A stretch of DNA of 64,000 nucleotides from the NCBI RefSeq assembly GCF_000152705.1, contig NZ_CH672413.1:3228139-3292138 (forward strand), read 5' to 3'. Shown here piece after piece: positions 1 through 64,000 of the stretch; within the stretch, counting starts at the first letter, position 1; each line of letters opens with the position of its first letter. Below the pieces are notes generated by a model that did no database searches, was not told the DNA's origin, and saw only the letters and a list, made by a program, of their open reading frames with translations. The DNA is from Janibacter sp. HTCC2649. GTDB taxonomy: Bacteria; Actinomycetota; Actinomycetes; Actinomycetales; Dermatophilaceae. A program made the translations under genes and the position numbers.

Positions 1-1538
1 AGGACTCGATGTCGATGCGGACGAAGTGGACGGACCAGGCCTCGGGTGAGGGCCGCCAGGTGACGTCGCCGGTGTCGCTCGTCGTGTCGGCCTTTGCGGC
101 CCTGCCCGACGTGCGCGGGACCCTCACACCTCAGCTCGAGCCTGACTCGGCCCTGGTGCTCGTGGACCTCGGGGCTGGTGCCAATCGTCTGGGGGGCTCG
201 ATGCTCGCTCAGGTGTCCGGCGTCTTTGGTGGCGCCGTGCCCGACCTCGACGACCCGTCGCGCCTGGTGGCATTTGCCGAGGCTGTGGGTGAGTTGCGTT
301 CTCGTGGGCTGGTTTCGGCCTATCACGACCGCTCCGACGGTGGCCTCTGGGCGACCGTGTGCGAGATGGCGTTTGCCAGTGGGCTCGGGGTCGAGATCGC
401 GGTTGACTCGGTCGAGGCCCTGTTCACCGAAGAGCTTGGCGCTGTGCTGGGCGTGCGCGCCGACTCGGTCAGCGAGGTCCGCGAGGTCCTCATCGCGTCT
501 GGCGTCGGCGAGTTCTCGTCGATCATCGGCGGAACGCACCCGGAGCGTCGGGTCACCGTGTCCGTCGACGGTGAGGTGCCGCTCGACGAGTCCACCCAGG
601 ACCTTGCCCAGGCATGGGACGAGGTCTCCTGGCGGATCTCGTCGCTGCGTGACAACCCGGAGTGCGCCGACGAGGAGCACGCGGCGTTCGGCTCCGAGGA
701 CGACCCGGGACTGCACGTGTCGACGTCGTTCGACCCGACCGATGACATTGCTGCGCCGTTCCTCAACATCGGTGCGCGTCCTCGCGTCGCTGTGTTGCGC
801 GAGCAGGGCGTCAACTCCCACATCGAGACGGCCTACGCGTTCCACCGCGCCGGGTTCGAGACGCTCGACGTCCACATGACCGACCTCCAGACGGGTCGGG
901 CCTCCCTGTCCGACGTCGTCGGTTTGGTGGCGTGCGGCGGGTTCTCCTATGGCGACACGTTGGGCGCCGGCGAGGGCTGGGCGCGCTCGGTGCTCTTCAA
1001 CGAAGGGCTCACCGAGGAGTTCTCGACCTTCTTCTCGCGCGGCGACACGTTCGGGCTCGGTATCTGCAACGGCGCCCAGATGTTCGCTGCGCTCGCGGAC
1101 CTCATCCCCGGCGCCGACGCGTGGCCGCGGTTCACCCGCAACCGGTCCGAGCAGTACGAAGCCCGGCTCTCGCTCGTCGAGGTCCTCGAGTCACCGTCGA
1201 TCTTCACGTCAGGCATGGCTGGCTCACGCATCCCGATCGCCGTGGCCCACGGTGAGGGCTTCGCGAACTTCTCGACCCGGGGCGACCAGGCCTCAGTCCA
1301 GCGGGTGGCCCGGTTCGTCAACAACGATGGTGGCGCCGCGACGGCATACCCGTTCAATCCCAACGGTTCCCCGGACGGGCTCACCTCGGTGACCACGACG
1401 GACGGAAGGTTCACCGCGATGATGCCGCACCCCGAGCGGGTCCAGCGCAACGCGCAGATGTCGTGGACCAGCGGTCGCGTCGAAGAGGTCTCCCCGTGGA
1501 TGCGCATGTTCCGCAACGCCCGCACCTACACCGGCTGA
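1..1538 (+). CDS. purL: Phosphoribosylformylglycinamidine synthase, large single-chain type, C-terminal 511 residues (5' end outside window)
   Basis: FGAM synthase makes formylglycinamidine ribonucleotide from FGAR, ATP and glutamine in purine synthesis. The window opens in frame (codons from base 3) at the conserved DSMSM motif. The visible part runs through the second AIRS-like half with AYHDRSDGGL, then a class I glutaminase domain from about base 770. Its nucleophile lies in GLGICNGAQM and the His-Glu pair in MMPHPERV. Fusion of glutaminase to synthetase is the layout of the roughly 1300-residue gammaproteobacterial PurL, whereas many actinobacteria use separate PurL, PurQ and PurS. Later purine genes (purF, purM) follow about 11.5 kb downstream on the same strand. 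The identity is firm; only the 5' end is missing. Confidence 0.96.
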   Translation, partial: DSMSMRTKWTDQASGEGRQVTSPVSLVVSAFAALPDVRGTLTPQLEPDSALVLVDLGAGANRLGGSMLAQVSGVFGGAVPDLDDPSRLVAFAEAVGELRSRGLVSAYHDRSDGGLWATVCEMAFASGLGVEIAVDSVEALFTEELGAVLGVRADSVSEVREVLIASGVGEFSSIIGGTHPERRVTVSVDGEVPLDESTQDLAQAWDEVSWRISSLRDNPECADEEHAAFGSEDDPGLHVSTSFDPTDDIAAPFLNIGARPRVAVLREQGVNSHIETAYAFHRAGFETLDVHMTDLQTGRASLSDVVGLVACGGFSYGDTLGAGEGWARSVLFNEGLTEEFSTFFSRGDTFGLGICNGAQMFAALADLIPGADAWPRFTRNRSEQYEARLSLVEVLESPSIFTSGMAGSRIPIAVAHGEGFANFSTRGDQASVQRVARFVNNDGGAATAYPFNPNGSPDGLTSVTTTDGRFTAMMPHPERVQRNAQMSWTSGRVEEVSPWMRMFRNARTYTG

Positions 1539-1626
1539 TCCGAACTCCCCACCGCCCACCGAATGCGCGCCTAGCCTGTGACACATAGGTTGAGCAGAGA
1601 TTCCGGACTCGATGCAGGGGGTGCCA

Positions 1627-2364
1627 GTGCGGGCAATGTCGGAGGCGCGTCTCTCCACCCTGACCACCCGGCTGCTGGCTGGCGCGTCGGTGCTGAGTCT
1701 GGTCGGGGTCGGGCTGGTCATGCGGTTCGCGTGGGACTCCGCCGCTGTGGTCTACGGACCGCAGGGGGAGACCTCCACTGGCTCCCCTGCGCTCGAGCAA
1801 CGGCTCCAGATGGTCCTACAGGATCTCTCCTATCGGCAGGTGGGCATTCCGCTCGTGGTGTCGTCCGCGCTGGCCGCTGCGGCCGTCGCGACCCTGCACA
1901 GGCACCCGTCGCCGGCGCAGGTCCGACGGCTTCGGTGGGAGGTCCTGGGCGCCGGCCTCCTCACGCTGGTCGTCGTTGTCCTGTTCGCCCTCGCCAACCT
2001 CTATGTCCTTGCTGGCCCCGCCCCGATGAGCGACCAGCCGTTCGGCCCTCCGTCACCATTCGAGTTGACCGCTGGCAACCTGACGGCCCTCGCGGCCTCG
2101 CTCCTGATCCTCACCGCCGCGACCCTCTGGTGGCTGCGCCTCGAGCCAGCCGCTGACGGCACAGACGACGCCGCCAATGACGCCACCAATGACGAGCCCG
2201 GCGACGACGTGCGCGACGATCGCGAGGTGTCGGTTGAGCAGGAGGCCGTGAGCGTCCCGGCTCCCGTGCAGGCATCACCTGGCTCGTCGGACAGCACGGG
2301 TCACGAGGGCGCCAAGGACTACTCGCGAGACTGGTCGCCGGAGGACTTCCGGCGACCGAGCTGA
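1627..2364 (+). CDS. Four-helix membrane protein with acidic C-terminal tail, function unknown
   Basis: I do not recognise a family. The protein has four hydrophobic segments (near residues 12-30, 75-95, 110-135 and 160-180), then a hydrophilic tail rich in Asp/Ala and Pro/Ser that ends with aromatic and charged residues. The GTG at 1627 is chosen because CAGGGGG (1615-1621) precedes it; ATG codons at 1612 and 1636 are alternatives in the same frame. It lies between purL and a convergent regulator gene. A TAGCCT sequence at 1572 resembles an actinobacterial -10 element. The composition and frame are typical of neighbouring real genes. Confidence 0.7.
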   Translation: MRAMSEARLSTLTTRLLAGASVLSLVGVGLVMRFAWDSAAVVYGPQGETSTGSPALEQRLQMVLQDLSYRQVGIPLVVSSALAAAAVATLHRHPSPAQVRRLRWEVLGAGLLTLVVVVLFALANLYVLAGPAPMSDQPFGPPSPFELTAGNLTALAASLLILTAATLWWLRLEPAADGTDDAANDATNDEPGDDVRDDREVSVEQEAVSVPAPVQASPGSSDSTGHEGAKDYSRDWSPEDFRRPS

Positions 2365-2406
2365 CCGCCCGGAAGGATGGGAGCGGGTGCCCGGGTGCGG
2401 CCCGGG

Positions 2407-2868
2407 TCAGGACCGCGCCGCGGCGATGAGGCGGGTGAGCCCGGCACGCAGCTCCTCGAGGTCCCCGATCTCCCAGCCGAGGCGCTTGATGATCGCGGGT
2501 GGCACCTGCTCGGCGCGGCTCCTGAGCCGAGTGCCGCTGGGGGTGAGCGAGACGGCCAGCGCGCGCTCGTCGCGAGGATCGCGCCCGCGGGTGATGAGCC
2601 CGCTGGACTCGAGGCGCTTGAGGAGCGGTGACAGGGTGCCCGGCTCGAGGCTGACGCGGCGCCCGAGCTCGCTCACCTTGAGGGGCGTCTCCTCCCAGAG
2701 AGCGAGCATGACGAGGTACTGCGGGTGGGTCAGCCCCATCGGCTCGAGTAGTGGTTTGTAGAGCGCGATGACGTTGCGGGACGCCACGGACAGGGCGTAG
2801 CAAACCTGGCGGTCGAGAGCCAGCAGATCGGTTCCCGCAGACACGGGGCTGGTCTTCGACGTCGTCAT
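2407..2868 (-). CDS. MarR-family regulator, OhrR-like peroxide sensor candidate
   Basis: This 153-residue winged-helix regulator has a MarR recognition region (SELGRRVSLEPGTLSPLLKR) and a wing carrying DPRDERAL. Cys23, in the context RQVCYAL, aligns by eye with the peroxide-reactive N-terminal cysteine of OhrR proteins, where oxidation releases DNA. It is transcribed divergently from a 65-residue gene, and the gap carries a repeated TGAGTGCACAAA element that is a plausible operator. No ohr gene is seen beside it, so the sensed compound and targets are inferred from family knowledge only. Confidence 0.85.
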   Translation of the reverse strand: MTTSKTSPVSAGTDLLALDRQVCYALSVASRNVIALYKPLLEPMGLTHPQYLVMLALWEETPLKVSELGRRVSLEPGTLSPLLKRLESSGLITRGRDPRDERALAVSLTPSGTRLRSRAEQVPPAIIKRLGWEIGDLEELRAGLTRLIAAARS

Positions 2869-2897
2869 GGGGGCGATCCTACGTGGCTTGGCTGATA

Positions 2898-2927
2898 TTG
2901 TGAGTGCACAAACTATGAGTGCACAAA
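2898..2927. promoter_or_regulatory. Candidate operator between the OhrR-like gene and the 65-residue gene
   Basis: TGAGTGCACAAA occurs twice in direct orientation (2901-2912 and 2916-2927), 15 bp apart. The first copy sits inside TTGTG-AGTG-CACAA, a perfect 5-bp inverted repeat with a 4-bp spacer. The AT-rich sequence lies in the short divergent intergenic gap, where a MarR dimer would be expected to bind. Function is inferred from position and symmetry. Confidence 0.55.
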
Positions 2928-2939
2928 GAAAGGTCGCTG

Positions 2940-3137
2940 ATGGGGAAGCCGGAGAACGAGGGACTGTCGCTGGGCTACCGGCTCGGCTACCGCATCCAGA
3001 TGGCGATGTGGGAGGTCTTCGGTCCGGCGCAGCTCGGAGCGGGTGACGACCCCCAGATGCGACTGGAGCGCCGTCGTCAGGCCAAGGTCGCCGCAGCCCG
3101 TGAGGCCAGGGCCGCCCGCGAGGCCGAGGCGGCCTGA
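2940..3137 (+). CDS. Small basic, Ala/Arg-rich protein of unknown function (65 aa)
   Basis: ATG at 2940 is preceded by GAAAGG (2928-2933), a reasonable ribosome binding site; a GTG at 2919 in the same frame lies inside the putative operator and is less likely. The N-terminal half has LGYRLGYRIQMAMWEVFGPAQLG, and the C-terminal half is a charged Arg/Ala/Glu segment that should form one long helix. It is divergent from the OhrR-like gene and probably controlled by it. I do not recognise a family. Confidence 0.6.
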   Translation: MGKPENEGLSLGYRLGYRIQMAMWEVFGPAQLGAGDDPQMRLERRRQAKVAAAREARAAREAEAA

Positions 3138-3159
3138 CGCACGCGAGGAGCGCGCAGTG

Positions 3160-3960
3160 TCAGGTGGGTGGGGCGGGGGAGTCGGCGGTGTCGCCCGCGG
3201 CGGCGCTGAACGGAGCGGCGTTGGCGCCACGTGAGATCACGTCGTTCGGGGGGACCACGCCGGTGGGAAGCGCGAGCCGCGCGGTCGCCCGGCGCATGTC
3301 GAACAGCGGCAACGGGTCGCGCGTCGCCGCCAGCACCACGTTGCCGAAACCCTTGCTCTTCAGGACCTGGTGCAACCCGACGTAGGCCGTCTGCGCACCC
3401 GGGCCCAACGCGGCCCGGGCACCCGAGGCGACGCGCGCGGCATACCGGAGCCCTGGACGATCGCCAAGGTTCGCGAGGAACAGACCTCCCGGCGCGAGAA
3501 CTCGCGCAACCTCGCCCAGCCACTCCACGGTGGTGAGTCCGCTGGGGACCTGCCCGTCGACATACGCATCAAGAATGACGAGATCCGCACTGGCAGAGGC
3601 CAGTCCGGCAACACCCTCTTCGCCGCGCAACGGCCGCACCCGGATCCGGTGACCACGCGGCAGGGGCAGCTCGCGGCGCACCGACTCGGTCAGGGCGACG
3701 TCCGGCTCGAGCACGATCTGTGGTGACCCCGGCCGAGTCGCATGCACCCACCGCGCCAACGTCAGCCCGGCCCCACCGACATGCGTGACGCGCAACGGCG
3801 CCGGCCGCGCAAAGACGGCGTCGATGCAGAGCGCGAGGTGCTGGACGTACTCGAAGACGAGCAGTTCGGGGTCGCTGAGCGACACCGCCGACTGGGGGTG
3901 CTCACCGATGCGAATCCACGTGACGTCGCCGTCCTGCTCGAACTCCGCCGCGTCGCTCAC
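3160..3960 (-). CDS. Spermidine-synthase-like SAM-dependent methyltransferase fold protein
   Basis: A Rossmann methyltransferase core is visible: HVGGAGLTLARWV (SAM loop), IVLEPDVALT (acidic residue after strand 2), ADLVILDAYVDGQVP and ARVLAPGGLFLANL. This pattern is seen in actinobacterial proteins annotated as spermidine synthase-like or fused MFS/spermidine synthase; the membrane half is absent here. The true substrate is unknown. GTG at 3960 gives 266 residues; a TTG at 3966 is possible. The start lies only about ten bases after the terminator hairpin of the upstream 5'-nucleotidase gene, and no clear ribosome binding site is visible. The C-terminus is Ala/Pro-rich and low in complexity. 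Confidence 0.75.
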   Translation of the reverse strand: MSDAAEFEQDGDVTWIRIGEHPQSAVSLSDPELLVFEYVQHLALCIDAVFARPAPLRVTHVGGAGLTLARWVHATRPGSPQIVLEPDVALTESVRRELPLPRGHRIRVRPLRGEEGVAGLASASADLVILDAYVDGQVPSGLTTVEWLGEVARVLAPGGLFLANLGDRPGLRYAARVASGARAALGPGAQTAYVGLHQVLKSKGFGNVVLAATRDPLPLFDMRRATARLALPTGVVPPNDVISRGANAAPFSAAAGDTADSPAPPT

Positions 3961-3969
3961 CCGCAAAGC

Positions 3970-4008
3970 CAAGCACCCCCTGCGCCGCAACGGCGCAGGG
4001 GGTGCTTG
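3970..4008 (-). terminator. Strong hairpin terminator after the 5'-nucleotidase gene
   Basis: A perfect 18-bp stem (3970-3987 paired with 3991-4008) with a three-base loop lies 22 bp past the nucleotidase stop codon. There is no T-tract, as is common for high-GC actinobacterial terminators. It also abuts the next gene on the same strand. Confidence 0.85.
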
Positions 4009-4030
4009 AGAGTGCGAACTGGGTGGAGCG

Positions 4031-6037
4031 TCAGCCCTTGACCTGCACGGGGACCCACGCGGTCGTGCCCGACGGCGCTGCGACGATCTTGATGTAGACC
4101 GTGCGCGGCGAGTCATCCGGGAGGATCTTGCCGATGAGCTTGAAGGCCACGTCGGCGACACCGTCACGCGACGGCACACCCTCGACGCGGACCGAGCTGA
4201 CCTTGGCGGTCGTGGCGGTGCGACCGTCGATCGAGACGAGCACCGAGGTGTTCTTCACCTTCCCGTTGGACGAGAGGTCGACGCCCTCGACGCGGAACGT
4301 CGTCGTCTTGCCGTAGTTGATCGCCGTCGGAGCGTTGAGGATGGCGACACCGTGCTGGACCGGGCTCGGCGTGACCGGGCTGTTGGCCTTGAACCAGTCG
4401 ACGAACGCGTTCTGGTCGACCAGACCCGAGTCGCGGTAGTTCGTGCCCTTGAGGAACGTGCCGAAGTTGTCCGGCGCGACACCCGTGTTGGTGATGAGGA
4501 ACGACGCCGAGGCGATCGTGTAGACCTTCGCCGGGTCGATCGGAGCACCGCCCACGAAGATTCCCGTGATCCGTGAGCCCTGGGCCCGGGTCGGGTCATA
4601 GGTGTAGGTCACGTTCTTCGAGAGCCCCATGGCGAGGAACGGACGGGACACGCCAGCCGGCTGCCACTGCTCCTCGAGGATCTGCTTGAACTGTGCGCCG
4701 GTGTAGTCAGCCGTCTTGACGGTGTTGCCGAACGGCAGGACCGTGGCGGCCTGCGCGAAGGTCACGGTGCCGTCGGTGCCGTAGAGCAGGTCGGCGCGGA
4801 CGCCACCCGGGTTCATGACACCGATGTCGGCGCCCATGTCGCGGCCCGGAGCGTTGACGACGTCGACGTACTGCTGGGCGACGAGGTTGGACAGGGCCGA
4901 CTCGCGCTTGCGGTCATCGGCACCGTCTCGCAGGATGTCGGCCGTGATCTTGCCGACCGGCTGGGCGGCGATCGGGGCGGCAAACGCGATGGCGTCGTCG
5001 ATGACCTTGGCCGCCGACTGGTAGGTCGCGTTGGTGAGGCACGCGGGCGACGGGGCGACGGCCGGGACGTTGGCCGCGTTGTAGCCGGTGACCTTCTTGG
5101 TCGCCGGGTCGTAGCCGAGCTGGACCTTGCCGACGGCTGCGGCGTAGTTGCCGGTCTGGAGCACCGGACGGGTCGAACCAGCCGCTTCGCCCGGGATCTG
5201 CACGTCATAGACATAGGCCTGGTGCGTGTGACCCTGGAGGATCGCGGCGACCTTGGCCGAGGTGTCGTTGACGAGGTGCGCGAAGACCGGAACGGCCAGC
5301 TGGTCGGCGAGCGTGCCCGTCGTCGAGGAGTAGGGGCCGCCCTCGTGGTACTCAGCGATGAGGACGTCGGCCTCACCGTTGGCCTCGTTGCCGTCGGTGA
5401 GCTCGTTGGCCACGCGGTTGACGCCGTCGACCGGGTCGATGAAGTCGAGGTTCGCGACGCCGGTGCCGGCGACCAGGCTCGGGGTGTCCTTGGTGACGGC
5501 ACCGATGACGCCGACGCGAACGCCCGCGACGTCGTAGATCTCGTGCGTCTTGAGGGCTGGGGTCTGCGTGCCCTTGATCAGGACGTTGGCACCGAGGTAC
5601 TCGTAGTCGGCACGGGGCTCGACGCGCTGCGTGAGGTCGTCGTAGCCGGCGTCGAACTCGTGGTTGCCCACGGAGGAGGCATTCATGCCGAGCGCGTTGA
5701 GGTAGTCGATCGTCGGCGCATCGTCCTGCACGGCGGACGTGAACGGCGAGGCGCCGATGAGGTCGCCCGCACCGAGGGTGAGGGTGTTGGCCGCGCCGAG
5801 CTGCTCACGCTGCGTGAGGATCGTGCAGGCGAAGTTCTTGCCCAACGTGCCCTTGCCATCGGTGTCGATGCGACCGTGGAAGTCGTTGAGGTTGAGGATG
5901 TTGATGGCGGTGGTGCCCGCAGGGAGCGGTCCGCCCTTCATGTTGGTCGCTGCCGACGCCGGGGTGCCGGTCATCGCTGCCGAACCAGCCAGAATCAGGC
6001 CGGTCGTGGCTGCGGCGAGCTTTCTGCCGTGCTTCAT
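4031..6037 (-). CDS. Secreted bifunctional UshA-type metallophosphatase / 5'-nucleotidase
   Basis: Predicted extracellular enzyme hydrolysing nucleoside 5'-phosphates or related phosphoesters. ATG at 6037 follows CGGAGG and opens a signal peptide ending near ASAA (residue 30). The metallophosphatase domain shows NLNDFHGR (Asp52, His54), GNHEFDAGYDDL and GHTHQAY, the metal-binding signatures. A 5'-nucleotidase C-terminal domain follows, with MNPGGVRADL, the FGN motif of the substrate pocket and GAQFKQILEEQW. About 110 extra C-terminal residues look like an Ig-like or adhesion-type beta domain. At 668 residues it is longer than UshA because of this extension. It is a single gene with its own terminator, and its link to the flanking purine genes is thematic only. 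Confidence 0.93.
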   Translation of the reverse strand: MKHGRKLAAATTGLILAGSAAMTGTPASAATNMKGGPLPAGTTAINILNLNDFHGRIDTDGKGTLGKNFACTILTQREQLGAANTLTLGAGDLIGASPFTSAVQDDAPTIDYLNALGMNASSVGNHEFDAGYDDLTQRVEPRADYEYLGANVLIKGTQTPALKTHEIYDVAGVRVGVIGAVTKDTPSLVAGTGVANLDFIDPVDGVNRVANELTDGNEANGEADVLIAEYHEGGPYSSTTGTLADQLAVPVFAHLVNDTSAKVAAILQGHTHQAYVYDVQIPGEAAGSTRPVLQTGNYAAAVGKVQLGYDPATKKVTGYNAANVPAVAPSPACLTNATYQSAAKVIDDAIAFAAPIAAQPVGKITADILRDGADDRKRESALSNLVAQQYVDVVNAPGRDMGADIGVMNPGGVRADLLYGTDGTVTFAQAATVLPFGNTVKTADYTGAQFKQILEEQWQPAGVSRPFLAMGLSKNVTYTYDPTRAQGSRITGIFVGGAPIDPAKVYTIASASFLITNTGVAPDNFGTFLKGTNYRDSGLVDQNAFVDWFKANSPVTPSPVQHGVAILNAPTAINYGKTTTFRVEGVDLSSNGKVKNTSVLVSIDGRTATTAKVSSVRVEGVPSRDGVADVAFKLIGKILPDDSPRTVYIKIVAAPSGTTAWVPVQVKG

Positions 6038-6187
6038 GTGTCCTCCGGGGGAACCATCCACGCCGGGCAGGGTCCCGGCAACTCGACCATGCTGCCCCAA
6101 GAACCGAAGCGAGTCACCGCGTCTGCATAACTATTTGTGAAATCGCCATGACGAGCGGTCGGCCCTGAGCACGATCGGCAACAGAAC

Positions 6188-6193
6188 TACGAT
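6188..6193 (+). promoter_or_regulatory. TACGAT -10 element for the SCP-like gene
   Basis: TACGAT lies seven bases upstream of ATG 6201. The spacing predicts transcription starting at or next to the ATG, that is, a leaderless message. No convincing -35 hexamer is visible. Confidence 0.4.
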
Positions 6194-6200
6194 GACGGGT

Positions 6201-6587
6201 ATGCCGCCCCGTCGCCGAATTCTTGTCGCCGACGGTCGCGCCGCCCTCACCTCGTGGGCCACGGCAGAGCGGGCGGGCGAGGCTGTCGACCGGCCCACGA
6301 CTGCCCTCGCCGTGCGCTTCACGCTCGAGGAGTTGGGCGTGCGAGCCCCGGGCCGGAGCGTCGAGGTGCGCGTCCCACCCTTCGGTGTCGTGCAGTGCGT
6401 CGAGGGGCTCCAGCACCGTCGGGGCACCCCGCCCAACGTCATCGAGACGGACGCGGCCACGTGGCTCGCCCTCGCCGTCGGCCACGAGAGCCTGACCGAC
6501 GCGGCCGGTGACGGGCGCCTGCGGGTGAGCGGCACGCGAGCCGACCTCACGGCATACCTGCCGCTCTTTCCCGACACCGAAGGCTGA
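6201..6587 (+). CDS. Sterol-carrier-like (SCP_3) conserved actinobacterial protein
   Basis: This 128-residue protein resembles the small SCP-fold protein found between purL and purF in many actinobacteria (Rv0807-like). Features include ALAVRFTLEELGVRAPGRSVEVRVPPFGVVQC and a central PPNVIETDAATWLALA. The biochemical role is not known to me. ATG 6201 is preferred over 6192 because a TACGAT box overlaps the latter. The downstream oxidoreductase starts six bases after its stop, so co-transcription is likely. Confidence 0.8.
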   Translation: MPPRRRILVADGRAALTSWATAERAGEAVDRPTTALAVRFTLEELGVRAPGRSVEVRVPPFGVVQCVEGLQHRRGTPPNVIETDAATWLALAVGHESLTDAAGDGRLRVSGTRADLTAYLPLFPDTEG

Positions 6588-6593
6588 AACCTC

Positions 6594-7451
6594 ATGCGAC
6601 ACGGAATCTCGATCCTGCCCGACCTGCCCTGGCGTGAGGCCGGACCGCGCTGGCAGGCGGCCGAGGAGATGGGCTTCGCGCACGCCTGGGTCTATGACCA
6701 CCTCGTGTGGGGCGGGCTCCCCGACAGTGCGTGGTTCCCGGCGGTGCCGACGCTGGCGGCTGCCGCGGGCGTGACGTCGACGATCCGGCTGGGGACGTTC
6801 GTGACCTCGCCGAACTTCCGCCACCCCTACGTCTTTGCGCGTGACGTCCTGGCGCTCGACGACCTGTCGGGCGGGCGGTTCATTGCGGGGCTCGGGACCG
6901 GTGGCGACCTCGACTCGTCGGTGCTGGGGGAGTCGCATGCGCTCAAGGCTCGGGTCGACCGCTTCCATGAGTACGTCCCGTTGCTGGATCGGCTGCTGCG
7001 CGAGGACCACGTCGACCACGACGGACAGTGGTATGCCGTCCGCGACGCCCGGACGCTGCCGGGTCCCGTTCGCGATCGCGTGCCTTTCGTGGTGGCTGCC
7101 AACGGGCCGCGCTCGCTGCGGCTGGCTGCCGCCCACGGGCAGGGCTGGGTCACGACGGGGGTCAAGGCAGAGACGCTCGACGATTGGTGGACGGGTGTCG
7201 CCGGGCTCGCGGAGAAGTTCACCGCGACCGCAGGCTCCGAGGGGATCGACCGCTATCTCCTGCTCGACGCGTCACCGCAGTTCTCGCTGGAATCCGTGGG
7301 GGTCTACGAGGAGATGACCGGGCGCGCGGCCGAGCTGGGCTTCACTGACACCATCACGCACTGGCCTCGATCCGACTCCCCGTATGCCGGGTCGCTCGCA
7401 ACGCTCGAGGCCGTCGCCTCCGGTGTCGTCGCGGCGGCGAACGGCAAGTAG
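6594..7451 (+). CDS. LLM-class (luciferase-like) oxidoreductase, probably F420-dependent
   Basis: A TIM-barrel luciferase-like monooxygenase-fold protein of 285 residues. Recognisable elements are MRHGISILPDLPW at the start, WVYDHLVWGG, RLGTFVTSPNFRHPYVFARDVLALDDLSGGR (family core) and AGLGTGGDLD. Actinobacterial members mostly use coenzyme F420, consistent with fgd in the same window, but an FMN-dependent reaction cannot be excluded and the substrate is unknown. It is closely linked to the SCP-like gene upstream. Confidence 0.85.
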   Translation: MRHGISILPDLPWREAGPRWQAAEEMGFAHAWVYDHLVWGGLPDSAWFPAVPTLAAAAGVTSTIRLGTFVTSPNFRHPYVFARDVLALDDLSGGRFIAGLGTGGDLDSSVLGESHALKARVDRFHEYVPLLDRLLREDHVDHDGQWYAVRDARTLPGPVRDRVPFVVAANGPRSLRLAAAHGQGWVTTGVKAETLDDWWTGVAGLAEKFTATAGSEGIDRYLLLDASPQFSLESVGVYEEMTGRAAELGFTDTITHWPRSDSPYAGSLATLEAVASGVVAAANGK

Positions 7452-7461
7452 CGTGGAGGCC

Positions 7462-7710
7462 GTGAGCAGTCAGGTTCGTCGCCCCAACCACCTCCGCATC
7501 CTCATCACCGGAGCGGTGGTGGGCTTTGCGATCGGTGGCTTCTTCGGTCTCTACCGCGGTCTCGAGTCCTCGAGCCAGGTGTCGCAGGGTCAGTACGCCA
7601 CGTCATCGGCTGTCGGCTACATGGGCTTGTTGGGCGCGCTGGTCGTCGGTCTGCTCGCGGCGGGGGTCTCAGTCTTCCTGGAAGCCCTGTCGGAGCGCCG
7701 CAACCGCTGA
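7462..7710 (+). CDS. Small two-helix membrane protein of unknown function
   Basis: An 82-residue protein with two hydrophobic segments (ILITGAVVGFAIGGFFGLY and GYMGLLGALVVGLLAAGVSVFL) and a basic C-terminus. GTG 7462 is chosen; GTG 7453 is equally possible because GGAGG sits only two bases before 7462. It starts ten bases after the oxidoreductase gene and is probably the last gene of that unit. No family recognised. Confidence 0.65.
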   Translation: MSSQVRRPNHLRILITGAVVGFAIGGFFGLYRGLESSSQVSQGQYATSSAVGYMGLLGALVVGLLAAGVSVFLEALSERRNR

Positions 7711-7721
7711 CCGCCCGACCA

Positions 7722-8675
7722 TCAGTCGACCCTGGCGAGTGGCCCTGACCGGCGTGTCGTGACCCAGGCGACCACCGGTTGGTAGTTCTCCGGCAGGCAG
7801 CACAGGTCCTGCCCGAGCCGGAGTGTGACAGCAGCCTTGACCTGGTCGCGAACCCAATCGGGTTGATGCATGACCTGTTCCCACGTGAAGCGCAACACGA
7901 GCCACCCACTCGTGGTGAGTCGGGTGTAGCGCGCACAGTCGCGATCCTGCGCAGACCGCTCTCCGTGGTACTCCATGCTGTCCGCCTCGAGGACGAGCCG
8001 AAGGTGGAGGTCGGCCAGATCGACGCGGCCGATCCATCCGGCGGAGTCGTCGATGCGCACTTGGGCCTCCACCCTGAGCCCCGCAACGTCGAGCGCAATC
8101 GCACGAAGTACCGACTCGAAGGGCCCGGCGGCCTCAGCGTTGGCTTGGTCGAGAACGCCGAGAACGCGTGGGCGCAGTTGCGGGTCGAGATTCGCGGCGA
8201 GCTGACGCAACTCCGAGCGGCGCACCTTGCGGGACCGCAGGGCGGAGTCAGCGATGGCCAGGGCCTCGTCGAAGGGCAGCAGCACCGCGCAGTCGATGAC
8301 TGTCCTGTGGGGTGACGTCACCCAACCGTCGACGATGTCGTCAACTGAGATGTCGCGCCAGCGCACGTCCCGGCGGGACTGGTCCGGCGCGACCTTGCGA
8401 CCCCGCGGCACAGCGACCTGCGGCAGTCGCGGTGACCACTTGCGCTGCCAGCCCCAGTGAGCTGCCGCGGAAAGCAGGATGGCGGTGCCCTTGAGCTCAT
8501 GGGCGGCAGCCTTGGCCTCGATGTCCGTCGGGATGGCGTACCGCCCTCGGCCCACTCGGCAAATCTCGCCGCGCGACACGGCGGCTTCGATCTGGGCGCG
8601 CGTGGCAACCCCGAGGAGGGCCTTGCGCGAGCTGATCCCGCCCAAGACCTCCAGCTCGCGCACCAGATCCACCAC
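7722..8675 (-). CDS. AbiEi-type N-terminal domain fused to DUF559 (Vsr-like nuclease fold)
   Basis: A 317-residue two-part protein. The N-terminal quarter has a winged-helix-like segment (ISSRKALLGVATRAQIEAAVSRGEICRVGRGRYAI) like type IV antitoxin AbiEi proteins. The C-terminal third has RVDLADLHLRLVLEADSMEYHG, RDCARYTRLTTSGWLVLRFTWEQV, the DUF559 pattern related to PD-(D/E)XK nucleases. Such genes are usually solitary in actinobacteria with unknown function; no AbiEii toxin gene is adjacent here. It stands between small unrelated genes. Confidence 0.85.
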   Translation of the reverse strand: MVDLVRELEVLGGISSRKALLGVATRAQIEAAVSRGEICRVGRGRYAIPTDIEAKAAAHELKGTAILLSAAAHWGWQRKWSPRLPQVAVPRGRKVAPDQSRRDVRWRDISVDDIVDGWVTSPHRTVIDCAVLLPFDEALAIADSALRSRKVRRSELRQLAANLDPQLRPRVLGVLDQANAEAAGPFESVLRAIALDVAGLRVEAQVRIDDSAGWIGRVDLADLHLRLVLEADSMEYHGERSAQDRDCARYTRLTTSGWLVLRFTWEQVMHQPDWVRDQVKAAVTLRLGQDLCCLPENYQPVVAWVTTRRSGPLARVD

Positions 8676-8711
8676 TTCAGTCTGGGTGAAACGCGAGACT
8701 CGGCCGCTGAG

Positions 8712-8720
8712 TTATCCACA
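8712..8720 (+). promoter_or_regulatory. Single perfect DnaA-box match (TTATCCACA)
   Basis: TTATCCACA is the consensus DnaA-binding nonamer. Only one copy was seen in this 214-bp gap upstream of the DUF559 gene, so it is not an origin. It could be a titration or regulatory site, or a chance match. Confidence 0.35.
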
Positions 8721-8889
8721 CCGACCGCGTGACGATCAGCCGATACCGACACCGTCACGACACGCCGCGGCACACCACTCCTGAACCGGTGGCTGGTAGT
8801 CAGCCGGTCGACGAGTAGCGTGCGGATGTGGATCACTCCCAGAAGGCAGCCCTGAACGAACCGCGCCACACCGACCTCGAGCGGCAGTC

Positions 8890-9075
8890 ATGAGTCCCCG
8901 GGTGCGAGTGATTCTCGGCGTCGTGCTCATGGTCATCGGCGCCATCTGGGGACTTCAGGGTTTGGGCGTCATCGGCGGTAGCGCCATGTCGGGCGTCACG
9001 CTCTGGGCCGTGATCGGACCGCTGGTCGTCGTGGGCGGGCTGACCCTCGCACTGAGCGGTCGCCGCAAACCCTGA
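8890..9075 (+). CDS. Small two-helix membrane protein (61 aa)
   Basis: Two hydrophobic helices (VRVILGVVLMVIGAIWGLQG and LWAVIGPLVVVGGLTLALSG) are joined by a short Gly/Ser loop and end in RRKP, a typical small actinobacterial membrane protein. It is convergent with rskA, 13 bp away. Function unknown. Confidence 0.7.
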   Translation: MSPRVRVILGVVLMVIGAIWGLQGLGVIGGSAMSGVTLWAVIGPLVVVGGLTLALSGRRKP

Positions 9076-9088
9076 CCCGAGCCCTCGG

Positions 9089-9895
9089 TCAGGCGAAGGA
9101 GAAGAGGGCGACGGGGGCGGTCGTCGGGTGCTCGGACCCGCTGGCCGGCTCCAGGGTGATCCCGGCACCGGTCGCAATGGTCGCGTCACCCTGCATCGGG
9201 ATCGTCACGGCGCCACTGCCCCGGATGAGGCCTGCGCTGACCATTCCCTGGCCGGGCACATCGAACCAGAGCTGGTAGGCCTTGCCGAAGGGTGCCTCAG
9301 GCATCGCGTCGGCGAGGAAGACGGCCTTCTTGTGCGAGGGACTGCGCACGATCGTGATCTCGGAGGTCCCCATCGGCTGTTCGACGCGCTGTGCATCGCT
9401 GGCGCTCAGGACCTGCTCGGTCGCGGTCAGTCGCGGTGCGTCGTCGTTCCAGGGCTGCCACACGGCTCCGCCAACGGCGAAGACGGCTGCGGCGGCGGCG
9501 GCCGCCAGCCAGGGCTGCACCCGGAACCGGCGGCGGCGGGCGGCGAGCTCGTCGACAGGAGCCGATGCCGGCGCTGCCGAGACGGTCAGAGGGGCTGAAT
9601 CGGTCACAGGAGCCGTCTCGAGCGACTCGATCGACTCGGCCGGGACCTGCTCCACCGACGTGATCGGTGAGAGCTGGCGGGTCTGCGAGATGGCCGAGAG
9701 GACCGACGCACGCAGAGGAGGAGGGGGAGGAAGTTCGACGTCGATGGCCATGGCGGCTGCGGCTGCCTGCAGCTCGGCCACCTCGGCGCGGCAGTCCTCG
9801 CACAGGTCGAGGTGGATCTCGAAGGAGCGTCGCTCCTCGTCGGTCACAGCATTGACGGCATATGCACCTGCCAAAGCGTGGGTGTCTGGATTCAT
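9089..9895 (-). CDS. rskA: RskA-like anti-sigma-K factor, membrane bound
   Basis: Expected to hold SigK at the membrane until regulated proteolysis releases it. The N-terminal zinc-anti-sigma motif is intact: His28, Cys32, Cys35 in FEIHLDLCEDC. A proline-rich linker precedes one transmembrane helix (PWLAAAAAAAVFAVGGAVW), then an extracytoplasmic RskA domain with KAYQLWFDVPGQGMVSAGLI. The 268-residue length fits the family. Its ATG overlaps the sigK stop by four bases (9892-9895), so translation is coupled. Confidence 0.92.
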   Translation of the reverse strand: MNPDTHALAGAYAVNAVTDEERRSFEIHLDLCEDCRAEVAELQAAAAAMAIDVELPPPPPLRASVLSAISQTRQLSPITSVEQVPAESIESLETAPVTDSAPLTVSAAPASAPVDELAARRRRFRVQPWLAAAAAAAVFAVGGAVWQPWNDDAPRLTATEQVLSASDAQRVEQPMGTSEITIVRSPSHKKAVFLADAMPEAPFGKAYQLWFDVPGQGMVSAGLIRGSGAVTIPMQGDATIATGAGITLEPASGSEHPTTAPVALFSFA

Positions 9896-10494
9896 GCCGT
9901 CACCTCCAAGGTGTCGCGCAGTCTGATGAGTCCATCTCGGATCCGAGTCTTGGCCGTTCCGAGCGGTATGCCCAGGAGTGCTGCGACTTCGGTGTGAGTG
10001 TGTCCGCCGAGGTAGGCCAGCTCAATCGCGCCCCGTTGGGTCTCGGTGAGTGTGGCCAGTGCGCGGCGTACACGCTGCTGGTCGAGCCGAACCTCAACCT
10101 CTTCGAGAGTTGAGTCGTGCTCGCGTTCGGTGGTCGTGGTCTCGTAGGTCACTTCGCGGGCCTTGCTGGCTTCGGCCGAGCGAACCCGGTCAACGGCCTT
10201 GCGGTGCGCGATGGTGAGCATCCACGAGAGGGGCGATCCCCGTGAGGGGTCGAACCGGGTGCAGTGCCGCCAGATGTCGAGGAAGGCCTCTTGTGTGACC
10301 TCTTCGCTCTGTGCCCGGTCGCGAACGACCCGGACGACCAGACCGTGAACCCTGGCGGCGGTGGCGTCGTAGAGCTGAGCGAACGCTGCCTCGTCACCGC
10401 GAGCGGAGCGAGTCAGCAGAGCGCCGAGATCCGGTCCCATGGCAGCAGCCGGCGAAGGTGTGTTACCTGATCCGACTGCTGCCATGACGACCAT
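9892..10494 (-). CDS. sigK: ECF RNA polymerase sigma factor SigK
   Basis: A group IV sigma factor with region 2 (VTQEAFLDIWRHCTRFDPSRGSPLSWMLTIAHRKAVDRVR) and region 4 (LTETQRGAIELAYLGGHTHTEVAALLGIPLGTAKTRIRDGLIRLRD). The SigK assignment rests on the downstream rskA, the upstream fasciclin lipoprotein gene (like mpt70/mpt83 in mycobacteria), and four matching promoters in this window. The gene is 51 bp after the fasciclin gene and likely expressed from the same autoregulated promoter at 11226-11254. ATG 10494 is used; ATG 10482 is also possible. Confidence 0.92.
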   Translation of the reverse strand: MVVMAAVGSGNTPSPAAAMGPDLGALLTRSARGDEAAFAQLYDATAARVHGLVVRVVRDRAQSEEVTQEAFLDIWRHCTRFDPSRGSPLSWMLTIAHRKAVDRVRSAEASKAREVTYETTTTEREHDSTLEEVEVRLDQQRVRRALATLTETQRGAIELAYLGGHTHTEVAALLGIPLGTAKTRIRDGLIRLRDTLEVTA

Positions 10495-10545
10495 GATTGC
10501 CTACTTCGTCTCTTGTTCGTTCATCGAGCCTGTTGTGGGCATCGA

Positions 10546-11190
10546 TCACATGGCCGGGAGGAGCACCTTGTCGACGATGTAGACGGTGGCGTTCGCGGTC
10601 TGGACGTTGCCGCAGATGACGCTGGCGTCACCGACCTTGAAGTCCTCGCCACTGCCCGAAACGGTGATGGTGCCGCCGCCGAGGGTCTTGTGCTCACCGG
10701 CGATCTTGTCGGGAGCAATCTTGCCCTCGATGACGTGGTTCGTCAGGACCTTGGTAAGCAGACCCTTGGGGTCGGCCATCGCGGCGTCCATCGTGGCCTT
10801 GGGAAGGGCAGCGAAGGCGCTGTCGATCGGGGCGAAGACGGTGAGTGCCGGAGCGGTGTTGAGGGTGTCGACGAGGCCGGCTTCCCCAACTGCGGTCACG
10901 AGGGTCTTGAGGAGCGGGTTGGCGCTCGCGGCGGTGGCGACCGGAGCGGTCATCATGCCGTCGAACGAACCGGCGCCCGTGGTCGGGACCTGGGCGCAGC
11001 CGGCGCCGAAGGGCTTGGCCGACATGTCGTCAGCCGAGGCCGAGGGCGACTCGGAGGGGGCGGGTGCCGAGGTGGTCGACGACGAGGTCGTCGAGCCCGT
11101 GTCCGTGTCATCGGAGCTGCCACAGGCCGCGAGGCCGAGGGGCAGTGACAATGCGAGGGCGAGGGCGGCGGTGCGGTGGGTGAGCTTCAT
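10546..11190 (-). CDS. Fasciclin-domain lipoprotein (MPT70/MPT83-like)
   Basis: ATG 11190 follows AAGGAG and opens a lipoprotein signal peptide with lipobox LAAC (Cys23). A Ser/Thr/Pro-rich linker leads to one fasciclin domain: NPLLKTLVTAVGEAGLVDTLN, TVFAPIDSAFAALP, LTNHVIEG and VICGNVQTANATVYIVDKVLLP. In mycobacteria the homologous MPT70/MPT83 are major SigK-controlled surface antigens. Here the gene is first in the operon with sigK and rskA and has a SigK-type promoter 36 bp upstream. The molecular role of the domain (adhesion, cell-envelope binding) is not certain. Confidence 0.93.
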   Translation of the reverse strand: MKLTHRTAALALALSLPLGLAACGSSDDTDTGSTTSSSTTSAPAPSESPSASADDMSAKPFGAGCAQVPTTGAGSFDGMMTAPVATAASANPLLKTLVTAVGEAGLVDTLNTAPALTVFAPIDSAFAALPKATMDAAMADPKGLLTKVLTNHVIEGKIAPDKIAGEHKTLGGGTITVSGSGEDFKVGDASVICGNVQTANATVYIVDKVLLPAM

Positions 11191-11225
11191 GGTCGTCTCC
11201 TTGAGGCGGGTTGGCTTACATCTCT

Positions 11226-11254
11226 TATTCGCCACTGCCACAGACCCGGATTGG
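11226..11254 (-). promoter_or_regulatory. SigK-type promoter of the fasciclin-sigK-rskA operon
   Basis: On the minus strand CCAATCC (11254-11248) is followed after 16 bases by CGAATA (11231-11226). This resembles the mycobacterial SigK consensus as I recall it (CCATCC / CGAAT). The predicted transcript has a roughly 30-nt leader containing the AAGGAG of the fasciclin gene. It implies positive autoregulation of sigK. Confidence 0.75.
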
Positions 11255-11322
11255 TGCTCCCCAAACTTTTTTCCAACTTTCTACCGCCGGGTATGCCGGC
11301 CACTCACCTCCCACACAGAAGT

Positions 11323-11366
11323 GCGTCCGCACGAATGGCCAGGTGCTGGGCCATCCGTGCGGACGC
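11323..11366 (-). terminator. Hairpin terminator after the molybdenum oxidoreductase gene
   Basis: An 18-bp stem (11323-11340 with 11349-11366, one G-T position) with an 8-base loop lies about 25 bp past the stop codon. It separates the oxidoreductase gene from the fasciclin operon promoter. Confidence 0.8.
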
Positions 11367-11389
11367 AAGGGTCTGCTGCGGGTTCCGGA

Positions 11390-12961
11390 CTACTCGACGT
11401 TGACGGGGATGGTCTGCCAGCCGGTGGCACCGCGGGGGAACGGTGAGGCCCGCTTCTCCGTCTGGACGGCGCCGGTGAGGTCGGTCGCGCGGACCGTCAG
11501 CTCGTGTCGGCCGGCGGTGGCATCCCACTCGAAGAACCACTGGCGCCAGTAGTCGACGTTGGCGTCCGGTCCGAGGGTGGCCTTCTGCCAGGGGCCGTCG
11601 TCGACGCGGATCTCGACCTTCTCGATGCCGCGGCCCTGGGCCCAGGCCACGCCACCGATGACGTTCTTGCCGGCCTTGAGGGTGGAGAGCCCGCGAGGGG
11701 TGTCGATGCGGGACTGCGTGAGAATCCGTCCGTCGGTCGCCCACTCGCGCTCGGTCCAGTAGGCCTTCTTGGCGGCATACGTCGTGGCAGTGAGGCTCTT
11801 GAGCCACTTCGTTGATCCGACGAAGCCGTAGAGGCCGGGCGTGACGAGCCGCACGGGGTAGCCGTGGCGGCGGGGGAGGGGCTCGCCGTTCATCCCGATC
11901 GCGAGCAGGGCTTCGCGGTCATCGGTGAGCGCCTGCACGGGCGTGGAGATGGTCATGCCGTCGACGGACGTGCTGAGGATCTGGTCGGCGCCAGAGCGAA
12001 CTCCCGCCCGCTCCAACAGTTCTCGCACGGGGACCCCGAGCCAGCGAGCGCCACCGATGTAGCCACCGCCGACCTCGTTGCTGACGCAGCACATCGTGAT
12101 GTCCTTCTCGATGAGGTCCATCTTGAGCAGGTCGGCGTAGGTCAGCTTGAAGGGCTTGTCGACCTCGCCGTCGATGGTCAGCTCCCAGGAGTCGGCGTCG
12201 ACGCGGGGGATGACCAGGGCGGTGTCGATCCGGTAGAAGTCGGCATTGGGGGTGCGGAACGCCGTGAGGCCCTTGACCTTGCTTTCGATCCCCTGCACGA
12301 GCGGAGGCAACGGTTTTGCGGGGGCGGGGAGGGCGATGTTGGAGGGGGCGATCGCGTCGCTCGTGAGCTTCTGGCCGAAGGCGCCCACGGCAGCGGCGCC
12401 GACGGTCACGCCACCAGCACCGAGCAGGAAGGCGCGGCGGCCGGCCGGGCTCGCCTCTCCGGTCGCACGGGCGTTGTGGTCGGTGGGGCTCTCGACCTCT
12501 CCCGCGCCCCCAGCGCGCGGGATGAGGCGAAGCAGGAGGACGAGCAGGCCAACCCCGACGAGGCCGGTCACCAGACCCGGGATGACGTCGGTCGGTCCCG
12601 CGGTCGACCGCAGGATCGCGGCGGCCGCGGCCAGCGCAGCGAGCACGACGATCATGAGACGACCCACGGTGGGGTGGCGTCGGGAGATCAGTCCTGCCAC
12701 GGCGGCGAAGATCAGCGTGACGATGGCGACGCTGCCGATGAGGACGGGCTTGTCATTGGTCCCCATCGTCCTGACGGCCCATTCCTTGACCGGCGTGGGC
12801 GTGGCGTCGATGACCTGCGAGCCCACGGCAAGAACCGGTGAGGACTCGGGGGAGACAAGGGCCGCGACGAGGTGACCAGCAGCGGCACCACCAAGGGCGG
12901 CCAGAAGGCCGCTCACGGCATACGGCCAACGAGGTGCGGTCGGTCCTTCAGATGCGTCCAT
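11390..12961 (-). CDS. Membrane-anchored sulfite-oxidase-family molybdopterin oxidoreductase
   Basis: A 523-residue protein in three parts: five or so N-terminal transmembrane helices, a Tat-like segment (RRAFLLGAGGVTVGAAAV) leading to the exported domain, then the molybdopterin-binding and dimerisation domains of the sulfite oxidase family. The molybdenum-ligand cysteine is in DITMCCVSN, and LVTPGLYGFVGSTKWLKSL is the family signature. The substrate is unknown; related enzymes reduce or oxidise sulfur compounds or repair methionine sulfoxide. ATG 12961 lies about 8 bases downstream of a SigK-type -10 box, predicting a leaderless message. The promoter is divergent from purF. Confidence 0.9.
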   Translation of the reverse strand: MDASEGPTAPRWPYAVSGLLAALGGAAAGHLVAALVSPESSPVLAVGSQVIDATPTPVKEWAVRTMGTNDKPVLIGSVAIVTLIFAAVAGLISRRHPTVGRLMIVVLAALAAAAAILRSTAGPTDVIPGLVTGLVGVGLLVLLLRLIPRAGGAGEVESPTDHNARATGEASPAGRRAFLLGAGGVTVGAAAVGAFGQKLTSDAIAPSNIALPAPAKPLPPLVQGIESKVKGLTAFRTPNADFYRIDTALVIPRVDADSWELTIDGEVDKPFKLTYADLLKMDLIEKDITMCCVSNEVGGGYIGGARWLGVPVRELLERAGVRSGADQILSTSVDGMTISTPVQALTDDREALLAIGMNGEPLPRRHGYPVRLVTPGLYGFVGSTKWLKSLTATTYAAKKAYWTEREWATDGRILTQSRIDTPRGLSTLKAGKNVIGGVAWAQGRGIEKVEIRVDDGPWQKATLGPDANVDYWRQWFFEWDATAGRHELTVRATDLTGAVQTEKRASPFPRGATGWQTIPVNVE

Positions 12962-12969
12962 GGCAAGCC

Positions 12970-12997
12970 ATTCGGTGCGAGGGCCGCCACGGATTGG
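12970..12997 (-). promoter_or_regulatory. SigK-type promoter of the molybdenum oxidoreductase gene
   Basis: On the minus strand CCAATCC (12997-12991), a 16-bp spacer, then CGAAT (12974-12970). Sequence and spacing match the fasciclin operon promoter. The initiation site is predicted at about 12961-12963, at the ATG. Confidence 0.75.
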
Positions 12998-13040
12998 AGC
13001 GGCGCGCCAGCGTCCCGCGAACCCGTGGGACACTTGGAGT

Positions 13041-14615
13041 GTGGCACGCGGAGACGGACGACTGACCCACGACCTGATGCCCGGCGAGAAGGGCCCCCAG
13101 GACGCTTGTGGCGTCTTCGGTGTCTGGGCTCCCGGCGAAGATGTCGCGAAGCTGACCTACTACGGGCTCTATGCGCTGCAGCACCGCGGCCAGGAGTCTG
13201 CGGGCATCGCGACGAGCAACGGCCGACGCCTCCTCGTCTACAAGGACATGGGCCTGGTCTCGCAGGTCTTCGACGAGCGATCCCTCGGGTCCCTCACCGG
13301 TCACCTCGCGATCGGTCACTGCCGCTACTCGACCACGGGTGCCTCGATCTGGGAGAACGCCCAGCCGACGCTCGGCGGTCACGACGGCGGCACGGTCGCC
13401 CTGGCCCACAACGGCAACCTCATCAACTCCGCCGAGCTGCGCGACATGGTCGACGCCGCCAACGGTGACGAGGCCCATCGTGGCGAGCTTGGGCGAGGCA
13501 ACACGACCGATACCGCGCTGGTCACCGCCCTGCTGACCGCCGACGAGGACCGCACGCTCGAGGAGTCTGCCCTCGAGGTCCTGCCCAAGCTGCGCGGCGC
13601 CTTCTGTTTCGTCTTCATGAACGAACACACCCTGTATGCCGCCCGCGACCCCCAGGGGATCCGTCCCCTCGTCCTGGGTCGCCTGGAGCGTGGCTGGGTG
13701 GTGGCCTCCGAGACGGCAGCGCTCGACATCGTCGGTGCGTCCTTCATCCGTGAGGTCGAGCCGGGAGAGCTCATCGCCATCGACGAGGACGGCCTGCGCT
13801 CGCAGAAGTTCGCCGAGCCCGACCGCAAGGGCTGCGTCTTCGAGTACGTCTACCTCGCTCGCCCCGACACGACGATCAACGGTCGGGTCGTGCACGAGGC
13901 TCGCGTCGAGATGGGTCGCACGCTGGCGCGTGAGCACCCCGTCGACGCCGACCTCGTCATGCCCACGCCCGAGTCGGGCACACCTGCGGCCATCGGTTAT
14001 GCCCAGGAGTCGGGCATCCCCTACGGCCAGGGCCTCGTCAAGAACGCCTACGTCGGACGCACGTTCATCGCGCCGTCGCAGACCATTCGTCAGCTCGGCA
14101 TCCGGCTCAAGCTCAACCCGCTGCGTGAGGTCATCAAGGGCAAGCGACTGATCGTGGTCGACGACTCGATCGTGCGCGGCAACACCCAGCGCGCCCTCGT
14201 GCGGATGCTGCGCGAGGCCGGTGCGGCCGAGGTCCACGTGCGCATCTCGTCGCCGCCGGTGCGCTGGCCCTGCTTCTACGGCATCGACTTCGCGACCCGG
14301 GCCGAGCTCATCGCGACCGGCATCGGGGTCGAGGAGGTCTGTCGTTCCATCGGCGCTGACTCCCTCGGCTACATCTCCGAGGACGGCATGATCGCGGCGA
14401 CCGACCAGCCGCGCGAGATCCTCTGCTCGGCCTGCTTCACCGGGACCTATCCGCTGGAGATGCCGTCCAGTGAGCGCGGCGGCAAGGGCCTGCTCGAGCT
14501 CGAGTTCCCCGTCGAGGTTGGTGAGAGCGACGCCTCCGACGTGGGCACGCTCGACGTCGATCGGGTCTCGGTCACCGCCGCTGGTGGTGCCGCCGAGGCC
14601 GTCCGTCGCCCGTGA
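13041..14615 (+). CDS. purF: Amidophosphoribosyltransferase
   Basis: Catalyses the committed step of purine synthesis, forming phosphoribosylamine from PRPP and glutamine. GTG 13041 begins [11 protein letters not shown], matching the usual actinobacterial N-terminus. Residues 1-22 would be a propeptide, cleaved to expose the catalytic Cys23 in DACGVFG. The Ntn glutaminase half contains [17 protein letters not shown], and the PRTase half contains [13 protein letters not shown]. Cysteines at CFYGIDF and CSACFTG suggest the B. subtilis-type 4Fe-4S cluster. The last 50 residues are a variable acidic tail. purM follows after 25 bp. Confidence 0.97.
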
Positions 14616-14640
14616 TGGTCCGGGCAATAGGCTCTCGGGC

Positions 14641-15873
14641 GTGAGCGATATGGGCAGTCAGGGCGAACAGATCACCTATGCCGGGGCCGGTGTCGATGTC
14701 GAGGCCGGTGACAAGGCCGTCGAGCTGATGAAGGCCGACGTGCGTCGCGCGACCCGACCCGAGGTGCTCGGCGGGCTGGGTGGGTTCGCGGGCATGTTCG
14801 ACGCCTCTGCCATCGCCCGCATGGACCGCCCGGTCCTCGCCACGTCGACCGACGGTGTGGGGACCAAGGTCGCCATCGCGCAGGCCCTCGACATCCACGA
14901 CACCATCGGCTTCGACCTCGTCGGCATGGTCGTCGACGACATCGTCGTCTGTGGCGCCGAGCCCCTCTTCATGACCGACTACATCGCGACCGGCAAGGTC
15001 GTGCCCGAGCGGATCGCTGCGATCGTCGGCGGCATCGCCCGGGCCTGCGAGCAGGCCGGGGTGGCGCTCATCGGTGGCGAGACGGCCGAGCACCCGGGAC
15101 TGCTGGAGCCCGACGAGTACGACGTGGCCGGAGCCGCCACCGGCGTGGTGGAGTATGCCGCCGTACTCGGCCCCCAGCGGGTTCGCACCGGAGACGTCGT
15201 GCTGGGTCTGGCCAGCTCGGGTCTGCACTCCAACGGCTACTCGCTCGTGCGCAAGGTTGTCGCGCACGCCGGGTGGGCGCTCGATCGTCACGTCGACGAG
15301 TTCGGCCGCACCCTGGGTGAGGAGCTGCTCGAGCCGACCCGCGTCTACTCGCGCGATCTGCTCGACCTCATCGCCACCGACGGCCTCGACCTGCATGCCC
15401 TCTCGCACGTCACCGGCGGCGGCCTCGCGGCCAACCTCGCCCGCGTCCTGCCCGACGACGTGTTCGCCCGCATCGACCGCGGCACGTGGACGCCGCCCGC
15501 GGTGTTCTCCACGATCCAGCAGCTGGGTCGGGTGCCGCAGGCCGACATCGAGCGCACCCTCAACATGGGTGTCGGATTCGTGGCCATGCTGCCTGCAGAC
15601 CAGGCCGAGCTGGCCGTGGCCACCCTGGCCACGAGCGGCATCGTCGCCTGGCCGATGGGCGAGGTGACGGCGCTCGAGGACGCTCACATCGAGGACGGCG
15701 TCGAGGTCGTGCGAGGTGCCAAGGGCGTCGACGGCGGCTCCGTGCAGGTCGTCGGTAGTCACCCCGGGACGACGCCGAAGGCACGTCCGTCCAGCGGACC
15801 TCCCAGCGGGGTCATGGCGATGCGTGACCACGTCGATCTCGAGGCCGCGAACGAACCGGTCCGCGGCGACTGA
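14641..15873 (+). CDS. purM: Phosphoribosylformylglycinamidine cyclo-ligase (AIR synthetase)
   Basis: Converts FGAM to aminoimidazole ribonucleotide with ATP. Family motifs are TYAGAGVDVEAGDKAVELMK, LATSTDGVGTKVAIAQ, DDIVVCGAEPLFMTDYIATG, GGETAEHPG and HVTGGGLAANLARVLP. GTG 14641 gives 410 residues; ATG 14650 is also possible. About 45 extra residues at the C-terminus (after VVRGAKGVDGG) are Pro/Ser-rich and exceed the usual 340-360 residue length. It is directly downstream of purF and almost certainly co-transcribed. Confidence 0.96.
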   Translation: MSDMGSQGEQITYAGAGVDVEAGDKAVELMKADVRRATRPEVLGGLGGFAGMFDASAIARMDRPVLATSTDGVGTKVAIAQALDIHDTIGFDLVGMVVDDIVVCGAEPLFMTDYIATGKVVPERIAAIVGGIARACEQAGVALIGGETAEHPGLLEPDEYDVAGAATGVVEYAAVLGPQRVRTGDVVLGLASSGLHSNGYSLVRKVVAHAGWALDRHVDEFGRTLGEELLEPTRVYSRDLLDLIATDGLDLHALSHVTGGGLAANLARVLPDDVFARIDRGTWTPPAVFSTIQQLGRVPQADIERTLNMGVGFVAMLPADQAELAVATLATSGIVAWPMGEVTALEDAHIEDGVEVVRGAKGVDGGSVQVVGSHPGTTPKARPSSGPPSGVMAMRDHVDLEAANEPVRGD

Positions 15874-15886
15874 GTCCCCGAGGCGG

Positions 15887-16441
15887 TCAGATCACGGTGA
15901 TCTGGGGGGCGAACATCTCCATGGCGCCCAGGGCCTGCTCGTGCTTCTCGACGCTCGAGCCCGCGCACGCCTGAGCGATGACGCGCACGCTCGCACCGGC
16001 ATCGCCCGCAGGGATCGCGGTGGCAATGACGCAGCAGTCGGTGGCCACCCCCGCGAGGGCGATCCGCGCCTGGTCGCCAACAACGGACCGCAACTGCGCA
16101 CCCCACTTGCCGAAGGTCCCCTGCGTGACCACATGGTCGGCGAGGTCAGCGAGCTCGGGCACCACGGCATACAGAGGGTTCTCGTCGGGGACGAGCGCGA
16201 ACTGCCAGTCGTCGTAGTAGTCCGCCCACGATCCGCCGAGGCCCGGGTCTGCGACGAACCGGGTGACCACGACACGACCGGCGTATGCCGCCGCGAGACG
16301 CGCGATGCGCGGCACCGTCTCTGCCCACATGGGCGAACCCCACGCGCTGGTCTTCGGGTCGGCGAAGATCACCTGCGGGTCGATGATGACGAGCCACTCG
16401 TCCTCCAGCGGCTCGACGGACTCGACGGCCGCTCGGGTCAT
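15887..16441 (-). CDS. Isochorismatase-family cysteine hydrolase
   Basis: A 184-residue cysteine hydrolase with the catalytic triad pattern: Asp in LVIIDPQ, Lys in GTFGKWG and Cys in GVATDCCVIATA, including the cis-peptide region before the cysteine. Members act on amides such as nicotinamide, or on ureides and pyrimidine breakdown products. The start overlaps the stop of an NCS1 nucleobase permease gene by four bases, so the hydrolase probably acts on the compound that permease imports. The exact substrate cannot be read from the sequence. Confidence 0.88.
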   Translation of the reverse strand: MTRAAVESVEPLEDEWLVIIDPQVIFADPKTSAWGSPMWAETVPRIARLAAAYAGRVVVTRFVADPGLGGSWADYYDDWQFALVPDENPLYAVVPELADLADHVVTQGTFGKWGAQLRSVVGDQARIALAGVATDCCVIATAIPAGDAGASVRVIAQACAGSSVEKHEQALGAMEMFAPQITVI

Positions 16442-17931
16442 GCCCCGCTCTCCTGGCGCTGCACCGTGCCACGTCGCGCGACGTAGGTGACCGCGAACGA
16501 CAGGACGAGGGCCAGCAGCACGCCGAGGTTGGCGTAGGCGAACGTCCCCTCCCAGTAGGACCCAGCGGGATCGTCGACAAACGTGCCGAGGCCGAACGGG
16601 TGCAGCAGGAAGCCCTGCCAGTTGTTCCAGGCGGCGTCGTCGGCGTAGTTGTTGACGACCAGACCCCAGCCGAGCACCGACGTGACGACCATCGTCCCGA
16701 TCGACACCCAGTCGAAGGCGCCGTAGCGGCCGGTGGAGTCGAACAGGGCGTCGTCGTCGTAGTCACGCTTGCGCAGCGCGATGTCGGCGATCATGATCCC
16801 CGCCCACGAGGCCAGAGGCACTCCGAGGGTGATGAGGAACGACTGGAACGGGTTGATGAAGTTCTCGGCGACGAAGACGACGTAGAACGTGCCGAGGGTG
16901 AGGATGACTCCATCGACGAGCGCCGCCATCGGCCGCGGGATGCGCACCCCGAGGGAGAGCAGGGTGAGGCCGGATGAGTAGATGCCGAGGACGGCCCCGG
17001 AGACGAGCGAGAGGATCGCCGCGATGAGGAAGGGCACGAGCACCCACGTCGGGAGCAGCGTGGCCAGCGTCCCGATGGGGTCGGCGCCGATGCCCTCGAG
17101 GACCTTCTTGTCAGAGCCCGCGAGGGCGAGGCCGTAGCAGACGAGGAGGGCCGGGGCGAGGGCTCCGCCCAGGGTGTTCCAGCCGACGATCGCGGTGCCG
17201 CTGGCGTCACGGCGCTGGTAGCGCGACCAGTCGGCGGCGATGTTGATCCACCCGAGACCGAAACCGGTCATGACCATGACGAGGGCCCCCACCATGGCGC
17301 CGATGCTTCCGGACGGCAGGGCCGACACGGCCGACCAGTCGAGGTGGTTGAACGTCATGACGACGTAGAGGACGGTGATGATGCCGGTGATCCAGGTCAG
17401 GACCGACTGCATGCGCATGATGATGTGATAGCCGGCGACGGCCGCGGCCACGATCATGGCGGCCACGACGACTGCGGCGACGATCTTGGTCCCGGTGCCG
17501 CCGCCCCAGCCGAGGCGCTCGAAGATCGTCGCGGTCGCGAGGACGGCGAGGATCGCGAGGAAGGTCTCCCAGCCGATCGAGGTGAGCCACGAGATCACGC
17601 CGGGGACCTTCTGGCCCTTGACGCCGAACGCGGCGCGCGACAGCACCATGGTGGGGGCCGATCCGCGTTTGCCGGCGATCGCGATGATGCCGCAGAGAGC
17701 GAACGACACCACGACGCCGATGATCGTCACGACGACGGCCTGCCAGAACGAGATGCCGAAACCGAGGACGAAGGCCGCGTAGGAGACACCGAACACCGAC
17801 ACGTTGGCGGCGAACCACGGCCAGAAGAGATCTCGGGGCGCGGCGGTGCGTTCCGCCTCGTCGATGATCTCGATGCCGGTGGTCTCGACGCCGAGGCGCT
17901 TGGCAGCGTCGGCTGTGCGCACGTCAGTCAT
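16438..17931 (-). CDS. NCS1-family cytosine/purine/allantoin-type permease
   Basis: About twelve hydrophobic helices and NCS1 features: WFAANVSVFGVSYAAFVLGFG early, GKRGSAPTMVLSRAAFGVKGQKVPG, and LGWINIAADWSRYQRRDASGTAIVGWNTLGG, the substrate/sodium-site region. ATG 17931 (MTDVRTADA) is preferred over 17943. It forms a two-gene operon with the downstream cysteine hydrolase through an ATGA overlap, suggesting uptake followed by amide hydrolysis of a nucleobase-like compound. The ligand is not determinable by eye. Confidence 0.9.
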   Translation of the reverse strand: MTDVRTADAAKRLGVETTGIEIIDEAERTAAPRDLFWPWFAANVSVFGVSYAAFVLGFGISFWQAVVVTIIGVVVSFALCGIIAIAGKRGSAPTMVLSRAAFGVKGQKVPGVISWLTSIGWETFLAILAVLATATIFERLGWGGGTGTKIVAAVVVAAMIVAAAVAGYHIIMRMQSVLTWITGIITVLYVVMTFNHLDWSAVSALPSGSIGAMVGALVMVMTGFGLGWINIAADWSRYQRRDASGTAIVGWNTLGGALAPALLVCYGLALAGSDKKVLEGIGADPIGTLATLLPTWVLVPFLIAAILSLVSGAVLGIYSSGLTLLSLGVRIPRPMAALVDGVILTLGTFYVVFVAENFINPFQSFLITLGVPLASWAGIMIADIALRKRDYDDDALFDSTGRYGAFDWVSIGTMVVTSVLGWGLVVNNYADDAAWNNWQGFLLHPFGLGTFVDDPAGSYWEGTFAYANLGVLLALVLSFAVTYVARRGTVQRQESGA

Positions 17932-18016
17932 GCCCGTGAGCATGTCAGATCTCAGGCGGCAGAAGACGTATGCCGCACGAGGACGTGCGAAAGAGGGTCG
18001 AGCGTGAGGTCAGGCG

Positions 18017-18211
18017 TCAACGACGCCCGTTGACCCACTTGTCGTAGTCGTCGTCCTCGTCGGTCTCCGGCTCGGCGACCCGAGTCGAAGGCAGCGTCGA
18101 AGAACTACCGTGGAGTTCTCGCTCAAGCGAGCTCAGGTCAGTGTCGGGGCTGTAGTACTTCAGCTCCCGTGCCACCTTGGTCTGCTTGGCTTTTGCTCGG
18201 CCGCGCCCCAT
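18017..18211 (-). CDS. DUF3073 family protein
   Basis: A 64-residue protein starting MGRGRAKAKQTKVARELKYYSP, the DUF3073 signature, and ending in an acidic stretch then KWVNGRR. It is widely found next to purM in actinobacteria, as here (convergent, two genes away). The function is unknown; the basic N-terminus could bind nucleic acid. Confidence 0.9.
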   Translation of the reverse strand: MGRGRAKAKQTKVARELKYYSPDTDLSSLERELHGSSSTLPSTRVAEPETDEDDDYDKWVNGRR

Positions 18212-18391
18212 GGCGAGACCCCCTTGTGCGTCTGCCGGGCGACATACCCAAAAGGGACGGCCCTCAGAGGGTCATCCCAAGTCGAGCTGTGGTCCCGGGA
18301 ATCGTGTGTATGTCGTGGGGACAACGCTACATCAGCCCAGAGTGTTTCCGCTCCAGGGGTCGACTTGCTGAGACGGTGTCGCAACTTCCCT

Positions 18392-18437
18392 GCGTATGCC
18401 GGGTGCTCACCTCGGGAGGTGAGCACCCGGCATACGC
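18392..18437 (-). terminator. 22-bp perfect stem terminator built from two inverted copies of the GTATGCCG repeat
   Basis: A 22-bp perfect inverted repeat with a GG loop lies about 20 bp past the stop of the leucine-dehydrogenase-type gene. Each arm contains GTATGCCG-N4-CTCACCTC, the extended form of the dispersed repeat. The rest of the 246-bp gap (18212-18457) holds nothing else I recognise. Confidence 0.8.
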
Positions 18438-18457
18438 CGTGCTGGGGGTGAAAAGCC

Positions 18458-19576
18458 TCAGTGCTGGGGGAGCCAGATCGTCGACGAACCGGCAGCCATG
18501 CGCTTTTCCGCGATGTGGTCGGCCGCAGCGGCGGGGCTCTCGCCACGCTCATCGGCGGTGCGCAGGACCTCGAGGGTGTGCTCGAAGATCGCCGTGGCAC
18601 CGACCTTGGCGCGCGCGAAGTCGAAGCCGAGGAGCTCGTCGCTCACCTGGATGACTCCGCCGGCGTTGACGAGGAAGTCGGGGCAGTAGGTGATGCCGCG
18701 CGAGACGAGTCGGTCGGCGGTGCCGCCTTCACCCTCGCTGACGAGCTGGTTGTTGGCGCCACCGCAGACGATGCGCGCCTTGAGGACGTCGACGGTGTCG
18801 TCGTCGAGCGCGCCACCGAGGGCGCAGGGGGCGTAGACGTCGAGGTCGTCGCGCACGAGGGCGGCGACGTCGCCGAGGACCTCGATGGAGGGGTGGGTGG
18901 CCTGGAGGGCGGTGACCGCGGCGGTGTTGACGTCCGTGACGACGACCTGGGCGCCGTCCTCGATGAGGTGTCCGGCGAGGATGCGTCCGACCTTGCCGAC
19001 GCCGGCGATGCCGACGCGACGGCCGCGCAGGGTGGCTTCGCCCCACACGTGCTGGGCGGCGGCGCGCATGCCCTGGAAGACACCGAAGGCGGTGAGGACC
19101 GACGAGTCGCCGGCGCCGCCGTTCTCGGGGGAGCGGCCGGTCGCGAAGCGCGTCGTCTGCGCCACGAGGTCCATGTCCTGCACGTAGGTGCCCACGTCGC
19201 ACGCGGTGACATAGCGGCCACCGAGGCTCTCGACGAACCGGCCGTAGGCGCGCAGCAGCTCGGGGGTCTTGAGGGTCGCCGGGTCGCCGATGATGACGGC
19301 CTTGCCGCCACCGTGCGGGATGCCTGCGACGGCGTTCTTGTAGGACATGCCGCGCGAGAGCCGGAGGACGTCGGCGAGGGCCTCGTCATCACTGGCGTAC
19401 GGGTAGAACCGCGTGCCGCCGAGCGCCGGGCCGAGGGCGGTGTTGTGGATCGCGATGATCGCGCGCAGGCCGGACTTCGGGTCGGAGCAGTGGACGACCT
19501 GCTCGTGCTCGGCGAGCGAGAGTGTGGGCGCAGCGGGCGAGCCTGCGGGCGCGGTGGTCATGGGCGACGCGGTCAC
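18458..19576 (-). CDS. Leucine/valine-type amino acid dehydrogenase (Glu/Leu/Phe/Val family)
   Basis: NAD-dependent oxidative deamination of a branched-chain amino acid is the likely reaction. Motifs are [41 protein letters not shown] with the catalytic lysine region, and [16 protein letters not shown] in the Rossmann domain. GTG 19576 is chosen because GGAG lies eight bases upstream; ATG 19561 is an alternative. The 372-residue length fits leucine or valine dehydrogenase. It is a single gene with a strong terminator. Which branched-chain substrate is preferred cannot be decided by eye. Confidence 0.9.
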
Positions 19577-19686
19577 GGTGGTGACTCCTTTGTCAGTGCT
19601 GGGCCGCGTGATGGTGCGGCGTGTGACGTGCGTGGGTCTCACGCAGGTCCAAGCCTAGGCCCGCCAGCCGCCGGTGGTGACCCGGC

Positions 19687-20358
19687 TCAGCCCTCGATCC
19701 CGGTGGCTTCGTGGGCCGCCCCGACCGGTTTGGACTCCGGCGATCCGCGCTCGCGCAGGTAGATCGCGAGAACGACCATGCTCGCGACGGCGAGGAACTC
19801 GGACTGCCAGTTCTGGAACGTGCGGCTCCAGAAGTCGGGCGCGGCGAGGTAGGTCCCGAAGGTCAGAGGCGCTTTGAGGTTGCGGATCTGCTCGGCGTTG
19901 TAGGCCGCGTGGCCGGCGATGAACTGAGCCGACCAGGAGCCGACGAAGATCGCTCCCATGACGAGCCCCAGCGAGTGGGAGTAGAGGCCTCGTCGCCAGC
20001 CGTCGAGCTTCGCCCACGCCGGCGAGTCGGGTTGGGCGAACTGTCCCACCTTCTGCTCCTCGTCGCTCTCACGTCCGATCTTGTCGAGCGGTTTGGACTC
20101 GGGAGATCCCTTCTGGACGAACCAGACCGTGAGGGTGATGAAGAGAAGGAACTGGAGGTACTCGGACTGCCAGTTCTCTGCGAGGTCGACGGCGAAGTCC
20201 GACGACGCGAGATATTCACCCATGCCGATCGTCTGGAGTCCGTGGTCGTGGGCGTCACCGTTGACGCCAGCGAGCCCCGAGATCGCCTGCCCGAGGAGGG
20301 CCAGCAGCAGAAGGGCGCCGAAGACGAGGGGGAGCCCGTGTTCACGCAGTCGCCTCAT
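19687..20358 (-). CDS. DUF6766-type membrane protein with internally duplicated halves
   Basis: A 223-residue membrane protein with four hydrophobic helices in two similar halves. Each half contains NWQSE(Y/F)L, a helix, and then GSPESKP (first copy near residue 90, second near 205). This is the pattern I associate with DUF6766; function unknown. The start codon overlaps the stop of a 30-residue membrane protein gene (ATGA), which itself overlaps a lipoprotein gene, forming a tight three-gene operon. Confidence 0.8.
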   Translation of the reverse strand: MRRLREHGLPLVFGALLLLALLGQAISGLAGVNGDAHDHGLQTIGMGEYLASSDFAVDLAENWQSEYLQFLLFITLTVWFVQKGSPESKPLDKIGRESDEEQKVGQFAQPDSPAWAKLDGWRRGLYSHSLGLVMGAIFVGSWSAQFIAGHAAYNAEQIRNLKAPLTFGTYLAAPDFWSRTFQNWQSEFLAVASMVVLAIYLRERGSPESKPVGAAHEATGIEG

Positions 20359-20447
20359 CGCCCGGTCACCCCCATGGCAAAGCACCATGCGAGCCCCGCG
20401 GCGATGAAGACGAGCCATCCGATGAAGGACCAACGCACGACGGTCAC
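20355..20447 (-). CDS. 30-residue single-helix membrane peptide
   Basis: GTG 20447 to TGA 20355 encodes [20 protein letters not shown] followed by WCFAMGVTGR, one hydrophobic helix. Its GTG overlaps the stop of the upstream lipoprotein gene (GTGA) and its TGA overlaps the start of the DUF6766-type gene (ATGA). Overlaps on both sides strongly suggest it is translated. I know of no named family; a small subunit or regulator of the neighbouring membrane protein is possible. Confidence 0.65.
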   Translation of the reverse strand: MTVVRWSFIGWLVFIAAGLAWCFAMGVTGR

Positions 20448-20887
20448 CGCCCTTCGACGGAGCAGTCGTAGGGGAGGTCCTTGCCGCGCGGTGTGCAGCC
20501 GGCGGCAGTGACGAGCCACCCGCCGTCGAAACGGGCGAGGAACATCGTCTGGTCGTCCCACTGGACGATCGCGTCGCGTCCATAGACCTGGGCGCGAGGC
20601 TCTGGGCCACCCGCTCTCAACGTCTCCATCCCGAGGTCGGCCATCGCGGTGGCGCACTCCTCGTCGTCGGAGGCGATCGACTCGAGGGTCGCGGGTGCCA
20701 GGAAGTCGCACGCCTTGCCCGGCTGCATGCTCGCCGCCGAGATGAACTGCTCGCTCGCAGCGCTCACAGCGCCGGTCTCGGCAGCGCCCCGACCGGCACA
20801 CCCTGTCGCCGGGACGAGCGCCAGAAGAACGGCACTCGCCGAGGTGAGCCACGGCATACGACGTCGTTTGTGCAGGTCAGGAGGCAT
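20444..20887 (-). CDS. Putative lipoprotein of unknown function
   Basis: The N-terminus has a basic stretch, a hydrophobic segment ([20 protein letters not shown]) and a lipobox-like cysteine. ATG 20887 or ATG 20857 could be the start. The mature part is about 120 residues with several cysteines (CDFLAP, EECATA, GCTPRG, YDCSVEG) that could form disulfides outside the membrane. It is first in the operon with the 30-residue peptide and the DUF6766-type protein, and divergent from fgd across a 38-bp gap. Confidence 0.75.
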
Positions 20888-20925
20888 ATATCCACTATGG
20901 CACCGGCATGGGAGAGGATGGCGTC

Positions 20926-21978
20926 ATGCGCATCGGCTACAAGGCTTCGGCCGAACAGTTCGCTCCCGCCGAGCTCGCGGCCTACGCCGTGCTTGCCGAG
21001 GAGCTGGGGCTGGACTCGGTGACGATCTCTGACCACTTCCAGCCCTGGCGGCTCGAAGGCGGCCACGCCCCGAACTCCATCGCGTGGCTGTCGTGGGTCG
21101 CCGCGCGCACCGAGCGGGTCATGCTCGGCACGTCGGTCATGACGCCGACCTACCGCTACAACCCGGCCGTCGTCGCGCAGACCTTTGCGACCCTCGGCTG
21201 CCTCGCGCCGGGTCGGATCATGCTCGGAGTCGGCACGGGTGAGGCGCTCAACGAGGTCGCCGTCGGCTCGGTGCCCGAAAGTGGCTGGCCCGAGTTCAAG
21301 GAGCGCTACGCGCGGCTGCGAGAGTCGGTCCGGCTCATGCGGGCGCTGTGGACGCAGGAGTCGGTGACGTTCGAGGGCGAGTACTACCGCACCGAGGACG
21401 CGCGCATCTTCGACCGGCCCGACGTGCCGATCCCCGTCTACATCGCTGCCGGTGGCCCGCTTGTTGCCCGGTATGCCGGCCGGTCCGGTGACGGTTTCAT
21501 CTGCACCTCCGGCAAGGGACGCGAGCTCTACGCCGACAAGCTGCTGCCCGCCGTGGCCGAGGGACTGGACAAGGGCGGACGGTCGGCCGGGGACGTGGAT
21601 CGGATGATCGAGATCAAGCTGTCCTGGGACCCTGACGCCGACCAAGCGCTCGAGAACACCCGATTCTGGGCGCCCTTGTCGCTGACGGCCGAGCAGAAGC
21701 ACTCGATCCACAGCCCCGCCGAGATGGAGAAGGCCGCCGACGAGCTACCCATCGAGCAGGTGGCGCAGCGCTGGATCGTCGCGTCGAAGCCGGAAGACGT
21801 GGTCGCTGCGGTCAAGGAGTACACCGACCTCGGCTTCGACCACCTCGTCTTCCACGGTCCCGGGCACGACCAGAAGCGCTTCCTCAAGACCTTCACCGAG
21901 CAGGTCGTGCCCGGTCTGCGTGAGCTCGTGCCCGCTGACCTGACCGCTGCCTCGACGGACGCCAAGGACAACTCCTGA
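20926..21978 (+). CDS. fgd: F420-dependent glucose-6-phosphate dehydrogenase
   Basis: Oxidises glucose-6-phosphate to 6-phosphogluconolactone while reducing coenzyme F420, supplying F420H2. Motifs nearly identical to mycobacterial Fgd1 are [79 protein letters not shown] and [21 protein letters not shown] 20926 gives 350 residues. It heads a train of six overlapping genes. The identity is very secure and shows that the organism uses F420. Confidence 0.96.
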
Positions 21979-22508
21979 TGGACGCCACCGCGATCTCCTC
22001 GACCGACCTCGACGTCGCCTCGCTCGTCCTGCGTCTTGCGCTGGGACCGATGCTCGTCCTCCACGGGCTCAACAAGGTCCAGGGCGGTCTCGACGGGACG
22101 GCCGGCTGGTTCGAGTCGCTCGGCCTCAAGCCCGGCTGGCTGCACGCCCGTCTCGCCGCGTACACCGAGATCGGCGCCGGCATCATCGTCACGCTCGGCC
22201 TGCTCAACGGTCTGGGAGCGATGGCGTTCGTCGGGCTCATGACGGTGGCCGCCCTCACGGACCACCGCGGCAAGGGCTACTTCATCTTCAAGGGTGGTGC
22301 CGAGTACGTCGTGCTGGTCGGCATCGTCGCGGTCGCGCTCGCGGTCGTGGGTCCCGGTCGCTGGTCGCTCGACAACGCGTTCGGCCTCGACCTCGCTGGC
22401 CTCGGCTGGGGCCTCATTGCCCTCGTGGGCGGCGTGCTGGCTGCTGGTGGACTGCTCGCGACCTTCTATCGCCCGAACGCGACCGGCGCGACCAAGGCGG
22501 ACGCGTGA
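21978..22508 (+). CDS. DoxX-family membrane protein
   Basis: A 176-residue protein with four helices and the DoxX pattern: LVLRLALGPMLVLHGLNKVQGG, GWFESLGLKPGW, YTEIGAGIIVTLGLLNGLGAMAFVGLM and a hydrophilic HRGKGYFIFKGGAEY loop. DoxX-like proteins are linked to redox and detoxification; no precise role can be assigned. The ATG shares the last base of the fgd stop (TGATG), and the next gene overlaps by four bases. Confidence 0.88.
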   Translation: MDATAISSTDLDVASLVLRLALGPMLVLHGLNKVQGGLDGTAGWFESLGLKPGWLHARLAAYTEIGAGIIVTLGLLNGLGAMAFVGLMTVAALTDHRGKGYFIFKGGAEYVVLVGIVAVALAVVGPGRWSLDNAFGLDLAGLGWGLIALVGGVLAAGGLLATFYRPNATGATKADA

Positions 22509-23272
22509 CCACGACTGACGTCACCGTCGCGGTTGACGGCGCCATCGGGCGGATCACCTTCACCGCACCGGATCGGCTCAACTCGCTCGACGCGGAGATG
22601 CTCGAGACGGTCACCAACGAGGTCGCCCGGCTCGACGCCGACCCGGCCGTGCGCGTCATCGTCCTGTCCGGTGAGGGGCGTGCCTTCTCGGCCGGCGCCA
22701 ACATCGTGGCCTACGAGAAGGTCGGCGACCTCGACGCCACATTGTTCGGTCTCGGCCCCGCCGCGCGCGCGATCCTCGAAACGCGCACTCCCGTCATCTC
22801 GCTCGTGCCCGCTGTGGCTGCCGGGGCGGGCCTGTCACTCGCTCTCGCGGCCGACTATGTGCTCGTCGCAGACGATGCCAAGCTTCTCCTCGCCTTCGGT
22901 GGACTGGGCCTCATGCCGGACGGTGGGGCGACGTCGCTCGTCGTGGCCAACATCGGCCGCGCCCGGGCCCTGCGCCTCGCCCTGACCGGCGAGAAGATCA
23001 GCGGTGCGACAGCAGCGGAGTGGGGCCTTGTCTCGGAATCCGTTGCCGCAGAGGCGTTCTCGGCACGAGCCGACGAACTCATCGCGCACTTGGCCTCGCT
23101 GGCGCCCGACGGCACCGCCCTCACCACGGCCGCCATCACGGACGCAGCCCTTGACCTCGACGCCACGCTCGACCGTGAGGAGCGCGGCCAGCACGCCCTG
23201 CTCCGCACCGACGACTTCGCCGAGGGCCTCGCCGCCTTCCGCGAGAAGCGTCGCCCGGCGTTCGGTCGGTGA
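22505..23272 (+). CDS. Enoyl-CoA hydratase/isomerase (crotonase) family protein
   Basis: GTG 22505 overlaps the DoxX stop. Crotonase motifs are GRAFSAGANIVAYE (oxyanion-hole strand), AAVAAGAGLSLALAADYVLVADDAKLLLAFGGLGLMPDGGATSLV and the C-terminal helix. The acidic catalytic residue expected after GL.PD.G is not obviously placed as in the classic hydratase, so isomerase or another crotonase reaction remains possible. It is embedded in the fgd-gpgS train; the substrate is unknown. Confidence 0.88.
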   Translation: MTTTDVTVAVDGAIGRITFTAPDRLNSLDAEMLETVTNEVARLDADPAVRVIVLSGEGRAFSAGANIVAYEKVGDLDATLFGLGPAARAILETRTPVISLVPAVAAGAGLSLALAADYVLVADDAKLLLAFGGLGLMPDGGATSLVVANIGRARALRLALTGEKISGATAAEWGLVSESVAAEAFSARADELIAHLASLAPDGTALTTAAITDAALDLDATLDREERGQHALLRTDDFAEGLAAFREKRRPAFGR

Positions 23273-24255
23273 CGGGAGCGGTGGGCGAGGGCAAGGGGTC
23301 AGGCGAGCGCACGGCATACCCAGCATCTGACTGGACCGCCGATGGCCTGCTGGCCCTCAAGGGCGACCTGACCATCTCCGTCGTGATCCCGGCCAAGAAC
23401 GAAGAGGCGACCGTCGGTGACGTCGCGGCGCGCATCCTCACGGACGTCGGTCATCTGGTCGACGAGGTCATCGTCATCGACTCCGACTCGACCGATGCGA
23501 CCGTTGACGCAGCGCGGGCTGCGGGGGCAAAAGTGTTCTCTGCCATGGAGATTCGGCCCGAATTGGGTGCGGTGCCCGGCAAGGGTGAGGCACTGTGGAA
23601 GTCGCAGTTCGTCACTCGCGGCGACCTCGTGGTCTTCGTCGATGCGGACCTCGTCGACTGGGGTACGCATTTCGTCACCGGGCTTCTGGGGCCGCTGCTC
23701 ACGCGCGACGACATCCACCTCGTCAAGGCCGTCTATGACCGGCCGATGCTCGATGACTCCGGCAACGAGGAGGAGCAGGGCGGGCGCGTCACGGAACTCG
23801 TCGCGCGACCGTGGCTGGGCCTGCACCGTCCCGAACTCGCCGGCATCGTCCAGCCGCTGTCGGGGGAGTGGGCGATCCGGCGGTCGAGCTTTGCCGGCTA
23901 CTCGGTCCCTGTGGGTTATGGCGTGGAGATCGCGGCGGTCCTCGACACGGCCGATCGCTTCGGGGTCGAGGCCATCGCGCAGGTCGACCTGGGGCTGCGC
24001 ACCCACCGCCACCACCGTCATGACACGCTCGGACTCATGGCAGTCCAGGTCCTCGCAGCCGCTGATCGTCGTCGGGTTGCTGCTGCCGTTGGTGACGTGA
24101 CGGTGCGCGAGACCGTGGACCTGACGCAGTACACGCGAGGGACCGCCGGCTTGGAACCGCACGTCACTGCCGTGGCGATCGGTGAGCGGCCTCCGGCGCA
24201 GTCCTTGGGTATGCCGGCCCACGCAGAGCGTGGGACCCGCGCGGAGTCCCGATGA
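23269..24255 (+). CDS. gpgS: Glucosyl-3-phosphoglycerate synthase
   Basis: GT-A-fold glycosyltransferase (GT81) that joins glucose from a nucleotide sugar to 3-phosphoglycerate, the first step to glucosylglycerate and, in mycobacteria, methylglucose lipopolysaccharide. Motifs are SVVIPAKNEEATVGDVA, IDSDSTDAT, AVPGKGEALWKS, VFVDADLVDW (metal-binding DxD) and LSGEWAIRRSSF. GTG 23269 overlaps the preceding stop by four bases. The following folP2-like gene repeats the Rv1208-Rv1207 gene pair of M. tuberculosis. Confidence 0.92.
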   Translation: MTGAVGEGKGSGERTAYPASDWTADGLLALKGDLTISVVIPAKNEEATVGDVAARILTDVGHLVDEVIVIDSDSTDATVDAARAAGAKVFSAMEIRPELGAVPGKGEALWKSQFVTRGDLVVFVDADLVDWGTHFVTGLLGPLLTRDDIHLVKAVYDRPMLDDSGNEEEQGGRVTELVARPWLGLHRPELAGIVQPLSGEWAIRRSSFAGYSVPVGYGVEIAAVLDTADRFGVEAIAQVDLGLRTHRHHRHDTLGLMAVQVLAAADRRRVAAAVGDVTVRETVDLTQYTRGTAGLEPHVTAVAIGERPPAQSLGMPAHAERGTRAESR

Positions 24256-25124
24256 CCGAGTTGCGTTTCCGCCTGGGTCGTGGCGAGTTCGACGCGCGCT
24301 CGCGCCTGGTCATGGCGATCGTCAACCGCACGCCCGACTCGTTCTACGACAAGGGGTCGACGTGGCGCGAGGACGCGGCCTTCGACCGCGTGCGCGAGGT
24401 CGTGGCCCAGGGCGCCGACATCGTCGACATCGGCGGGATCAAGGCGGCGCCCGGCGTCGAGATCGGTGCGGACGAGGAGAAGGGGCGAGTCGTCGACTTC
24501 GTCGCTGCTGTGCGCGCCGAGCACCCCGACCTGCTCATCAGCGTTGACACGTGGCGGGCGTCGGTCGGTCGCGCGGTCCTGGAGGCGGGTGCCGACATCC
24601 TCAACGACGCGTGGGGTGGTGCGGATCCCGAGTTGGTCGAGGTGGCTGCGGAGTTCGATGCCGCCGTCGTGTGCACCCACACGGGTGGGGTGACGCCGAG
24701 GACGCGTCCGCACCGGATCGAGTACGACGACGTCGTCGAGTCCGTCGTGGAATCGCTTGTCGCACAGGCAGATCGAGCAGTCTCAGTAGGAGTTGCGCGC
24801 GAGCGGATCGTCATCGACCCGGCTCATGACTTCGGCAAGAACTCGTGGCACTCGCTCGAGGTGACGCGACGGCTCGACGAGCTCGTGGCCCTCGACTGGC
24901 CGCTGCTCGTGTCGCTGTCCAACAAGGACTTCGTGGGGGAGGCGCTCGACCTGCCCGTGGGGGAGCGGCTCACGGGGACGTTGGCCGCGACAGCGATCTC
25001 GGCGTGGCACGGCGCGCACATCTATCGGGTGCACGAGGTCGTCGAGACCCGGCAGGTGCTCGACATGGTGTCGGTCATCTCGGGTGACCTCCCGCCGGCC
25101 CGGACTGCTCGGGGGCTCGCGTGA
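24252..25124 (+). CDS. folP2: FolP2-like dihydropteroate synthase paralogue
   Basis: A TIM-barrel pterin-binding protein with VMAIVNRTPDSFYDKGSTW at the start. The classical DHPS loop DIGGESTRPG is replaced by DIGGIKAAPG, and the SVDTWRASV, DPAHDFGKNSWHS and SNKDFVGE segments follow. This variant resembles FolP2 of mycobacteria, whose M. leprae member is reported not to show DHPS activity. A role outside folate synthesis, possibly tied to its constant neighbour gpgS, is plausible. The start overlaps gpgS (ATGA). Confidence 0.88.
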   Translation: MTELRFRLGRGEFDARSRLVMAIVNRTPDSFYDKGSTWREDAAFDRVREVVAQGADIVDIGGIKAAPGVEIGADEEKGRVVDFVAAVRAEHPDLLISVDTWRASVGRAVLEAGADILNDAWGGADPELVEVAAEFDAAVVCTHTGGVTPRTRPHRIEYDDVVESVVESLVAQADRAVSVGVARERIVIDPAHDFGKNSWHSLEVTRRLDELVALDWPLLVSLSNKDFVGEALDLPVGERLTGTLAATAISAWHGAHIYRVHEVVETRQVLDMVSVISGDLPPARTARGLA

Positions 25125-25813
25125 TCACCGACATCGTCGTCGTACCAGGGGCGCCGCTGTTGCTGCCGGAGTACCAAGGTCGGGTGGCGGCCGTGCCTGA
25201 CCTGCTCGAATCCTGCGTCTCGGTCGTTCGCGAGGCGGTCGCGTCGGCGCACCACGTCGTCGTCGTGCACGCCACCGATCGCGAACCGCGCAGCACGAAG
25301 CCTCCGGTGGGTCTGCGCGTGGCCGATCATCTGCTCGCCGCGACCCACGAGAACTTCGATGTCGAGCACGTCGCCGTGGCGTGGGACGCGACTCTGGAGG
25401 ACTGCCTGGCCATCGGTCGTCGACTCGAACCTGCACCTGAGACAACACTTCTCGTGGTTGCCGACGGATCAGCCCGCCGCACGGAGAAGGCGCCGGGCCA
25501 CCTTGATGAGCGCGCGGCTGCCGTTGACGACGCCATCGTCAGTGCGATCCGTGACAGCGGCAACGGGGGCCTCGACCGCCTGCTCGACCTCGACGCTGAG
25601 CTCTGCGCCGACCTGCTCGTCGCGGGCCGCGTACCCCTGCAGGTCCTCGCTGCTGCCGTTACGTCTGCGGATGCGGCTGCTCTAGCGACCACATCCGCAG
25701 ACGCAAGAGCTGCAGCGGGAGGTGAGCGGACGGCATACCGGGTCGACCAGTTGGACGTGAGCGATCCGTTCGGCGTGCTCTACGTCGTCGCGCACCTCGT
25801 GGCCATCGCCTGA
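25121..25813 (+). CDS. LigB-like (class III extradiol dioxygenase fold) conserved protein
   Basis: A 230-residue protein that opens with VVVPGAPLLLPEYQG, the pattern seen in actinobacterial proteins of the extradiol dioxygenase superfamily. VVVHATDREPR and LLVVADGSARRTEKAPGHLDERAAAVDDAIV resemble the core. It lacks an obvious pair of metal-binding histidines, so catalysis is uncertain. GTG 25121 overlaps the folP2 stop. It ends the six-gene train. A 20-bp extended GTATGCCG repeat lies inside (25719-25738). Confidence 0.65.
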   Translation: MITDIVVVPGAPLLLPEYQGRVAAVPDLLESCVSVVREAVASAHHVVVVHATDREPRSTKPPVGLRVADHLLAATHENFDVEHVAVAWDATLEDCLAIGRRLEPAPETTLLVVADGSARRTEKAPGHLDERAAAVDDAIVSAIRDSGNGGLDRLLDLDAELCADLLVAGRVPLQVLAAAVTSADAAALATTSADARAAAGGERTAYRVDQLDVSDPFGVLYVVAHLVAIA

Positions 25814-25821
25814 GTCTGGGG

Positions 25822-26469
25822 CTACTCGCAGGCCACGCCGTCGTTGTCCCGATCAAGAGCAGAGCGGTATCCGGGTTCGCCGCGCCGCAGCGGAGCCACA
25901 CCTGCGGCCCGGGCCGCAGCACAGTTCGCGTAGTACGCGGACGAATCCTCGACCGGCGGAGGTGCCACGAACGGCACGGCCCTCGTGGCGGGTGCCTTGG
26001 TGATCGTGACTGTGGGGGCAGGGGCTGGCGTCGCGGTGATCGTGACGGTCGGCGCAGGCGCTGGAGTCGCGGTGACCGTCACTGTCGTTGTTGGGCCCGG
26101 CCTCACCGAGATGGAGGTGGAGACGCTGGGTCGACTTGTAGGTGTGGCGGCGAGGCCGTTGGTGTCCGTGCCATTCGCTCCGCCGACGCCGACCGCGGTT
26201 CCGATCAGAAGCGCCCCGACGGTCACGGCGCCCGCTCTTGCGTAGGAAACAGACGCCTTCTTCTGGAGGACACCCGGAGGCTTCGTGACCAGAGCGGCCG
26301 TGAGAATGGCCGTCGCAGTGGATCGATGTGACGCGGTCTCCGTGCTGACCCAGAAGGTCCACCCAGGAGGTGCTGGCGGCCACGATGCATCCGGCGTCCA
26401 CCCTTTGGGTGGCACCCACCCGTCCGGAGGATTGGGCCATCCGGGCGGTGGGTTGAATCTCTGCGTCAT
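25822..26469 (-). CDS. Excalibur calcium-binding-domain protein with Pro/Trp-rich N-terminus
   Basis: ATG 26469 is preceded by GAGGAG. The first 45 residues are repeats of Pro-Trp-Gly phrases (PPGWPNPPDGWVPPKGWTP), followed by a hydrophobic helix (AGAVTVGALLIGTAVGVGG). A linker holds a tandem repeat of TATPAPAPTVTI, and the C-terminal Excalibur domain ends in DRDNDGVACE with paired cysteines (NCAAARAAG). It is probably a membrane-anchored, outward-facing calcium-binding protein. Related architectures carry thermonuclease domains, absent here. Confidence 0.88.
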   Translation of the reverse strand: MTQRFNPPPGWPNPPDGWVPPKGWTPDASWPPAPPGWTFWVSTETASHRSTATAILTAALVTKPPGVLQKKASVSYARAGAVTVGALLIGTAVGVGGANGTDTNGLAATPTSRPSVSTSISVRPGPTTTVTVTATPAPAPTVTITATPAPAPTVTITKAPATRAVPFVAPPPVEDSSAYYANCAAARAAGVAPLRRGEPGYRSALDRDNDGVACE

Positions 26470-26674
26470 GGTCCGCTCCTCGCGTCTGCGTGGAGGTCAC
26501 GGTAGGCACCCCATCGATCGAGCGTGGAGAAATGACAGATCTCGCAGGGGATGCGTTCCTTCTGCACGCACGCGGTTGGTCGTCCCGAGATGCGATGACT
26601 GTCTGTCGAAATCGGGCTGGTTCGTTCGGCACACAGGGTGAAAGGCTGAATTCCACCTCACCCCAGGAGTCACG

Positions 26675-27016
26675 ATGTCGTTCCAGGCCTACCTCGACGC
26701 CGCCGAGAAGAAGACCGGCCACACCCCTCAGCAGCTCGTGGACCAGGCCCACGCCCGCGGCTTCGGACCGGCGACCAAGGCGGGTGACATCCTCGCCTGG
26801 CTGGCCGAGGACCACGGACTGGGACGAGGCCACGGCATGGCCCTCGTCCACGTCATCAAGAACGGTCCAGGCATCGGCGACAAGCACGTGGGCTCGACGG
26901 GCGTGCACCGGGACGAGTCCGACACGCTTCGTCTGGACGGCATCGCCGACCGTTGGTCAGAGGAGGCGGTGGTCCACTGGGCGGCAGCAGGACTCGGCCA
27001 AGGGCTGAAACTCTAG
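26675..27016 (+). CDS. DUF4287-domain protein
   Basis: A 113-residue protein starting MSFQAYLDAAEKKTGHTPQQLVDQA, then GDILAWLAEDHGLGRGHGMALVHVIK, the DUF4287 pattern. AGGAG precedes the ATG. The role is unknown; members are sometimes fused to DUF5655. The 205-bp gap before it (26470-26674) shows no gene. The sulfatase gene begins nine bases after its stop, perhaps as one transcript. Confidence 0.88.
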   Translation: MSFQAYLDAAEKKTGHTPQQLVDQAHARGFGPATKAGDILAWLAEDHGLGRGHGMALVHVIKNGPGIGDKHVGSTGVHRDESDTLRLDGIADRWSEEAVVHWAAAGLGQGLKL

Positions 27017-27025
27017 GGTGGTCGA

Positions 27026-28552
27026 ATGACCGGCCTCCCCGACACCGCCACCGACGATCGACCCAATGTCGTTCTCATCTGTGTCGACGAGTGGCGTGGG
27101 GACGCGCTGTCCAGCGCCGGACACCCGCACGTGCAGACCCCGCACCTTGACGAGCTCGCGGCCCGCGGCACGAGGTTCGATCGCGCCTACTCGGCCACTC
27201 CGACGTGTGTGCCGGCCCGCGTCGCGCTCTTCACGGGGCAGTCCCAGGAGGCCCACGGTCGGGTCGGCTACGTCGAAGGGGTGCCGTTCGAGCAGGCCCA
27301 CCCGGTGACGTTGCCGGGTGAGTTCCGCAAGGCCGGCTACCAGACCCAGGCAATCGGCAAGATGCACGTCTTCCCCGAGCGGTCGCGGGTCGGCTTCGAC
27401 GACGTCGTGCTCCACGACGGGTTCCTCCACCACGCCCGACGCGGACACCGCCGCCAGTTCGAGTTCTTCGACGACTACGTCCCGTGGCTGCGCCGACAGC
27501 CCGGACTCGACGCCGACGCCGACTACTTCGACCATGGCGTCAACTGCAACTCCATCGTCGCCCGTCCATGGGACAAGCCCGAGTCGGCGCACCCGACGCA
27601 CTGGCTCGGCACCCAGGCCGTCAACTGGCTGCCCCGGCGCGACCCGACGGTGCCGTTCTTCCTCTACCTGTCGTTCCACCGGCCGCACCCTCCCTACGAC
27701 CCGCCGCAGTGGGCCTTCGACCAGTACCTGGCCCTTCCGCCCTACGAGCGCGAGCTCGGTGACTGGGAGGACGAATGGGACGAGTTCCGCGAGGACGGGA
27801 ACCACCAGGCGTCGATCGGCGACCTGCCCGACGCGATGGTGCACCGTGCACGGGCCGGCTACTACGGCCTCATGGCCCAGATCGACCTCCAGGTCAACCG
27901 CTTCATCGAGTCCCTGGGCGAGCTCGGGCTCCTTGAGAACACTGTCGTCGCCTTCACCAGTGACCACGGCGAGATGATGGGCGACCACCGCATGTTCAAG
28001 AAGGCGGTGCCCTACGAGGGGTCGGCCCGGGTGCCGTTCATCATCGCCGACGCCCCGGCCAGACAGGGTGACGGCGTCGAGGGTGGCACGGCTCGCGATG
28101 CCGTCGTGTCCCACGTCGTCGAGCTGCGTGACCTCATGCCCACGCTGCTGGAGCTCGCGGGCATCCCCGTGCCGGAGGGAGTGGATGGCGTCTCGCTGAC
28201 CGACCACATCCGTCGTCCCGTCGATGCGTCGGCTCCGGAGGCGCCCCGCGAGTGGCTGCACGGCGAGCACGTCTACTGGGGCCAGTCGCTGCAGTGGGTC
28301 ACCGACGGCCGGATGAAATATGTGTGGGGCTCCGCCAAGGGGGTCGAGCAGCTCTTCGACCTCATCGAGGACCCGGGTGAGCTGCACAACCTGGCCGCCG
28401 ACCCGGCGCATCATCAGAACCGCGACCTCTGGCGCGGCCGACTCGTCGAGGCCCTCACGGGGCGTGAGGAGGGCTTCGTCGCCGATGGCCAGCTCGTCAC
28501 CGGCCGACCGGTCACGGCGATCCTGGAACACACCCTGCAGCGGATCGGCTGA
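27026..28552 (+). CDS. Sulfatase-family hydrolase, cysteine type
   Basis: A 508-residue alkaline-phosphatase-superfamily enzyme with the sulfatase signature C-x-P-x-R at Cys61 (TPTCVPARVALFTG). This cysteine must be converted to formylglycine by a maturase, not seen in the window. Metal-binding stretches are LICVDEWRGDAL, TSDHGEMMGDH and SFHRPHPPYDPP. There is no signal peptide, so it is probably cytoplasmic. The substrate could be a sulfate ester or phosphonate/phosphodiester; family membership alone does not decide. Confidence 0.9.
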   Translation: MTGLPDTATDDRPNVVLICVDEWRGDALSSAGHPHVQTPHLDELAARGTRFDRAYSATPTCVPARVALFTGQSQEAHGRVGYVEGVPFEQAHPVTLPGEFRKAGYQTQAIGKMHVFPERSRVGFDDVVLHDGFLHHARRGHRRQFEFFDDYVPWLRRQPGLDADADYFDHGVNCNSIVARPWDKPESAHPTHWLGTQAVNWLPRRDPTVPFFLYLSFHRPHPPYDPPQWAFDQYLALPPYERELGDWEDEWDEFREDGNHQASIGDLPDAMVHRARAGYYGLMAQIDLQVNRFIESLGELGLLENTVVAFTSDHGEMMGDHRMFKKAVPYEGSARVPFIIADAPARQGDGVEGGTARDAVVSHVVELRDLMPTLLELAGIPVPEGVDGVSLTDHIRRPVDASAPEAPREWLHGEHVYWGQSLQWVTDGRMKYVWGSAKGVEQLFDLIEDPGELHNLAADPAHHQNRDLWRGRLVEALTGREEGFVADGQLVTGRPVTAILEHTLQRIG

Positions 28553-28615
28553 TCTGCACACAACCTTCACAGGTTGCGCTCCCGCCACCCCTGCCCGTGG
28601 GCCTAGCGTCCAAGC

Positions 28616-29557
28616 ATGATCAGAGTCAGTGGGCTGACGAAGGTGTATGCCGGGGTGCGGGCGGTCGATGACCTCACCTTTGACGTGGAGTCCGGGAAGG
28701 TGACCGGCTTCCTCGGGCCGAACGGCGCAGGCAAGTCGACGACGATGCGGATGATCCTGGGGTTGGATCGGCCGACCGCAGGAACCTCGTGCGTGAACGG
28801 GCAGCGCTACACCGACTTCCCGGCGCCGCTGCGCGAGGTGGGCGCCCTGCTCGACGCCGGCGCGATGCACCCGGGGCGAACGGGTCGCGGCCACCTGCGG
28901 ATCGGGGCTCGCAGCAATGGAATTCCCCTTTCTCGTGTCGACGAGGTCATCGAGCAGGTGGGACTCGAGAAGGCGGCGACCCGTCGGGTCAAGGGCTACT
29001 CGCTCGGCATGCGGCAACGCCTCGGGATCGCCGCGGCGCTGCTCGGCGACCCGCCCGTGCTCCTCTTCGACGAGCCGGTCAACGGGCTCGACCTCGACGG
29101 GGTGCGGTGGATCCGGGCGCTGTTCCGGGGTTTCGCCGACGAGGGCCGCACCGTCCTGGTGTCGAGCCACCTCATGAGCGAGATGCAGCTCATCGCCGAC
29201 CGGGTCGTCGTCATCGGCCGTGGTCGTCTCATCGCTGACACCGACATCGCAGGCATGCTCGGCGGGGTGAGCGGCCCTCGCGTGCGGGTGCGGACTCCGC
29301 GCCCGGACGAGCTGGCCCGTGCATTCGGCGCGGACGTTGGCGTGGCCAAGCCGGTCGAGGGAGAGCTGGAGGTGAGTGGCCTCAGCGCCAGCGAGGTCGG
29401 GGATCTCGCGCACGCACACGGCATACCCCTTCATCACCTCGCAGAGGTGGAGCAGTCCCTCGAGGACGCCTACCTCTCGCTCACTGAGGGCGAGGTCGAG
29501 CACGTCGGCCACCTCGGCAACGCCCACGCCGCACTCACGGACGGAGCCCCGCGATGA
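28616..29557 (+). CDS. ABC transporter ATP-binding protein (ABC-2 exporter type)
   Basis: A 313-residue ATPase with Walker A GPNGAGKST, a signature region with YSLGMRQRLGIAAAL, Walker B VLLFDEP and the switch histidine in LVSSHLMSE. An additional C-terminal domain of about 95 residues is typical of drug or bacteriocin-type exporters. CCTAGCGT at about 28602 resembles a -10 box close to the ATG. It overlaps the permease gene by four bases. The exported substrate is unknown. Confidence 0.93.
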   Translation: MIRVSGLTKVYAGVRAVDDLTFDVESGKVTGFLGPNGAGKSTTMRMILGLDRPTAGTSCVNGQRYTDFPAPLREVGALLDAGAMHPGRTGRGHLRIGARSNGIPLSRVDEVIEQVGLEKAATRRVKGYSLGMRQRLGIAAALLGDPPVLLFDEPVNGLDLDGVRWIRALFRGFADEGRTVLVSSHLMSEMQLIADRVVVIGRGRLIADTDIAGMLGGVSGPRVRVRTPRPDELARAFGADVGVAKPVEGELEVSGLSASEVGDLAHAHGIPLHHLAEVEQSLEDAYLSLTEGEVEHVGHLGNAHAALTDGAPR

Positions 29558-30315
29558 GCGCCACGGTCCTGGCGCGCGCCAGCCGCGCAGAGTGGAGTCG
29601 GATCTGGAGTGTCCGCTCGAGCTGGGCCTTTGCGGGCCTCATCGGTCTGGCCGTCGTGGGGCTCGGAGTGCTCGCCGGGATCGATGCGTCCGACAGTCCG
29701 GGTCCGGGTGCAGGGGAGTCGGCGTGGGACGTCGCGGCGTTCACGGCGATGTTCGCGTTGTTCGGCACGGTGGCCTGGGCCGTGGTGACGGGCACGGCCG
29801 ACCACGGCACGGGAGCGATCGTGCCGACGCTGCAATGGACGCCTCGCCGCGGCATCCTCCTTGCGGCGCGCGCCGGCGTCATCGCGTTGACGACGACGGT
29901 GACCGGCTTGGTGCTCGTCATCGTCGCCAGCACCGCAGTGTGGGTGCTCGCGCCGGACTTCGGGCTGCCCCTGGACGAGGGGCTGCACAGGGTGGGCGAC
30001 CTCGTGGTGGTGATCGGTTGTGGTGCCCTGCTCGGCATCGGTCTGGGGCTGGCCACGCGAAGCACCGCTGCCGCACTCGTGCTCGCCATCGCGCTTCTGC
30101 TCGTGCTGCCCCTGATCGTCGGCGGCCTGCCGTTCGACTGGGCCCCAACGGTCTCGTCGCGGCTCCCGGGGTCGGGCGCGCTGTTCCTCATCTTTGGCAA
30201 TGGCCCGCCCGGCGACCTGACACCGACGTCCGCACGGCTGACGCTCTTGGCATGGGCCGTGGCCGCGGTGGCGGCCGGAGGGTGGCGGCTCCTACGCAGC
30301 GACGCGGGTCACTGA
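29554..30315 (+). CDS. ABC-2 type transporter permease
   Basis: A 253-residue protein with six hydrophobic helices that partners with the ATPase encoded just upstream (ATGA overlap). The N-terminus ARASRAEWSRIWSVRSSWAF is typical of membrane subunits of this class, followed by AFTAMFALFGTVAWAVVTGTADHGTGAIVPTLQWTPRR and alternating helices. Probably works as a dimer with two ATPases. Substrate unknown. Confidence 0.88.
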   Translation: MSATVLARASRAEWSRIWSVRSSWAFAGLIGLAVVGLGVLAGIDASDSPGPGAGESAWDVAAFTAMFALFGTVAWAVVTGTADHGTGAIVPTLQWTPRRGILLAARAGVIALTTTVTGLVLVIVASTAVWVLAPDFGLPLDEGLHRVGDLVVVIGCGALLGIGLGLATRSTAAALVLAIALLLVLPLIVGGLPFDWAPTVSSRLPGSGALFLIFGNGPPGDLTPTSARLTLLAWAVAAVAAGGWRLLRSDAGH

Positions 30316-30362
30316 CGCCGAACCTCCACTGAGCAGGCTCCTTGCCGGACATACTTCGGTGC

Positions 30363-31682
30363 ATGCCCAGCGATCGCCTCACCCGAGCCCAGACCGCGGG
30401 GTATGCCGCGGGGAGCGTCGGGACGGGCGGGTTCGGCACCCTGCCCGGCCTTGTCCTCGCCTACTACCTCACCGACACGTTGGGCGTCGCGGCGGCGTTG
30501 GCGGCTGTCGTCGTGCTCGTTCCGAAGGTCTGGGACGTCCTCATCGACCCGGCGATCGGAGCGCGCAGTGACCGGGAGGTGTCGGCCCATGGGTCACGCC
30601 ACCGGCTCATGCTCGTCGGGGCGGTGACGTTGCCGGTCGGGTTCATCGCGATGTTTGCCGTCCCGTCAGGTGTGTCGAGTGGGGTGGCCGCAGTGTGGGT
30701 CGTGGCCGCATTCGTGCTCGCGACAACCTCATTCAGTCTTTTCCAGGTGCCCTACATCGCGGCGCCGGCGGATCTCACGAGTGACTACACCGAGCGCACC
30801 CGCATGATGGCGTGGCGCGTGGGCGTGCTGGCCCTGGCGATCCTGGCCTTCGGCGCGGGGGCGCCGGGGATCCGGGATGCCCTGGGTGGTGGCCGCTCGG
30901 GCTATCTCGTCATGGCGGTCATCTCGGCGACCGTCCTGTCGGCGGGCATGCTCGCCACCGTCGCCAGCCTGCGCGGACACGAGAGCCGTGTCGGTGGCGC
31001 GGCCGAATCCTCCTCTCTGCGTGCGGGACTGGACGCCATCCGGCAGTTGCCAAGGTTCCGGGCGCTGCTCGTGGTCTTCGTCCTTCAAGCGCTGGCCACC
31101 GGGATCGTGCTCGCCGCCGCGCAGTACGTCGCGACCTATCTGCTTGGCTCCCAATCGCTGGTGAGCGTGCTCTTTGCAGCCGTCGTCGCGCCAGCCCTGG
31201 TCGTCATGCCGCTGTGGAAACGGTACGCGGCAGCGCACGGCAAGCGGGCGGCATACCTGGCGTCGTCCTGGCTCTTCGTTCTGTCCTGTGTCGCCCAGGT
31301 TCCGGCGCTCATGCTCGAGTGGACCTGGCTCTCGGTCCCTGCCCTGGCGGTCGGCGGTGTCGCGTATGCCGGGATGCAGCTCTTCCCGTTGGCGATGCTT
31401 CCGGACGTGATCGAGGAAGCGGGACGTTCTCGTGGTGGTGCGATGAGTGGAGTCTGGACGGCATCCGAGACGGCGGGGCTGGCGCTCGGGCCGGGCATCG
31501 TGCTGCTCATGCTGGCCGTGGGTGGGTTCGTGTCGAGCTCGGGCGATCCGGTGGCGCAGCCGGGTGGCGCTGAAGTGGCGATGGGGCTGGCCTTCACGGT
31601 TGTCCCCGCCGTGCTGGCGCTCGTGTCGATCGTGGCATTGCGCAGGTATGTCGAACCGGAGGTGGCGCTTGATGGGCAGTGA
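30363..31682 (+). CDS. MFS / GPH-type cation symporter
   Basis: A 439-residue transporter with twelve helices. The features PKVWDVLIDPAIGARSDRE after helix two and FQVPYIAAPADLTSDYTERTRMMAWR are the glycoside-pentoside-hexuronide (MelB-like) signatures. ATG 30363 is chosen over 30342. The following PLP-enzyme gene starts 11 bp before its stop, so import or export and metabolism of one compound are probably linked. The substrate is unknown. Confidence 0.85.
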   Translation: MPSDRLTRAQTAGYAAGSVGTGGFGTLPGLVLAYYLTDTLGVAAALAAVVVLVPKVWDVLIDPAIGARSDREVSAHGSRHRLMLVGAVTLPVGFIAMFAVPSGVSSGVAAVWVVAAFVLATTSFSLFQVPYIAAPADLTSDYTERTRMMAWRVGVLALAILAFGAGAPGIRDALGGGRSGYLVMAVISATVLSAGMLATVASLRGHESRVGGAAESSSLRAGLDAIRQLPRFRALLVVFVLQALATGIVLAAAQYVATYLLGSQSLVSVLFAAVVAPALVVMPLWKRYAAAHGKRAAYLASSWLFVLSCVAQVPALMLEWTWLSVPALAVGGVAYAGMQLFPLAMLPDVIEEAGRSRGGAMSGVWTASETAGLALGPGIVLLMLAVGGFVSSSGDPVAQPGGAEVAMGLAFTVVPAVLALVSIVALRRYVEPEVALDGQ

Positions 31683-33102
31683 TGGTGTGGACGCTGAAGA
31701 GGTGTTGGGACGCTTGCGGGCCTATCGCGAGCACGATGCCCCGACCCATGGTGGGCGAGTGCTTTCCTACGTCTACGACCACGGCCGCCCGGAGCTCGAT
31801 GAGGTTGCGGCACAGGCGATGCGGCTCCTCCAGCCGGTCAACGGTCTGGACCCGACGACCTTCCCGTCGGTGGCGCTCATGGAGTCCGACCTCGTGGAGT
31901 TCGGGCGCGCAATGCTGCACGGACCGACGGCGACAGGGTCAGTGACATCGGGCGGCACCGAGAGCTGCCTGCTCGCGGTCAAGGCCGCACGTGACCTGTG
32001 GGTGGCGCGCGGTGGGATGGGTCGACCGCGGCTGGTCGTGTCCGCCTCGACGCATGCGGCGTTCCACAAGGCCGCGCACTACTTCGGGCTGGACGTCACG
32101 GTGATCCCGGTCGACGTGACCACTGGTCGGGCGCCGGCAGCTGCACTCATCGAGACCCTCAGCGCGGATGTGGCGCTCGTCGTGGTCTCGGCGCCGTCCT
32201 ATCCGCACGGGGTCATCGACGCTGTCGCCGAGGTGGCGGGGGCTGCGGCCGACCGGGGTATCGCGTGTCATGTCGATGCCTGCGTCGGTGGCTGGGTGCT
32301 GCCGTTCTGGGAGGACGCCGGTGGAGAACCGCTGCCGCAGTGGGACTTTCGCGTTCGTGGCGTGAGCAGCATCAGCGCCGACATCCACAAGTACGGCTAC
32401 GTGCCCAAGGGTGCGTCGCTCCTGCTCTTCGCCGACGGCGAGCTCGACCTCGCACGCTACTTCGCCATCACCGACTGGCTCGGCTATCCCGTCGTCAACC
32501 CGACGATGCTCGGCACTCGCTCCGCGACGTCGCTGGCCGCCGCCTGGGCTGTCGTCCAGACCCTTGGAGCGGATGGGTATGCCGCCCTCACCCGCCGCGT
32601 CGTCGCCGCCACCTCCGCTGTGGCCGGGGCGGTCGACGGGATCGCCGGACTGCGACTGATGGGGGAGCGGCAGGGGCCGCTCATCGCTGTGGCGACGGAC
32701 GACTCCGTGGCGGCCGATCAACGCGTCGACCCTCTGCTCTGGACTGCTGCCGTGACCCAGCGTGGTTTCGTCCTGCAGGGACAGCCCGCGATGACCCAGT
32801 CCGACGGGACTCGGATACCCCACACGGCCCACCTCACGATCACGCCGGTGACCGAGGGGCTCTTGGGTGAGCTCGTGCCTGCCCTCGTCGATGCCGCGGA
32901 CGAGGTCAGGGGACAAGCGCTGCCGAGCCCGGAAGCCCTGTCTCACACCGGCATACCCGATCCGGTTGCTTTGGCGGACGGTGCCAGAGCGGGAGGCGAT
33001 TTGGACCTTACGACGGTGCTGTCCCTCATCGAGAACCTACCGCGCGAGGACTCGGCGAAGCTGCTGTCGGCCTTCCTCCAGCGCTTCACCGCGCCACGCT
33101 GA
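31672..33102 (+). CDS. PLP-dependent decarboxylase/lyase (group II, sphingosine-phosphate-lyase-like)
   Basis: A 476-residue fold-type I enzyme. GSVTSGGTESCLLAVKAARD, VSASTHAAFHKAAHYFGLD, CHVDACVGGWVLPF and the PLP lysine in SADIHKYGYVPKG are clear. The overall pattern resembles Dpl1-type sphingosine-1-phosphate lyases and glutamate-type decarboxylases. GGAGG eight bases upstream supports ATG 31672. It overlaps the MFS gene. The last 50 residues (LDLTTVLSLIENLPREDS onward) are extra. Substrate unknown. Confidence 0.87.
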   Translation: MGSDGVDAEEVLGRLRAYREHDAPTHGGRVLSYVYDHGRPELDEVAAQAMRLLQPVNGLDPTTFPSVALMESDLVEFGRAMLHGPTATGSVTSGGTESCLLAVKAARDLWVARGGMGRPRLVVSASTHAAFHKAAHYFGLDVTVIPVDVTTGRAPAAALIETLSADVALVVVSAPSYPHGVIDAVAEVAGAAADRGIACHVDACVGGWVLPFWEDAGGEPLPQWDFRVRGVSSISADIHKYGYVPKGASLLLFADGELDLARYFAITDWLGYPVVNPTMLGTRSATSLAAAWAVVQTLGADGYAALTRRVVAATSAVAGAVDGIAGLRLMGERQGPLIAVATDDSVAADQRVDPLLWTAAVTQRGFVLQGQPAMTQSDGTRIPHTAHLTITPVTEGLLGELVPALVDAADEVRGQALPSPEALSHTGIPDPVALADGARAGGDLDLTTVLSLIENLPREDSAKLLSAFLQRFTAPR

Positions 33103-33107
33103 TTGGG

Positions 33108-34469
33108 TCAGATCGTGCCGAGGACCTCGTTGAGGGCCTCGGTCGAGCTGGGGTGGGTCCAGATCGAGTCCCGCAGCTCGGCGGCGGTCACGTCGTGACG
33201 CATCGCCAGCGCGACGAGGTTGATGATCTCCTGGCTGTCGACGCAGAAGACGGTGGCGCCGAGGATGAGGTCGGACTCGGCGTCCACGACGATTTTGATG
33301 AGGCCACGGGTCTCCCCGACGATCCGTGCCCGTGGCATGGCAGCGATGGTGTCGATGTTCTTCTGGGCGACCTTCACGGTGTGCCCGGCGTCGCGAGCTT
33401 CGCTCTCGCTCAGTCCAACCCGCGCGAGCGGAGGAGTGATGAAGGTCGTCGCCGGGACGGCCACTCGGTCTGTGGTGCGGCGCGCTCCCTGCCCGACCAA
33501 CTGGTCCTTGACGATCCGGTTGTCGTCCAGTGAGACGTATGTGAATTGGGGTCCGCCGTTGACGTCACCGACGGCCCACACGCCCTCGACCGAGGTCCGC
33601 AGCTGGGCGTCGACCAGGACCGCACCACGGTCGGTGGTCTCGATCCCGGCGGCCTCGAGTCCGAGGTCGTCGGTCGCGGGCCGTCGCCCGACCGCCACGA
33701 GGACGCGGTCTGCCTCGATGGTTCGGTCACCGTCGAGGTGCACGACAGATCCTGCGGCCGTGTCATCAACATGGTCCACCGTTGCCCCGAAGATGAAGGA
33801 GATGCCGTCGGCCTCGAGGACCTGCCTCACCGCATCGGCGACATCGTCGTCCTCACGGGGGAGCAGTCGGTCGGCGGAGTCGACGACGGTCACCTCCGCA
33901 CCGAAGGTCCGGTAGGCGCCAGCGAGCTCGAGGCCGATCGCGCCCGCACCGATGACGACCAGCCGTCGGGGGAGGTCGGTCTCGTCGATGAGCTCGGTCG
34001 AGGTGACGACCCGCGGACCGTCGAGGCCGGGGATCGGCGGGACCACCGGGACGGAGCCGGTGTTGATGATGATCCGGTCGCTCGTCGCGCGGACCCGTTC
34101 GTTGCTGGCACTGACCTCGATCTCGTGAGGTCCGACGAACCGCGCCCGACCGGTGAGGACCGTCGCGGACTCGTGCGAGTCGACCATCGAGAAGTTCTTG
34201 CCGCGCAGGAGGCTCGTGAGGGCGTTCTTGCGCTCGACGGCATTGAGATAGCGGACGTCGGCGTCAGCGACAAGTGAGGGGTGGTTGGCCGACTCGACCA
34301 GGGCCTTCGTCGGCACGCAGCCGATGTTGATGCACGTCCCCCCGAACATCCGGTCCGACTGCTCGACCATGAGCACCCGGTCACCACGGCTGGCGAGGAA
34401 CGCGGCGAGCGTCTTGCCGCCCTTGCCCCAGCCAATGATGATCGCGTCGAACGTCGTCGCCTGAGTCAT
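33108..34469 (-). CDS. FAD-dependent pyridine-nucleotide disulfide oxidoreductase, RclA-like
   Basis: A 453-residue flavoprotein with IIIGWGKGGKTLA (FAD-binding loop with the GKGGKT variant typical of RclA/YkgC proteins). The redox disulfide is in GGTCINIGCVPTK (Cys46, Cys51). Also present are VVIGAGAIGLELAGAYRTFGAEVTVVD for NAD(P)H and the dimer domain ending IWTHPSSTEALNEV with the catalytic His. RclA enzymes act in reactive chlorine or metal stress. Lipoamide or mycothione reductase are less likely because of the first loop. The stop is five bases from the convergent PLP-enzyme gene. Confidence 0.9.
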   Translation of the reverse strand: MTQATTFDAIIIGWGKGGKTLAAFLASRGDRVLMVEQSDRMFGGTCINIGCVPTKALVESANHPSLVADADVRYLNAVERKNALTSLLRGKNFSMVDSHESATVLTGRARFVGPHEIEVSASNERVRATSDRIIINTGSVPVVPPIPGLDGPRVVTSTELIDETDLPRRLVVIGAGAIGLELAGAYRTFGAEVTVVDSADRLLPREDDDVADAVRQVLEADGISFIFGATVDHVDDTAAGSVVHLDGDRTIEADRVLVAVGRRPATDDLGLEAAGIETTDRGAVLVDAQLRTSVEGVWAVGDVNGGPQFTYVSLDDNRIVKDQLVGQGARRTTDRVAVPATTFITPPLARVGLSESEARDAGHTVKVAQKNIDTIAAMPRARIVGETRGLIKIVVDAESDLILGATVFCVDSQEIINLVALAMRHDVTAAELRDSIWTHPSSTEALNEVLGTI

Positions 34470-34596
34470 GCCGCTGACCCTAGGCGCCCCTGTCCCCGCA
34501 GGCTGGAACGGGCCGCTCTCGAAGGTGACGATTCGCTCTTTCGGGAGCGGACGGCATACGCAAGACTGAAAGGACTCTCAGCGAAAGGGCAACCCC

Positions 34597-35211
34597 ATGC
34601 AGAGCGTCATGGTCGACTTCATCATCAGTCTCGACGGGTATGCGTCGGCCGAAGGGTGGCCGGGGCTGTGGGGGGTGGACAGCCCGGAGTACCTCGCGTG
34701 GCTCGGCTCCCAGACCGGTGACCCGTACACCTATCTCATGGGCGCGACGACCTACCGCCTCATGTCGGGCTTTGCCGAACAGGTCGGTGACGACCCGGGG
34801 TTCGCGCACATGACGGCGACGCCGAAGGTCGTCTTCTCGTCCTCCCTCGAGGAGCCGCTGCCCTGGGCGAACTCCGAGCTCGTGACCACCGACGCCGTGG
34901 AGTGGGTGCGTGCGGCCAAGGAGACCGCCGACCGTCCGATGCACACGCTCGGCAGTCTTTCGGTATGCCGTTCGCTCATCTCTGCGGGACTGGTGGACCG
35001 TTTCCGGGTGGTCATCTTCCCGTTCATCACGGGGGCGACGGGTCGGGAGCGGATCTTTGACGACTACCCGGACCTCGGGCTGGAGCTGGTCGAGCACCAG
35101 ACGTTCGCGCCGGGGCTGCAGCTGCTCGAGTACGTCCCCACGATCCTGGATGGCCCACCGGCCGGCGGCATCATGGGGGCTGATTCGCCTGAGTTGCAGC
35201 AGGATTCGTGA
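34597..35211 (+). CDS. Dihydrofolate-reductase-like (RibD C-terminal domain) protein
   Basis: A 204-residue protein with VDFIISLDGYASAEGWPGLWG, YLMGATTYRLMSGFA, TPKVVFSSSLEEPLPWANSEL and RFRVVIFPFITGATGRERIF, the pattern of RibD-C family reductases common in actinobacteria. Likely an NADPH reductase of unknown substrate. The stop overlaps the start of a deazaflavin-dependent nitroreductase gene. A GTATGCCG copy lies at 34963, inside the gene. Confidence 0.87.
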   Translation: MQSVMVDFIISLDGYASAEGWPGLWGVDSPEYLAWLGSQTGDPYTYLMGATTYRLMSGFAEQVGDDPGFAHMTATPKVVFSSSLEEPLPWANSELVTTDAVEWVRAAKETADRPMHTLGSLSVCRSLISAGLVDRFRVVIFPFITGATGRERIFDDYPDLGLELVEHQTFAPGLQLLEYVPTILDGPPAGGIMGADSPELQQDS

Positions 35212-35591
35212 TGAATGGCCCTCCAGCTGGCGCCAAGTACTTCAACAAACTGGCCGTGCAGGTGGCCGGCCGGCGGTTCGTGCCGGTGTGGGCAGTGGTG
35301 CGGCACCGAGGTCGCAAGAGCGGCAAGGAGTACTCCACTCCCGTGGCGGTGCTGACGACACCGGACGCGTTCATCATCGGGCTGCCGTGGGGCAAGGGCA
35401 CCGACTGGGTGCGCAACCTGCGAGCGGCCGGTGGCGGGACGGTGCACTGGCAGGGGCGTGACGAGGCGGTCACGGACCCGGTCTTCGTGGGGGCTGAGGT
35501 GGCTCTCGCGGCTGCTCCGGCCGTGCTGCGTCCGGCCCTCAAACGCCTCCCCGGAGACGGTGCTTTTCTCCAGCTGACGCGCTCGCACTGA
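35208..35591 (+). CDS. Deazaflavin (F420)-dependent nitroreductase-family protein
   Basis: A 127-residue split-barrel protein with FVPVWAVVRHRGRKSGKEYSTPVAVL, PWGKGTDWVRNLRAAGGGTVHWQGRDE. This is the Ddn-like family that uses reduced F420 to reduce quinones or nitro compounds. With fgd at 20.9 kb and the LLM enzyme at 6.6 kb it supports F420-based metabolism. ATGATG at the start gives 35208 or 35211. It overlaps the RibD-C gene by four bases. Confidence 0.88.
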   Translation: MMNGPPAGAKYFNKLAVQVAGRRFVPVWAVVRHRGRKSGKEYSTPVAVLTTPDAFIIGLPWGKGTDWVRNLRAAGGGTVHWQGRDEAVTDPVFVGAEVALAAAPAVLRPALKRLPGDGAFLQLTRSH

Positions 35592-35672
35592 GCTGTCACC
35601 GGCCGGGCGTAGCGTGACGCTCGACAGGTGGCCGAGGTGGCCGCCGCAGCACGTCACGCGAGGAGATCCGGC

Positions 35673-37157
35673 ATGTCCGTGAACGACCAGGTGGCCACGG
35701 CCGAGGCGGCCCCGGTGGAGCGCAGCCCATGGCCCGCGCTGTGGGCGATGGTGCTCGGCTTCTTCATGATTCTGGTCGACACGACGATCGTGTCGGTGGC
35801 GACGCCGGCGATCATGGAGGGCCTCGATACCGACGTCAACGGCGTGGTCTGGGTGACGAGCGCCTACCTCTTGGCGTATGCCGTGCCCCTGCTCATCACC
35901 GGGCGACTCGGTGACCGCTTCGGGCCCAAGAACCTCTATCTCATCGGGCTCGCCGTCTTCACCCTCGCTTCGTTGTGGTGCGGTCTGACCGACTCGATCG
36001 GCGGCCTCGTGGCGGCCCGCATCGTCCAGGGCCTCGGCGCCTCGATGCTCACGCCGCAGACGATGGCCGTCATCACGCGGACCTTCCCGGCTGCCTCCCG
36101 TGGGAGCGCCATGGCGCTGTGGGGAGCCACGGCTGGCGTCGCGATTCTCGTCGGCCCGGTCCTCGGTGGCGTGCTCACCGACGGCCCCGGCTGGGAGTGG
36201 ATCTTCTTCATCAACGTCCCCGTCGGCATCGTGGGGCTCGTGTTGGCCTGGCGTCTCGTGCCCTCCCTCGAGACCCACTCGCACAGTTTCGACTGGCTCG
36301 GCGTGGCCCTGTCCGCCGTCGGTATGTTCCTGCTCGTGTTCGGCGTGCAGGAGGGGGAGACCTACGACTGGGGGACCATCAGCGGCGTGATCTCGGTGCC
36401 GCTGCTCATCGGCGCCGGCCTCATCATGCTCGCCGCCTTCCTGTGGTGGCAGCGCCGCAACACCAGTGAGCCGCTCCTGCCCCTCGGACTGTTCGTCGAC
36501 CGTAACTTCTCGCTCGCCAACGTAGCCATCACGACCATCGGATTCGCCTTCACCGCAATGGGTTTCCCGCTCATGCTCTTTGCCCAGGTCGTGCTCGGCT
36601 TCAGTCCGACCCGAGCGGCCCTCCTGCTCGTGCCGATGGCGATCGTCTCCATCGCGCTGGCTCCGGTGGTCGGCAAACTCACCGACCGCATGCACCCGCG
36701 CCAGCTCGTCGGCTTCGGCATCACCACCTCATCGGTGAGCCTGTTCTGGCTGAGCCGCGTCATGTCGCCAGACATCGCGACGTGGCAGCTGCTCCTGCCG
36801 ATGACCCTCATGGGTGTGGGCAGCGCGTGCATGTGGGCGCCCCTTGGTGCGACGGCCACACGCAACCTTCCTCTCCGGTCCGCCGGCGCCGGGGCCGGCG
36901 TCTACAACACGACGCGTCAGGTCGGCGCCGTCTTCGGCAGCGCGGCGATCGCGGCACTCATGGAGAACCGCTTGGCCGCCCACCTGCCGGGTATGCCGGC
37001 CGGTGGCGGGCTCGAGGCAGCGGGAACGAAGCTGCCCCCGCAGCTCGCCGACGGGTTCGCGCAGGCCATGTCCCAGGCGGTGGTGCTCCCGGCAGCAGTC
37101 CTGCTGATCGGCGTGGTCGCTGCAGTTCTCCTCGAGCGCCCGAGCCACCAGGGCTGA
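35673..37157 (+). CDS. DHA2-family MFS drug efflux transporter
   Basis: A 494-residue permease with fourteen predicted helices. LGFFMILVDTTIVSVATPAI, GRLGDRFGPKNLYLIGLAVF and ATAGVAILVGPVLGGVLTD carry the DHA2 motifs (the D-x2-x3-V-A-x-P motif, the loop 2-3 G-x3-D-R-x-G motif and the helix-5 antiporter motif). AGGAG supports ATG 35673. A GNAT acetyltransferase gene follows directly at the stop codon. The exported compound is unknown; multidrug efflux is the family role. Confidence 0.93.
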   Translation: MSVNDQVATAEAAPVERSPWPALWAMVLGFFMILVDTTIVSVATPAIMEGLDTDVNGVVWVTSAYLLAYAVPLLITGRLGDRFGPKNLYLIGLAVFTLASLWCGLTDSIGGLVAARIVQGLGASMLTPQTMAVITRTFPAASRGSAMALWGATAGVAILVGPVLGGVLTDGPGWEWIFFINVPVGIVGLVLAWRLVPSLETHSHSFDWLGVALSAVGMFLLVFGVQEGETYDWGTISGVISVPLLIGAGLIMLAAFLWWQRRNTSEPLLPLGLFVDRNFSLANVAITTIGFAFTAMGFPLMLFAQVVLGFSPTRAALLLVPMAIVSIALAPVVGKLTDRMHPRQLVGFGITTSSVSLFWLSRVMSPDIATWQLLLPMTLMGVGSACMWAPLGATATRNLPLRSAGAGAGVYNTTRQVGAVFGSAAIAALMENRLAAHLPGMPAGGGLEAAGTKLPPQLADGFAQAMSQAVVLPAAVLLIGVVAAVLLERPSHQG

Positions 37158-37709
37158 GTGGCTGGTCAGATGGTGCTGGAGACGCCTCGACTGCTGCTCA
37201 GGCCCTGGCAGGCAGGTGAGGGCGTCATCCAGCGTGAACTGTGGACCGAGCGTGACCCCCGCGTGCCACCTCACCGGCGCATCGACGCGAACGGTAGCCC
37301 CACGGTCTTCGAACTCGAGGAATCGATCCGCACCACCGACATCTGGTCGACCGGGTTGCTGGCCGTCGAGCGAAAGGAGGACGGTGACGTCATCGGCTAC
37401 TGCGGACTCACCGACAGTGGCCGTGCAGGTGCGGGGGAGCCGGAGCTGGCGTTCGAACTACTGCGCCGATCCTGGGGGCAGGGTTATGCAACGGAGGCGT
37501 CCCGCGCGGTCCTGGAGTCGGCGGCGGCGGCCGGTCACGAACGCCTTTGGGCAACGGTCTGGGACTGGAACACGGCATCTCGTCGAGTACTCGCCAAGCT
37601 CGGGTTCACCGAGACCACCCGAACCGAGGTCGACCCGGTTCACGGGACGACCCTCTTCACCACCCTGCTGCTGTCCGACGACCCGACCGCTGCAGCTCAG
37701 GGCCAGTAG
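37158..37709 (+). CDS. GNAT-family N-acetyltransferase
   Basis: A RimJ/RimL-type GNAT domain: LETPRLLLRPWQAGEG, VIGYCGLTDSGRAGAGEPELAFELLRRSWGQGYATEASRAVL with the acetyl-CoA loop (RRSWGQGYATEA), and NTASRRVLAKLGFTET. GTG 37158 follows the MFS stop without a gap; ATG 37170 is a second option. It may modify the compound exported by the neighbouring pump, but that is inference. The 3' end overlaps a convergent gene by 13 bp. Confidence 0.88.
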   Translation: MAGQMVLETPRLLLRPWQAGEGVIQRELWTERDPRVPPHRRIDANGSPTVFELEESIRTTDIWSTGLLAVERKEDGDVIGYCGLTDSGRAGAGEPELAFELLRRSWGQGYATEASRAVLESAAAAGHERLWATVWDWNTASRRVLAKLGFTETTRTEVDPVHGTTLFTTLLLSDDPTAAAQGQ

Positions 37710-38164
37710 GTGCCCTTGATGACGAAGTAGGTTCCGCGGATGACGCCCGCGAGCTTGGACTTCTGCCGGGCGAACTTGAAGGCCGAGAGTTCCTCGGGCG
37801 GGTCCATGCCCTCGGACAGCTTGAAGCCGACCGCCCTCTTGTCCCCCTCCTCGAGTCCGTAGAGCACGTTGACCGCGAGCCCCGACTCGTATAAGACGTA
37901 CGCCCAGCGCACGCGCTCCACCTCGACCACCGTTGCCTCCAGAGGCGGCGAGGCGAAGACGATGTCGCGCTCCTCGCGCAGGATCCGCGAGACCCAGTCG
38001 ACGACCTCGCCGGCCTCGCTCGCTGGTTCCACCGTGAAGGTGTGGTCGTACTTGTTCTTGAAGTAGCGGGCCTCGTTCGCTCGGAGCCCGGCGAGTGCCT
38101 CGGCAACGGGCGAGCTCTCGAGCCCCTGCGTGGACACGTCCTTGAAATTGACGACCTGACCCAT
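37697..38164 (-). CDS. Conserved hypothetical protein (155 aa)
   Basis: A soluble protein starting MGQVVNFKDVSTQGLESSPV. It has a mixed alpha/beta pattern: charged ANEARYFKNKYDHTFTVEPASEAGEVVDWVSRIL and strand-like EATVVEVERVRWAYVLYESGLAVNVLYGLEEGDKRAVGF. ATG 38164 is preceded by GGAGGAACC. No family recognised. It is convergent with the GNAT gene; the promoter side faces a 198-bp gap with one GTATGCCG copy and no other gene. Confidence 0.65.
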   Translation of the reverse strand: MGQVVNFKDVSTQGLESSPVAEALAGLRANEARYFKNKYDHTFTVEPASEAGEVVDWVSRILREERDIVFASPPLEATVVEVERVRWAYVLYESGLAVNVLYGLEEGDKRAVGFKLSEGMDPPEELSAFKFARQKSKLAGVIRGTYFVIKGTYWP

Positions 38165-38362
38165 GGTTCCTCCACGATGGCTGTGCCGGACGGGGCCAAC
38201 CTACGTGTCGTGCGCGACGGCGGGCACTGGACCGGACCGGACGGCATACGACGAAGACTCTTGACTGGGCGTTGTCCCACGTCGACAAAGGATGCCGTCG
38301 GCTCTGCGAGGTTGCTGAGATCACACAGCCTCCTCTCAGTCGCACCGACCCACAATCGCCAG

Positions 38363-39526
38363 ATGATCCACATCGACCCGGTCGCATCCGGCGCCGCACG
38401 AAGGAAGACCCACGTGTGGCCTGCGACGCCGGTTTGGTCTGCGACGACCGCGTCCCGGGGGTGGTGGATCGTGCTGCTGCTCTGGTGGGCTGGTTGGTTC
38501 CTCGCCCAACACCATCAGGGGGGCGCTTCCTGGCACTTCTTCTCTGACGGGGCGAGGGTTCTGTCAGACCTCGACGACGGGAGGCACGCCGGGCTGCATG
38601 TGTACGCCGAACACCCGGTGCTGCAGATCGGACCTGTGGCGCTCGGCACTGCGTGGGTGCTGGCCACCTTGTCCGACAGCAACGGTGTCTTGGCCGCTCA
38701 GGTCCTCGGCGCCGCTCTCGGTGGCGTGATCGTGCTCCTCGTACGTCACATGGCGCATCAACTCCAGGCGTCGCACCCAAGTGCCCAGCGACTCAACGTG
38801 GATCGCCAGCTCCTCCTGGCAGCGGCGTGCTTCGTCCCGGTCTGGTCCTACGTTGCCGTCAGCTCCACGCACCTCGACGACGTCCTTGCCCTGACGATGG
38901 GAATGGCAGCCCTGGCCTTGGTTGTGTCCCGGCACCCGGTGGGGGCGGGGTTCGCTGTGGCTTTGGCCGTGGACTCCAAGCCATGGGCACTGCCGTTGGC
39001 CGCAGTGCTCCTCGCGCTTCCGTCGCTCCGGGATCGAACGATGGCCCTGTGCGTCGTGGCCCTGGGTGTGGCGGCGGTGTGGCTCCCGTTCTTCATCGCC
39101 GACCCGCAGACGATTCGCGCGATGCACTTCACCATCGCCAACAGCCCACTGTCGGGGCTGCGCGCTTTGGACGTGATGTCGCCACGCACGCCAGCCTGGG
39201 ATCGGCCACTGCAGACGGTGTTGGGGGCGGGCCTTGCCATCGCCGCTGTCCTGCGAGGCCGCACCACGGGTGTGCTCTTGGTGGTGATGGCCAGCCGGTT
39301 GGCGCTCGACCCAAGCACCAACCATTACTACACGGCGGGCCTGGCTGTGGGGGCGCTGCTCTGGGACGTGACCGGGTCACGTCGACGCTGGCCATGGTGG
39401 AGCCTGACGGTGCTCCTCGTCCTGCACGGCGCCCGGTGGGTGCCCGCCCTCAATCCTGTGCACGGTCTCGCGCTCATCGCTTTCGCGCTAGCTGCAGCGG
39501 TATTCGTTGCTGTCGGGAAGTTCTGA
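38363..39526 (+). CDS. Polytopic membrane protein, possibly GT87/DUF2029-like mannosyltransferase
   Basis: A 387-residue protein with about nine helices. Features are WWAGWFLAQHHQGGASWHFFSDGARVL, STHLDDVLALTMGMAALALV, VALAVDSKPWALPLAAVLLALP and SRLALDPSTNHYYTAGLAVGALLWD. An Asp-containing extracytoplasmic loop after helix one and the SKPWALP-like segment recall polyprenyl-phosphate-mannose-dependent transferases, but I cannot confirm the family. ATG 38363 is the first start after the divergent gap. GC content and codon use are slightly more relaxed than in neighbours. Confidence 0.6.
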   Translation: MIHIDPVASGAARRKTHVWPATPVWSATTASRGWWIVLLLWWAGWFLAQHHQGGASWHFFSDGARVLSDLDDGRHAGLHVYAEHPVLQIGPVALGTAWVLATLSDSNGVLAAQVLGAALGGVIVLLVRHMAHQLQASHPSAQRLNVDRQLLLAAACFVPVWSYVAVSSTHLDDVLALTMGMAALALVVSRHPVGAGFAVALAVDSKPWALPLAAVLLALPSLRDRTMALCVVALGVAAVWLPFFIADPQTIRAMHFTIANSPLSGLRALDVMSPRTPAWDRPLQTVLGAGLAIAAVLRGRTTGVLLVVMASRLALDPSTNHYYTAGLAVGALLWDVTGSRRRWPWWSLTVLLVLHGARWVPALNPVHGLALIAFALAAAVFVAVGKF

Positions 39527-39635
39527 CCCTGAGGCCAAAAGTCCGCTCACGATCCCTTCAGGAGGTCGATGACACGCCAGTACCCTGGCTGATCCTCTTC
39601 GCGGCGGCTGATGCCTTTTTGCTCTCGAGCGCGGG

Positions 39636-39767
39636 TCACATGCGCAGGCCGAGATGGGCGAGGACTGCGGAGACCCGCCGGTTGACCTGGTGCTCGTCCG
39701 GCCGGGCGACCTTGTCGAAGACGCGCTGCAAGGCGACGGCGGCATGGGCCGGGAGGTTGCGTTTCAT
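39636..39767 (-). CDS. Small helical protein (43 aa), function unknown
   Basis: ATG 39767 is preceded by CGGAGA six bases away. The peptide starts MKRNLPAHAAVALQRVFDKV and ends RRVSAVLAHLGLRM; it should fold as two amphipathic helices. It occupies the only gene-like stretch in the 437-bp gap 39527-39963. No family recognised. The codon pattern is GC-rich at third positions, favouring a real gene. Confidence 0.5.
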   Translation of the reverse strand: MKRNLPAHAAVALQRVFDKVARPDEHQVNRRVSAVLAHLGLRM

Positions 39768-39902
39768 GTAGGTCTCCGATGGTCGCGGCTGCTGAGTCCC
39801 GCCGGGGGTGCCTCCAGTGCATCGCGCGCGGGCAAGATTCCGGGGTCCGTGGAAACGCGTACCTTCCGTCCGACTCCCGACTCCGTGCCGGGTCCCGTGA
39901 CA

Positions 39903-39940
39903 GGTGTGGGGGAGGACCGGGTTCGGTTCTCCCCCACACC
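39903..39940. terminator. Hairpin terminator, probably bidirectional
   Basis: A 16-bp stem (39903-39918 with 39925-39940, one G-T pair) and a 6-base loop lie 23 bp past the stop of the secreted protein gene on the minus strand. TTTT follows on the plus strand, so it can act in either direction. Confidence 0.75.
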
Positions 39941-39963
39941 TTTTGCCATGCAGCGGGTGGCCT

Positions 39964-40773
39964 CTACTTGCCGTTGCGGCTCAGCTGAACCTTTCCGCTC
40001 GCCTCTGCGACGGTGCACTCCACGAGACCGCAGGCGAACGCCACCGAGAAGTTCGCCGCCTTGCCTCCCGAGAACAGACCGTTGTCCGAGAAGACGAACG
40101 CGTCCCAGTTGTGGGTGGCGCCGTCACACTCGAGCGGATTCACGAAGAAGGATCCGTTGATCTTCAGGCGTCCCACCGTCTGGGTGAGCATGCCCTCGAT
40201 GTCGGACCCGTAGCCGTCAGCGTTGGTGCAGCTGTAGGTGCCGGAGATCCGCGCGGTGCCGTCCTTGTAGGCGACGCCCTTGGGGTTCACCGTGAGTGCA
40301 GCCGTGGGAGCCGGCGGCAGGACCCCGAAGGTGATCGACAGGTTTCCACCAGCCGTGGAGCTGTCGTTGAATGCTGCGATGTAATACGTGGTCCCGGGCT
40401 CGCCGCGCACCCCGGCCTGGCCCGGTCCGCAGGCGACGAGGTTCCCGTCAGCGGGATTCCCCTCGGTGACGAAGACGCCGGCCGAGTAGTTGGAGCCGGA
40501 GACGTCGGCGAGGAAGCCGCTGCCGTCGGCGTCGGTGTAGGTGAACCACACGCTGGCGCCGGTCGCGGGCGCTCCGCAGTTGACGTTGAGAGCGGCATCG
40601 ACGGCGTCGGTGGTCGCTTGGGTGGTGTCTTGGTCGATGGTCGTCGGAAGGGCACTGATGACGGTCGCGCCAGCGGCCGTGTCATTTGATGGCGCGGCCG
40701 CGTGAGCGACCGTCGCGCTGAGAGGCAGGATCAAAGCGGCTACGGCTAGCGCAGCGGCAGAGCGAAACGACAT
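39964..40773 (-). CDS. Secreted protein of unknown function
   Basis: ATG 40773 follows AGGAGGAG and opens a Sec signal peptide (SAAALAVAALILPLSATVAHAA). The mature part (about 243 residues) begins APSNDTAAGATVISALP, resembling the start of pre-peptidase-type beta domains, with TGASVWFTYTDADGSGFLADVSGSNYSAGVFV and a second beta-rich domain containing paired cysteines. It is probably exported and disulfide-bonded. It has its own terminator. No catalytic residues recognised. Confidence 0.78.
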   Translation of the reverse strand: MSFRSAAALAVAALILPLSATVAHAAAPSNDTAAGATVISALPTTIDQDTTQATTDAVDAALNVNCGAPATGASVWFTYTDADGSGFLADVSGSNYSAGVFVTEGNPADGNLVACGPGQAGVRGEPGTTYYIAAFNDSSTAGGNLSITFGVLPPAPTAALTVNPKGVAYKDGTARISGTYSCTNADGYGSDIEGMLTQTVGRLKINGSFFVNPLECDGATHNWDAFVFSDNGLFSGGKAANFSVAFACGLVECTVAEASGKVQLSRNGK

Positions 40774-40891
40774 TGTATGGCTCTCCTCCTGTGAGTGAGG
40801 GGAGCCCCTGCACCCCTCTGTTTTTGACAGTAGGACTCCGGGGTCGCGCCCGAGGAGCAATCGCAAAAGCCGTCGGTGCCGGCAGGAAACG

Positions 40892-40933
40892 ACGAAACCG
40901 CAGGTGCGCCTCGCGGCATACCTGCGGTTTCGT
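40892..40933 (-). terminator. 14-bp stem-loop after tRNA-Phe
   Basis: ACGAAACCGCAGGT (40892-40905) pairs with its exact complement at 40920-40933 across a 14-base loop that contains a GTATGCCG copy. It lies nine bases past the tRNA-Phe 3' end on the minus strand, a natural terminator position. Confidence 0.7.
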
Positions 40934-40941
40934 GGTGTTTG

Positions 40942-41018
40942 TGGTGGCCAGGGACGGGGTCGAACCGTCGACCTTCCGATTTTCAGTCGGACGCTCGTAC
41001 CAACTGAGCTACCTGGCC
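40942..41018 (-). tRNA. tRNA-Phe (anticodon GAA)
   Basis: A full cloverleaf on the minus strand: acceptor GGCCAGG pairing with CCTGGCC, D-loop AGCTCAGTTGGTA, anticodon loop CTGAAAA flanked by TCCGA/TCGGA, T-arm GGTTCGA and encoded CCA. It is a single gene; no other tRNA is adjacent. Confidence 0.97.
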
Positions 41019-41097
41019 GCAAACAGAGCGCCAGGTCGCCCTGGCGCGACCGCAACTATAACTCATGGGAGGGGGCGCCCTAAAACCGTCGAACCGG

Positions 41098-42597
41098 TCA
41101 GCGAACCCCCGCCATCATCTTGGTGATCCACTTGCTGCCAACCGCCATGAGCACGCCCACGGCGATCGATGCGATGCCGAGGAAGAGGAAGTACGGCCGC
41201 TCGTTCGAGGTGTCGTAGAAACCCGCGAGCGAGCCCGCGCCCGCCGAACCCACGGCGACCGACAGGAAGAACAGCGCGATCATCTGCGTGTGGAACGCCG
41301 CCGGGGCCAGCTTGGTCGACAGCGACTGACCCACGGGGGACATGAGCAGTTCGGCCAGGGTGAAGAAGAAGAGGATGAGGACGAGCCAGAGCAGGGGAGT
41401 GCTGTTGGCGCCACCACCGGCGTAGGGGAGGAACAGCAGGAACGCGACGCCCATGAAGATCGTCCCAGCAGCGAACTTGAGCGGCGACGTCGGCTGGCGC
41501 GAACCCAGCCGAGTCCACAGGGCCGCGAAGACGCCGGCAAAGATGATGATGAAGACCGGGTTGATCGATGTCGCCCAGCTCGGCGGCATCTCCCAGCCGA
41601 AGAGCGACCGGTTGAGGCGCTCGTCGGCATAGACCGCCACGACGGTGAACTGCTGCTGGAACAGCGACCAGAAGACGGCGCTCGCGATGAACATCGGGAT
41701 GAACGAGATGACCCGCTTGCGTTCGTCCCCGGTGACCTTCGGGCTCGTGAGCATGATCGCGAACAGGGCGATCGACGCCACGAGGGTGATGGCGACGACG
41801 ATGTCGGACAGACGCTCCGCCTGGATGAACCCGGCCACGGCCAGCACCGCGATGAGCGCAACGACCACCGCAGCGATCACGGCATACCGGATCCGACCGG
41901 CACGGTCGAGCGGGTTGGAGACGACGTGACCCGCGTTGCCGATGGTGGAGCGGCGCAGGCCGAGGTACTGCACGAGTCCCAACGCCATGCCGACCGCGGC
42001 GAGGCCGAAGCCCCAGTGGAAGCCCTTCATGTCCCAGATGAGACCGGTGAGCAGCGGGCCGACGAGCGCGCCGAGGTTGACGCCCATGTAGTAGATCGAG
42101 AACGCGGCGTCGCGGCGCTCGTCGCCCTTCTCGTACATGTCGCCGAGGACCGAGCTCGTCGTCGTCTTGAGTGAACCGGAGCCGATGGCGATGCAGACGA
42201 GGCCGATGCCGACGCCGGCGATGTTGGGCAGGACGGCCAGCGCGATGTGGCCGATCATGATCGTCACCGCAGCGACGGTCAGGGTGCGTTCGGCGCCGAG
42301 AACCCGGTCCGCGACCCACGCGCCCAGCACGGCCGACAGATAGACCAGGCCGCCATAGGCGCCGACGATCGAGGTCGCCGCCTCCTGCGAGAGACCGAGC
42401 CCACCATCGGTCGCCGCGTAGTACAGGTAGTAGACGAGGATGCCCTGCATCCCGTAGAAGCTGAACCGCTCCCACATCTCGATGCCGGCGAGGTTGGCCA
42501 ACCCGAGAGGGTGGCCGAAGAAGCGCCGGTCGGTGCTCGTCTCGGGCTGTTCGGGCTTGTCGTCAAGTGCGGTTCCGTGCGAAGTCACGTATTCCAT
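41098..42597 (-). CDS. POT/PTR-family proton-dependent oligopeptide transporter
   Basis: A 499-residue peptide:H+ symporter with twelve to fourteen helices. The hallmark E-x2-E-R-F-x-Y-Y motif appears as EMWERFSFYGMQGILVYYLYY in helix one, and the PTR2 region is SLKTTTSSVLGDMYEKGDERRDAAFSIYYMGVNLGAL. ATG 42597 or 42600 is the start. The GC-rich gap to the divergent quinone reductase is short (116 bp). It imports di- and tripeptides by family knowledge. Confidence 0.94.
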   Translation of the reverse strand: MEYVTSHGTALDDKPEQPETSTDRRFFGHPLGLANLAGIEMWERFSFYGMQGILVYYLYYAATDGGLGLSQEAATSIVGAYGGLVYLSAVLGAWVADRVLGAERTLTVAAVTIMIGHIALAVLPNIAGVGIGLVCIAIGSGSLKTTTSSVLGDMYEKGDERRDAAFSIYYMGVNLGALVGPLLTGLIWDMKGFHWGFGLAAVGMALGLVQYLGLRRSTIGNAGHVVSNPLDRAGRIRYAVIAAVVVALIAVLAVAGFIQAERLSDIVVAITLVASIALFAIMLTSPKVTGDERKRVISFIPMFIASAVFWSLFQQQFTVVAVYADERLNRSLFGWEMPPSWATSINPVFIIIFAGVFAALWTRLGSRQPTSPLKFAAGTIFMGVAFLLFLPYAGGGANSTPLLWLVLILFFFTLAELLMSPVGQSLSTKLAPAAFHTQMIALFFLSVAVGSAGAGSLAGFYDTSNERPYFLFLGIASIAVGVLMAVGSKWITKMMAGVR

Positions 42598-42713
42598 CAA
42601 TGCACACGCGACGCGGATTTGCCCAACCGGCAGAGCCGTGTCATGACCAGCCCAAACGGCGTATGCCGCCCGCCCGCGGAATGCGCGCCCGTCACCTGGG
42701 CGTTGGCCCGGGC

Positions 42714-43637
42714 ATGCGAGCCATCACCTACAGCAAGTACGGCACCCCCGACACCCTCACCCTCACCGATGTCCCCGACCCCAAGGTCGGGCCGGGCGAG
42801 GTCCTCATCCGGGTGCGCAGCGCCTCGGTCAACCCGGTCGACTGGAAGGTCCTCGCGGGCTACCTCGACGGCCTCATGCAGGTGGACTTCCCGGCGATCC
42901 CGGGTTGGGACGTCTCGGGAGTCGTCGAGGCCATCGGCCCGGACACCCCGGAGTACGCCGTCGGTGACGAGGTCATCGCCTATGCCCGCAAGGACTGGGT
43001 CCAGCAGGGCACCTTCGCCGAGCTCGTCTCCGCTCCCGTGCGCACGGTCGCGCGCAAGCCGGCCGCCCTGGACTGGAACGAAGCCGCAGGGCTCCCGCTC
43101 GCCGGCCTCACGGCATACCAGCTCCTCCACCGCCTCGACACCACGAAGGGCGACACGGTCCTCGTCCACGCGGCCGCAGGCGGCGTCGGCATCCTTGCCG
43201 TCCAGATCGCCACGGCGCTGGGAGCGCGCGTCATCGGCACCGCGTCCGAGGGCAACCACGAGTTCCTGCGCGAGCTGGGGGCCGAGCCGGTCACCTACGG
43301 CGACGGGCTGGCCGAGCGCGTCCGAGAGTTGGCGCCCGAGGGCGTTGACGTCGTCGTGGACTTCGTCGGGGGAGTGCTCGAGACGACTCAGGCCGTGCTG
43401 AAGGACGGCGGGCGCCACGGCTCCATCGCCGACGCCACGGTCGCCGAGGCCGGTGGCATCTCGGCGTGGGTGCGACCCGACTCCGCCGACCTCCAGGCGC
43501 TCGCGGACCTCGCCGACGCGGGCAAGCTCACCGTTCCCGTGGCGGAGGTCTTCGCGCTCGAGAACGCCGCCAAGGCCTACGAGCTGAGCCAGGGCGGACA
43601 CGTGCGCGGCAAGATCGCCATCGAGGTCAGCCGCTGA
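42714..43637 (+). CDS. NADPH:quinone-reductase-type MDR oxidoreductase
   Basis: A medium-chain dehydrogenase/reductase without zinc ligands. It starts MRAITYSKYGTPDTLTLTDVPDPKVGPGEVLIRVRSASVNPVDWKVLAGY. The NADPH site is DTVLVHAAAGGVGILAVQIATALGARVIGTAS. The 307-residue length fits zeta-crystallin-like quinone reductases. ATG 42714 is the start of the conserved domain. A strong terminator follows 20 bp after its stop. The substrate is unknown. Confidence 0.9.
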   Translation: MRAITYSKYGTPDTLTLTDVPDPKVGPGEVLIRVRSASVNPVDWKVLAGYLDGLMQVDFPAIPGWDVSGVVEAIGPDTPEYAVGDEVIAYARKDWVQQGTFAELVSAPVRTVARKPAALDWNEAAGLPLAGLTAYQLLHRLDTTKGDTVLVHAAAGGVGILAVQIATALGARVIGTASEGNHEFLRELGAEPVTYGDGLAERVRELAPEGVDVVVDFVGGVLETTQAVLKDGGRHGSIADATVAEAGGISAWVRPDSADLQALADLADAGKLTVPVAEVFALENAAKAYELSQGGHVRGKIAIEVSR

Positions 43638-43656
43638 GGCTGCGCCTCCCGGACAG

Positions 43657-43694
43657 GCGAAGAGCCCCACACCGTGTGGTGTGGGGCTCTTCGC
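43657..43694 (+). terminator. 16-bp perfect hairpin terminator after the quinone reductase gene
   Basis: GCGAAGAGCCCCACAC (43657-43672) pairs perfectly with 43679-43694 over a six-base loop. It lies between the quinone reductase stop and the convergent tRNA-Asp, and could serve both. Confidence 0.88.
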
Positions 43695-43726
43695 TGTGCT
43701 GTCGCACTGTGACTCTTCACACTGTG

Positions 43727-43800
43727 CGACCCCGACGGGACTCGAACCCGCGACCTCCGCCGTGACAGGGCGGCGCGCTAACCAACTGCGCTACGGGGCC
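43727..43800 (-). tRNA. tRNA-Asp (anticodon GTC)
   Basis: Acceptor stem GGCCCCG/CGGGGTC (one G-T), D-arm TAGCGCAGTTGGTTAGCGC, anticodon loop CTGTCAC within GCCGCC/GGCGG, T-arm GCGGGTTCGAGTCCCGT. CCA is not encoded. It pairs closely with tRNA-Glu 43 bp upstream on the same strand. Confidence 0.97.
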
Positions 43801-43843
43801 TTGTTTGGAGCAAGACCTTTACTGCTTTTCCTACTTCACTGCG

Positions 43844-43916
43844 TATCCCCAACGGGATTCGAACCCGTGCTGCCGCCGTGAAAGGGCGGAGTCCTGGGCC
43901 GCTAGACGATGGGGAC
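43844..43916 (-). tRNA. tRNA-Glu (anticodon TTC)
   Basis: Acceptor GTCCCCA/TGGGGAT, D-arm CGTCTAGCGGCCCAGGAC, anticodon loop CTTTCAC within CCGCC/GGCGG, T-arm CACGGGTTCGAATCCCGT. CCA is not encoded. It is the first gene of a Glu-Asp tandem, probably transcribed together. Nothing else is seen in 43917-44061 except a 20-bp repeat ending at the GntR stop codon. Confidence 0.97.
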
Positions 43917-44061
43917 CCGTCGAGACGACAGACCCCACGTCGCGCAGCGCGCAGCGCTCGAGATCCGTCGTGGACTCGGAAAGCATAAGGGACGTTTGCG
44001 CTGCATCCAAAACGAGGTCCGTCGGGCTGCTGCCGACCATCCCGTATGCCGTTCGCTCACC

Positions 44062-44436
44062 TCACGCACGTGCCTCCCGGAGCGCTGCCCGGACGAGGTC
44101 GATGGCTGCGGAGTCGCTCAGTCCGGCCCGGGCCACGCTGAGGGCGTAGGCCGCCGCGCTGCGGTGCAGGGCCGTGTCCGTGGCGTGGCCGCCGGGGGCG
44201 ACGGTGGTGCCCGCGCGTCGGCCGGTGGTGACGAGACCTTCGGCCTCGAGCTCCTTGTAGGCGCGGGCGACGGTGTTGACGGCGATGCCGAGGTCGGCGG
44301 CGAGGGCGCGGACGGTGGGGAGTCGGTCGCCCTCGGCAAGCGCGCCGCGCGCGATGAGTCCGGCGAGCTGCGCGCGGACCTGCTCGAACGGCGGCTCGTG
44401 CGCCGTGACATCAACGGTGATGACGAGTTCGCTCAT
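44062..44436 (-). CDS. GntR-family regulator, YtrA subfamily
   Basis: A 124-residue repressor-type protein with winged-helix features: PPFEQVRAQLAGLIARGALAEGDRLPTVRALAADLGIAVNTVARAYKELEAEGLVTT, plus a short C-terminal helical tail, the size and layout of YtrA-type GntR regulators that usually control membrane transport operons. It overlaps the stop of the upstream membrane protein gene by four bases. Its likely binding site is the perfect 13-bp palindrome at 45345-45376. Confidence 0.92.
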   Translation of the reverse strand: MSELVITVDVTAHEPPFEQVRAQLAGLIARGALAEGDRLPTVRALAADLGIAVNTVARAYKELEAEGLVTTGRRAGTTVAPGGHATDTALHRSAAAYALSVARAGLSDSAAIDLVRAALREARA

Positions 44437-45335
44437 GGGGTCGTCCCTGCCTGCACCGTGTCGCCGTGACGCGTGTCCACACTGCTGCGACCCAGTGAGG
44501 CCAAGGTTTCACGAGAGCTGATGGATCCGCCCAGCGCGAAGAGCGCCGCGAGGATGAGTGCGACCGCCGGGACGTAGAGCCCGAAAGCCAGCCACTGGTA
44601 GGGATCCCACGGGGAGCGCGGGGCGAACTCGGAGGCAATGCGAAGCTTCTGCGTCGCCTCGTTCATCCTCGAGGCGATGTAGAAGAGGAAGATGGCGCCG
44701 CTCAGCGACATGGCGAAGGTCGTTGCACGCAGGACCCGTGATGCGTCACGGACCCTCAGGACGGTGTCCGTGGGTTCGTCCGTGCGCGGGCGGTCCTCGA
44801 TCTGACGAAGTGCCCACCACGTGAGGATGAGCAGGAAGGCGGCCGCCACGAGGAAGGGTCCGCCGCCCGACCAGCCCGGGTAGTCCGAGGCCGCGCCTGA
44901 CGCGCCAGCGTGGGTGCGCACCAGGGTCGTGCCAGTGGCGGTCAGTCCACCGAACACCACCGCAGCCAGGGCGATGGTCGACGCGACGATCGCAGCGAGG
45001 CGTTGCCGGGGGACGCGGGCCACGAAGAGGCGTCTCGGCGCGAGCGTCGCCTGCCGCACCGCACCGGGGCTGGGAGTCCTGCTCATGCTGGAGCCCAGTC
45101 CGGTGACGGCCAGCACGACGACCGACTGCCCGAGCAGTGCCATCGGTGCCTGGTACGGCATGGGGAGATTGCCGGAGACGTTCAGGGGGAGGGTGACCAC
45201 GACTCCGATCCACGACGCCTTCGCCGCCCGCCCGCCCCACACCGGCGAGCTGTAGGGCATGGCCAGGACGATCAGTGCAGCCACCGTGACGTGCATCGTC
45301 AGGTACCACAGCGTGACGAAGAGCTCTGCCTGCAT
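44433..45335 (-). CDS. Polytopic membrane protein regulated with GntR gene
   Basis: A 300-residue protein with seven or eight hydrophobic helices: TLWYLTMHVTVAALIVLAMPYSSPVWGG, LPMPYQAPMALLGQSVVVLAVTGLG, RLAAIVASTIALAAVVFGGLTATGT and ATTFAMSLSGAIFLFYIASRMN. I do not recognise a family; no ATPase gene is adjacent, unlike usual YtrA operons. It is first in the operon, directly behind the palindromic operator, with the GntR gene second. Confidence 0.75.
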   Translation of the reverse strand: MQAELFVTLWYLTMHVTVAALIVLAMPYSSPVWGGRAAKASWIGVVVTLPLNVSGNLPMPYQAPMALLGQSVVVLAVTGLGSSMSRTPSPGAVRQATLAPRRLFVARVPRQRLAAIVASTIALAAVVFGGLTATGTTLVRTHAGASGAASDYPGWSGGGPFLVAAAFLLILTWWALRQIEDRPRTDEPTDTVLRVRDASRVLRATTFAMSLSGAIFLFYIASRMNEATQKLRIASEFAPRSPWDPYQWLAFGLYVPAVALILAALFALGGSISSRETLASLGRSSVDTRHGDTVQAGTTP

Positions 45336-45344
45336 GGGATCCCC

Positions 45345-45376
45345 TATGTCTCAATGAATTAAGTCATTGAGACATA
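45345..45376. promoter_or_regulatory. Perfect palindromic operator upstream of the GntR-controlled operon
   Basis: TATGTCTCAATGA and TCATTGAGACATA form a 13-bp perfect inverted repeat around ATTAAG, within an AT-rich patch that also holds the probable promoter. It lies ten bases upstream of the membrane protein start. GntR-type dimers bind such sites; self-repression is expected. Confidence 0.8.
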
Positions 45377-45396
45377 ACTCCTCGGGTCGTGTCAAG

Positions 45397-45442
45397 GGTG
45401 TGCTGCAGGGCGCGCGCCCTGTCGCGCACCCTGCAGCACACC
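45397..45442 (-). terminator. Hairpin terminator after the ECF anti-sigma-like gene
   Basis: A stem of 14 + 5 bp with one C-A mismatch (45397-45416 with 45423-45442), 14 bp past the stop of the 45457 gene on the minus strand. It separates this operon from the GntR operon. Confidence 0.75.
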
Positions 45443-45456
45443 ACTCGTGGCTCGGG

Positions 45457-46347
45457 TCAGGACGCTGGGGCGGTCTCCGTGTGGATCTCGCCGCTGCCTC
45501 CGGGTACCGATGGTGCGACGTCTCGGGCCACCGTGCCGTCGGCGTAGGTCACGTCGTAGGTGATCGTGACGTCCGGACCGCCCTCACCGGAACCACCGAC
45601 CGAGTTCGCGAAGGCCTTGCCCGGCCACCACGCGGCATACGTGCCGTCCTTGATCGAGACGACCACGTCGTGACCGTCGGCGTGCAGCGTGAGCCCCGCG
45701 ACGTCGGGCCCGACTTCTCCCTCGGTGAATGCCGCTGGCTCGCCTCCGCCGAACTGCGAGACACCACCCTGGGTGAACTGTCGCCCGGTCGGTGCGGGCA
45801 GCCCGCCGCCACCCGTTGCCATCACCTGGAGGTCGGAGACGTCCTTCGACCCAGCGGGCAGCTCGGCGAGGCAGTAGACCGAGGCGACGAGACGGTCCGG
45901 CGTCCGCTTCGAGAGCAGCATCGACACGAAGTCCCCGCGTCGTTCGGCGAGCTGGACGGAGAGGTCCTTCGTCGCCATGGAGCCGTCTCCGATGGAGGAG
46001 CCCTGCTTGTCGAGACAGGCCTCCCGGAGGGCCGCGGACTCGGCCGCGGTGACGGTGTCGGGCCGTGCGGTCCACGACGCGTACGACGGTGCGGCGTTGA
46101 GCGTCGGAAGGACGACCGCGCCAGTGACGGCAGCGGCGGCCAACGCTCCGAGCGCTGCCCATCGACGGACGTGGCGGCGGCGGGCAAGGGATGCCAACGG
46201 GGTCACGGATGGGCCGGTGACGCCCGGTGTGCCGAGGATCGATTCGAGGGTTACCTCCCGGCGAGTGGTCTCGCCAGTGACGTCGAATCCCGCGTCGAGA
46301 GAACGCAGTTCAGCATCGGTGTGCGGGTCGAGGACGTGGATGTTCAC
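45457..46347 (-). CDS. Single-pass membrane protein, putative partner of the ECF sigma factor
   Basis: A 296-residue protein with one transmembrane helix (RRWAALGALAAAAVTGAVVLPTL) after a 60-residue cytoplasmic part, then an extracytoplasmic domain (LQVMATGGGGLP, GLTLHADGHDVVVSIKDGTYAAWWPGKAF). It lacks the HxxxCxxC zinc motif of classical anti-sigma factors. The four-base overlap with the sigma factor gene, plus topology, suggests an anti-sigma or CU044-type protein. The function is inferred from context. Confidence 0.7.
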   Translation of the reverse strand: MNIHVLDPHTDAELRSLDAGFDVTGETTRREVTLESILGTPGVTGPSVTPLASLARRRHVRRWAALGALAAAAVTGAVVLPTLNAAPSYASWTARPDTVTAAESAALREACLDKQGSSIGDGSMATKDLSVQLAERRGDFVSMLLSKRTPDRLVASVYCLAELPAGSKDVSDLQVMATGGGGLPAPTGRQFTQGGVSQFGGGEPAAFTEGEVGPDVAGLTLHADGHDVVVSIKDGTYAAWWPGKAFANSVGGSGEGGPDVTITYDVTYADGTVARDVAPSVPGGSGEIHTETAPAS

Positions 46348-46898
46348 GAGTTCTCCTTGAGGAGCGCGGGTGCGGGCCGTGCCGGCACCGGGGTGTCAGT
46401 GGGGTCGAGGTGCCGGCGCAGTGCGCGTCGCGCTCGAGAGAGCCGGAGCCGGTAGGCCGCGGCAGTCGTGCCGAGGACTCGCGCCGCCGCAGGAGAGGGC
46501 AGGTCCTCCCAGATGGCGAGGGCGAGCACCTCCTGCTCGGCATCGGTGAGTCGTTGCCAAGCGGTCGCGAGATCGACCCGGCGGGCGATGTGGTCGGTGT
46601 CCAGATGCGCATGGCTCGGTCCGGCGTCTCCGATGCGCACAGCGAGGGCTCCCTGCCGCCCTGCTGCCCGAGCCGAGTTGAGGAGGCAGTTGCGCGCCAC
46701 GGCATACAGCCACGGCAGAGCCTCACCCACGCGGGTCGGGACGTCGTCGAGTCGGCGCCAGGCCACCAGAAACGCCTCTGCCACAACGTCTTCGGCGCTG
46801 GCAGGGCTGCTTCGTCGGGCCACGAACCGCAACACGTGGTCGTAGTGGTCGGCGTAGAGGGCACGGAACCGCTGCTCTCTCGCTGCTGGAGTGTCCAT
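46344..46898 (-). CDS. ECF-subfamily RNA polymerase sigma factor
   Basis: A 184-residue sigma factor with region 2 (REQRFRALYADHYDHVLRFVARRSSPASAEDVVAEAFLVAWRRL) and WLYAVARNCLLNSAR, and region 4 (LTDAEQEVLALAIWEDLPSPAAARVLGTTAAAYRLRLSRARRALRR). Its recognition helix differs clearly from SigK of the same window, so it should read other promoters. It overlaps the membrane protein gene downstream and lies 33 bp after the PHP gene. Confidence 0.92.
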   Translation of the reverse strand: MDTPAAREQRFRALYADHYDHVLRFVARRSSPASAEDVVAEAFLVAWRRLDDVPTRVGEALPWLYAVARNCLLNSARAAGRQGALAVRIGDAGPSHAHLDTDHIARRVDLATAWQRLTDAEQEVLALAIWEDLPSPAAARVLGTTAAAYRLRLSRARRALRRHLDPTDTPVPARPAPALLKENS

Positions 46899-46931
46899 GT
46901 CCCGTCTATGTCCGGATGACCGGTGGTTGTG

Positions 46932-47984
46932 TCAGACGGGGTTGGCCCAGGCGTGCAGGGTCTCGGCGTCCCAGGTCGTGATGATGCGGTCCCACGGCAC
47001 GCCGAGCTGCTCGGCGCGCTCGCAGCCATAGGCCTTCATGTCGAGCTGCCCCGGTGCGTGAGCATCGGAGTCGATCGAGAACAGGCAGCCGATCTCGAGG
47101 GCGAGCTCGATGAGCTCGTCGGGCGGGTCGCACCGCTCGGGGCGACTGTTGATCTCGACCGCGGTGTTGCCCTCGAGGCAGGCTTCGAAGACGGCGCGAG
47201 CATCGAAGTCCGACTCCGGCCGAGTCCCGCGGGACCCCTCGACGAGCCGCCCGGTGCAGTGCCCCAGCACGTTGACCCGCGGGTTCAGGACGGCGTTGAC
47301 CATCCGCTTGGTCATCGGGTCGGAGTTCATCTTGAGCTTGCTGTGCACCGATGCCGTGACGAAGTCGAGCTTGCCGAGCATCGCGTCGGTCTGGTCGAGC
47401 GAACCGTCGTCGAGGATGTCGACCTCGATCCCCTTGAAGAGCCGGAACGCCTGTCCCACACCGCGATTGATCGCGTCGACGATGGCGATCTGCTTCGTCA
47501 GCCGCTCGGCGGTGAGCCCGTTGGCGACGCGCAGCTGCGGGGAGTGGTCGGTGAGGACCATCCACTCGTGACCGAGCTCGATGCCGGTGAGCACCATCTC
47601 GTCGATGGGCGAACCGCCGTCCGACCAGTCGGAGTGGAGGTGGCAGTCGCCGCGCAACGCGGCATACAGGTCCGCACCTCCGCTCACGAGCGGACCGCCG
47701 CTCTGCGTCTGCAACGACGCAAGGTATGCCGGCAGCTCACCCTGCGCTGCCTCCTCGACGACCGCTGAGGTGGACTTTCCGATACCGGGGATCTCCTGGA
47801 GGGTGCCGGCCTCGACGTGCTGGTCGAGCTCGTCGTCGCCGATCTCCTTGAGTGCCTTGACGGCATTGCGGAAGGCCTCGACCCGATAGGTCCCGGCCCG
47901 CGTGCGCTCGAGGAGGAAGGCGATGCGTCGCAACGCCTCGGTGGGTTCGACCGGGGCCTCGAGCGGGGTGAGCAGCGCAACCAT
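46932..47984 (-). CDS. PolX-like helix-hairpin-helix plus PHP-domain phosphoesterase
   Basis: A 350-residue protein. The N-terminal part (about 100 residues) has the HhH-like features of family X polymerases, including YRVEAFRNAVKALKEIGDDE and LQEIPGIGKSTSAVVEE. It lacks the polymerase palm and continues directly to a PHP domain with metal ligands in GDCHLHSDWSDGG, VLTDHSPQL, FKGIEVDIL, ASVHSKL, LGHCTGRL, EINSRPER and SIDSDAHAP. It is probably a DNA-repair or nucleotide phosphoesterase. ATG 47984 is divergent from the PEP-mutase gene. Confidence 0.9.
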   Translation of the reverse strand: MVALLTPLEAPVEPTEALRRIAFLLERTRAGTYRVEAFRNAVKALKEIGDDELDQHVEAGTLQEIPGIGKSTSAVVEEAAQGELPAYLASLQTQSGGPLVSGGADLYAALRGDCHLHSDWSDGGSPIDEMVLTGIELGHEWMVLTDHSPQLRVANGLTAERLTKQIAIVDAINRGVGQAFRLFKGIEVDILDDGSLDQTDAMLGKLDFVTASVHSKLKMNSDPMTKRMVNAVLNPRVNVLGHCTGRLVEGSRGTRPESDFDARAVFEACLEGNTAVEINSRPERCDPPDELIELALEIGCLFSIDSDAHAPGQLDMKAYGCERAEQLGVPWDRIITTWDAETLHAWANPV

Positions 47985-48036
47985 GCACCCATCATTGCCG
48001 AGGGGGAGTGTCGGTGGTGGCGGGCAGGATGCAGGC

Positions 48037-48738
48037 ATGACCTTCGCAGAGCTCCACGAGAGCGACCTCTTCGTCATGCCCAACGCCTTCGACGCCGGCT
48101 CGGCCAAGCGGCTCGAGGAGGCGGGCTTCCCCGCGCTCGCGACGACGAGCCACGGCCACGCAGCGACCCTGGGCAAGTCCGACCTCGAGGTGACCCGTGA
48201 CGAGCTCGTCGCGCACGTCGCCCTGCTCACGAGCGTCATCACGGTGCCGCTCAACATCGACTCGGCCGACTGCTTCCCGCGTGAAGAGGGTGGAGTTGCC
48301 CGGACCGTCGAGCTCCTCGCCCAGGCGGGGGCGAGCGGGTTGTCGATCGAGGACTACGACCCCACGAGGTCGGCGATCGTGCCGTTCGATGAGGCCGTCG
48401 AGCGGGTGGCGACGGTCGTCCGGACCGCCCACCAGCACGGCATCGTCGTGACCGCTCGCTGCGAGAGCGTCCTCTATGGCCTGGGGGAGGATCACCTGGC
48501 GCGCCTCGCGGCCTACCGGGACGCAGGGGCTGACGTGCTCTTCGCGCCCCTCGTCAATGACGAGGACGGCATCGCGGCGATCGTCGCCCTGGGCCGCCCG
48601 GTCAACGTGCTCGCCGCCGGAGATCACCCGACCGTCGAGCGGCTGCGTGAACTCGGAGTCCGGCGCGTCTCGACCGGTGGCGCCCTGGCTGGCATCGCCT
48701 ACGACGCGGCCGTCGCTGCCGCCAAGGCCCTCGCCTGA
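48037..48738 (+). CDS. Isocitrate lyase / PEP mutase family protein
   Basis: A 233-residue TIM-barrel protein. LHESDLFVMPNAFDAGSAKRLEEAGFPALATTSHG, NIDSADCFPREEGG, GLSIEDYDPTRSAI and VVTARCESVLYG are the family core; it looks like oxaloacetate-decarboxylase/carboxyvinyl-carboxyphosphonate-type members rather than true isocitrate lyase, since the KKCGH loop is absent. The reaction is probably C-C or C-P bond cleavage. Divergent from the PHP gene across 52 bp. Confidence 0.85.
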   Translation: MTFAELHESDLFVMPNAFDAGSAKRLEEAGFPALATTSHGHAATLGKSDLEVTRDELVAHVALLTSVITVPLNIDSADCFPREEGGVARTVELLAQAGASGLSIEDYDPTRSAIVPFDEAVERVATVVRTAHQHGIVVTARCESVLYGLGEDHLARLAAYRDAGADVLFAPLVNDEDGIAAIVALGRPVNVLAAGDHPTVERLRELGVRRVSTGGALAGIAYDAAVAAAKALA

Positions 48739-48789
48739 GGCCACGCTTTCCAGGCCCGAAGTCGGTCCGGTGCGGCTAACGTCGGCGGC

Positions 48790-50100
48790 ATGGTGGATCC
48801 AGGGCCGGGACGTACTCGTCAGAGCGCCATCTATCGACGCGGCACTCTGGGGCAGCCACCGCGCGTTCCGACCGACCCCGACGAGCTCGAGGCACGCGCC
48901 CGCAAGGAGATGAGCGCCCAGGCGTGGGCCTACGTCAGCGGTGGGGCTGGTGCGGGCGCGACGGTTCGGGCCAACCGTGCCGCCTTCGACCGCTGGCAGA
49001 TCGTGCCGCGCATGCTTCACGGCAACACCACCCGCGACCTGCGCACCGAGATCCTCGGCACGCCCCTCGCGGCTCCCGTGATGCTCGCGCCCGTCGGGGC
49101 CGCCGAGCTCGTGGCCCCGGACTCCGACCTCGACATCGCCCGTGGTGCAGCGGCGGCTGGCACGCCCTACATCTTCTCGACCCAGGGCTGCTCACCCATG
49201 GAGGAGACGGCGAAGGCGATGGGCGACGTGCCGTGGTGGTACCAGCTCTACTGGTCCGTCGACGAGGGCCTGGTCGACTCCCTCATCGGACGCGCGGAGT
49301 CCGCCGGCGCCAGGGCGCTCGTCGTCACCCTCGACACGACGATGCTCGGCTGGCGCACCCAGGACCTCGACCTCGGGTCGCTGCCCTTCAGCCAGGGCAT
49401 CGGCATCGCGCAGTACACCTCCGACCCGCGCTTCATGGAGATCGTGCGGGAGCGTGTGGCCGCTGCCGATGACGCGCCCTCGCCGCTCGCCGGGACCAAG
49501 GGGGCGGAGAAGCTCATCGCTGCGGCCAGCGGCGCCAGGACCTTGCTCAACCAGTCGCGACGACACCCCGGCGGCACCCGCGACAACCTGCGTTCGGCGT
49601 TGCCGCGTGCCGCCGTGGAGACCTTCCTCGACATCTACTCGAACCCGGGGTTGTCGTGGGCCCACATCGAAACTCTGCGCGAGCGGACGCGAATCCCGGT
49701 GTTGCTCAAGGGGATCCTGCACCCCGACGACGCTCAGCGCGCCGTGGATCTGGGCATCGACGGGATCATCGTGTCGAACCACGGCGGGCGTCAGGTCGAC
49801 CGATCGATCGCCTCACTCGATGCCCTCGTCGGCATCCGCGAACGCATCGGGCGCGACCCTGTGGTTCTCCTCGACTCAGGAGTCCGCACCGGCGCTGACG
49901 TCATGATCGCCCTGGCACTCGGGGCCGATGCCGCGCTCATCGGCCGACCGCACATCTACGGCCTGGCCCTCGACGGAGCCGACGGAGTGCGCGACGTCAT
50001 CGACAACCTCATCGCAGAACTCGACCTGACCATGGGCCTCACCGGCGCGGCGACCATCGCCGACATCACCCGCGAGGCCTTCCTCACCACCACCCCCTGA
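48790..50100 (+). CDS. FMN-dependent alpha-hydroxy-acid oxidase (lactate 2-monooxygenase type)
   Basis: A 436-residue flavoenzyme. WAYVSGGAGAGATVRANRAAFDRWQIVPRML, APVGAAELVAPDSDLDIARGAAAAGTPYIFST, KGILHPDDAQRAVDLGIDGIIVSNHGGRQVD (catalytic His and Arg) and LDSGVRTGADVMIALALGADAALIGRP define the family. The middle segment length fits lactate 2-monooxygenase or lactate dehydrogenase of actinobacteria. GCTAACGT just upstream may be the -10 box. Confidence 0.9.
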   Translation: MVDPGPGRTRQSAIYRRGTLGQPPRVPTDPDELEARARKEMSAQAWAYVSGGAGAGATVRANRAAFDRWQIVPRMLHGNTTRDLRTEILGTPLAAPVMLAPVGAAELVAPDSDLDIARGAAAAGTPYIFSTQGCSPMEETAKAMGDVPWWYQLYWSVDEGLVDSLIGRAESAGARALVVTLDTTMLGWRTQDLDLGSLPFSQGIGIAQYTSDPRFMEIVRERVAAADDAPSPLAGTKGAEKLIAAASGARTLLNQSRRHPGGTRDNLRSALPRAAVETFLDIYSNPGLSWAHIETLRERTRIPVLLKGILHPDDAQRAVDLGIDGIIVSNHGGRQVDRSIASLDALVGIRERIGRDPVVLLDSGVRTGADVMIALALGADAALIGRPHIYGLALDGADGVRDVIDNLIAELDLTMGLTGAATIADITREAFLTTTP

Positions 50101-50101
50101 T

Positions 50102-50155
50102 CCTGACCCAGACCCAGCGCAACACGTCGGGGGGTTTGGGATGGGGTGGGTCAGG
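50102..50155. terminator. Convergent terminator stem
   Basis: CCTGACCCA (50102-50110) pairs with TGGGTCAGG (50147-50155), enclosing a G-rich loop. It lies right at the ends of two convergent genes and overlaps the last codons of the minus-strand one. Confidence 0.5.
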
Positions 50156-51359
50156 TGGTGGGGCTCAGGTCGGTGAGGGCCGTCAGCAGGCGGTCGATGT
50201 CGTTGCTGTCGGTGTAGGGCGCGAGTCCGACCCGGACCCCGCCGTCGTCGCCCAGCCCCAGGTGCCGTGAAGCCTCGATCGCATAGAAGTGCCCGGCCGG
50301 CGCGTTGACGCCGCTCTCGGCGAGAGCCCGGCGCACCTCCTGGGGTGACCTCCCCTCCACCGTGAAAAGAAGGGTCGGCGTGCGCTTGCGAGCATTCGAG
50401 AAAAGCCGCACACCCGGCATACCCAGCAGTCCGGCTTCGAGCCGGTCGAGGAGTCGGTGCTCGTGCTCCTGCAGCGCGTCGAAGCTCGCGAGGATGCGTT
50501 CGCGACGCGTCCCCGTGGCGGACGGGTCCAGACCGGCGAGCACGTCGACTGCGGCCGTGACGCCGGCCAACAGCTCATAGGGGAGGGTCCCGAGCTCGAA
50601 CCGCTCGGGCACTGCATCACTCGACGGCAACAGCTTGTCCATCTTCAGTGTCTCGAGCAGCGCCGGCGAGGCGGCCACGACACCGAGGTGCGGGCCGAGG
50701 AACTTGTAGGGCGAGCAGGTCCAGAAGTCCACGCCCAGCGCGTCGAGGTCGACCGAGGCGTGCGCCGTCGCGTGCACCCCGTCGACCCAGTGGAGCGCGC
50801 CGACCTCGTGGACGGCTCGGGCGATCTTGCACACCGGCGGCTTGGTTCCGATGAGGTTGGATGCGGCACTGGTCGCCACGAGACGCGTGCGATCGGTCAG
50901 GAGTGACGTCACGGCTTCGGAGTGCAGCTCACCCGTGTCGGGCTCGAAGTCCGCCCACTTCACCACTGCACCCACCGACTCCGCGGCCTGGACCCACGGG
51001 CGGATGTTGGAGTCGTGGTCGAGGCGCGTGACGATGACTTCGTCGCCGGGCTCCCAGGTGCGGGCCAGGGCCCGCGACAGGTCATAGGTCAGGGCCGTCG
51101 CACTGCGCCCGAACACGACACCACGCGGGTCCGCCCCGAGCAGATCAGCCATCGCGGCGCGCGCCGCCACCACGACGCCCTCGGCTCGTCGCTCGCTCGC
51201 CGTGACCTCGCCACGGTTGGAGATCGCGGACACCAACGTGTCGCGCACGGCCTCGGCGACAGGGGTCGGCGTCTGGGATCCGCCGGGCCCGTCGAAGTGG
51301 GCCGCGCCCTCGAGCAGGGCGGGGAAGAGTGAACGGACCGCTGCGACGTCGTAGGTCAT
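50151..51359 (-). CDS. Cysteine-desulfurase-like PLP enzyme
   Basis: A 402-residue class V aminotransferase-fold protein: AAHFDGPGGSQTPTPVAEAVRDTLV, VIVTRLDHDSNIRPWVQAAESVGA, HWVDGVHATAHASVDLDALGVDFWTCSPYKFLGPHLGV with the PLP lysine. It matches the 'cysteine desulfurase-like' family that is separate from SufS and IscS. No Suf or Isc genes are adjacent, so a dedicated sulfur donor or another lyase role is possible. ATG 51359 chosen. Confidence 0.87.
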   Translation of the reverse strand: MTYDVAAVRSLFPALLEGAAHFDGPGGSQTPTPVAEAVRDTLVSAISNRGEVTASERRAEGVVVAARAAMADLLGADPRGVVFGRSATALTYDLSRALARTWEPGDEVIVTRLDHDSNIRPWVQAAESVGAVVKWADFEPDTGELHSEAVTSLLTDRTRLVATSAASNLIGTKPPVCKIARAVHEVGALHWVDGVHATAHASVDLDALGVDFWTCSPYKFLGPHLGVVAASPALLETLKMDKLLPSSDAVPERFELGTLPYELLAGVTAAVDVLAGLDPSATGTRRERILASFDALQEHEHRLLDRLEAGLLGMPGVRLFSNARKRTPTLLFTVEGRSPQEVRRALAESGVNAPAGHFYAIEASRHLGLGDDGGVRVGLAPYTDSNDIDRLLTALTDLSPTT

Positions 51360-51387
51360 GACGTCAACGTACAGAGCGTCGCGACGA

Positions 51388-52149
51388 TCAGGCGCAGGCC
51401 GGGGCCTTCGCGACCGTGGCGGCGGCCGCGGCATAGGCGGGCACGCTCTTCTGCGCGTAGTTCACTGCCCTGACCCACATCGTGAAGTAGGCGCCCTCAT
51501 CGGTGTGGGCCTTCTTGTCCATCATGCGCAAGTGGGCGGACCACTCGTCCTGGACCCTGGTGCCTGTGGTCCGGACGGCGCCGAGGGCCTTGAGTCGCGT
51601 GGCGCAGGCGGTGATCGCGGCATCCTTCGGCGCGGTCTTGGCCGCGTTGCTGCAGGCAGCACCCGTCGCCATGAACGTCTTGGTCGTGGCCGCCATGGCC
51701 TTCTCGTCCGCGAGGCCGAACGCCTTCGACGCGGCATACTGCGCCTTCGTCTGGGCGAGGGTGTATTGGCCCGCCTTCTTCTCGAGGTAGGCGTCGGTGT
51801 GCGCCTTCCAGTGCGTGGCGGAGTTCTTGGCTGCGGCGGCGATGCCCTCGGCAGCGCTGACCTGGGCGACACAGGCTGCCTTCGCCTCGGCCACCGCTGC
51901 GGCCGGGTCGGGTGCGCTCGGCGACGGCGAGGCCGACGTGGTGGACGACGGCGTGGAGGCCGAGGTCGGCGACGCAGTAGTGCTCACGCTCGCCGAGGTG
52001 GTCGGGCCAGCAGTGGCCGAGCCCGGGTCGTCCTTGAGGATCGAGCCCATCGCCAAGGTGCCACCACCGGCGACGAGGACGACGCCTGCGACCACGACGG
52101 CGGTCACCAGACTGGCGTTTGTTCCTGAGTGTCTCCCCACCTGCCTCAT
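51388..52149 (-). CDS. Secreted or membrane-anchored Ala/Lys-rich protein
   Basis: A 253-residue protein with an N-terminal hydrophobic helix (ASLVTAVVVAGVVLVAGGGTLAMG), a 45-residue Ser/Thr/Pro-rich linker, and an all-helical Ala-rich domain containing four cysteines (KAACVAQ, GAACSNA, TACATR, APACA). It probably stays anchored outside the membrane. No family recognised. ATG 52149 is the start next to the hydrophobic segment. Confidence 0.7.
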   Translation of the reverse strand: MRQVGRHSGTNASLVTAVVVAGVVLVAGGGTLAMGSILKDDPGSATAGPTTSASVSTTASPTSASTPSSTTSASPSPSAPDPAAAVAEAKAACVAQVSAAEGIAAAAKNSATHWKAHTDAYLEKKAGQYTLAQTKAQYAASKAFGLADEKAMAATTKTFMATGAACSNAAKTAPKDAAITACATRLKALGAVRTTGTRVQDEWSAHLRMMDKKAHTDEGAYFTMWVRAVNYAQKSVPAYAAAAATVAKAPACA

Positions 52150-52259
52150 GGTTCCAGCCGTTCGTTCGGCGGGAAGGTGAATGGCCCATTTGGTGTCCGT
52201 GATCTCGCAAATAGTCCGTTTGGGGCACGTCACACCCCCCTATGGCCTTGTATGTGGCC

Positions 52260-52836
52260 ATGACAACCTCCACCGACAGTTCAGTGGAGGGGCGTTCGCC
52301 ACGCCCATGGGCCTCGGCCATGCGTCAGGTCCAGTGGCGTTGGCACGCCGTCGTCTCCGCCGGATGGGCCCTCGCCCTGGCGATCTCGCCCCTCGTGAAG
52401 GCGTCCGGCGTCGGGCACGACGTGGCTCTGGCCGCCCACCTGATCGGTCTGGTCCTTGCCTTCGGCGCCGTCATGCTCGTGGACTGGCACGGGCTCGTCT
52501 GGCTGTCGGGACTGCGCACCTTCCGCGACTCGTTGCGCATCGGCGAGGCCGCGCATCCCCTCGTGTGGATGGGGTTGCTCCTCATCGTCGTCTCGGGGGC
52601 GTTCCTCGGCCCGGACCTCGGCGAACCCGTCGCGTGGATCAAGCAGCTGGCCGTCCTGGCCCTGGTCAACAACGGGGTGGCCGTGCGCCGCCTGGGCGCT
52701 CGGCTCAGCCTGCTCAAGCCGCGGATCTATCGGATTGCCGACCTACCTCGCCATCACCGGATCGCCATGATCGTCACCCTCGTCGTCTCGCAGGTGGGGT
52801 GGTGGACGGCGGGGGTCGTTGGCTTCCTCGCGACCC

Positions 52837-52850
<14 letters not shown>
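52260..52850 (+). CDS. Membrane protein of unknown function
   Basis: A protein of about 196 residues with five hydrophobic segments: WHAVVSAGWALALAISPL, ALAAHLIGLVLAFGAVMLVDWHGLVWL, AHPLVWMGLLLIVVSGAFLGPDLG, and others. Arrangement resembles a small multi-pass integral membrane domain with several histidines; cofactor binding is possible but not shown. ATG 52260 is chosen over 52242. It overlaps the convergent gene at 52837 by 14 bp. Confidence 0.65.
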
Positions 52851-56547
<3,697 letters not shown>

Positions 56548-56553
<6 letters not shown>

Positions 56554-56579
56554 TCACCTGATCACCTGATCACCTGATC
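56548..56579. repeat. ACCTGATC tandem repeat, four copies, covering the DUF445 stop
   Basis: ACCTGATC repeats four times without change. Because the unit is 8 bp, TGA appears in each reading frame, giving backup stop codons after the natural TGA at 56551. Slippage could change copy number without altering the protein. Confidence 0.85.
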
Positions 56580-56614
56580 GGCTGGACAGGCTCGGACTTC
56601 CGTGGTGTCCGGTT

Positions 56615-56644
56615 GGGGCTGCGGCTTGCGTCGTCCTTTGGGAC
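56615..56644 (-). repeat. Inverted copy of the 30-bp XRE-flanking repeat
   Basis: This 30-bp segment is the exact reverse complement of 57566-57595. It starts with GTCCCAAAGGAC (minus strand), whose GTCC/GGAC arms form a small palindrome. It ends ten bases from the stop codon of the XRE gene, so the gene is bracketed by inverted copies. Confidence 0.85.
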
Positions 56645-56653
56645 AGCGCCCTC

Positions 56654-57406
56654 CTACCGTTGGTCGATCCACCTCGGTACCTCGCGATACGCAGGCACGT
56701 CTGGAATGAAGTCCGGGCCGACGGTGGACCATTGGGGTGCCACCTCGCCGGGAGTGAGGGCCTCATGGGTGTGCCACCACCAACGGGGGCCCTCTGGCGT
56801 GTGCACCGGCACCCGGTGCCCGGCCAGCCGCCGCTCCCCGCCCCGAGCCTGCGCGGCAATTTCTCCAAGATCCCAGTCCTCCGGCTGCATCACCATCCCG
56901 CCATCGCGGACCGACACCACAAGGGAGAGCCTTCCCGCGGCCAGGACCGCGCGAACAACCGACAGCTTGAGGGCCGTCGGGTCGTTCTGGGCCCGGCTCA
57001 GAGTCATGCGAGGGACCCCCATCGACTCGGCGAAGAGTCGCATCGACACCCCCGAGGCCTGAACGACCTCTCGGATGGTCGCTGCCAGGGAAGCGCCGGT
57101 CCGGTCGACGAGCTCGGCTGCGATGCATGCCTTGATGCCGTCCGGGACCACGGCCAGCCCGTACGCCGTGGACTCCAGTCCGGCGAGCACGGCGCTGAGG
57201 CGCAGGTCGCCGGGACGCGACTCAAGGCGGGCGATGAACGCGGCAGACAGGCCGCGGTGATCGGCATACACGCGTTGGCTCTCTCGCCGCCGAAGGCGGT
57301 CTCGGCGCAGGGCGCACCCGATCATGTCGTCGCTCGTCAGGTCCCCTCGCGAGGACTCGTCGAGCAGTTCGCGTGCTTCCTGCTGCGCGCGTCGATACCC
57401 CTTCAT
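56654..57406 (-). CDS. Helix-turn-helix (XRE-like) regulator with two HTH segments
   Basis: A 250-residue protein. The first HTH-like part is RRRESQRVYADHRGLSAAFIARLESRPGDLRLSAVLAGLESTAYGLAVV; a second one is ATIREVVQASGVSMRLFAESMGVPRMTLSRAQNDP. The C-terminal 80 residues have Trp-rich VPVHTPEGPRWWWHTHEALTPGE. ATG 57406 chosen. Flanking copies of a 30-bp repeat with palindromic core could be its operators or the ends of a small mobile cassette. Function not recognised. Confidence 0.72.
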   Translation of the reverse strand: MKGYRRAQQEARELLDESSRGDLTSDDMIGCALRRDRLRRRESQRVYADHRGLSAAFIARLESRPGDLRLSAVLAGLESTAYGLAVVPDGIKACIAAELVDRTGASLAATIREVVQASGVSMRLFAESMGVPRMTLSRAQNDPTALKLSVVRAVLAAGRLSLVVSVRDGGMVMQPEDWDLGEIAAQARGGERRLAGHRVPVHTPEGPRWWWHTHEALTPGEVAPQWSTVGPDFIPDVPAYREVPRWIDQR

Positions 57407-57469
57407 GGCCACCCCAGCATCGTTCGTTCCGTCAGGCTTGCATGGGGTACCGACAAGCTGGGCGAAGCG

Positions 57470-57595
57470 AGGTGTCCCAACGCACGGCGCAAGCCGCAGT
57501 GGCGGGGATGGGGTCAGGTGTCCCAAAGGACGACGCAAGCCGCAGTGCCGGGGGTGGGGTCAGGTGTCCCAAAGGACGACGCAAGCCGCAGCCCC
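57470..57595 (+). repeat. Three tandem copies of a 46-bp repeat upstream of the XRE gene
   Basis: Copies of GTCCCAAAGGACGACGCAAG-type sequence begin at 57474, 57520 and 57566, period 46 bp. The first is diverged in its core (GTCCCAACGCAC); the other two are identical over 26 bp. The third extends to match the inverted copy at 56615-56644 over 30 bp. They occupy most of the gap between the XRE gene and the DUF1295 gene. Confidence 0.9.
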
Positions 57596-57621
57596 CACGG
57601 GGGACCGAGACAAGCCGGAGT

Positions 57622-58407
57622 TCAGGCGGATTGGCGTGGTGGGCGGGGGAAGAACATCGAGGTGCGCTGCATGTACTCGGAGTAGCCGGGCCGCTTGGAC
57701 ATCTCGGACTCCAGCAGCCGCGCTCCCGTCGCGAAGGCGAGGAAGTAGGTCATGATCACCGGCGAGAACACCGTCAGCACCGCCGGCCAGACCTCGGCTG
57801 AAATGACCCACAGCCCCCACCAGACGGCGGCGTCGCCGAAGTAGTTCGGGTGCCGCGTCCACGCCCACAGACCGCGGTCCATGATCTTGCCCTTGTTGGC
57901 CGGGTCCGACTTGAACCGCGCCAGCTGGGCGTCGCCGATCGCCTCGAAGCCCACGCCGACGACGAACAACGCCACTCCGAGCGCCGCCACCCAGCCGAGC
58001 GGCTTCGCACCTGCAGCCGCCGCGACCTGCAGCGGCAGGGAAACGACCCAGGCAGCAAGCCCCTGGACCACGAAAACCCTGCGGACGGCATACCCGAAAC
58101 GCTTTTCGGGCGGCGCCGCGGAGAGCAGCTTCTCGTAGCGCGGGTCCTCATCGGCGCCCAGCGCCCGGCGCCGGATGTGCCAGGCCAGGCGCACCCCCCA
58201 CACCGTCACGAGCACCGCGAGGAGCAGCGACCGAGCTCCCGGGCTGAAGAACGTGCAGACCCACGCGATGACGACGAAGACGAGACCCCACGCGATGTCG
58301 ACGACGCTCACCTTCCCGAGCCGCCGGGCGATGAGCGCCGTGACGCCCATGACGACGGCAGCAGCGACGAGGCAACTGAGGGTGACGAGCAGGAAGCGAT
58401 GCATCAA
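57622..58407 (-). CDS. DUF1295 (steroid-5-alpha-reductase-like) membrane protein
   Basis: A 261-residue protein with about seven helices and the DUF1295 pattern: VSVVDIAWGLVFVVIAWV, AWHIRRRALGADEDPRYEKL and DRGLWAWTRHPNYFGDAAVWWGLWV, the last similar to the NADPH or SAM site of 5-alpha-reductases and isoprenylcysteine methyltransferases. It overlaps a CFA-synthase gene by four bases and shares its SigK-type promoter. The orthologous position in mycobacteria is Rv0446c beside ufaA1. A role in fatty-acid modification is likely. Confidence 0.9.
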   Translation of the reverse strand: MMHRFLLVTLSCLVAAAVVMGVTALIARRLGKVSVVDIAWGLVFVVIAWVCTFFSPGARSLLLAVLVTVWGVRLAWHIRRRALGADEDPRYEKLLSAAPPEKRFGYAVRRVFVVQGLAAWVVSLPLQVAAAAGAKPLGWVAALGVALFVVGVGFEAIGDAQLARFKSDPANKGKIMDRGLWAWTRHPNYFGDAAVWWGLWVISAEVWPAVLTVFSPVIMTYFLAFATGARLLESEMSKRPGYSEYMQRTSMFFPRPPRQSA

Positions 58408-59684
58408 CGCACCGTGTCATGCGCGACGGGCGCTCCGCCGGACCGACGCGACAGGATCTGGTCGACACCCATGCGGCCATCACGGAACGCCTGGCCACTC
58501 CCGACGAGGTACAGCCGCCAGATGCGGGCGACCTCCTCGCCGACGAGCTCGACGACGGCCGCCCAGTTCTTCTCGAACGTCTCGCTCCACGCGTCGATGG
58601 TCCACACGTAGTGCTCGCGCATCGCATGGACGTCGCGGACCTCCAGCCCACCCGCCTCGATCAGCTCGACCGTCTCGCCGACGGGTCGCATGTGCATGTC
58701 GGGCGCGATGAACGACTCGATGAACGGCCCGCCGCCGGGGTGGCGTCCGCGCCGGGACATCTGCTGGATGAGGACGTAGCCTCCCGGCTTCACCGCTTCG
58801 CGAAGAACAGCGGCGTATGCCGGGTAGTTGCCCTGTCCGACGTGCTCACCCATCTCGATCGACGCCACGGCGTCGTAGGGACCGTCGGACACCTCGCGGT
58901 AGTCCTGCAGCCGGATCTCGACCCGGTCCTGAAGCCCGCGCTCGCGGACCCGGGCGTCGATGAACGCCTTCTGCTCCTTGGCGATGGTCACTCCGGTGAC
59001 CTGCGCGCCGTAGTGCTCGGCGGCATACAGGGACAACGATCCCCAACCACAGCCGACGTCGAGGAACCGCGAACCCTCGTGGAGCCCGATCTTGCGGCAG
59101 ATGAGGTCGAGCTTGGCGGACTGCGCCGACTCGAGCGACTGCTGCGTCCGGTTCGGGTCTCCACTCCACCACCCCGACGAATAGGCCATGTGCGGGTCCA
59201 GGAGGAGCTCGTAGAACGCGTTGGAGAGGTCGTAGTGGTGGCTGATCGCCGACCGGTCACGACCGAGGGAATGGAGCCGACCGCGCAGACGGGCCTGGCT
59301 CGAGGGCGCCTCGGGGCGACCACCGAGTGCCCCCACCTCACGGGCGAGAGCGATGAGGCGCGGGGCGGTGCGGGCGAGGGTGCCAGCGCTGAGGCCGCTC
59401 ACTCCCCGCTCGGCGAGGGTGGCCCGAGCCAGGTCCAGCGCCTCGCCGACGTCACCCTGGACGTCGATCTCACCGGTCACATAGGCCTGGGACACACCGA
59501 GCTCACCCGGCGACCACAACAGCCGCCGCAGCGCCTGCGGTGAGCGCAGAACGAGGACCGGCCCCTCCTCCGGTCCCGCTCGTGAGCCGTCCCATGCCCG
59601 CAGCCCCACGGGAAGCGGCCCACGCAGGAGGGGGACCAGTGCGTCGGCGATCCGGGGGGCGAGGTCAGGGGATGAAGTGCTCAC
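58404..59684 (-). CDS. Cyclopropane-fatty-acid-synthase family methyltransferase (UfaA1-like)
   Basis: A SAM-dependent enzyme that acts on unsaturated acyl chains of membrane lipids. The N-terminal non-catalytic part precedes ISHHYDLSNAFYELLLDPHMAYSSGWW, SRFLDVGCGWGSLSLYAAEHYGAQVTGVTIAKEQ and VASIEMGEHVGQGNY. GTG 59684 (426 residues) is preferred to ATG 59693, because that ATG overlaps the -10 box of the promoter; seven bases separate the box from the GTG. It leads an operon with DUF1295. Confidence 0.9.
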   Translation of the reverse strand: MSTSSPDLAPRIADALVPLLRGPLPVGLRAWDGSRAGPEEGPVLVLRSPQALRRLLWSPGELGVSQAYVTGEIDVQGDVGEALDLARATLAERGVSGLSAGTLARTAPRLIALAREVGALGGRPEAPSSQARLRGRLHSLGRDRSAISHHYDLSNAFYELLLDPHMAYSSGWWSGDPNRTQQSLESAQSAKLDLICRKIGLHEGSRFLDVGCGWGSLSLYAAEHYGAQVTGVTIAKEQKAFIDARVRERGLQDRVEIRLQDYREVSDGPYDAVASIEMGEHVGQGNYPAYAAVLREAVKPGGYVLIQQMSRRGRHPGGGPFIESFIAPDMHMRPVGETVELIEAGGLEVRDVHAMREHYVWTIDAWSETFEKNWAAVVELVGEEVARIWRLYLVGSGQAFRDGRMGVDQILSRRSGGAPVAHDTVR

Positions 59685-59691
59685 GATCAGC

Positions 59692-59719
59692 ATTCGGAGG
59701 AGCCTCCCGCGCGGATTGG
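59692..59719 (-). promoter_or_regulatory. SigK-type promoter of the CFA synthase-DUF1295 operon
   Basis: CCAATCC (59719-59713), 16-bp spacer, CGAAT (59696-59692) on the minus strand. The GTG at 59684 follows after seven bases, predicting a leaderless message. Confidence 0.78.
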
Positions 59720-59741
59720 GTGCTCGGGAGCAAAGATGAAC

Positions 59742-59770
59742 CCAATCCAATCCCACCCAACGCGACGAAT
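59742..59770 (+). promoter_or_regulatory. SigK-type promoter of the FAD oxidoreductase-DUF1365-CFA operon
   Basis: CCAATCC (59742-59748), 17-bp spacer, CGAAT (59766-59770). ATG 59778 begins seven bases later, the same geometry as the divergent promoter at 59692-59719. The two -35 boxes form an apparent inverted repeat. Confidence 0.75.
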
Positions 59771-59777
59771 GGACAGC

Positions 59778-61064
59778 ATGACCTCGACAGACGCTGCCCC
59801 ACGCACTGCTGTCGTCGGCTCCGGAGTGTCCGGGCTGACGGCCGCGCACGTGCTCTCGCAGCACCACCGCGTCACCCTGTTCGAAGCCGACAACCGGCTG
59901 GGCGGGCACGCCCACACCCATACCCTCGAGACCTCCGACGGGGAGGGTGGCGTTCGTGTCGACACCGGCTTCATCGTCCACAACGACCGCACGTACCCCC
60001 ACCTGCAGCGGCTGTTCGGTGAGCTCGACATCCCCGTGCGCGACACCGAGATGTCGATGTCGATCCTCGACCCGGCGAGTGGCCTCCAGTACGCCGGCGG
60101 GCGCGGCATCACCGGGTTCCTCGCGCGCCCCCGTCAACTGCTGTCGCGCGACTTCCTCACCATGTTGCGCTCGGTGCGCCGTTTCCACAGGGAGGCGACC
60201 GCCTACCTCGCAGCGACCGACGACGAGGACCAGACGACCTACGGCGAGTTCATCGCCGCGCGCAGCTTCCCGTCGAGCTTTGTCGAGCTGTATGCCGTGC
60301 CGCTCGTCTCGTGCGTGTGGTCCAGTGGGCGCGGCGACGCCATGGACTACCCGGCGCGCTATCTCTTCCAGTTCCTCGAGCACCACGGAATGCTCAGCAT
60401 CACCGGGTCGCCGCAGTGGCGCACCGTCGTGGGCGGCTCGGCCACCTACGTCGAGGCGCTCGCCGCGCGACTGACCGATGTGCGCCGCGGGCAGGGTGTC
60501 CTCGGGATCGAGCGCGACGACGACGGAGTCACCATCACGACTCGCGCCGGAGACGAGCGCTTCGACAGCGTCGTCATCGCCACCCACGCCGACGACGCCC
60601 TGCACCTCCTGGCCGACGCAACCCCCATCGAGAAGGAGGTCTTGGGCGCCTTCCGCTACTCGCGCAACGAGACCGTCCTGCACCGGGACGAGTCGCTCCT
60701 GCCGTCCGCCTCGTGGGCCCGCGCCTCCTGGAACTACCGTGTCGCTCGTCCGGGCCACGACGAGGGCACGACCGGGCCGGTCGTCACCTATGACATGACC
60801 CGACTGCAGGGCCTGCCGTCCGGTGACCCCCTCTACGTCACCCTCAACGCGACCGCCCTCATCGACCCGGCCAAGGTCATCGCGGTCATGGACTACGCCC
60901 ACCCGATCCACGACCTGGACGCGGTGCGCGCCCAGCGTCGGCGGGATGAGATCACGACCTCGCGCACGGCCTTTGCCGGCGCGCACTGGGGCTGGGGTTT
61001 CCACGAGGACGGCTGTCGCTCCGGTGTCGAGGCGGCCGAATCGCTGGGGGTGCAGTGGACATGA
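59778..61064 (+). CDS. FAD-dependent NAD(P)-binding oxidoreductase (amine-oxidase-like), lipid-modification cluster
   Basis: A 428-residue flavoprotein: TAVVGSGVSGLTAAHVLSQHHRVTLFEADNRLGGHAHTHTLE (FAD-binding GxGxxG and RxGG), GFIVHNDRTYPHLQRLFGELDI and VVGGSATYVEALAARL. Homologues stand next to DUF1365 and CFA-synthase genes in many bacteria (Rv0449c in M. tuberculosis). Probably desaturates or oxidises the acyl chain methylated by the partner enzyme. ATG 59778 is chosen from the promoter; ATG 59736 has a GGGAG but lies upstream of the promoter. Confidence 0.9.
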   Translation: MTSTDAAPRTAVVGSGVSGLTAAHVLSQHHRVTLFEADNRLGGHAHTHTLETSDGEGGVRVDTGFIVHNDRTYPHLQRLFGELDIPVRDTEMSMSILDPASGLQYAGGRGITGFLARPRQLLSRDFLTMLRSVRRFHREATAYLAATDDEDQTTYGEFIAARSFPSSFVELYAVPLVSCVWSSGRGDAMDYPARYLFQFLEHHGMLSITGSPQWRTVVGGSATYVEALAARLTDVRRGQGVLGIERDDDGVTITTRAGDERFDSVVIATHADDALHLLADATPIEKEVLGAFRYSRNETVLHRDESLLPSASWARASWNYRVARPGHDEGTTGPVVTYDMTRLQGLPSGDPLYVTLNATALIDPAKVIAVMDYAHPIHDLDAVRAQRRRDEITTSRTAFAGAHWGWGFHEDGCRSGVEAAESLGVQWT

Positions 61065-61876
61065 CCGCTGGCTCCACAGATGTTGGTGTCATGACTGATG
61101 TTGGTGTCATGACGGATGCTGTTGCCGTGGCGCTTGATCTCCCCACCCTGCCGGCACTCGTCGTCGGTCGGGTCCACCACACCCGGCACACGCCGCTGCG
61201 TCATACCTTCACCCACCGGCACTACCAGTGGCTCATTGACCTTGACGAGCCGCTGACCCTCCCGGCCTGGCTGCGTCCGGTCGCCTCCTTCCGCGCCGAA
61301 GACCACCTGGCCGGGTCGGAGTCGCACGCCGACCTCAAGGCGAACGTGCTCCGCTGTCTGGAGCGCGGCGGCATACCCAGTGACGGTGTGACGCGCGTGG
61401 TCGCCCTGACGAACGCCCGTGTCCTGGGGCACGTCTTCGACCCGATGACGGCGTACTGGTGCCTCACGGAATCCGGCGTCCTGCGCGGGGTCGTCGTCGA
61501 GGTGCACAACACCTACGGCGGACGGCATGCGTATGCCGTTGCGCCCGATCCCAGCGGCGCAGCCTCCGTGGACAAGGACTTCTACGTCTCACCGTTCAAC
61601 GACACGTCGGGGGAGTACGCGATCCGGTTCCACCTCGACGCCGACAGGGTGTCCGTCGGCATCAGGCTGCACCGCGAGGGCAAGCTCATCCTCACCGCCG
61701 TGGTCGAGGGCGACCTCGTCCCGGCGACGCCGCGCTCCGTGCTGGCCACTGTCGCCCGCCACCCCCTCATGCCCCAGCGCGTGACTGCCCTCATTCGGAT
61801 GCACGGCATCCGCCTGTGGGCCCGCCGTCTGCCCGTCCAAACCCGTCCCCCTGCCTCCGAAGAGAGTGTCCGATGA
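61061..61876 (+). CDS. DUF1365 family protein
   Basis: A 271-residue protein with PALVVGRVHHTRHTPLRHTFTHRHYQWLIDLDEP, NARVLGHVFDPMTAYWCL and DKDFYVSPFND, the DUF1365 signature. It is the constant middle partner between the FAD oxidoreductase and CFA synthase (Rv0448c in M. tuberculosis). The start is uncertain: an 18-bp tandem repeat gives ATGs at 61061, 61091 and 61109. 61061 overlaps the upstream stop. Function unknown, probably in acyl-chain modification. Confidence 0.9.
   Translation: MTAGSTDVGVMTDVGVMTDAVAVALDLPTLPALVVGRVHHTRHTPLRHTFTHRHYQWLIDLDEPLTLPAWLRPVASFRAEDHLAGSESHADLKANVLRCLERGGIPSDGVTRVVALTNARVLGHVFDPMTAYWCLTESGVLRGVVVEVHNTYGGRHAYAVAPDPSGAASVDKDFYVSPFNDTSGEYAIRFHLDADRVSVGIRLHREGKLILTAVVEGDLVPATPRSVLATVARHPLMPQRVTALIRMHGIRLWARRLPVQTRPPASEESVR
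61079..61114 (+). repeat. 18-bp tandem duplication in the DUF1365 gene start
   Basis: GATGTTGGTGTCATGAC plus one variable base repeats twice, encoding DVGVMTDVGVMT. The repeat duplicates an ATG and may make the start site length-variable. Confidence 0.85.
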
Positions 61877-63108
61877 CTTCCGAAGTCCTCCCGTCCTTCG
61901 AAATCCCCACTGCCAAGACGCTGTTCACGCGCGGAGCCGTGGCTCGCACCCTGATCCACAAGATCGTTGCCGGTGTCCCGGTGCGGCTGCGCTACCCCGA
62001 CGGTTCGCAGGTCGGAGGTGGCGTTGAAGACGGCCCGACACTGGACATCGTCCGCCCCGCATCGATGTATCGGCGGATCGAGCAGCACCCGAAGATCGGT
62101 CTGGGCGAGGCCTACATGGCCGGCGACTGGCACGCCGCCCCCGGCACCGACCTGGCTCAGGCACTGCTGCCGTTCGCGGCCAAGATGGGGCAGCTCCTGC
62201 CCAAGCCCCTGTTGGCGCTGCGACGCATCGCTGACCGCGCCCTGCCCGCCGGCACCCGCAACACGCTGACCGGCAGCCGCGCCAACATCGAGGCGCACTA
62301 CGACCTGTCCAACGACCTCTTTGCCGCGTTCCTCGACCCGACGATGTCCTACTCGTCGGCCCTGTTCGACCACACCAAGCCGCTCGCCGGCCAGGACCTC
62401 GTCGAGGCCCAGCACCGCAAGATCGACGCCATGCTCGACTCGACGGCGGTGGGCCCGGGCTCGCGTGTCCTCGAGATCGGCACGGGCTGGGGCGAGCTGG
62501 CGCTGCGCGCAGCGGCCCGCGGTGCCGATGTCCTGTCGATCACCCTCTCGCACGAGCAGCGGGCGCTGGCCCAGGAACGCATCGCCGCCGCCGGCCTCAG
62601 CGACCGCGTCGAGGTGCGGCTCCAGGACTACCGCGAGGTGTCGGGCGAGTTCGACGCCATCGTCTCGGTCGAGATGATCGAGGCCGTCGGCGAGGAGTAC
62701 TGGCCGACCTACTTCGGTGCGATCGACAGCCTCCTGGCACCTGGTGGCACTGCCGCGGTCCAGGCCATCCTCATGGATCACGACCGCTTCCTCGCGACCC
62801 GCAACTCCTACGGCTGGATCCAGAAGTACATCTTCCCCGGTGGCATCATCCCCTCGCTGGACGCGATCTCGGAGGTGACTGGACGGCATACCGGACTGAA
62901 GGTTCGCGACGTGCGCGCGTTCGGTGGCGACTACGCAGAAACGTTGCGGCGCTGGCGTTTCCAGTTCCTTGAGGCGTGGCCGACCATCGAGGGCGGCGCC
63001 TTCGACGAGACGTTCAAGCGGATGTGGGAGTTCTATCTCGCCTACTGCGAGGCCGGGTTCGCGTCCGGCTACCTCGACGTGGCCCAGGTGACCCTGCGCC
63101 GCGACTGA
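61873..63108 (+). CDS. Cyclopropane-fatty-acid-synthase family methyltransferase, second paralogue
   Basis: A 411-residue enzyme. IGLGEAYMAGDWHAAPGTDLAQ, IEAHYDLSNDLFAAFLDPTMSYSSALF, RVLEIGTGWGELALRAAARG, YREVSGEFDAIVSVEMIEAVGEEYW and YIFPGGIIPSLDAI are classical CFA-synthase motifs, and it retains the N-terminal acyl-chain domain. ATG 61873 overlaps the DUF1365 stop. It differs strongly from the paralogue at 58404, so the two may modify different acyl chains or act in sequence. Confidence 0.92.
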   Translation: MTSEVLPSFEIPTAKTLFTRGAVARTLIHKIVAGVPVRLRYPDGSQVGGGVEDGPTLDIVRPASMYRRIEQHPKIGLGEAYMAGDWHAAPGTDLAQALLPFAAKMGQLLPKPLLALRRIADRALPAGTRNTLTGSRANIEAHYDLSNDLFAAFLDPTMSYSSALFDHTKPLAGQDLVEAQHRKIDAMLDSTAVGPGSRVLEIGTGWGELALRAAARGADVLSITLSHEQRALAQERIAAAGLSDRVEVRLQDYREVSGEFDAIVSVEMIEAVGEEYWPTYFGAIDSLLAPGGTAAVQAILMDHDRFLATRNSYGWIQKYIFPGGIIPSLDAISEVTGRHTGLKVRDVRAFGGDYAETLRRWRFQFLEAWPTIEGGAFDETFKRMWEFYLAYCEAGFASGYLDVAQVTLRRD

Positions 63109-63321
63109 TCCACGACTCTGCGGCGGACTTTGCCCTCCGCAGACGGGCTCTCCATGAAGTGGGCCGACAGTGTTCGGCATCAGTTCACCCTGCGCTGGTG
63201 ATCTCTCGAAAGTTCGGTGTGCGTTTCCCCTGCGTTCGTCGTAGGTGACCCGTCACGTCTCCCTCGCGCTCGTAACTTCCCTCGAGGCAGGGGGCGCGAG
63301 CAACTACGGGAGACACACATC

Positions 63322-64000
63322 ATGAATCGCAGCACGGCGGTCCGAGCGCGCGGACTCACCAAGAAGTTCGGTGACGTCGTTGCCCTCGACGCCCTCGATC
63401 TCGACGTCGAACCGGGACAGATTCATGGGCTCGTCGGACCCAACGGAGCGGGCAAGACCACCCTGCTGGGGCTCCTCCTCGGGCTGGCGGTCGCCGACTC
63501 CGGAAGCCTCGAGGTTCTGGGGACTCCGGTCGGCCCGGTGCTGTCGACCCCCGATGGTGTCGCCGGGTTCGTCGACGGGCCGGGCCTCTACCCGTCGCTG
63601 ACGGCACGCCAGAACCTGTCGTCCGTCGTGAGCCTGCGGGGCCAGCGCCATCGCGGCGACGACGTCGACGAGGCCCTGGTCAGGGTCGGGCTCGACGACG
63701 TCGCCGACGACGCGGTCCGTGGCTTCTCCCTGGGGATGCGTCAGCGCCTGGGGCTCGCCGCGGCGCTGCTCAGCGAGCCCCGGCTGCTCATCCTCGACGA
63801 GCCGGCCAACGGCCTCGACCCCGCCGGCAAGCGCCAGGTGCACCGCGTCCTCACCGACTTCGCCGAGGCCGGTGCGACGGTGATCCTGTCGAGCCACCGG
63901 ATGGACGACCTCGCAGCCCTGTGCACCGACGTCACGCTGCTGTCGACCGGCCGCATGGTGTTCTCGGGCGCTCCGCAGAAGCTCGCCGTCGAGGGCGGCC
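63322..64000 (+). CDS. ABC transporter ATP-binding protein, 3' end outside window
   Basis: At least 226 residues: VGPNGAGKTTLLGLLLGL (Walker A), VRGFSLGMRQRLGLAAALL (signature), RLLILDEPANGLDPAG (Walker B) and ILSSHRMDD. GGGAG lies nine bases before ATG 63322. An inverted GTGAC/GTCAC pair at 63247-63258 in the 213-bp gap upstream may be an operator. It is probably the first gene of an ABC-2 exporter; the partner lies outside the window. Confidence 0.9.
   Translation, partial: MNRSTAVRARGLTKKFGDVVALDALDLDVEPGQIHGLVGPNGAGKTTLLGLLLGLAVADSGSLEVLGTPVGPVLSTPDGVAGFVDGPGLYPSLTARQNLSSVVSLRGQRHRGDDVDEALVRVGLDDVADDAVRGFSLGMRQRLGLAAALLSEPRLLILDEPANGLDPAGKRQVHRVLTDFAEAGATVILSSHRMDDLAALCTDVTLLSTGRMVFSGAPQKLAVEGG

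Follow-up and report, generated by a model that had tools for sequence, protein, structure and literature searches.

Four copies of one bipartite promoter element, CCAATCC-N16/17-CGAAT, precede the fasciclin–sigK–rskA operon, a molybdenum oxidoreductase gene and two divergent lipid operons in a 64,000-nucleotide stretch of the genome of Janibacter sp. HTCC2649 (the window), and transcription from all four would almost certainly depend on the ECF sigma factor SigK. Taken as a whole, an account in which this SigK regulon includes a furan-fatty-acid pathway and answers a photo-oxidative signal at the membrane appears to us reasonably probable. The features are collected in Table 1.

Table 1. Genes and promoters of the predicted SigK regulon in the window
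Feature	Position	Strand	Basis or detail
rskA, anti-SigK	9089..9895	-	PF10099 RskA_C 86.6 bits + zf-HC2; NCBIfam anti-sigma factor 181.3 bits (cut-off 100)
sigK, ECF sigma factor	9892..10494	-	NCBIfam NF007228 263.6 bits (cut-off 226); best PDB match 4nqw
Fasciclin (FAS1) lipoprotein, MPT70/MPT83 type	10546..11190	-	PF02469; best PDB match MPT70 1nyo, 7e-35
SigK-type promoter of fas–sigK–rskA	11227..11254	-	Spacer 16; 36 nt upstream of fasciclin ATG
Membrane-anchored molybdopterin oxidoreductase, sulfite-oxidase family	11390..12961	-	PF00174; anchor read from sequence
SigK-type promoter of molybdenum gene	12970..12997	-	Spacer 16; CGAAT ends 8 nt upstream of ATG
DUF1295 (steroid-reductase-like), second in minus operon	57622..58407	-	PF06966 1.8e-71
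cfa1, CFA/mycolic-type methyltransferase, GTG start	58404..59684	-	PF02353 2.2e-77
SigK-type promoter of cfa1	59692..59719	-	Spacer 16; 7 nt upstream of GTG
SigK-type promoter of FAD gene	59742..59770	+	Spacer 17; 7 nt upstream of ATG
FAD oxidoreductase, UfaD-like	59778..61064	+	PF01593 (found on longer frame)
DUF1365, UfaO-like	61055..61876	+	PF07103 6.9e-62
cfa2, second CFA-type methyltransferase, located as ufaM is in the R. palustris set	61873..63108	+	

Promoter sites in the window and the genome

The exact motif is not common: the genome of 4,235,068 bases has only four copies, all inside the window. The reversed control of the motif has no match genome-wide, and 100 dinucleotide-shuffled versions of the window contain no copy of the motif itself. 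An earlier note on this DNA had described the four elements, with spacers of 16, 16, 16 and 17 bp, and all are present at the places it gave, except that the first begins at 11227 and not at 11226. Its statement that they lie at fixed distances from start codons holds for the molybdenum, cfa1 and FAD genes (8, 7 and 7 nt) and not for the fasciclin gene, at which AAGGAG is present and the CGAAT box ends 36 nt upstream of the start. Because CGAAT lies 7–8 nt from the start codon at three of the four promoters, the mRNAs of the molybdenum, cfa1 and FAD genes are very likely to be leaderless.

A relaxed motif derived from relatives, [ACG]C[AC]ATCC-N16/17-CGAA[CT], matched 10 + 6 sites in the genome, against 1 + 0 control sites; these are the four sites in the window, a divergent pair outside it and ten others. 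The ten may be chance matches. Each of them overlaps a stop-free frame longer than 150 codons, but the divergent pair does too, so frame overlap alone is no criterion; one, at C1:1033438, is 7 nt upstream of an ATG. Across the phylum, 96 of 396 genomes contain a strict match and 22 a control match. Within the family, SigK is present in 31 of the 34 genomes with a strict match (31/73 SigK-positive genomes versus 3/46 others, relatedness ignored). Genome-wide presence of the motif was rejected as a marker of SigK beyond the family, where it is weak (23/67 SigK-positive genomes of the phylum versus 73/329 others).

The sigK cassette and its molybdenum gene

The identification of the sigma factor as SigK, made in the earlier note, is borne out: the protein passes the curated NCBIfam model and its best solved match, 4nqw, is M. 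tuberculosis SigK, followed by R. sphaeroides RpoE. The neighbouring protein is RskA, as had also been proposed, with RskA_C and a zinc-finger-type N terminus, and fails the ChrR model (20.6 bits, cut-off 124.5). In a difference from mycobacterial SigK, neither of the cysteines that pair in the M. tuberculosis SigK disulfide is present in any of 53 SigK proteins, that of the window included; their columns were fixed by alignment to 4nqw. Some functional Nocardia SigK proteins are also described without the cysteine pair, so the disulfide is not strictly defining (PMC7509140). The fasciclin protein has, besides, a weak PDB match to the carotenoid-binding fasciclin AstaP (1.4e-5), which we record as an idea only. 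A search of plasmids with DNA 9089–13100 gave no near match.

The molybdenum enzyme gene is not the local addition that had been supposed: together with a fasciclin gene it adjoins sigK in 45 of 53 sigK loci (window counted). Its nearest PDB entry is the SorA sulfite:cytochrome c oxidoreductase (2blf, 5.9e-29), and it does not reach the cut-off of any of the SorA, SoxC, SorT and MsrP models; identity as an MsrP methionine-sulfoxide reductase was rejected (54 bits, cut-off 207).

Conservation of the promoters

SigK and DUF1365 occur together in 61 genomes (own included), of which 52 were used (51 relatives and the window) and nine left out. Eight of the nine genomes with DUF1365 and without SigK were used, the match in the ninth being at a contig edge, as was one of the 12 with SigK and without DUF1365. 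Hits covering less than 60% of the query, sigK hits below 45% identity and cfa1 hits falling on cfa2 were dropped.

In counts that score the same promoters from which the relaxed motif was taken, a site lies upstream of the fasciclin gene in 41/45 cases and of the molybdenum gene in 37/45 (window counted in both; 36/40 and 32/40 in other genera), and upstream of the FAD gene in 40/52 SigK-positive genomes (36/47 in other genera); these three promoters recur in related genomes. The molybdenum-gene sites lie at 7–8 nt in 36 of 37 cases, and four of eight sigK genes without a fasciclin gene have a site. Inner genes, used as a control, have none (0/52 for DUF1365 and 0/25 for DUF1295), and 200 letter-permuted motifs gave means of 0.00–0.10 per gene set, with a largest single value of 10 (rskA set). 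The FAD genes of SigK-negative genomes lack the relaxed site (0/8), in a sample that is small and the members of which are possibly related to each other.

This conservation rules out a chance likeness of four short sequences, the probability of which is negligible: controls in window and genome gave zero, and we found no point in its favour. Recognition by another ECF sigma factor is very improbable. The best candidate example is a second SigK-like protein at C1:3428047, which scores 205.7 bits on the SigK model but stays under the cut-off (226) and has no site in its surroundings; the site also heads the sigK operon in most relatives by the counts above, and the FAD site is missing in all eight SigK-negative genomes compared. 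The conserved promoters, and the loss of the FAD-gene site where SigK is missing, uphold the earlier reading of a SigK regulon, of which we revise the extent and the trigger.

Lipid operons and a probable furan-fatty-acid pathway

The plus operon extends beyond the end first assigned to it, through cfa2 at 61873–63108, which overlaps the DUF1365 gene by 4 nt and matches NCBIfam CFA models with E values of 1e-54 to 7e-77, each below cut-off. UfaO is a DUF1365 protein, and UfaD, UfaO and UfaM of R. palustris are given as RPA2571, 2570 and 2569 (PMC7380195). This trio is matched in the window by family and through an alphaproteobacterial homologue: the FAD protein is 37.8% identical over 413 aa to a Qingshengfaniella FAD protein beside DUF1365 and RpoE–ChrR, and the DUF1365 protein 32.7% to its homologue there. 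In Qingshengfaniella the UfaD–UfaO homologues directly adjoin RpoE–ChrR, with a fasciclin gene beside them, and such homologues share a locus with RpoE–ChrR homologues in seven of nine loci, which come from one scan of genome contigs and include none from R. sphaeroides. Families and gene order make a furan fatty acid the likely product of FAD–DUF1365–CFA2. Which of the two CFA paralogues is UfaM remains ambiguous; Agrococcus produces a furan fatty acid, yet its authors detected no UfaO.

With two CFA/CMAS proteins and DUF1295 encoded, and ufaA1 in mycobacteria as mentioned in the earlier note, the SigK sites could instead serve cyclopropane or 10-methyl branched acids in a regulon that tunes membrane fluidity. 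We consider this distinctly unlikely: the DUF1365 and FAD genes are ordered as the furan genes of R. palustris (by locus numbers), and the triad often lacks cfa1, which is present in 29/52 SigK-positive and 0/8 SigK-negative FAD–DUF1365–CFA2 loci. Cyclopropanation is not known to require DUF1365 or the FAD enzyme.

At cfa1, a promoter site with at most one mismatch is found before eight of nine divergent genes (four of the eight in the genus of the window, window counted) and before 0/20 tandem genes. The split of the locus to which attention had been drawn is real and is not special, since a contiguous mo–fas–sigK–rskA–fad–DUF1365–cfa2–cfa1–DUF1295 order occurs in six relatives.

A third locus outside the window

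The regulon had been placed at two loci, and the divergent pair of relaxed sites, 77 kb outside the window, gives at least a third. Its genes encode a secreted protein and a cupredoxin lipoprotein. Of the 56 genomes that match the secreted-protein family, this one included, 30 were compared, and a relaxed site is present at 20 of these 30 loci. Only one of the 30, that of the window genome, also has the divergent cupredoxin and its site, and the lipoprotein is less surely a predicted regulon member.

Light-linked neighbours and the proposed trigger

Of 51 SigK-positive relatives, 19 have a DNA photolyase gene next to the triad, as have five of eight SigK-negative genomes, against 0/41 loci without the triad; a LitR-like (B12-type MerR) gene is found at the triad locus in 25/51 and 6/8, respectively. 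The window has no LitR-like match and no photolyase at the triad, and the one photolyase of the genome (C1:2469745) has no nearby site among the relaxed-motif matches. In relatives, the LitR-like gene has its own conserved box, AACCTTTGACAAACCTT, which shares a lipid promoter with a SigK-type site in 13 of them. Among the 52 FAD genes of SigK-positive genomes, 12 are without a relaxed site, five of which carry the LitR-type box instead. Box and site are not exclusive at the FAD gene (Fisher P 0.26), and two of the eight SigK-negative triad loci have neither box nor LitR-like gene; a clean regulator swap therefore does not emerge from these counts.

Light and the same genes are linked elsewhere. 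In Pseudomonas, phrB and ufaM are reported under the control of LitR proteins and light, and the UfaM, FAD oxidoreductase and photolyase genes of the LitR/PplR regulon are light-controlled (PMC9758184). The M. kansasii homologues of MPT83 and MPT70 are light-induced, 6- and 3-fold only and from low counts, and dipZ, between the two genes, shows no light response. The ‘surface stress’ of the earlier note is imprecise. From the gene content and the relatives, photo-oxidative (singlet-oxygen) stress of the membrane is the likeliest role, with a chance that we put slightly above even.

Lipid remodelling, cupredoxin, fasciclin and molybdenum enzyme could also be read as surface-protein or electron-transfer functions of a SigK regulon answering general envelope or copper/redox surface stress. 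This is the idea of the earlier note, and copper is its most definite version. The cupredoxin lipoprotein is downstream of a site in this genome, several members appear extracytoplasmic or membrane-bound from their sequences and families, and carQRS of M. xanthus is reported to answer copper as well as light (PMC8156234). This explanation is unlikely, as it leaves unexplained the photolyase and B12-MerR genes beside the lipid genes in relatives and the presence of the same lipid genes under singlet-oxygen and light regulators elsewhere. The role in photo-oxidation of the molybdenum enzyme, cupredoxin and secreted protein is putative, which counts against the photo-oxidative account.

Proposed mechanism and known systems

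Under the photo-oxidative account, the four elements would be −35/−10 promoters of SigK (ECF19 type), which RskA would keep at the membrane until a membrane-oxidising signal (most likely singlet oxygen or its lipid peroxides, in light) inactivates it. Freed SigK would transcribe its own fas–sigK–rskA operon and the molybdopterin oxidoreductase gene, together with both divergent lipid operons and the third locus. FAD–DUF1365–CFA2 would constitute the UfaD–UfaO–UfaM furan-fatty-acid pathway, and CFA1–DUF1295 a further pair that modifies acyl chains. Within the membrane, the furan fatty acids would scavenge the oxidant; they may also act back on the anti-sigma factor, as in Rhodobacter.

Neither SigK–fasciclin cassettes nor the conservation of SigK sites is new for Actinobacteria; the sites are described as highly conserved, and M. 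tuberculosis sigK as autoregulated from the Rv0449c promoter (PMC7509140, the former citing Veyrier 2008). The mycobacterial SigK–RskA system (ECF19) resembles that of the window in SigK, RskA and the fasciclin partner (mpt83–sigK–rskA cassette). In M. tuberculosis, sigK lies in a FAD–DUF1365–CFA–DUF1295 neighbourhood, whereas here the lipid genes are apart from sigK, divergent and with their own sites, and a predicted leaderless molybdenum gene and a secreted-protein/cupredoxin locus are present. With sigma-E–ChrR (ECF11) of Rhodobacter sphaeroides, the likeness lies in the furan-fatty-acid genes, which are core targets there, their products being reported as necessary if ChrR is to be turned over in singlet oxygen (PMC6852236); the window has another sigma group and RskA_C instead of the ChrR C-terminal domain. 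The photo-oxidative RpoE–ChrR of R. capsulatus is closer to SigK–RskA than to RpoE–ChrR of R. sphaeroides.

The LitR/PplR regulon of Pseudomonas has a parallel in those relatives where a LitR-like gene accompanies the triad, although the window lacks such a match and the box of the relatives is unlike the PmlR2 site, TGTACA-N12-TGTACA. In M. xanthus, CarQ–CarR and CarH are described as joining an ECF sigma factor and a B12 photoreceptor in one photoprotective response (PMC8156234; PMC9304148). Carotenoid synthesis is the target there, whereas the 13 relatives combine both kinds of element at a lipid promoter and the lipid promoter of the window carries SigK sites only.

Implications

What sets off the SigK cascade is, according to PMC7509140, still unknown to its researchers. 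Gene content, the neighbours in relatives and parallel regulators converge on photo-oxidative membrane stress as the SigK trigger. Tentatively, SigK–RskA may be an actinobacterial singlet-oxygen switch with furan lipids as shield and feedback on RskA; the B12 photoreceptor and SigK, sharing a promoter region in relatives, may read light and light damage together, and MPT70/83-type fasciclins may belong to photo-oxidative defence. Within that reading, and by an analogy that is just as tentative, the ECF19 system might have taken over or kept the cargo of ECF11 sigma-E–ChrR and LitR. We predict that actinobacteria with this gene set would contain furan fatty acids, that the molybdenum enzyme gene would be leaderless and under SigK across much of the family, and that the cfa1 promoter would have been gained when the operon inverted, as its distribution between divergent and tandem genes suggests.

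Four SigK-type promoters and the genes that they precede

All four copies of the bipartite element CCAATCC-N16/17-CGAAT (the strict motif) that an earlier note had placed in the window, as the promoters of one SigK regulon, are present there, and the scan of the whole genome that it proposed finds no further exact match in 4,235,068 bases. A control with the reversed pattern gives 0 matches in the same 4,235,068 bases. The span that the note assigned to the regulon stops short of the end of cfa2. Among proteins of solved structure, a sulfite dehydrogenase is the closest match to the molybdenum enzyme, which passes none of the curated models. Behind DUF1295 lies a 294-aa open frame (window 56654–57538, − strand) with no Pfam match, a possible gene or operon member.

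SigK-type promoter sites and associated genes (window positions unless marked; C1, contig of the same genome; L164, fetched locus)
Site	Position	Strand	Genes
1	11227–11254	−	fasciclin lipoprotein, sigK, rskA
2	12970–12997	−	molybdopterin oxidoreductase
3	59692–59719	−	cfa1 (CFA-type methyltransferase), DUF1295
4	59742–59770	+	FAD oxidoreductase, DUF1365, cfa2 (second CFA-type methyltransferase)
Divergent pair	L164:5575–5602 and 5650–5677 = C1:3150575–3150676	− and +	between cupredoxin lipoprotein (PF13473) and 256-aa secreted protein (no Pfam match)

CGAAT ends 8 nt before the start codon of the molybdenum gene and 7 nt before those of cfa1 and the FAD gene. If transcription starts some 7 nt downstream of the −10 box, as at ECF promoters, the mRNAs of these three genes would very probably be leaderless. 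With starts so placed, the 93 nt that separate cfa1 from the FAD gene would be filled by two back-to-back predicted promoters, with little besides. In relatives the spacing at the molybdenum gene is kept, 36 of 37 relaxed sites (defined below; window counted) being 7 or 8 nt from an in-frame start; that at the FAD gene is not, and is mostly 20–71 nt in other genera.

Conservation of the promoters in the family

Among 119 family genomes, our own included, the strict motif occurs in 34 and the control pattern has one match; SigK is found in 73 and DUF1365 in 70. We fetched loci from 51 other genomes that have both SigK and DUF1365, from one that has SigK alone and from eight that have DUF1365 alone. 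A relaxed motif, [ACG]C[AC]ATCC-N16/17-CGAA[CT], precedes the molybdenum gene in 37/45 cases (other genera, 32/40), the fasciclin gene in 41/45 (36/40) and the FAD gene of SigK-containing genomes in 40/52 (36/47), the window being counted in each; where no fasciclin gene was found, it precedes sigK in 4/8 (other genera, 4/8). Because this motif was derived from relatives' promoters that are themselves counted, independent controls come from the inner genes and from genomes that lack SigK: the site precedes 0/8 FAD genes in SigK-negative genomes, 0/52 DUF1365 genes and 0/25 DUF1295 genes. The counts are 4/52 for cfa2, 1/53 for rskA and 5/29 for cfa1. With letter-permuted motifs (n = 200), the means per gene set ranged from 0.00 to 0.10, and the highest single value was 10 (rskA set). 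In the alignment, the sites agree at unselected positions too: they share, for example, a G after the −35 box, and those with spacer 16 (n = 110) share a C at the third position past the −10 box. One relative (G052) has a second molybdenum oxidoreductase paralogue, not adjoining sigK, with a strict site (L181:3014–3041) 8 nt upstream of its start.

Further sites in the genome

In our own genome the relaxed motif matches at 10 + 6 sites, compared with 1 + 0 for the controls. Beyond the four sites, these include a divergent pair (C1:3150575 and 3150649) located ~77 kb ahead of the window. The secreted protein beside it, which we take to resemble a CHRD protein, has a site upstream of its gene in 20/30 loci, own genome counted; one of the 20 belongs to an 81% complete genome that was scored as lacking SigK. 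A divergent cupredoxin with a site occurs in our own genome only (1/30 loci), which makes the cupredoxin the least secure member of the proposed regulon. The other ten relaxed sites may be targets or chance; one of them (C1:1033438–1033466, L170) lies 7 nt before the ATG of a 283-aa open frame with no Pfam match, possibly a further target or chance. Another SigK-like sigma factor encoded in the genome (C1:3428047–3428583) scores under the cut-off of the model, and its fetched surroundings (L175) hold no SigK-type site.

Gene order and a probable furan-fatty-acid pathway

The genes mo-fas-sigK-rskA-fad-DUF1365-cfa2-cfa1-DUF1295 (mo, molybdopterin oxidoreductase; fas, fasciclin; fad, FAD oxidoreductase) form one contiguous set in six relatives. 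When cfa1 follows cfa2 in tandem, it has its own site in 0/20 cases (best, 2–4 mismatches); when it and the FAD gene are divergent, the arrangement of the window, a site with at most one mismatch is found in 8/9. The window's genus supplies four of these eight, window counted; in three of the others, cfa1 lies ~1.2–1.3 kb from the FAD gene. The promoter accompanies the rearrangement, a pattern consistent with selection for joint control.

The triad fad-DUF1365-cfa2 resembles the genes for furan fatty acids, which in Rhodobacter sphaeroides are made by UfaD (RSP1091), UfaO (RSP1090, a DUF1365 protein) and the methylase UfaM (PMC7380195). The R. palustris genes for UfaD, UfaO and UfaM (RPA2571, 2570 and 2569; PMC7380195) are numbered in the same order as those in the window. 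In Qingshengfaniella (Rhodobacterales), homologues of the FAD and DUF1365 genes adjoin RpoE, ChrR and a fasciclin gene; identities with the window are 37.8% over 413 aa (FAD protein), 32.7% (DUF1365) and 37.6% (fasciclin). A scan of named genomes placed UfaD and UfaO homologues in the same fetched locus as RpoE and ChrR homologues in 7/9 cases, and one of the two remaining loci is a 3-kb contig.

SigK–RskA and the fasciclin cassette are already described in the literature, as is the fact that SigK sites are conserved in Actinobacteria (PMC7509140). No paper among the matches listed links SigK to furan fatty acids, subscription journals being mostly outside the search; the sole one there to contain both is on R. 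capsulatus (PMC7074977), where furan fatty acids appear among the references. Matches listed for SigK together with light, singlet oxygen and photolyase include that paper and a UV study (PMC8965627), and among these, too, none makes the furan link.

Sensing and a possible photo-oxidative trigger

In M. tuberculosis, SigK has a redox switch that works through disulfide cysteines (PMC7509140). These cysteines are absent from SigK in 53/53 cases, window counted, which, judged from the protein sequences, rules out such a switch as the sensor here and leaves a membrane signal, conveyed by RskA, as the candidate.

The window holds no photolyase or LitR-like gene, and no SigK-type site is near the genome's single photolyase match. 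Among the relatives, a DNA photolyase adjoins the triad in 19/51 with SigK and 5/8 without, and a gene for a B12-binding MerR (LitR-like) protein lies in the fetched triad locus in 25/51 and 6/8, respectively (B12-binding domains checked with Pfam in seven cases). In the 41 fetched loci that lack the triad, all of them sigK regions of somewhat smaller length, neither gene occurs. A conserved box, AACCTTTGACAAACCTT (at most three mismatches; for example, L149:4832, L081:10170 and L119:6059), precedes the FAD gene in part of the loci, and its reversed form has no match. The LitR-like gene is present in 22/23 loci with the box compared with 9/37 without it. The published PmlR2 site is different from this box, which is a possible operator of the B12-MerR regulator. 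Among 60 FAD genes, the SigK site and the box occur together at 13; 27 have just the SigK site, 10 just the box, and 10 have neither. The two do not exclude each other (Fisher P = 0.26). Five of the eight SigK-negative loci have the box and the LitR-like gene, one the gene alone and two neither; most fetched SigK-negative triads thus show signs of the light regulator.

Published work on other bacteria bears on the trigger. Pseudomonas phrB and ufaM are controlled by LitR-type regulators and light (PMC9758184), and in R. sphaeroides the singlet-oxygen sigma factor has the furan-lipid genes among its core targets, and turnover of its anti-sigma factor requires them (PMC6852236). The photo-oxidative RpoE–ChrR of R. 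capsulatus resembles SigK–RskA (34%, 25%) more closely than it does RpoE–ChrR of R. sphaeroides (24%, 13%) (PMC7074977). RskA decreased in a soil actinobacterium in the UV study (PMC8965627). In M. kansasii, light raised the MPT83 and MPT70 homologues 6- and 3-fold, and dipZ, which lies between them, did not respond (PMC9861118). Damage by light is, by a small margin, the probable trigger of SigK.
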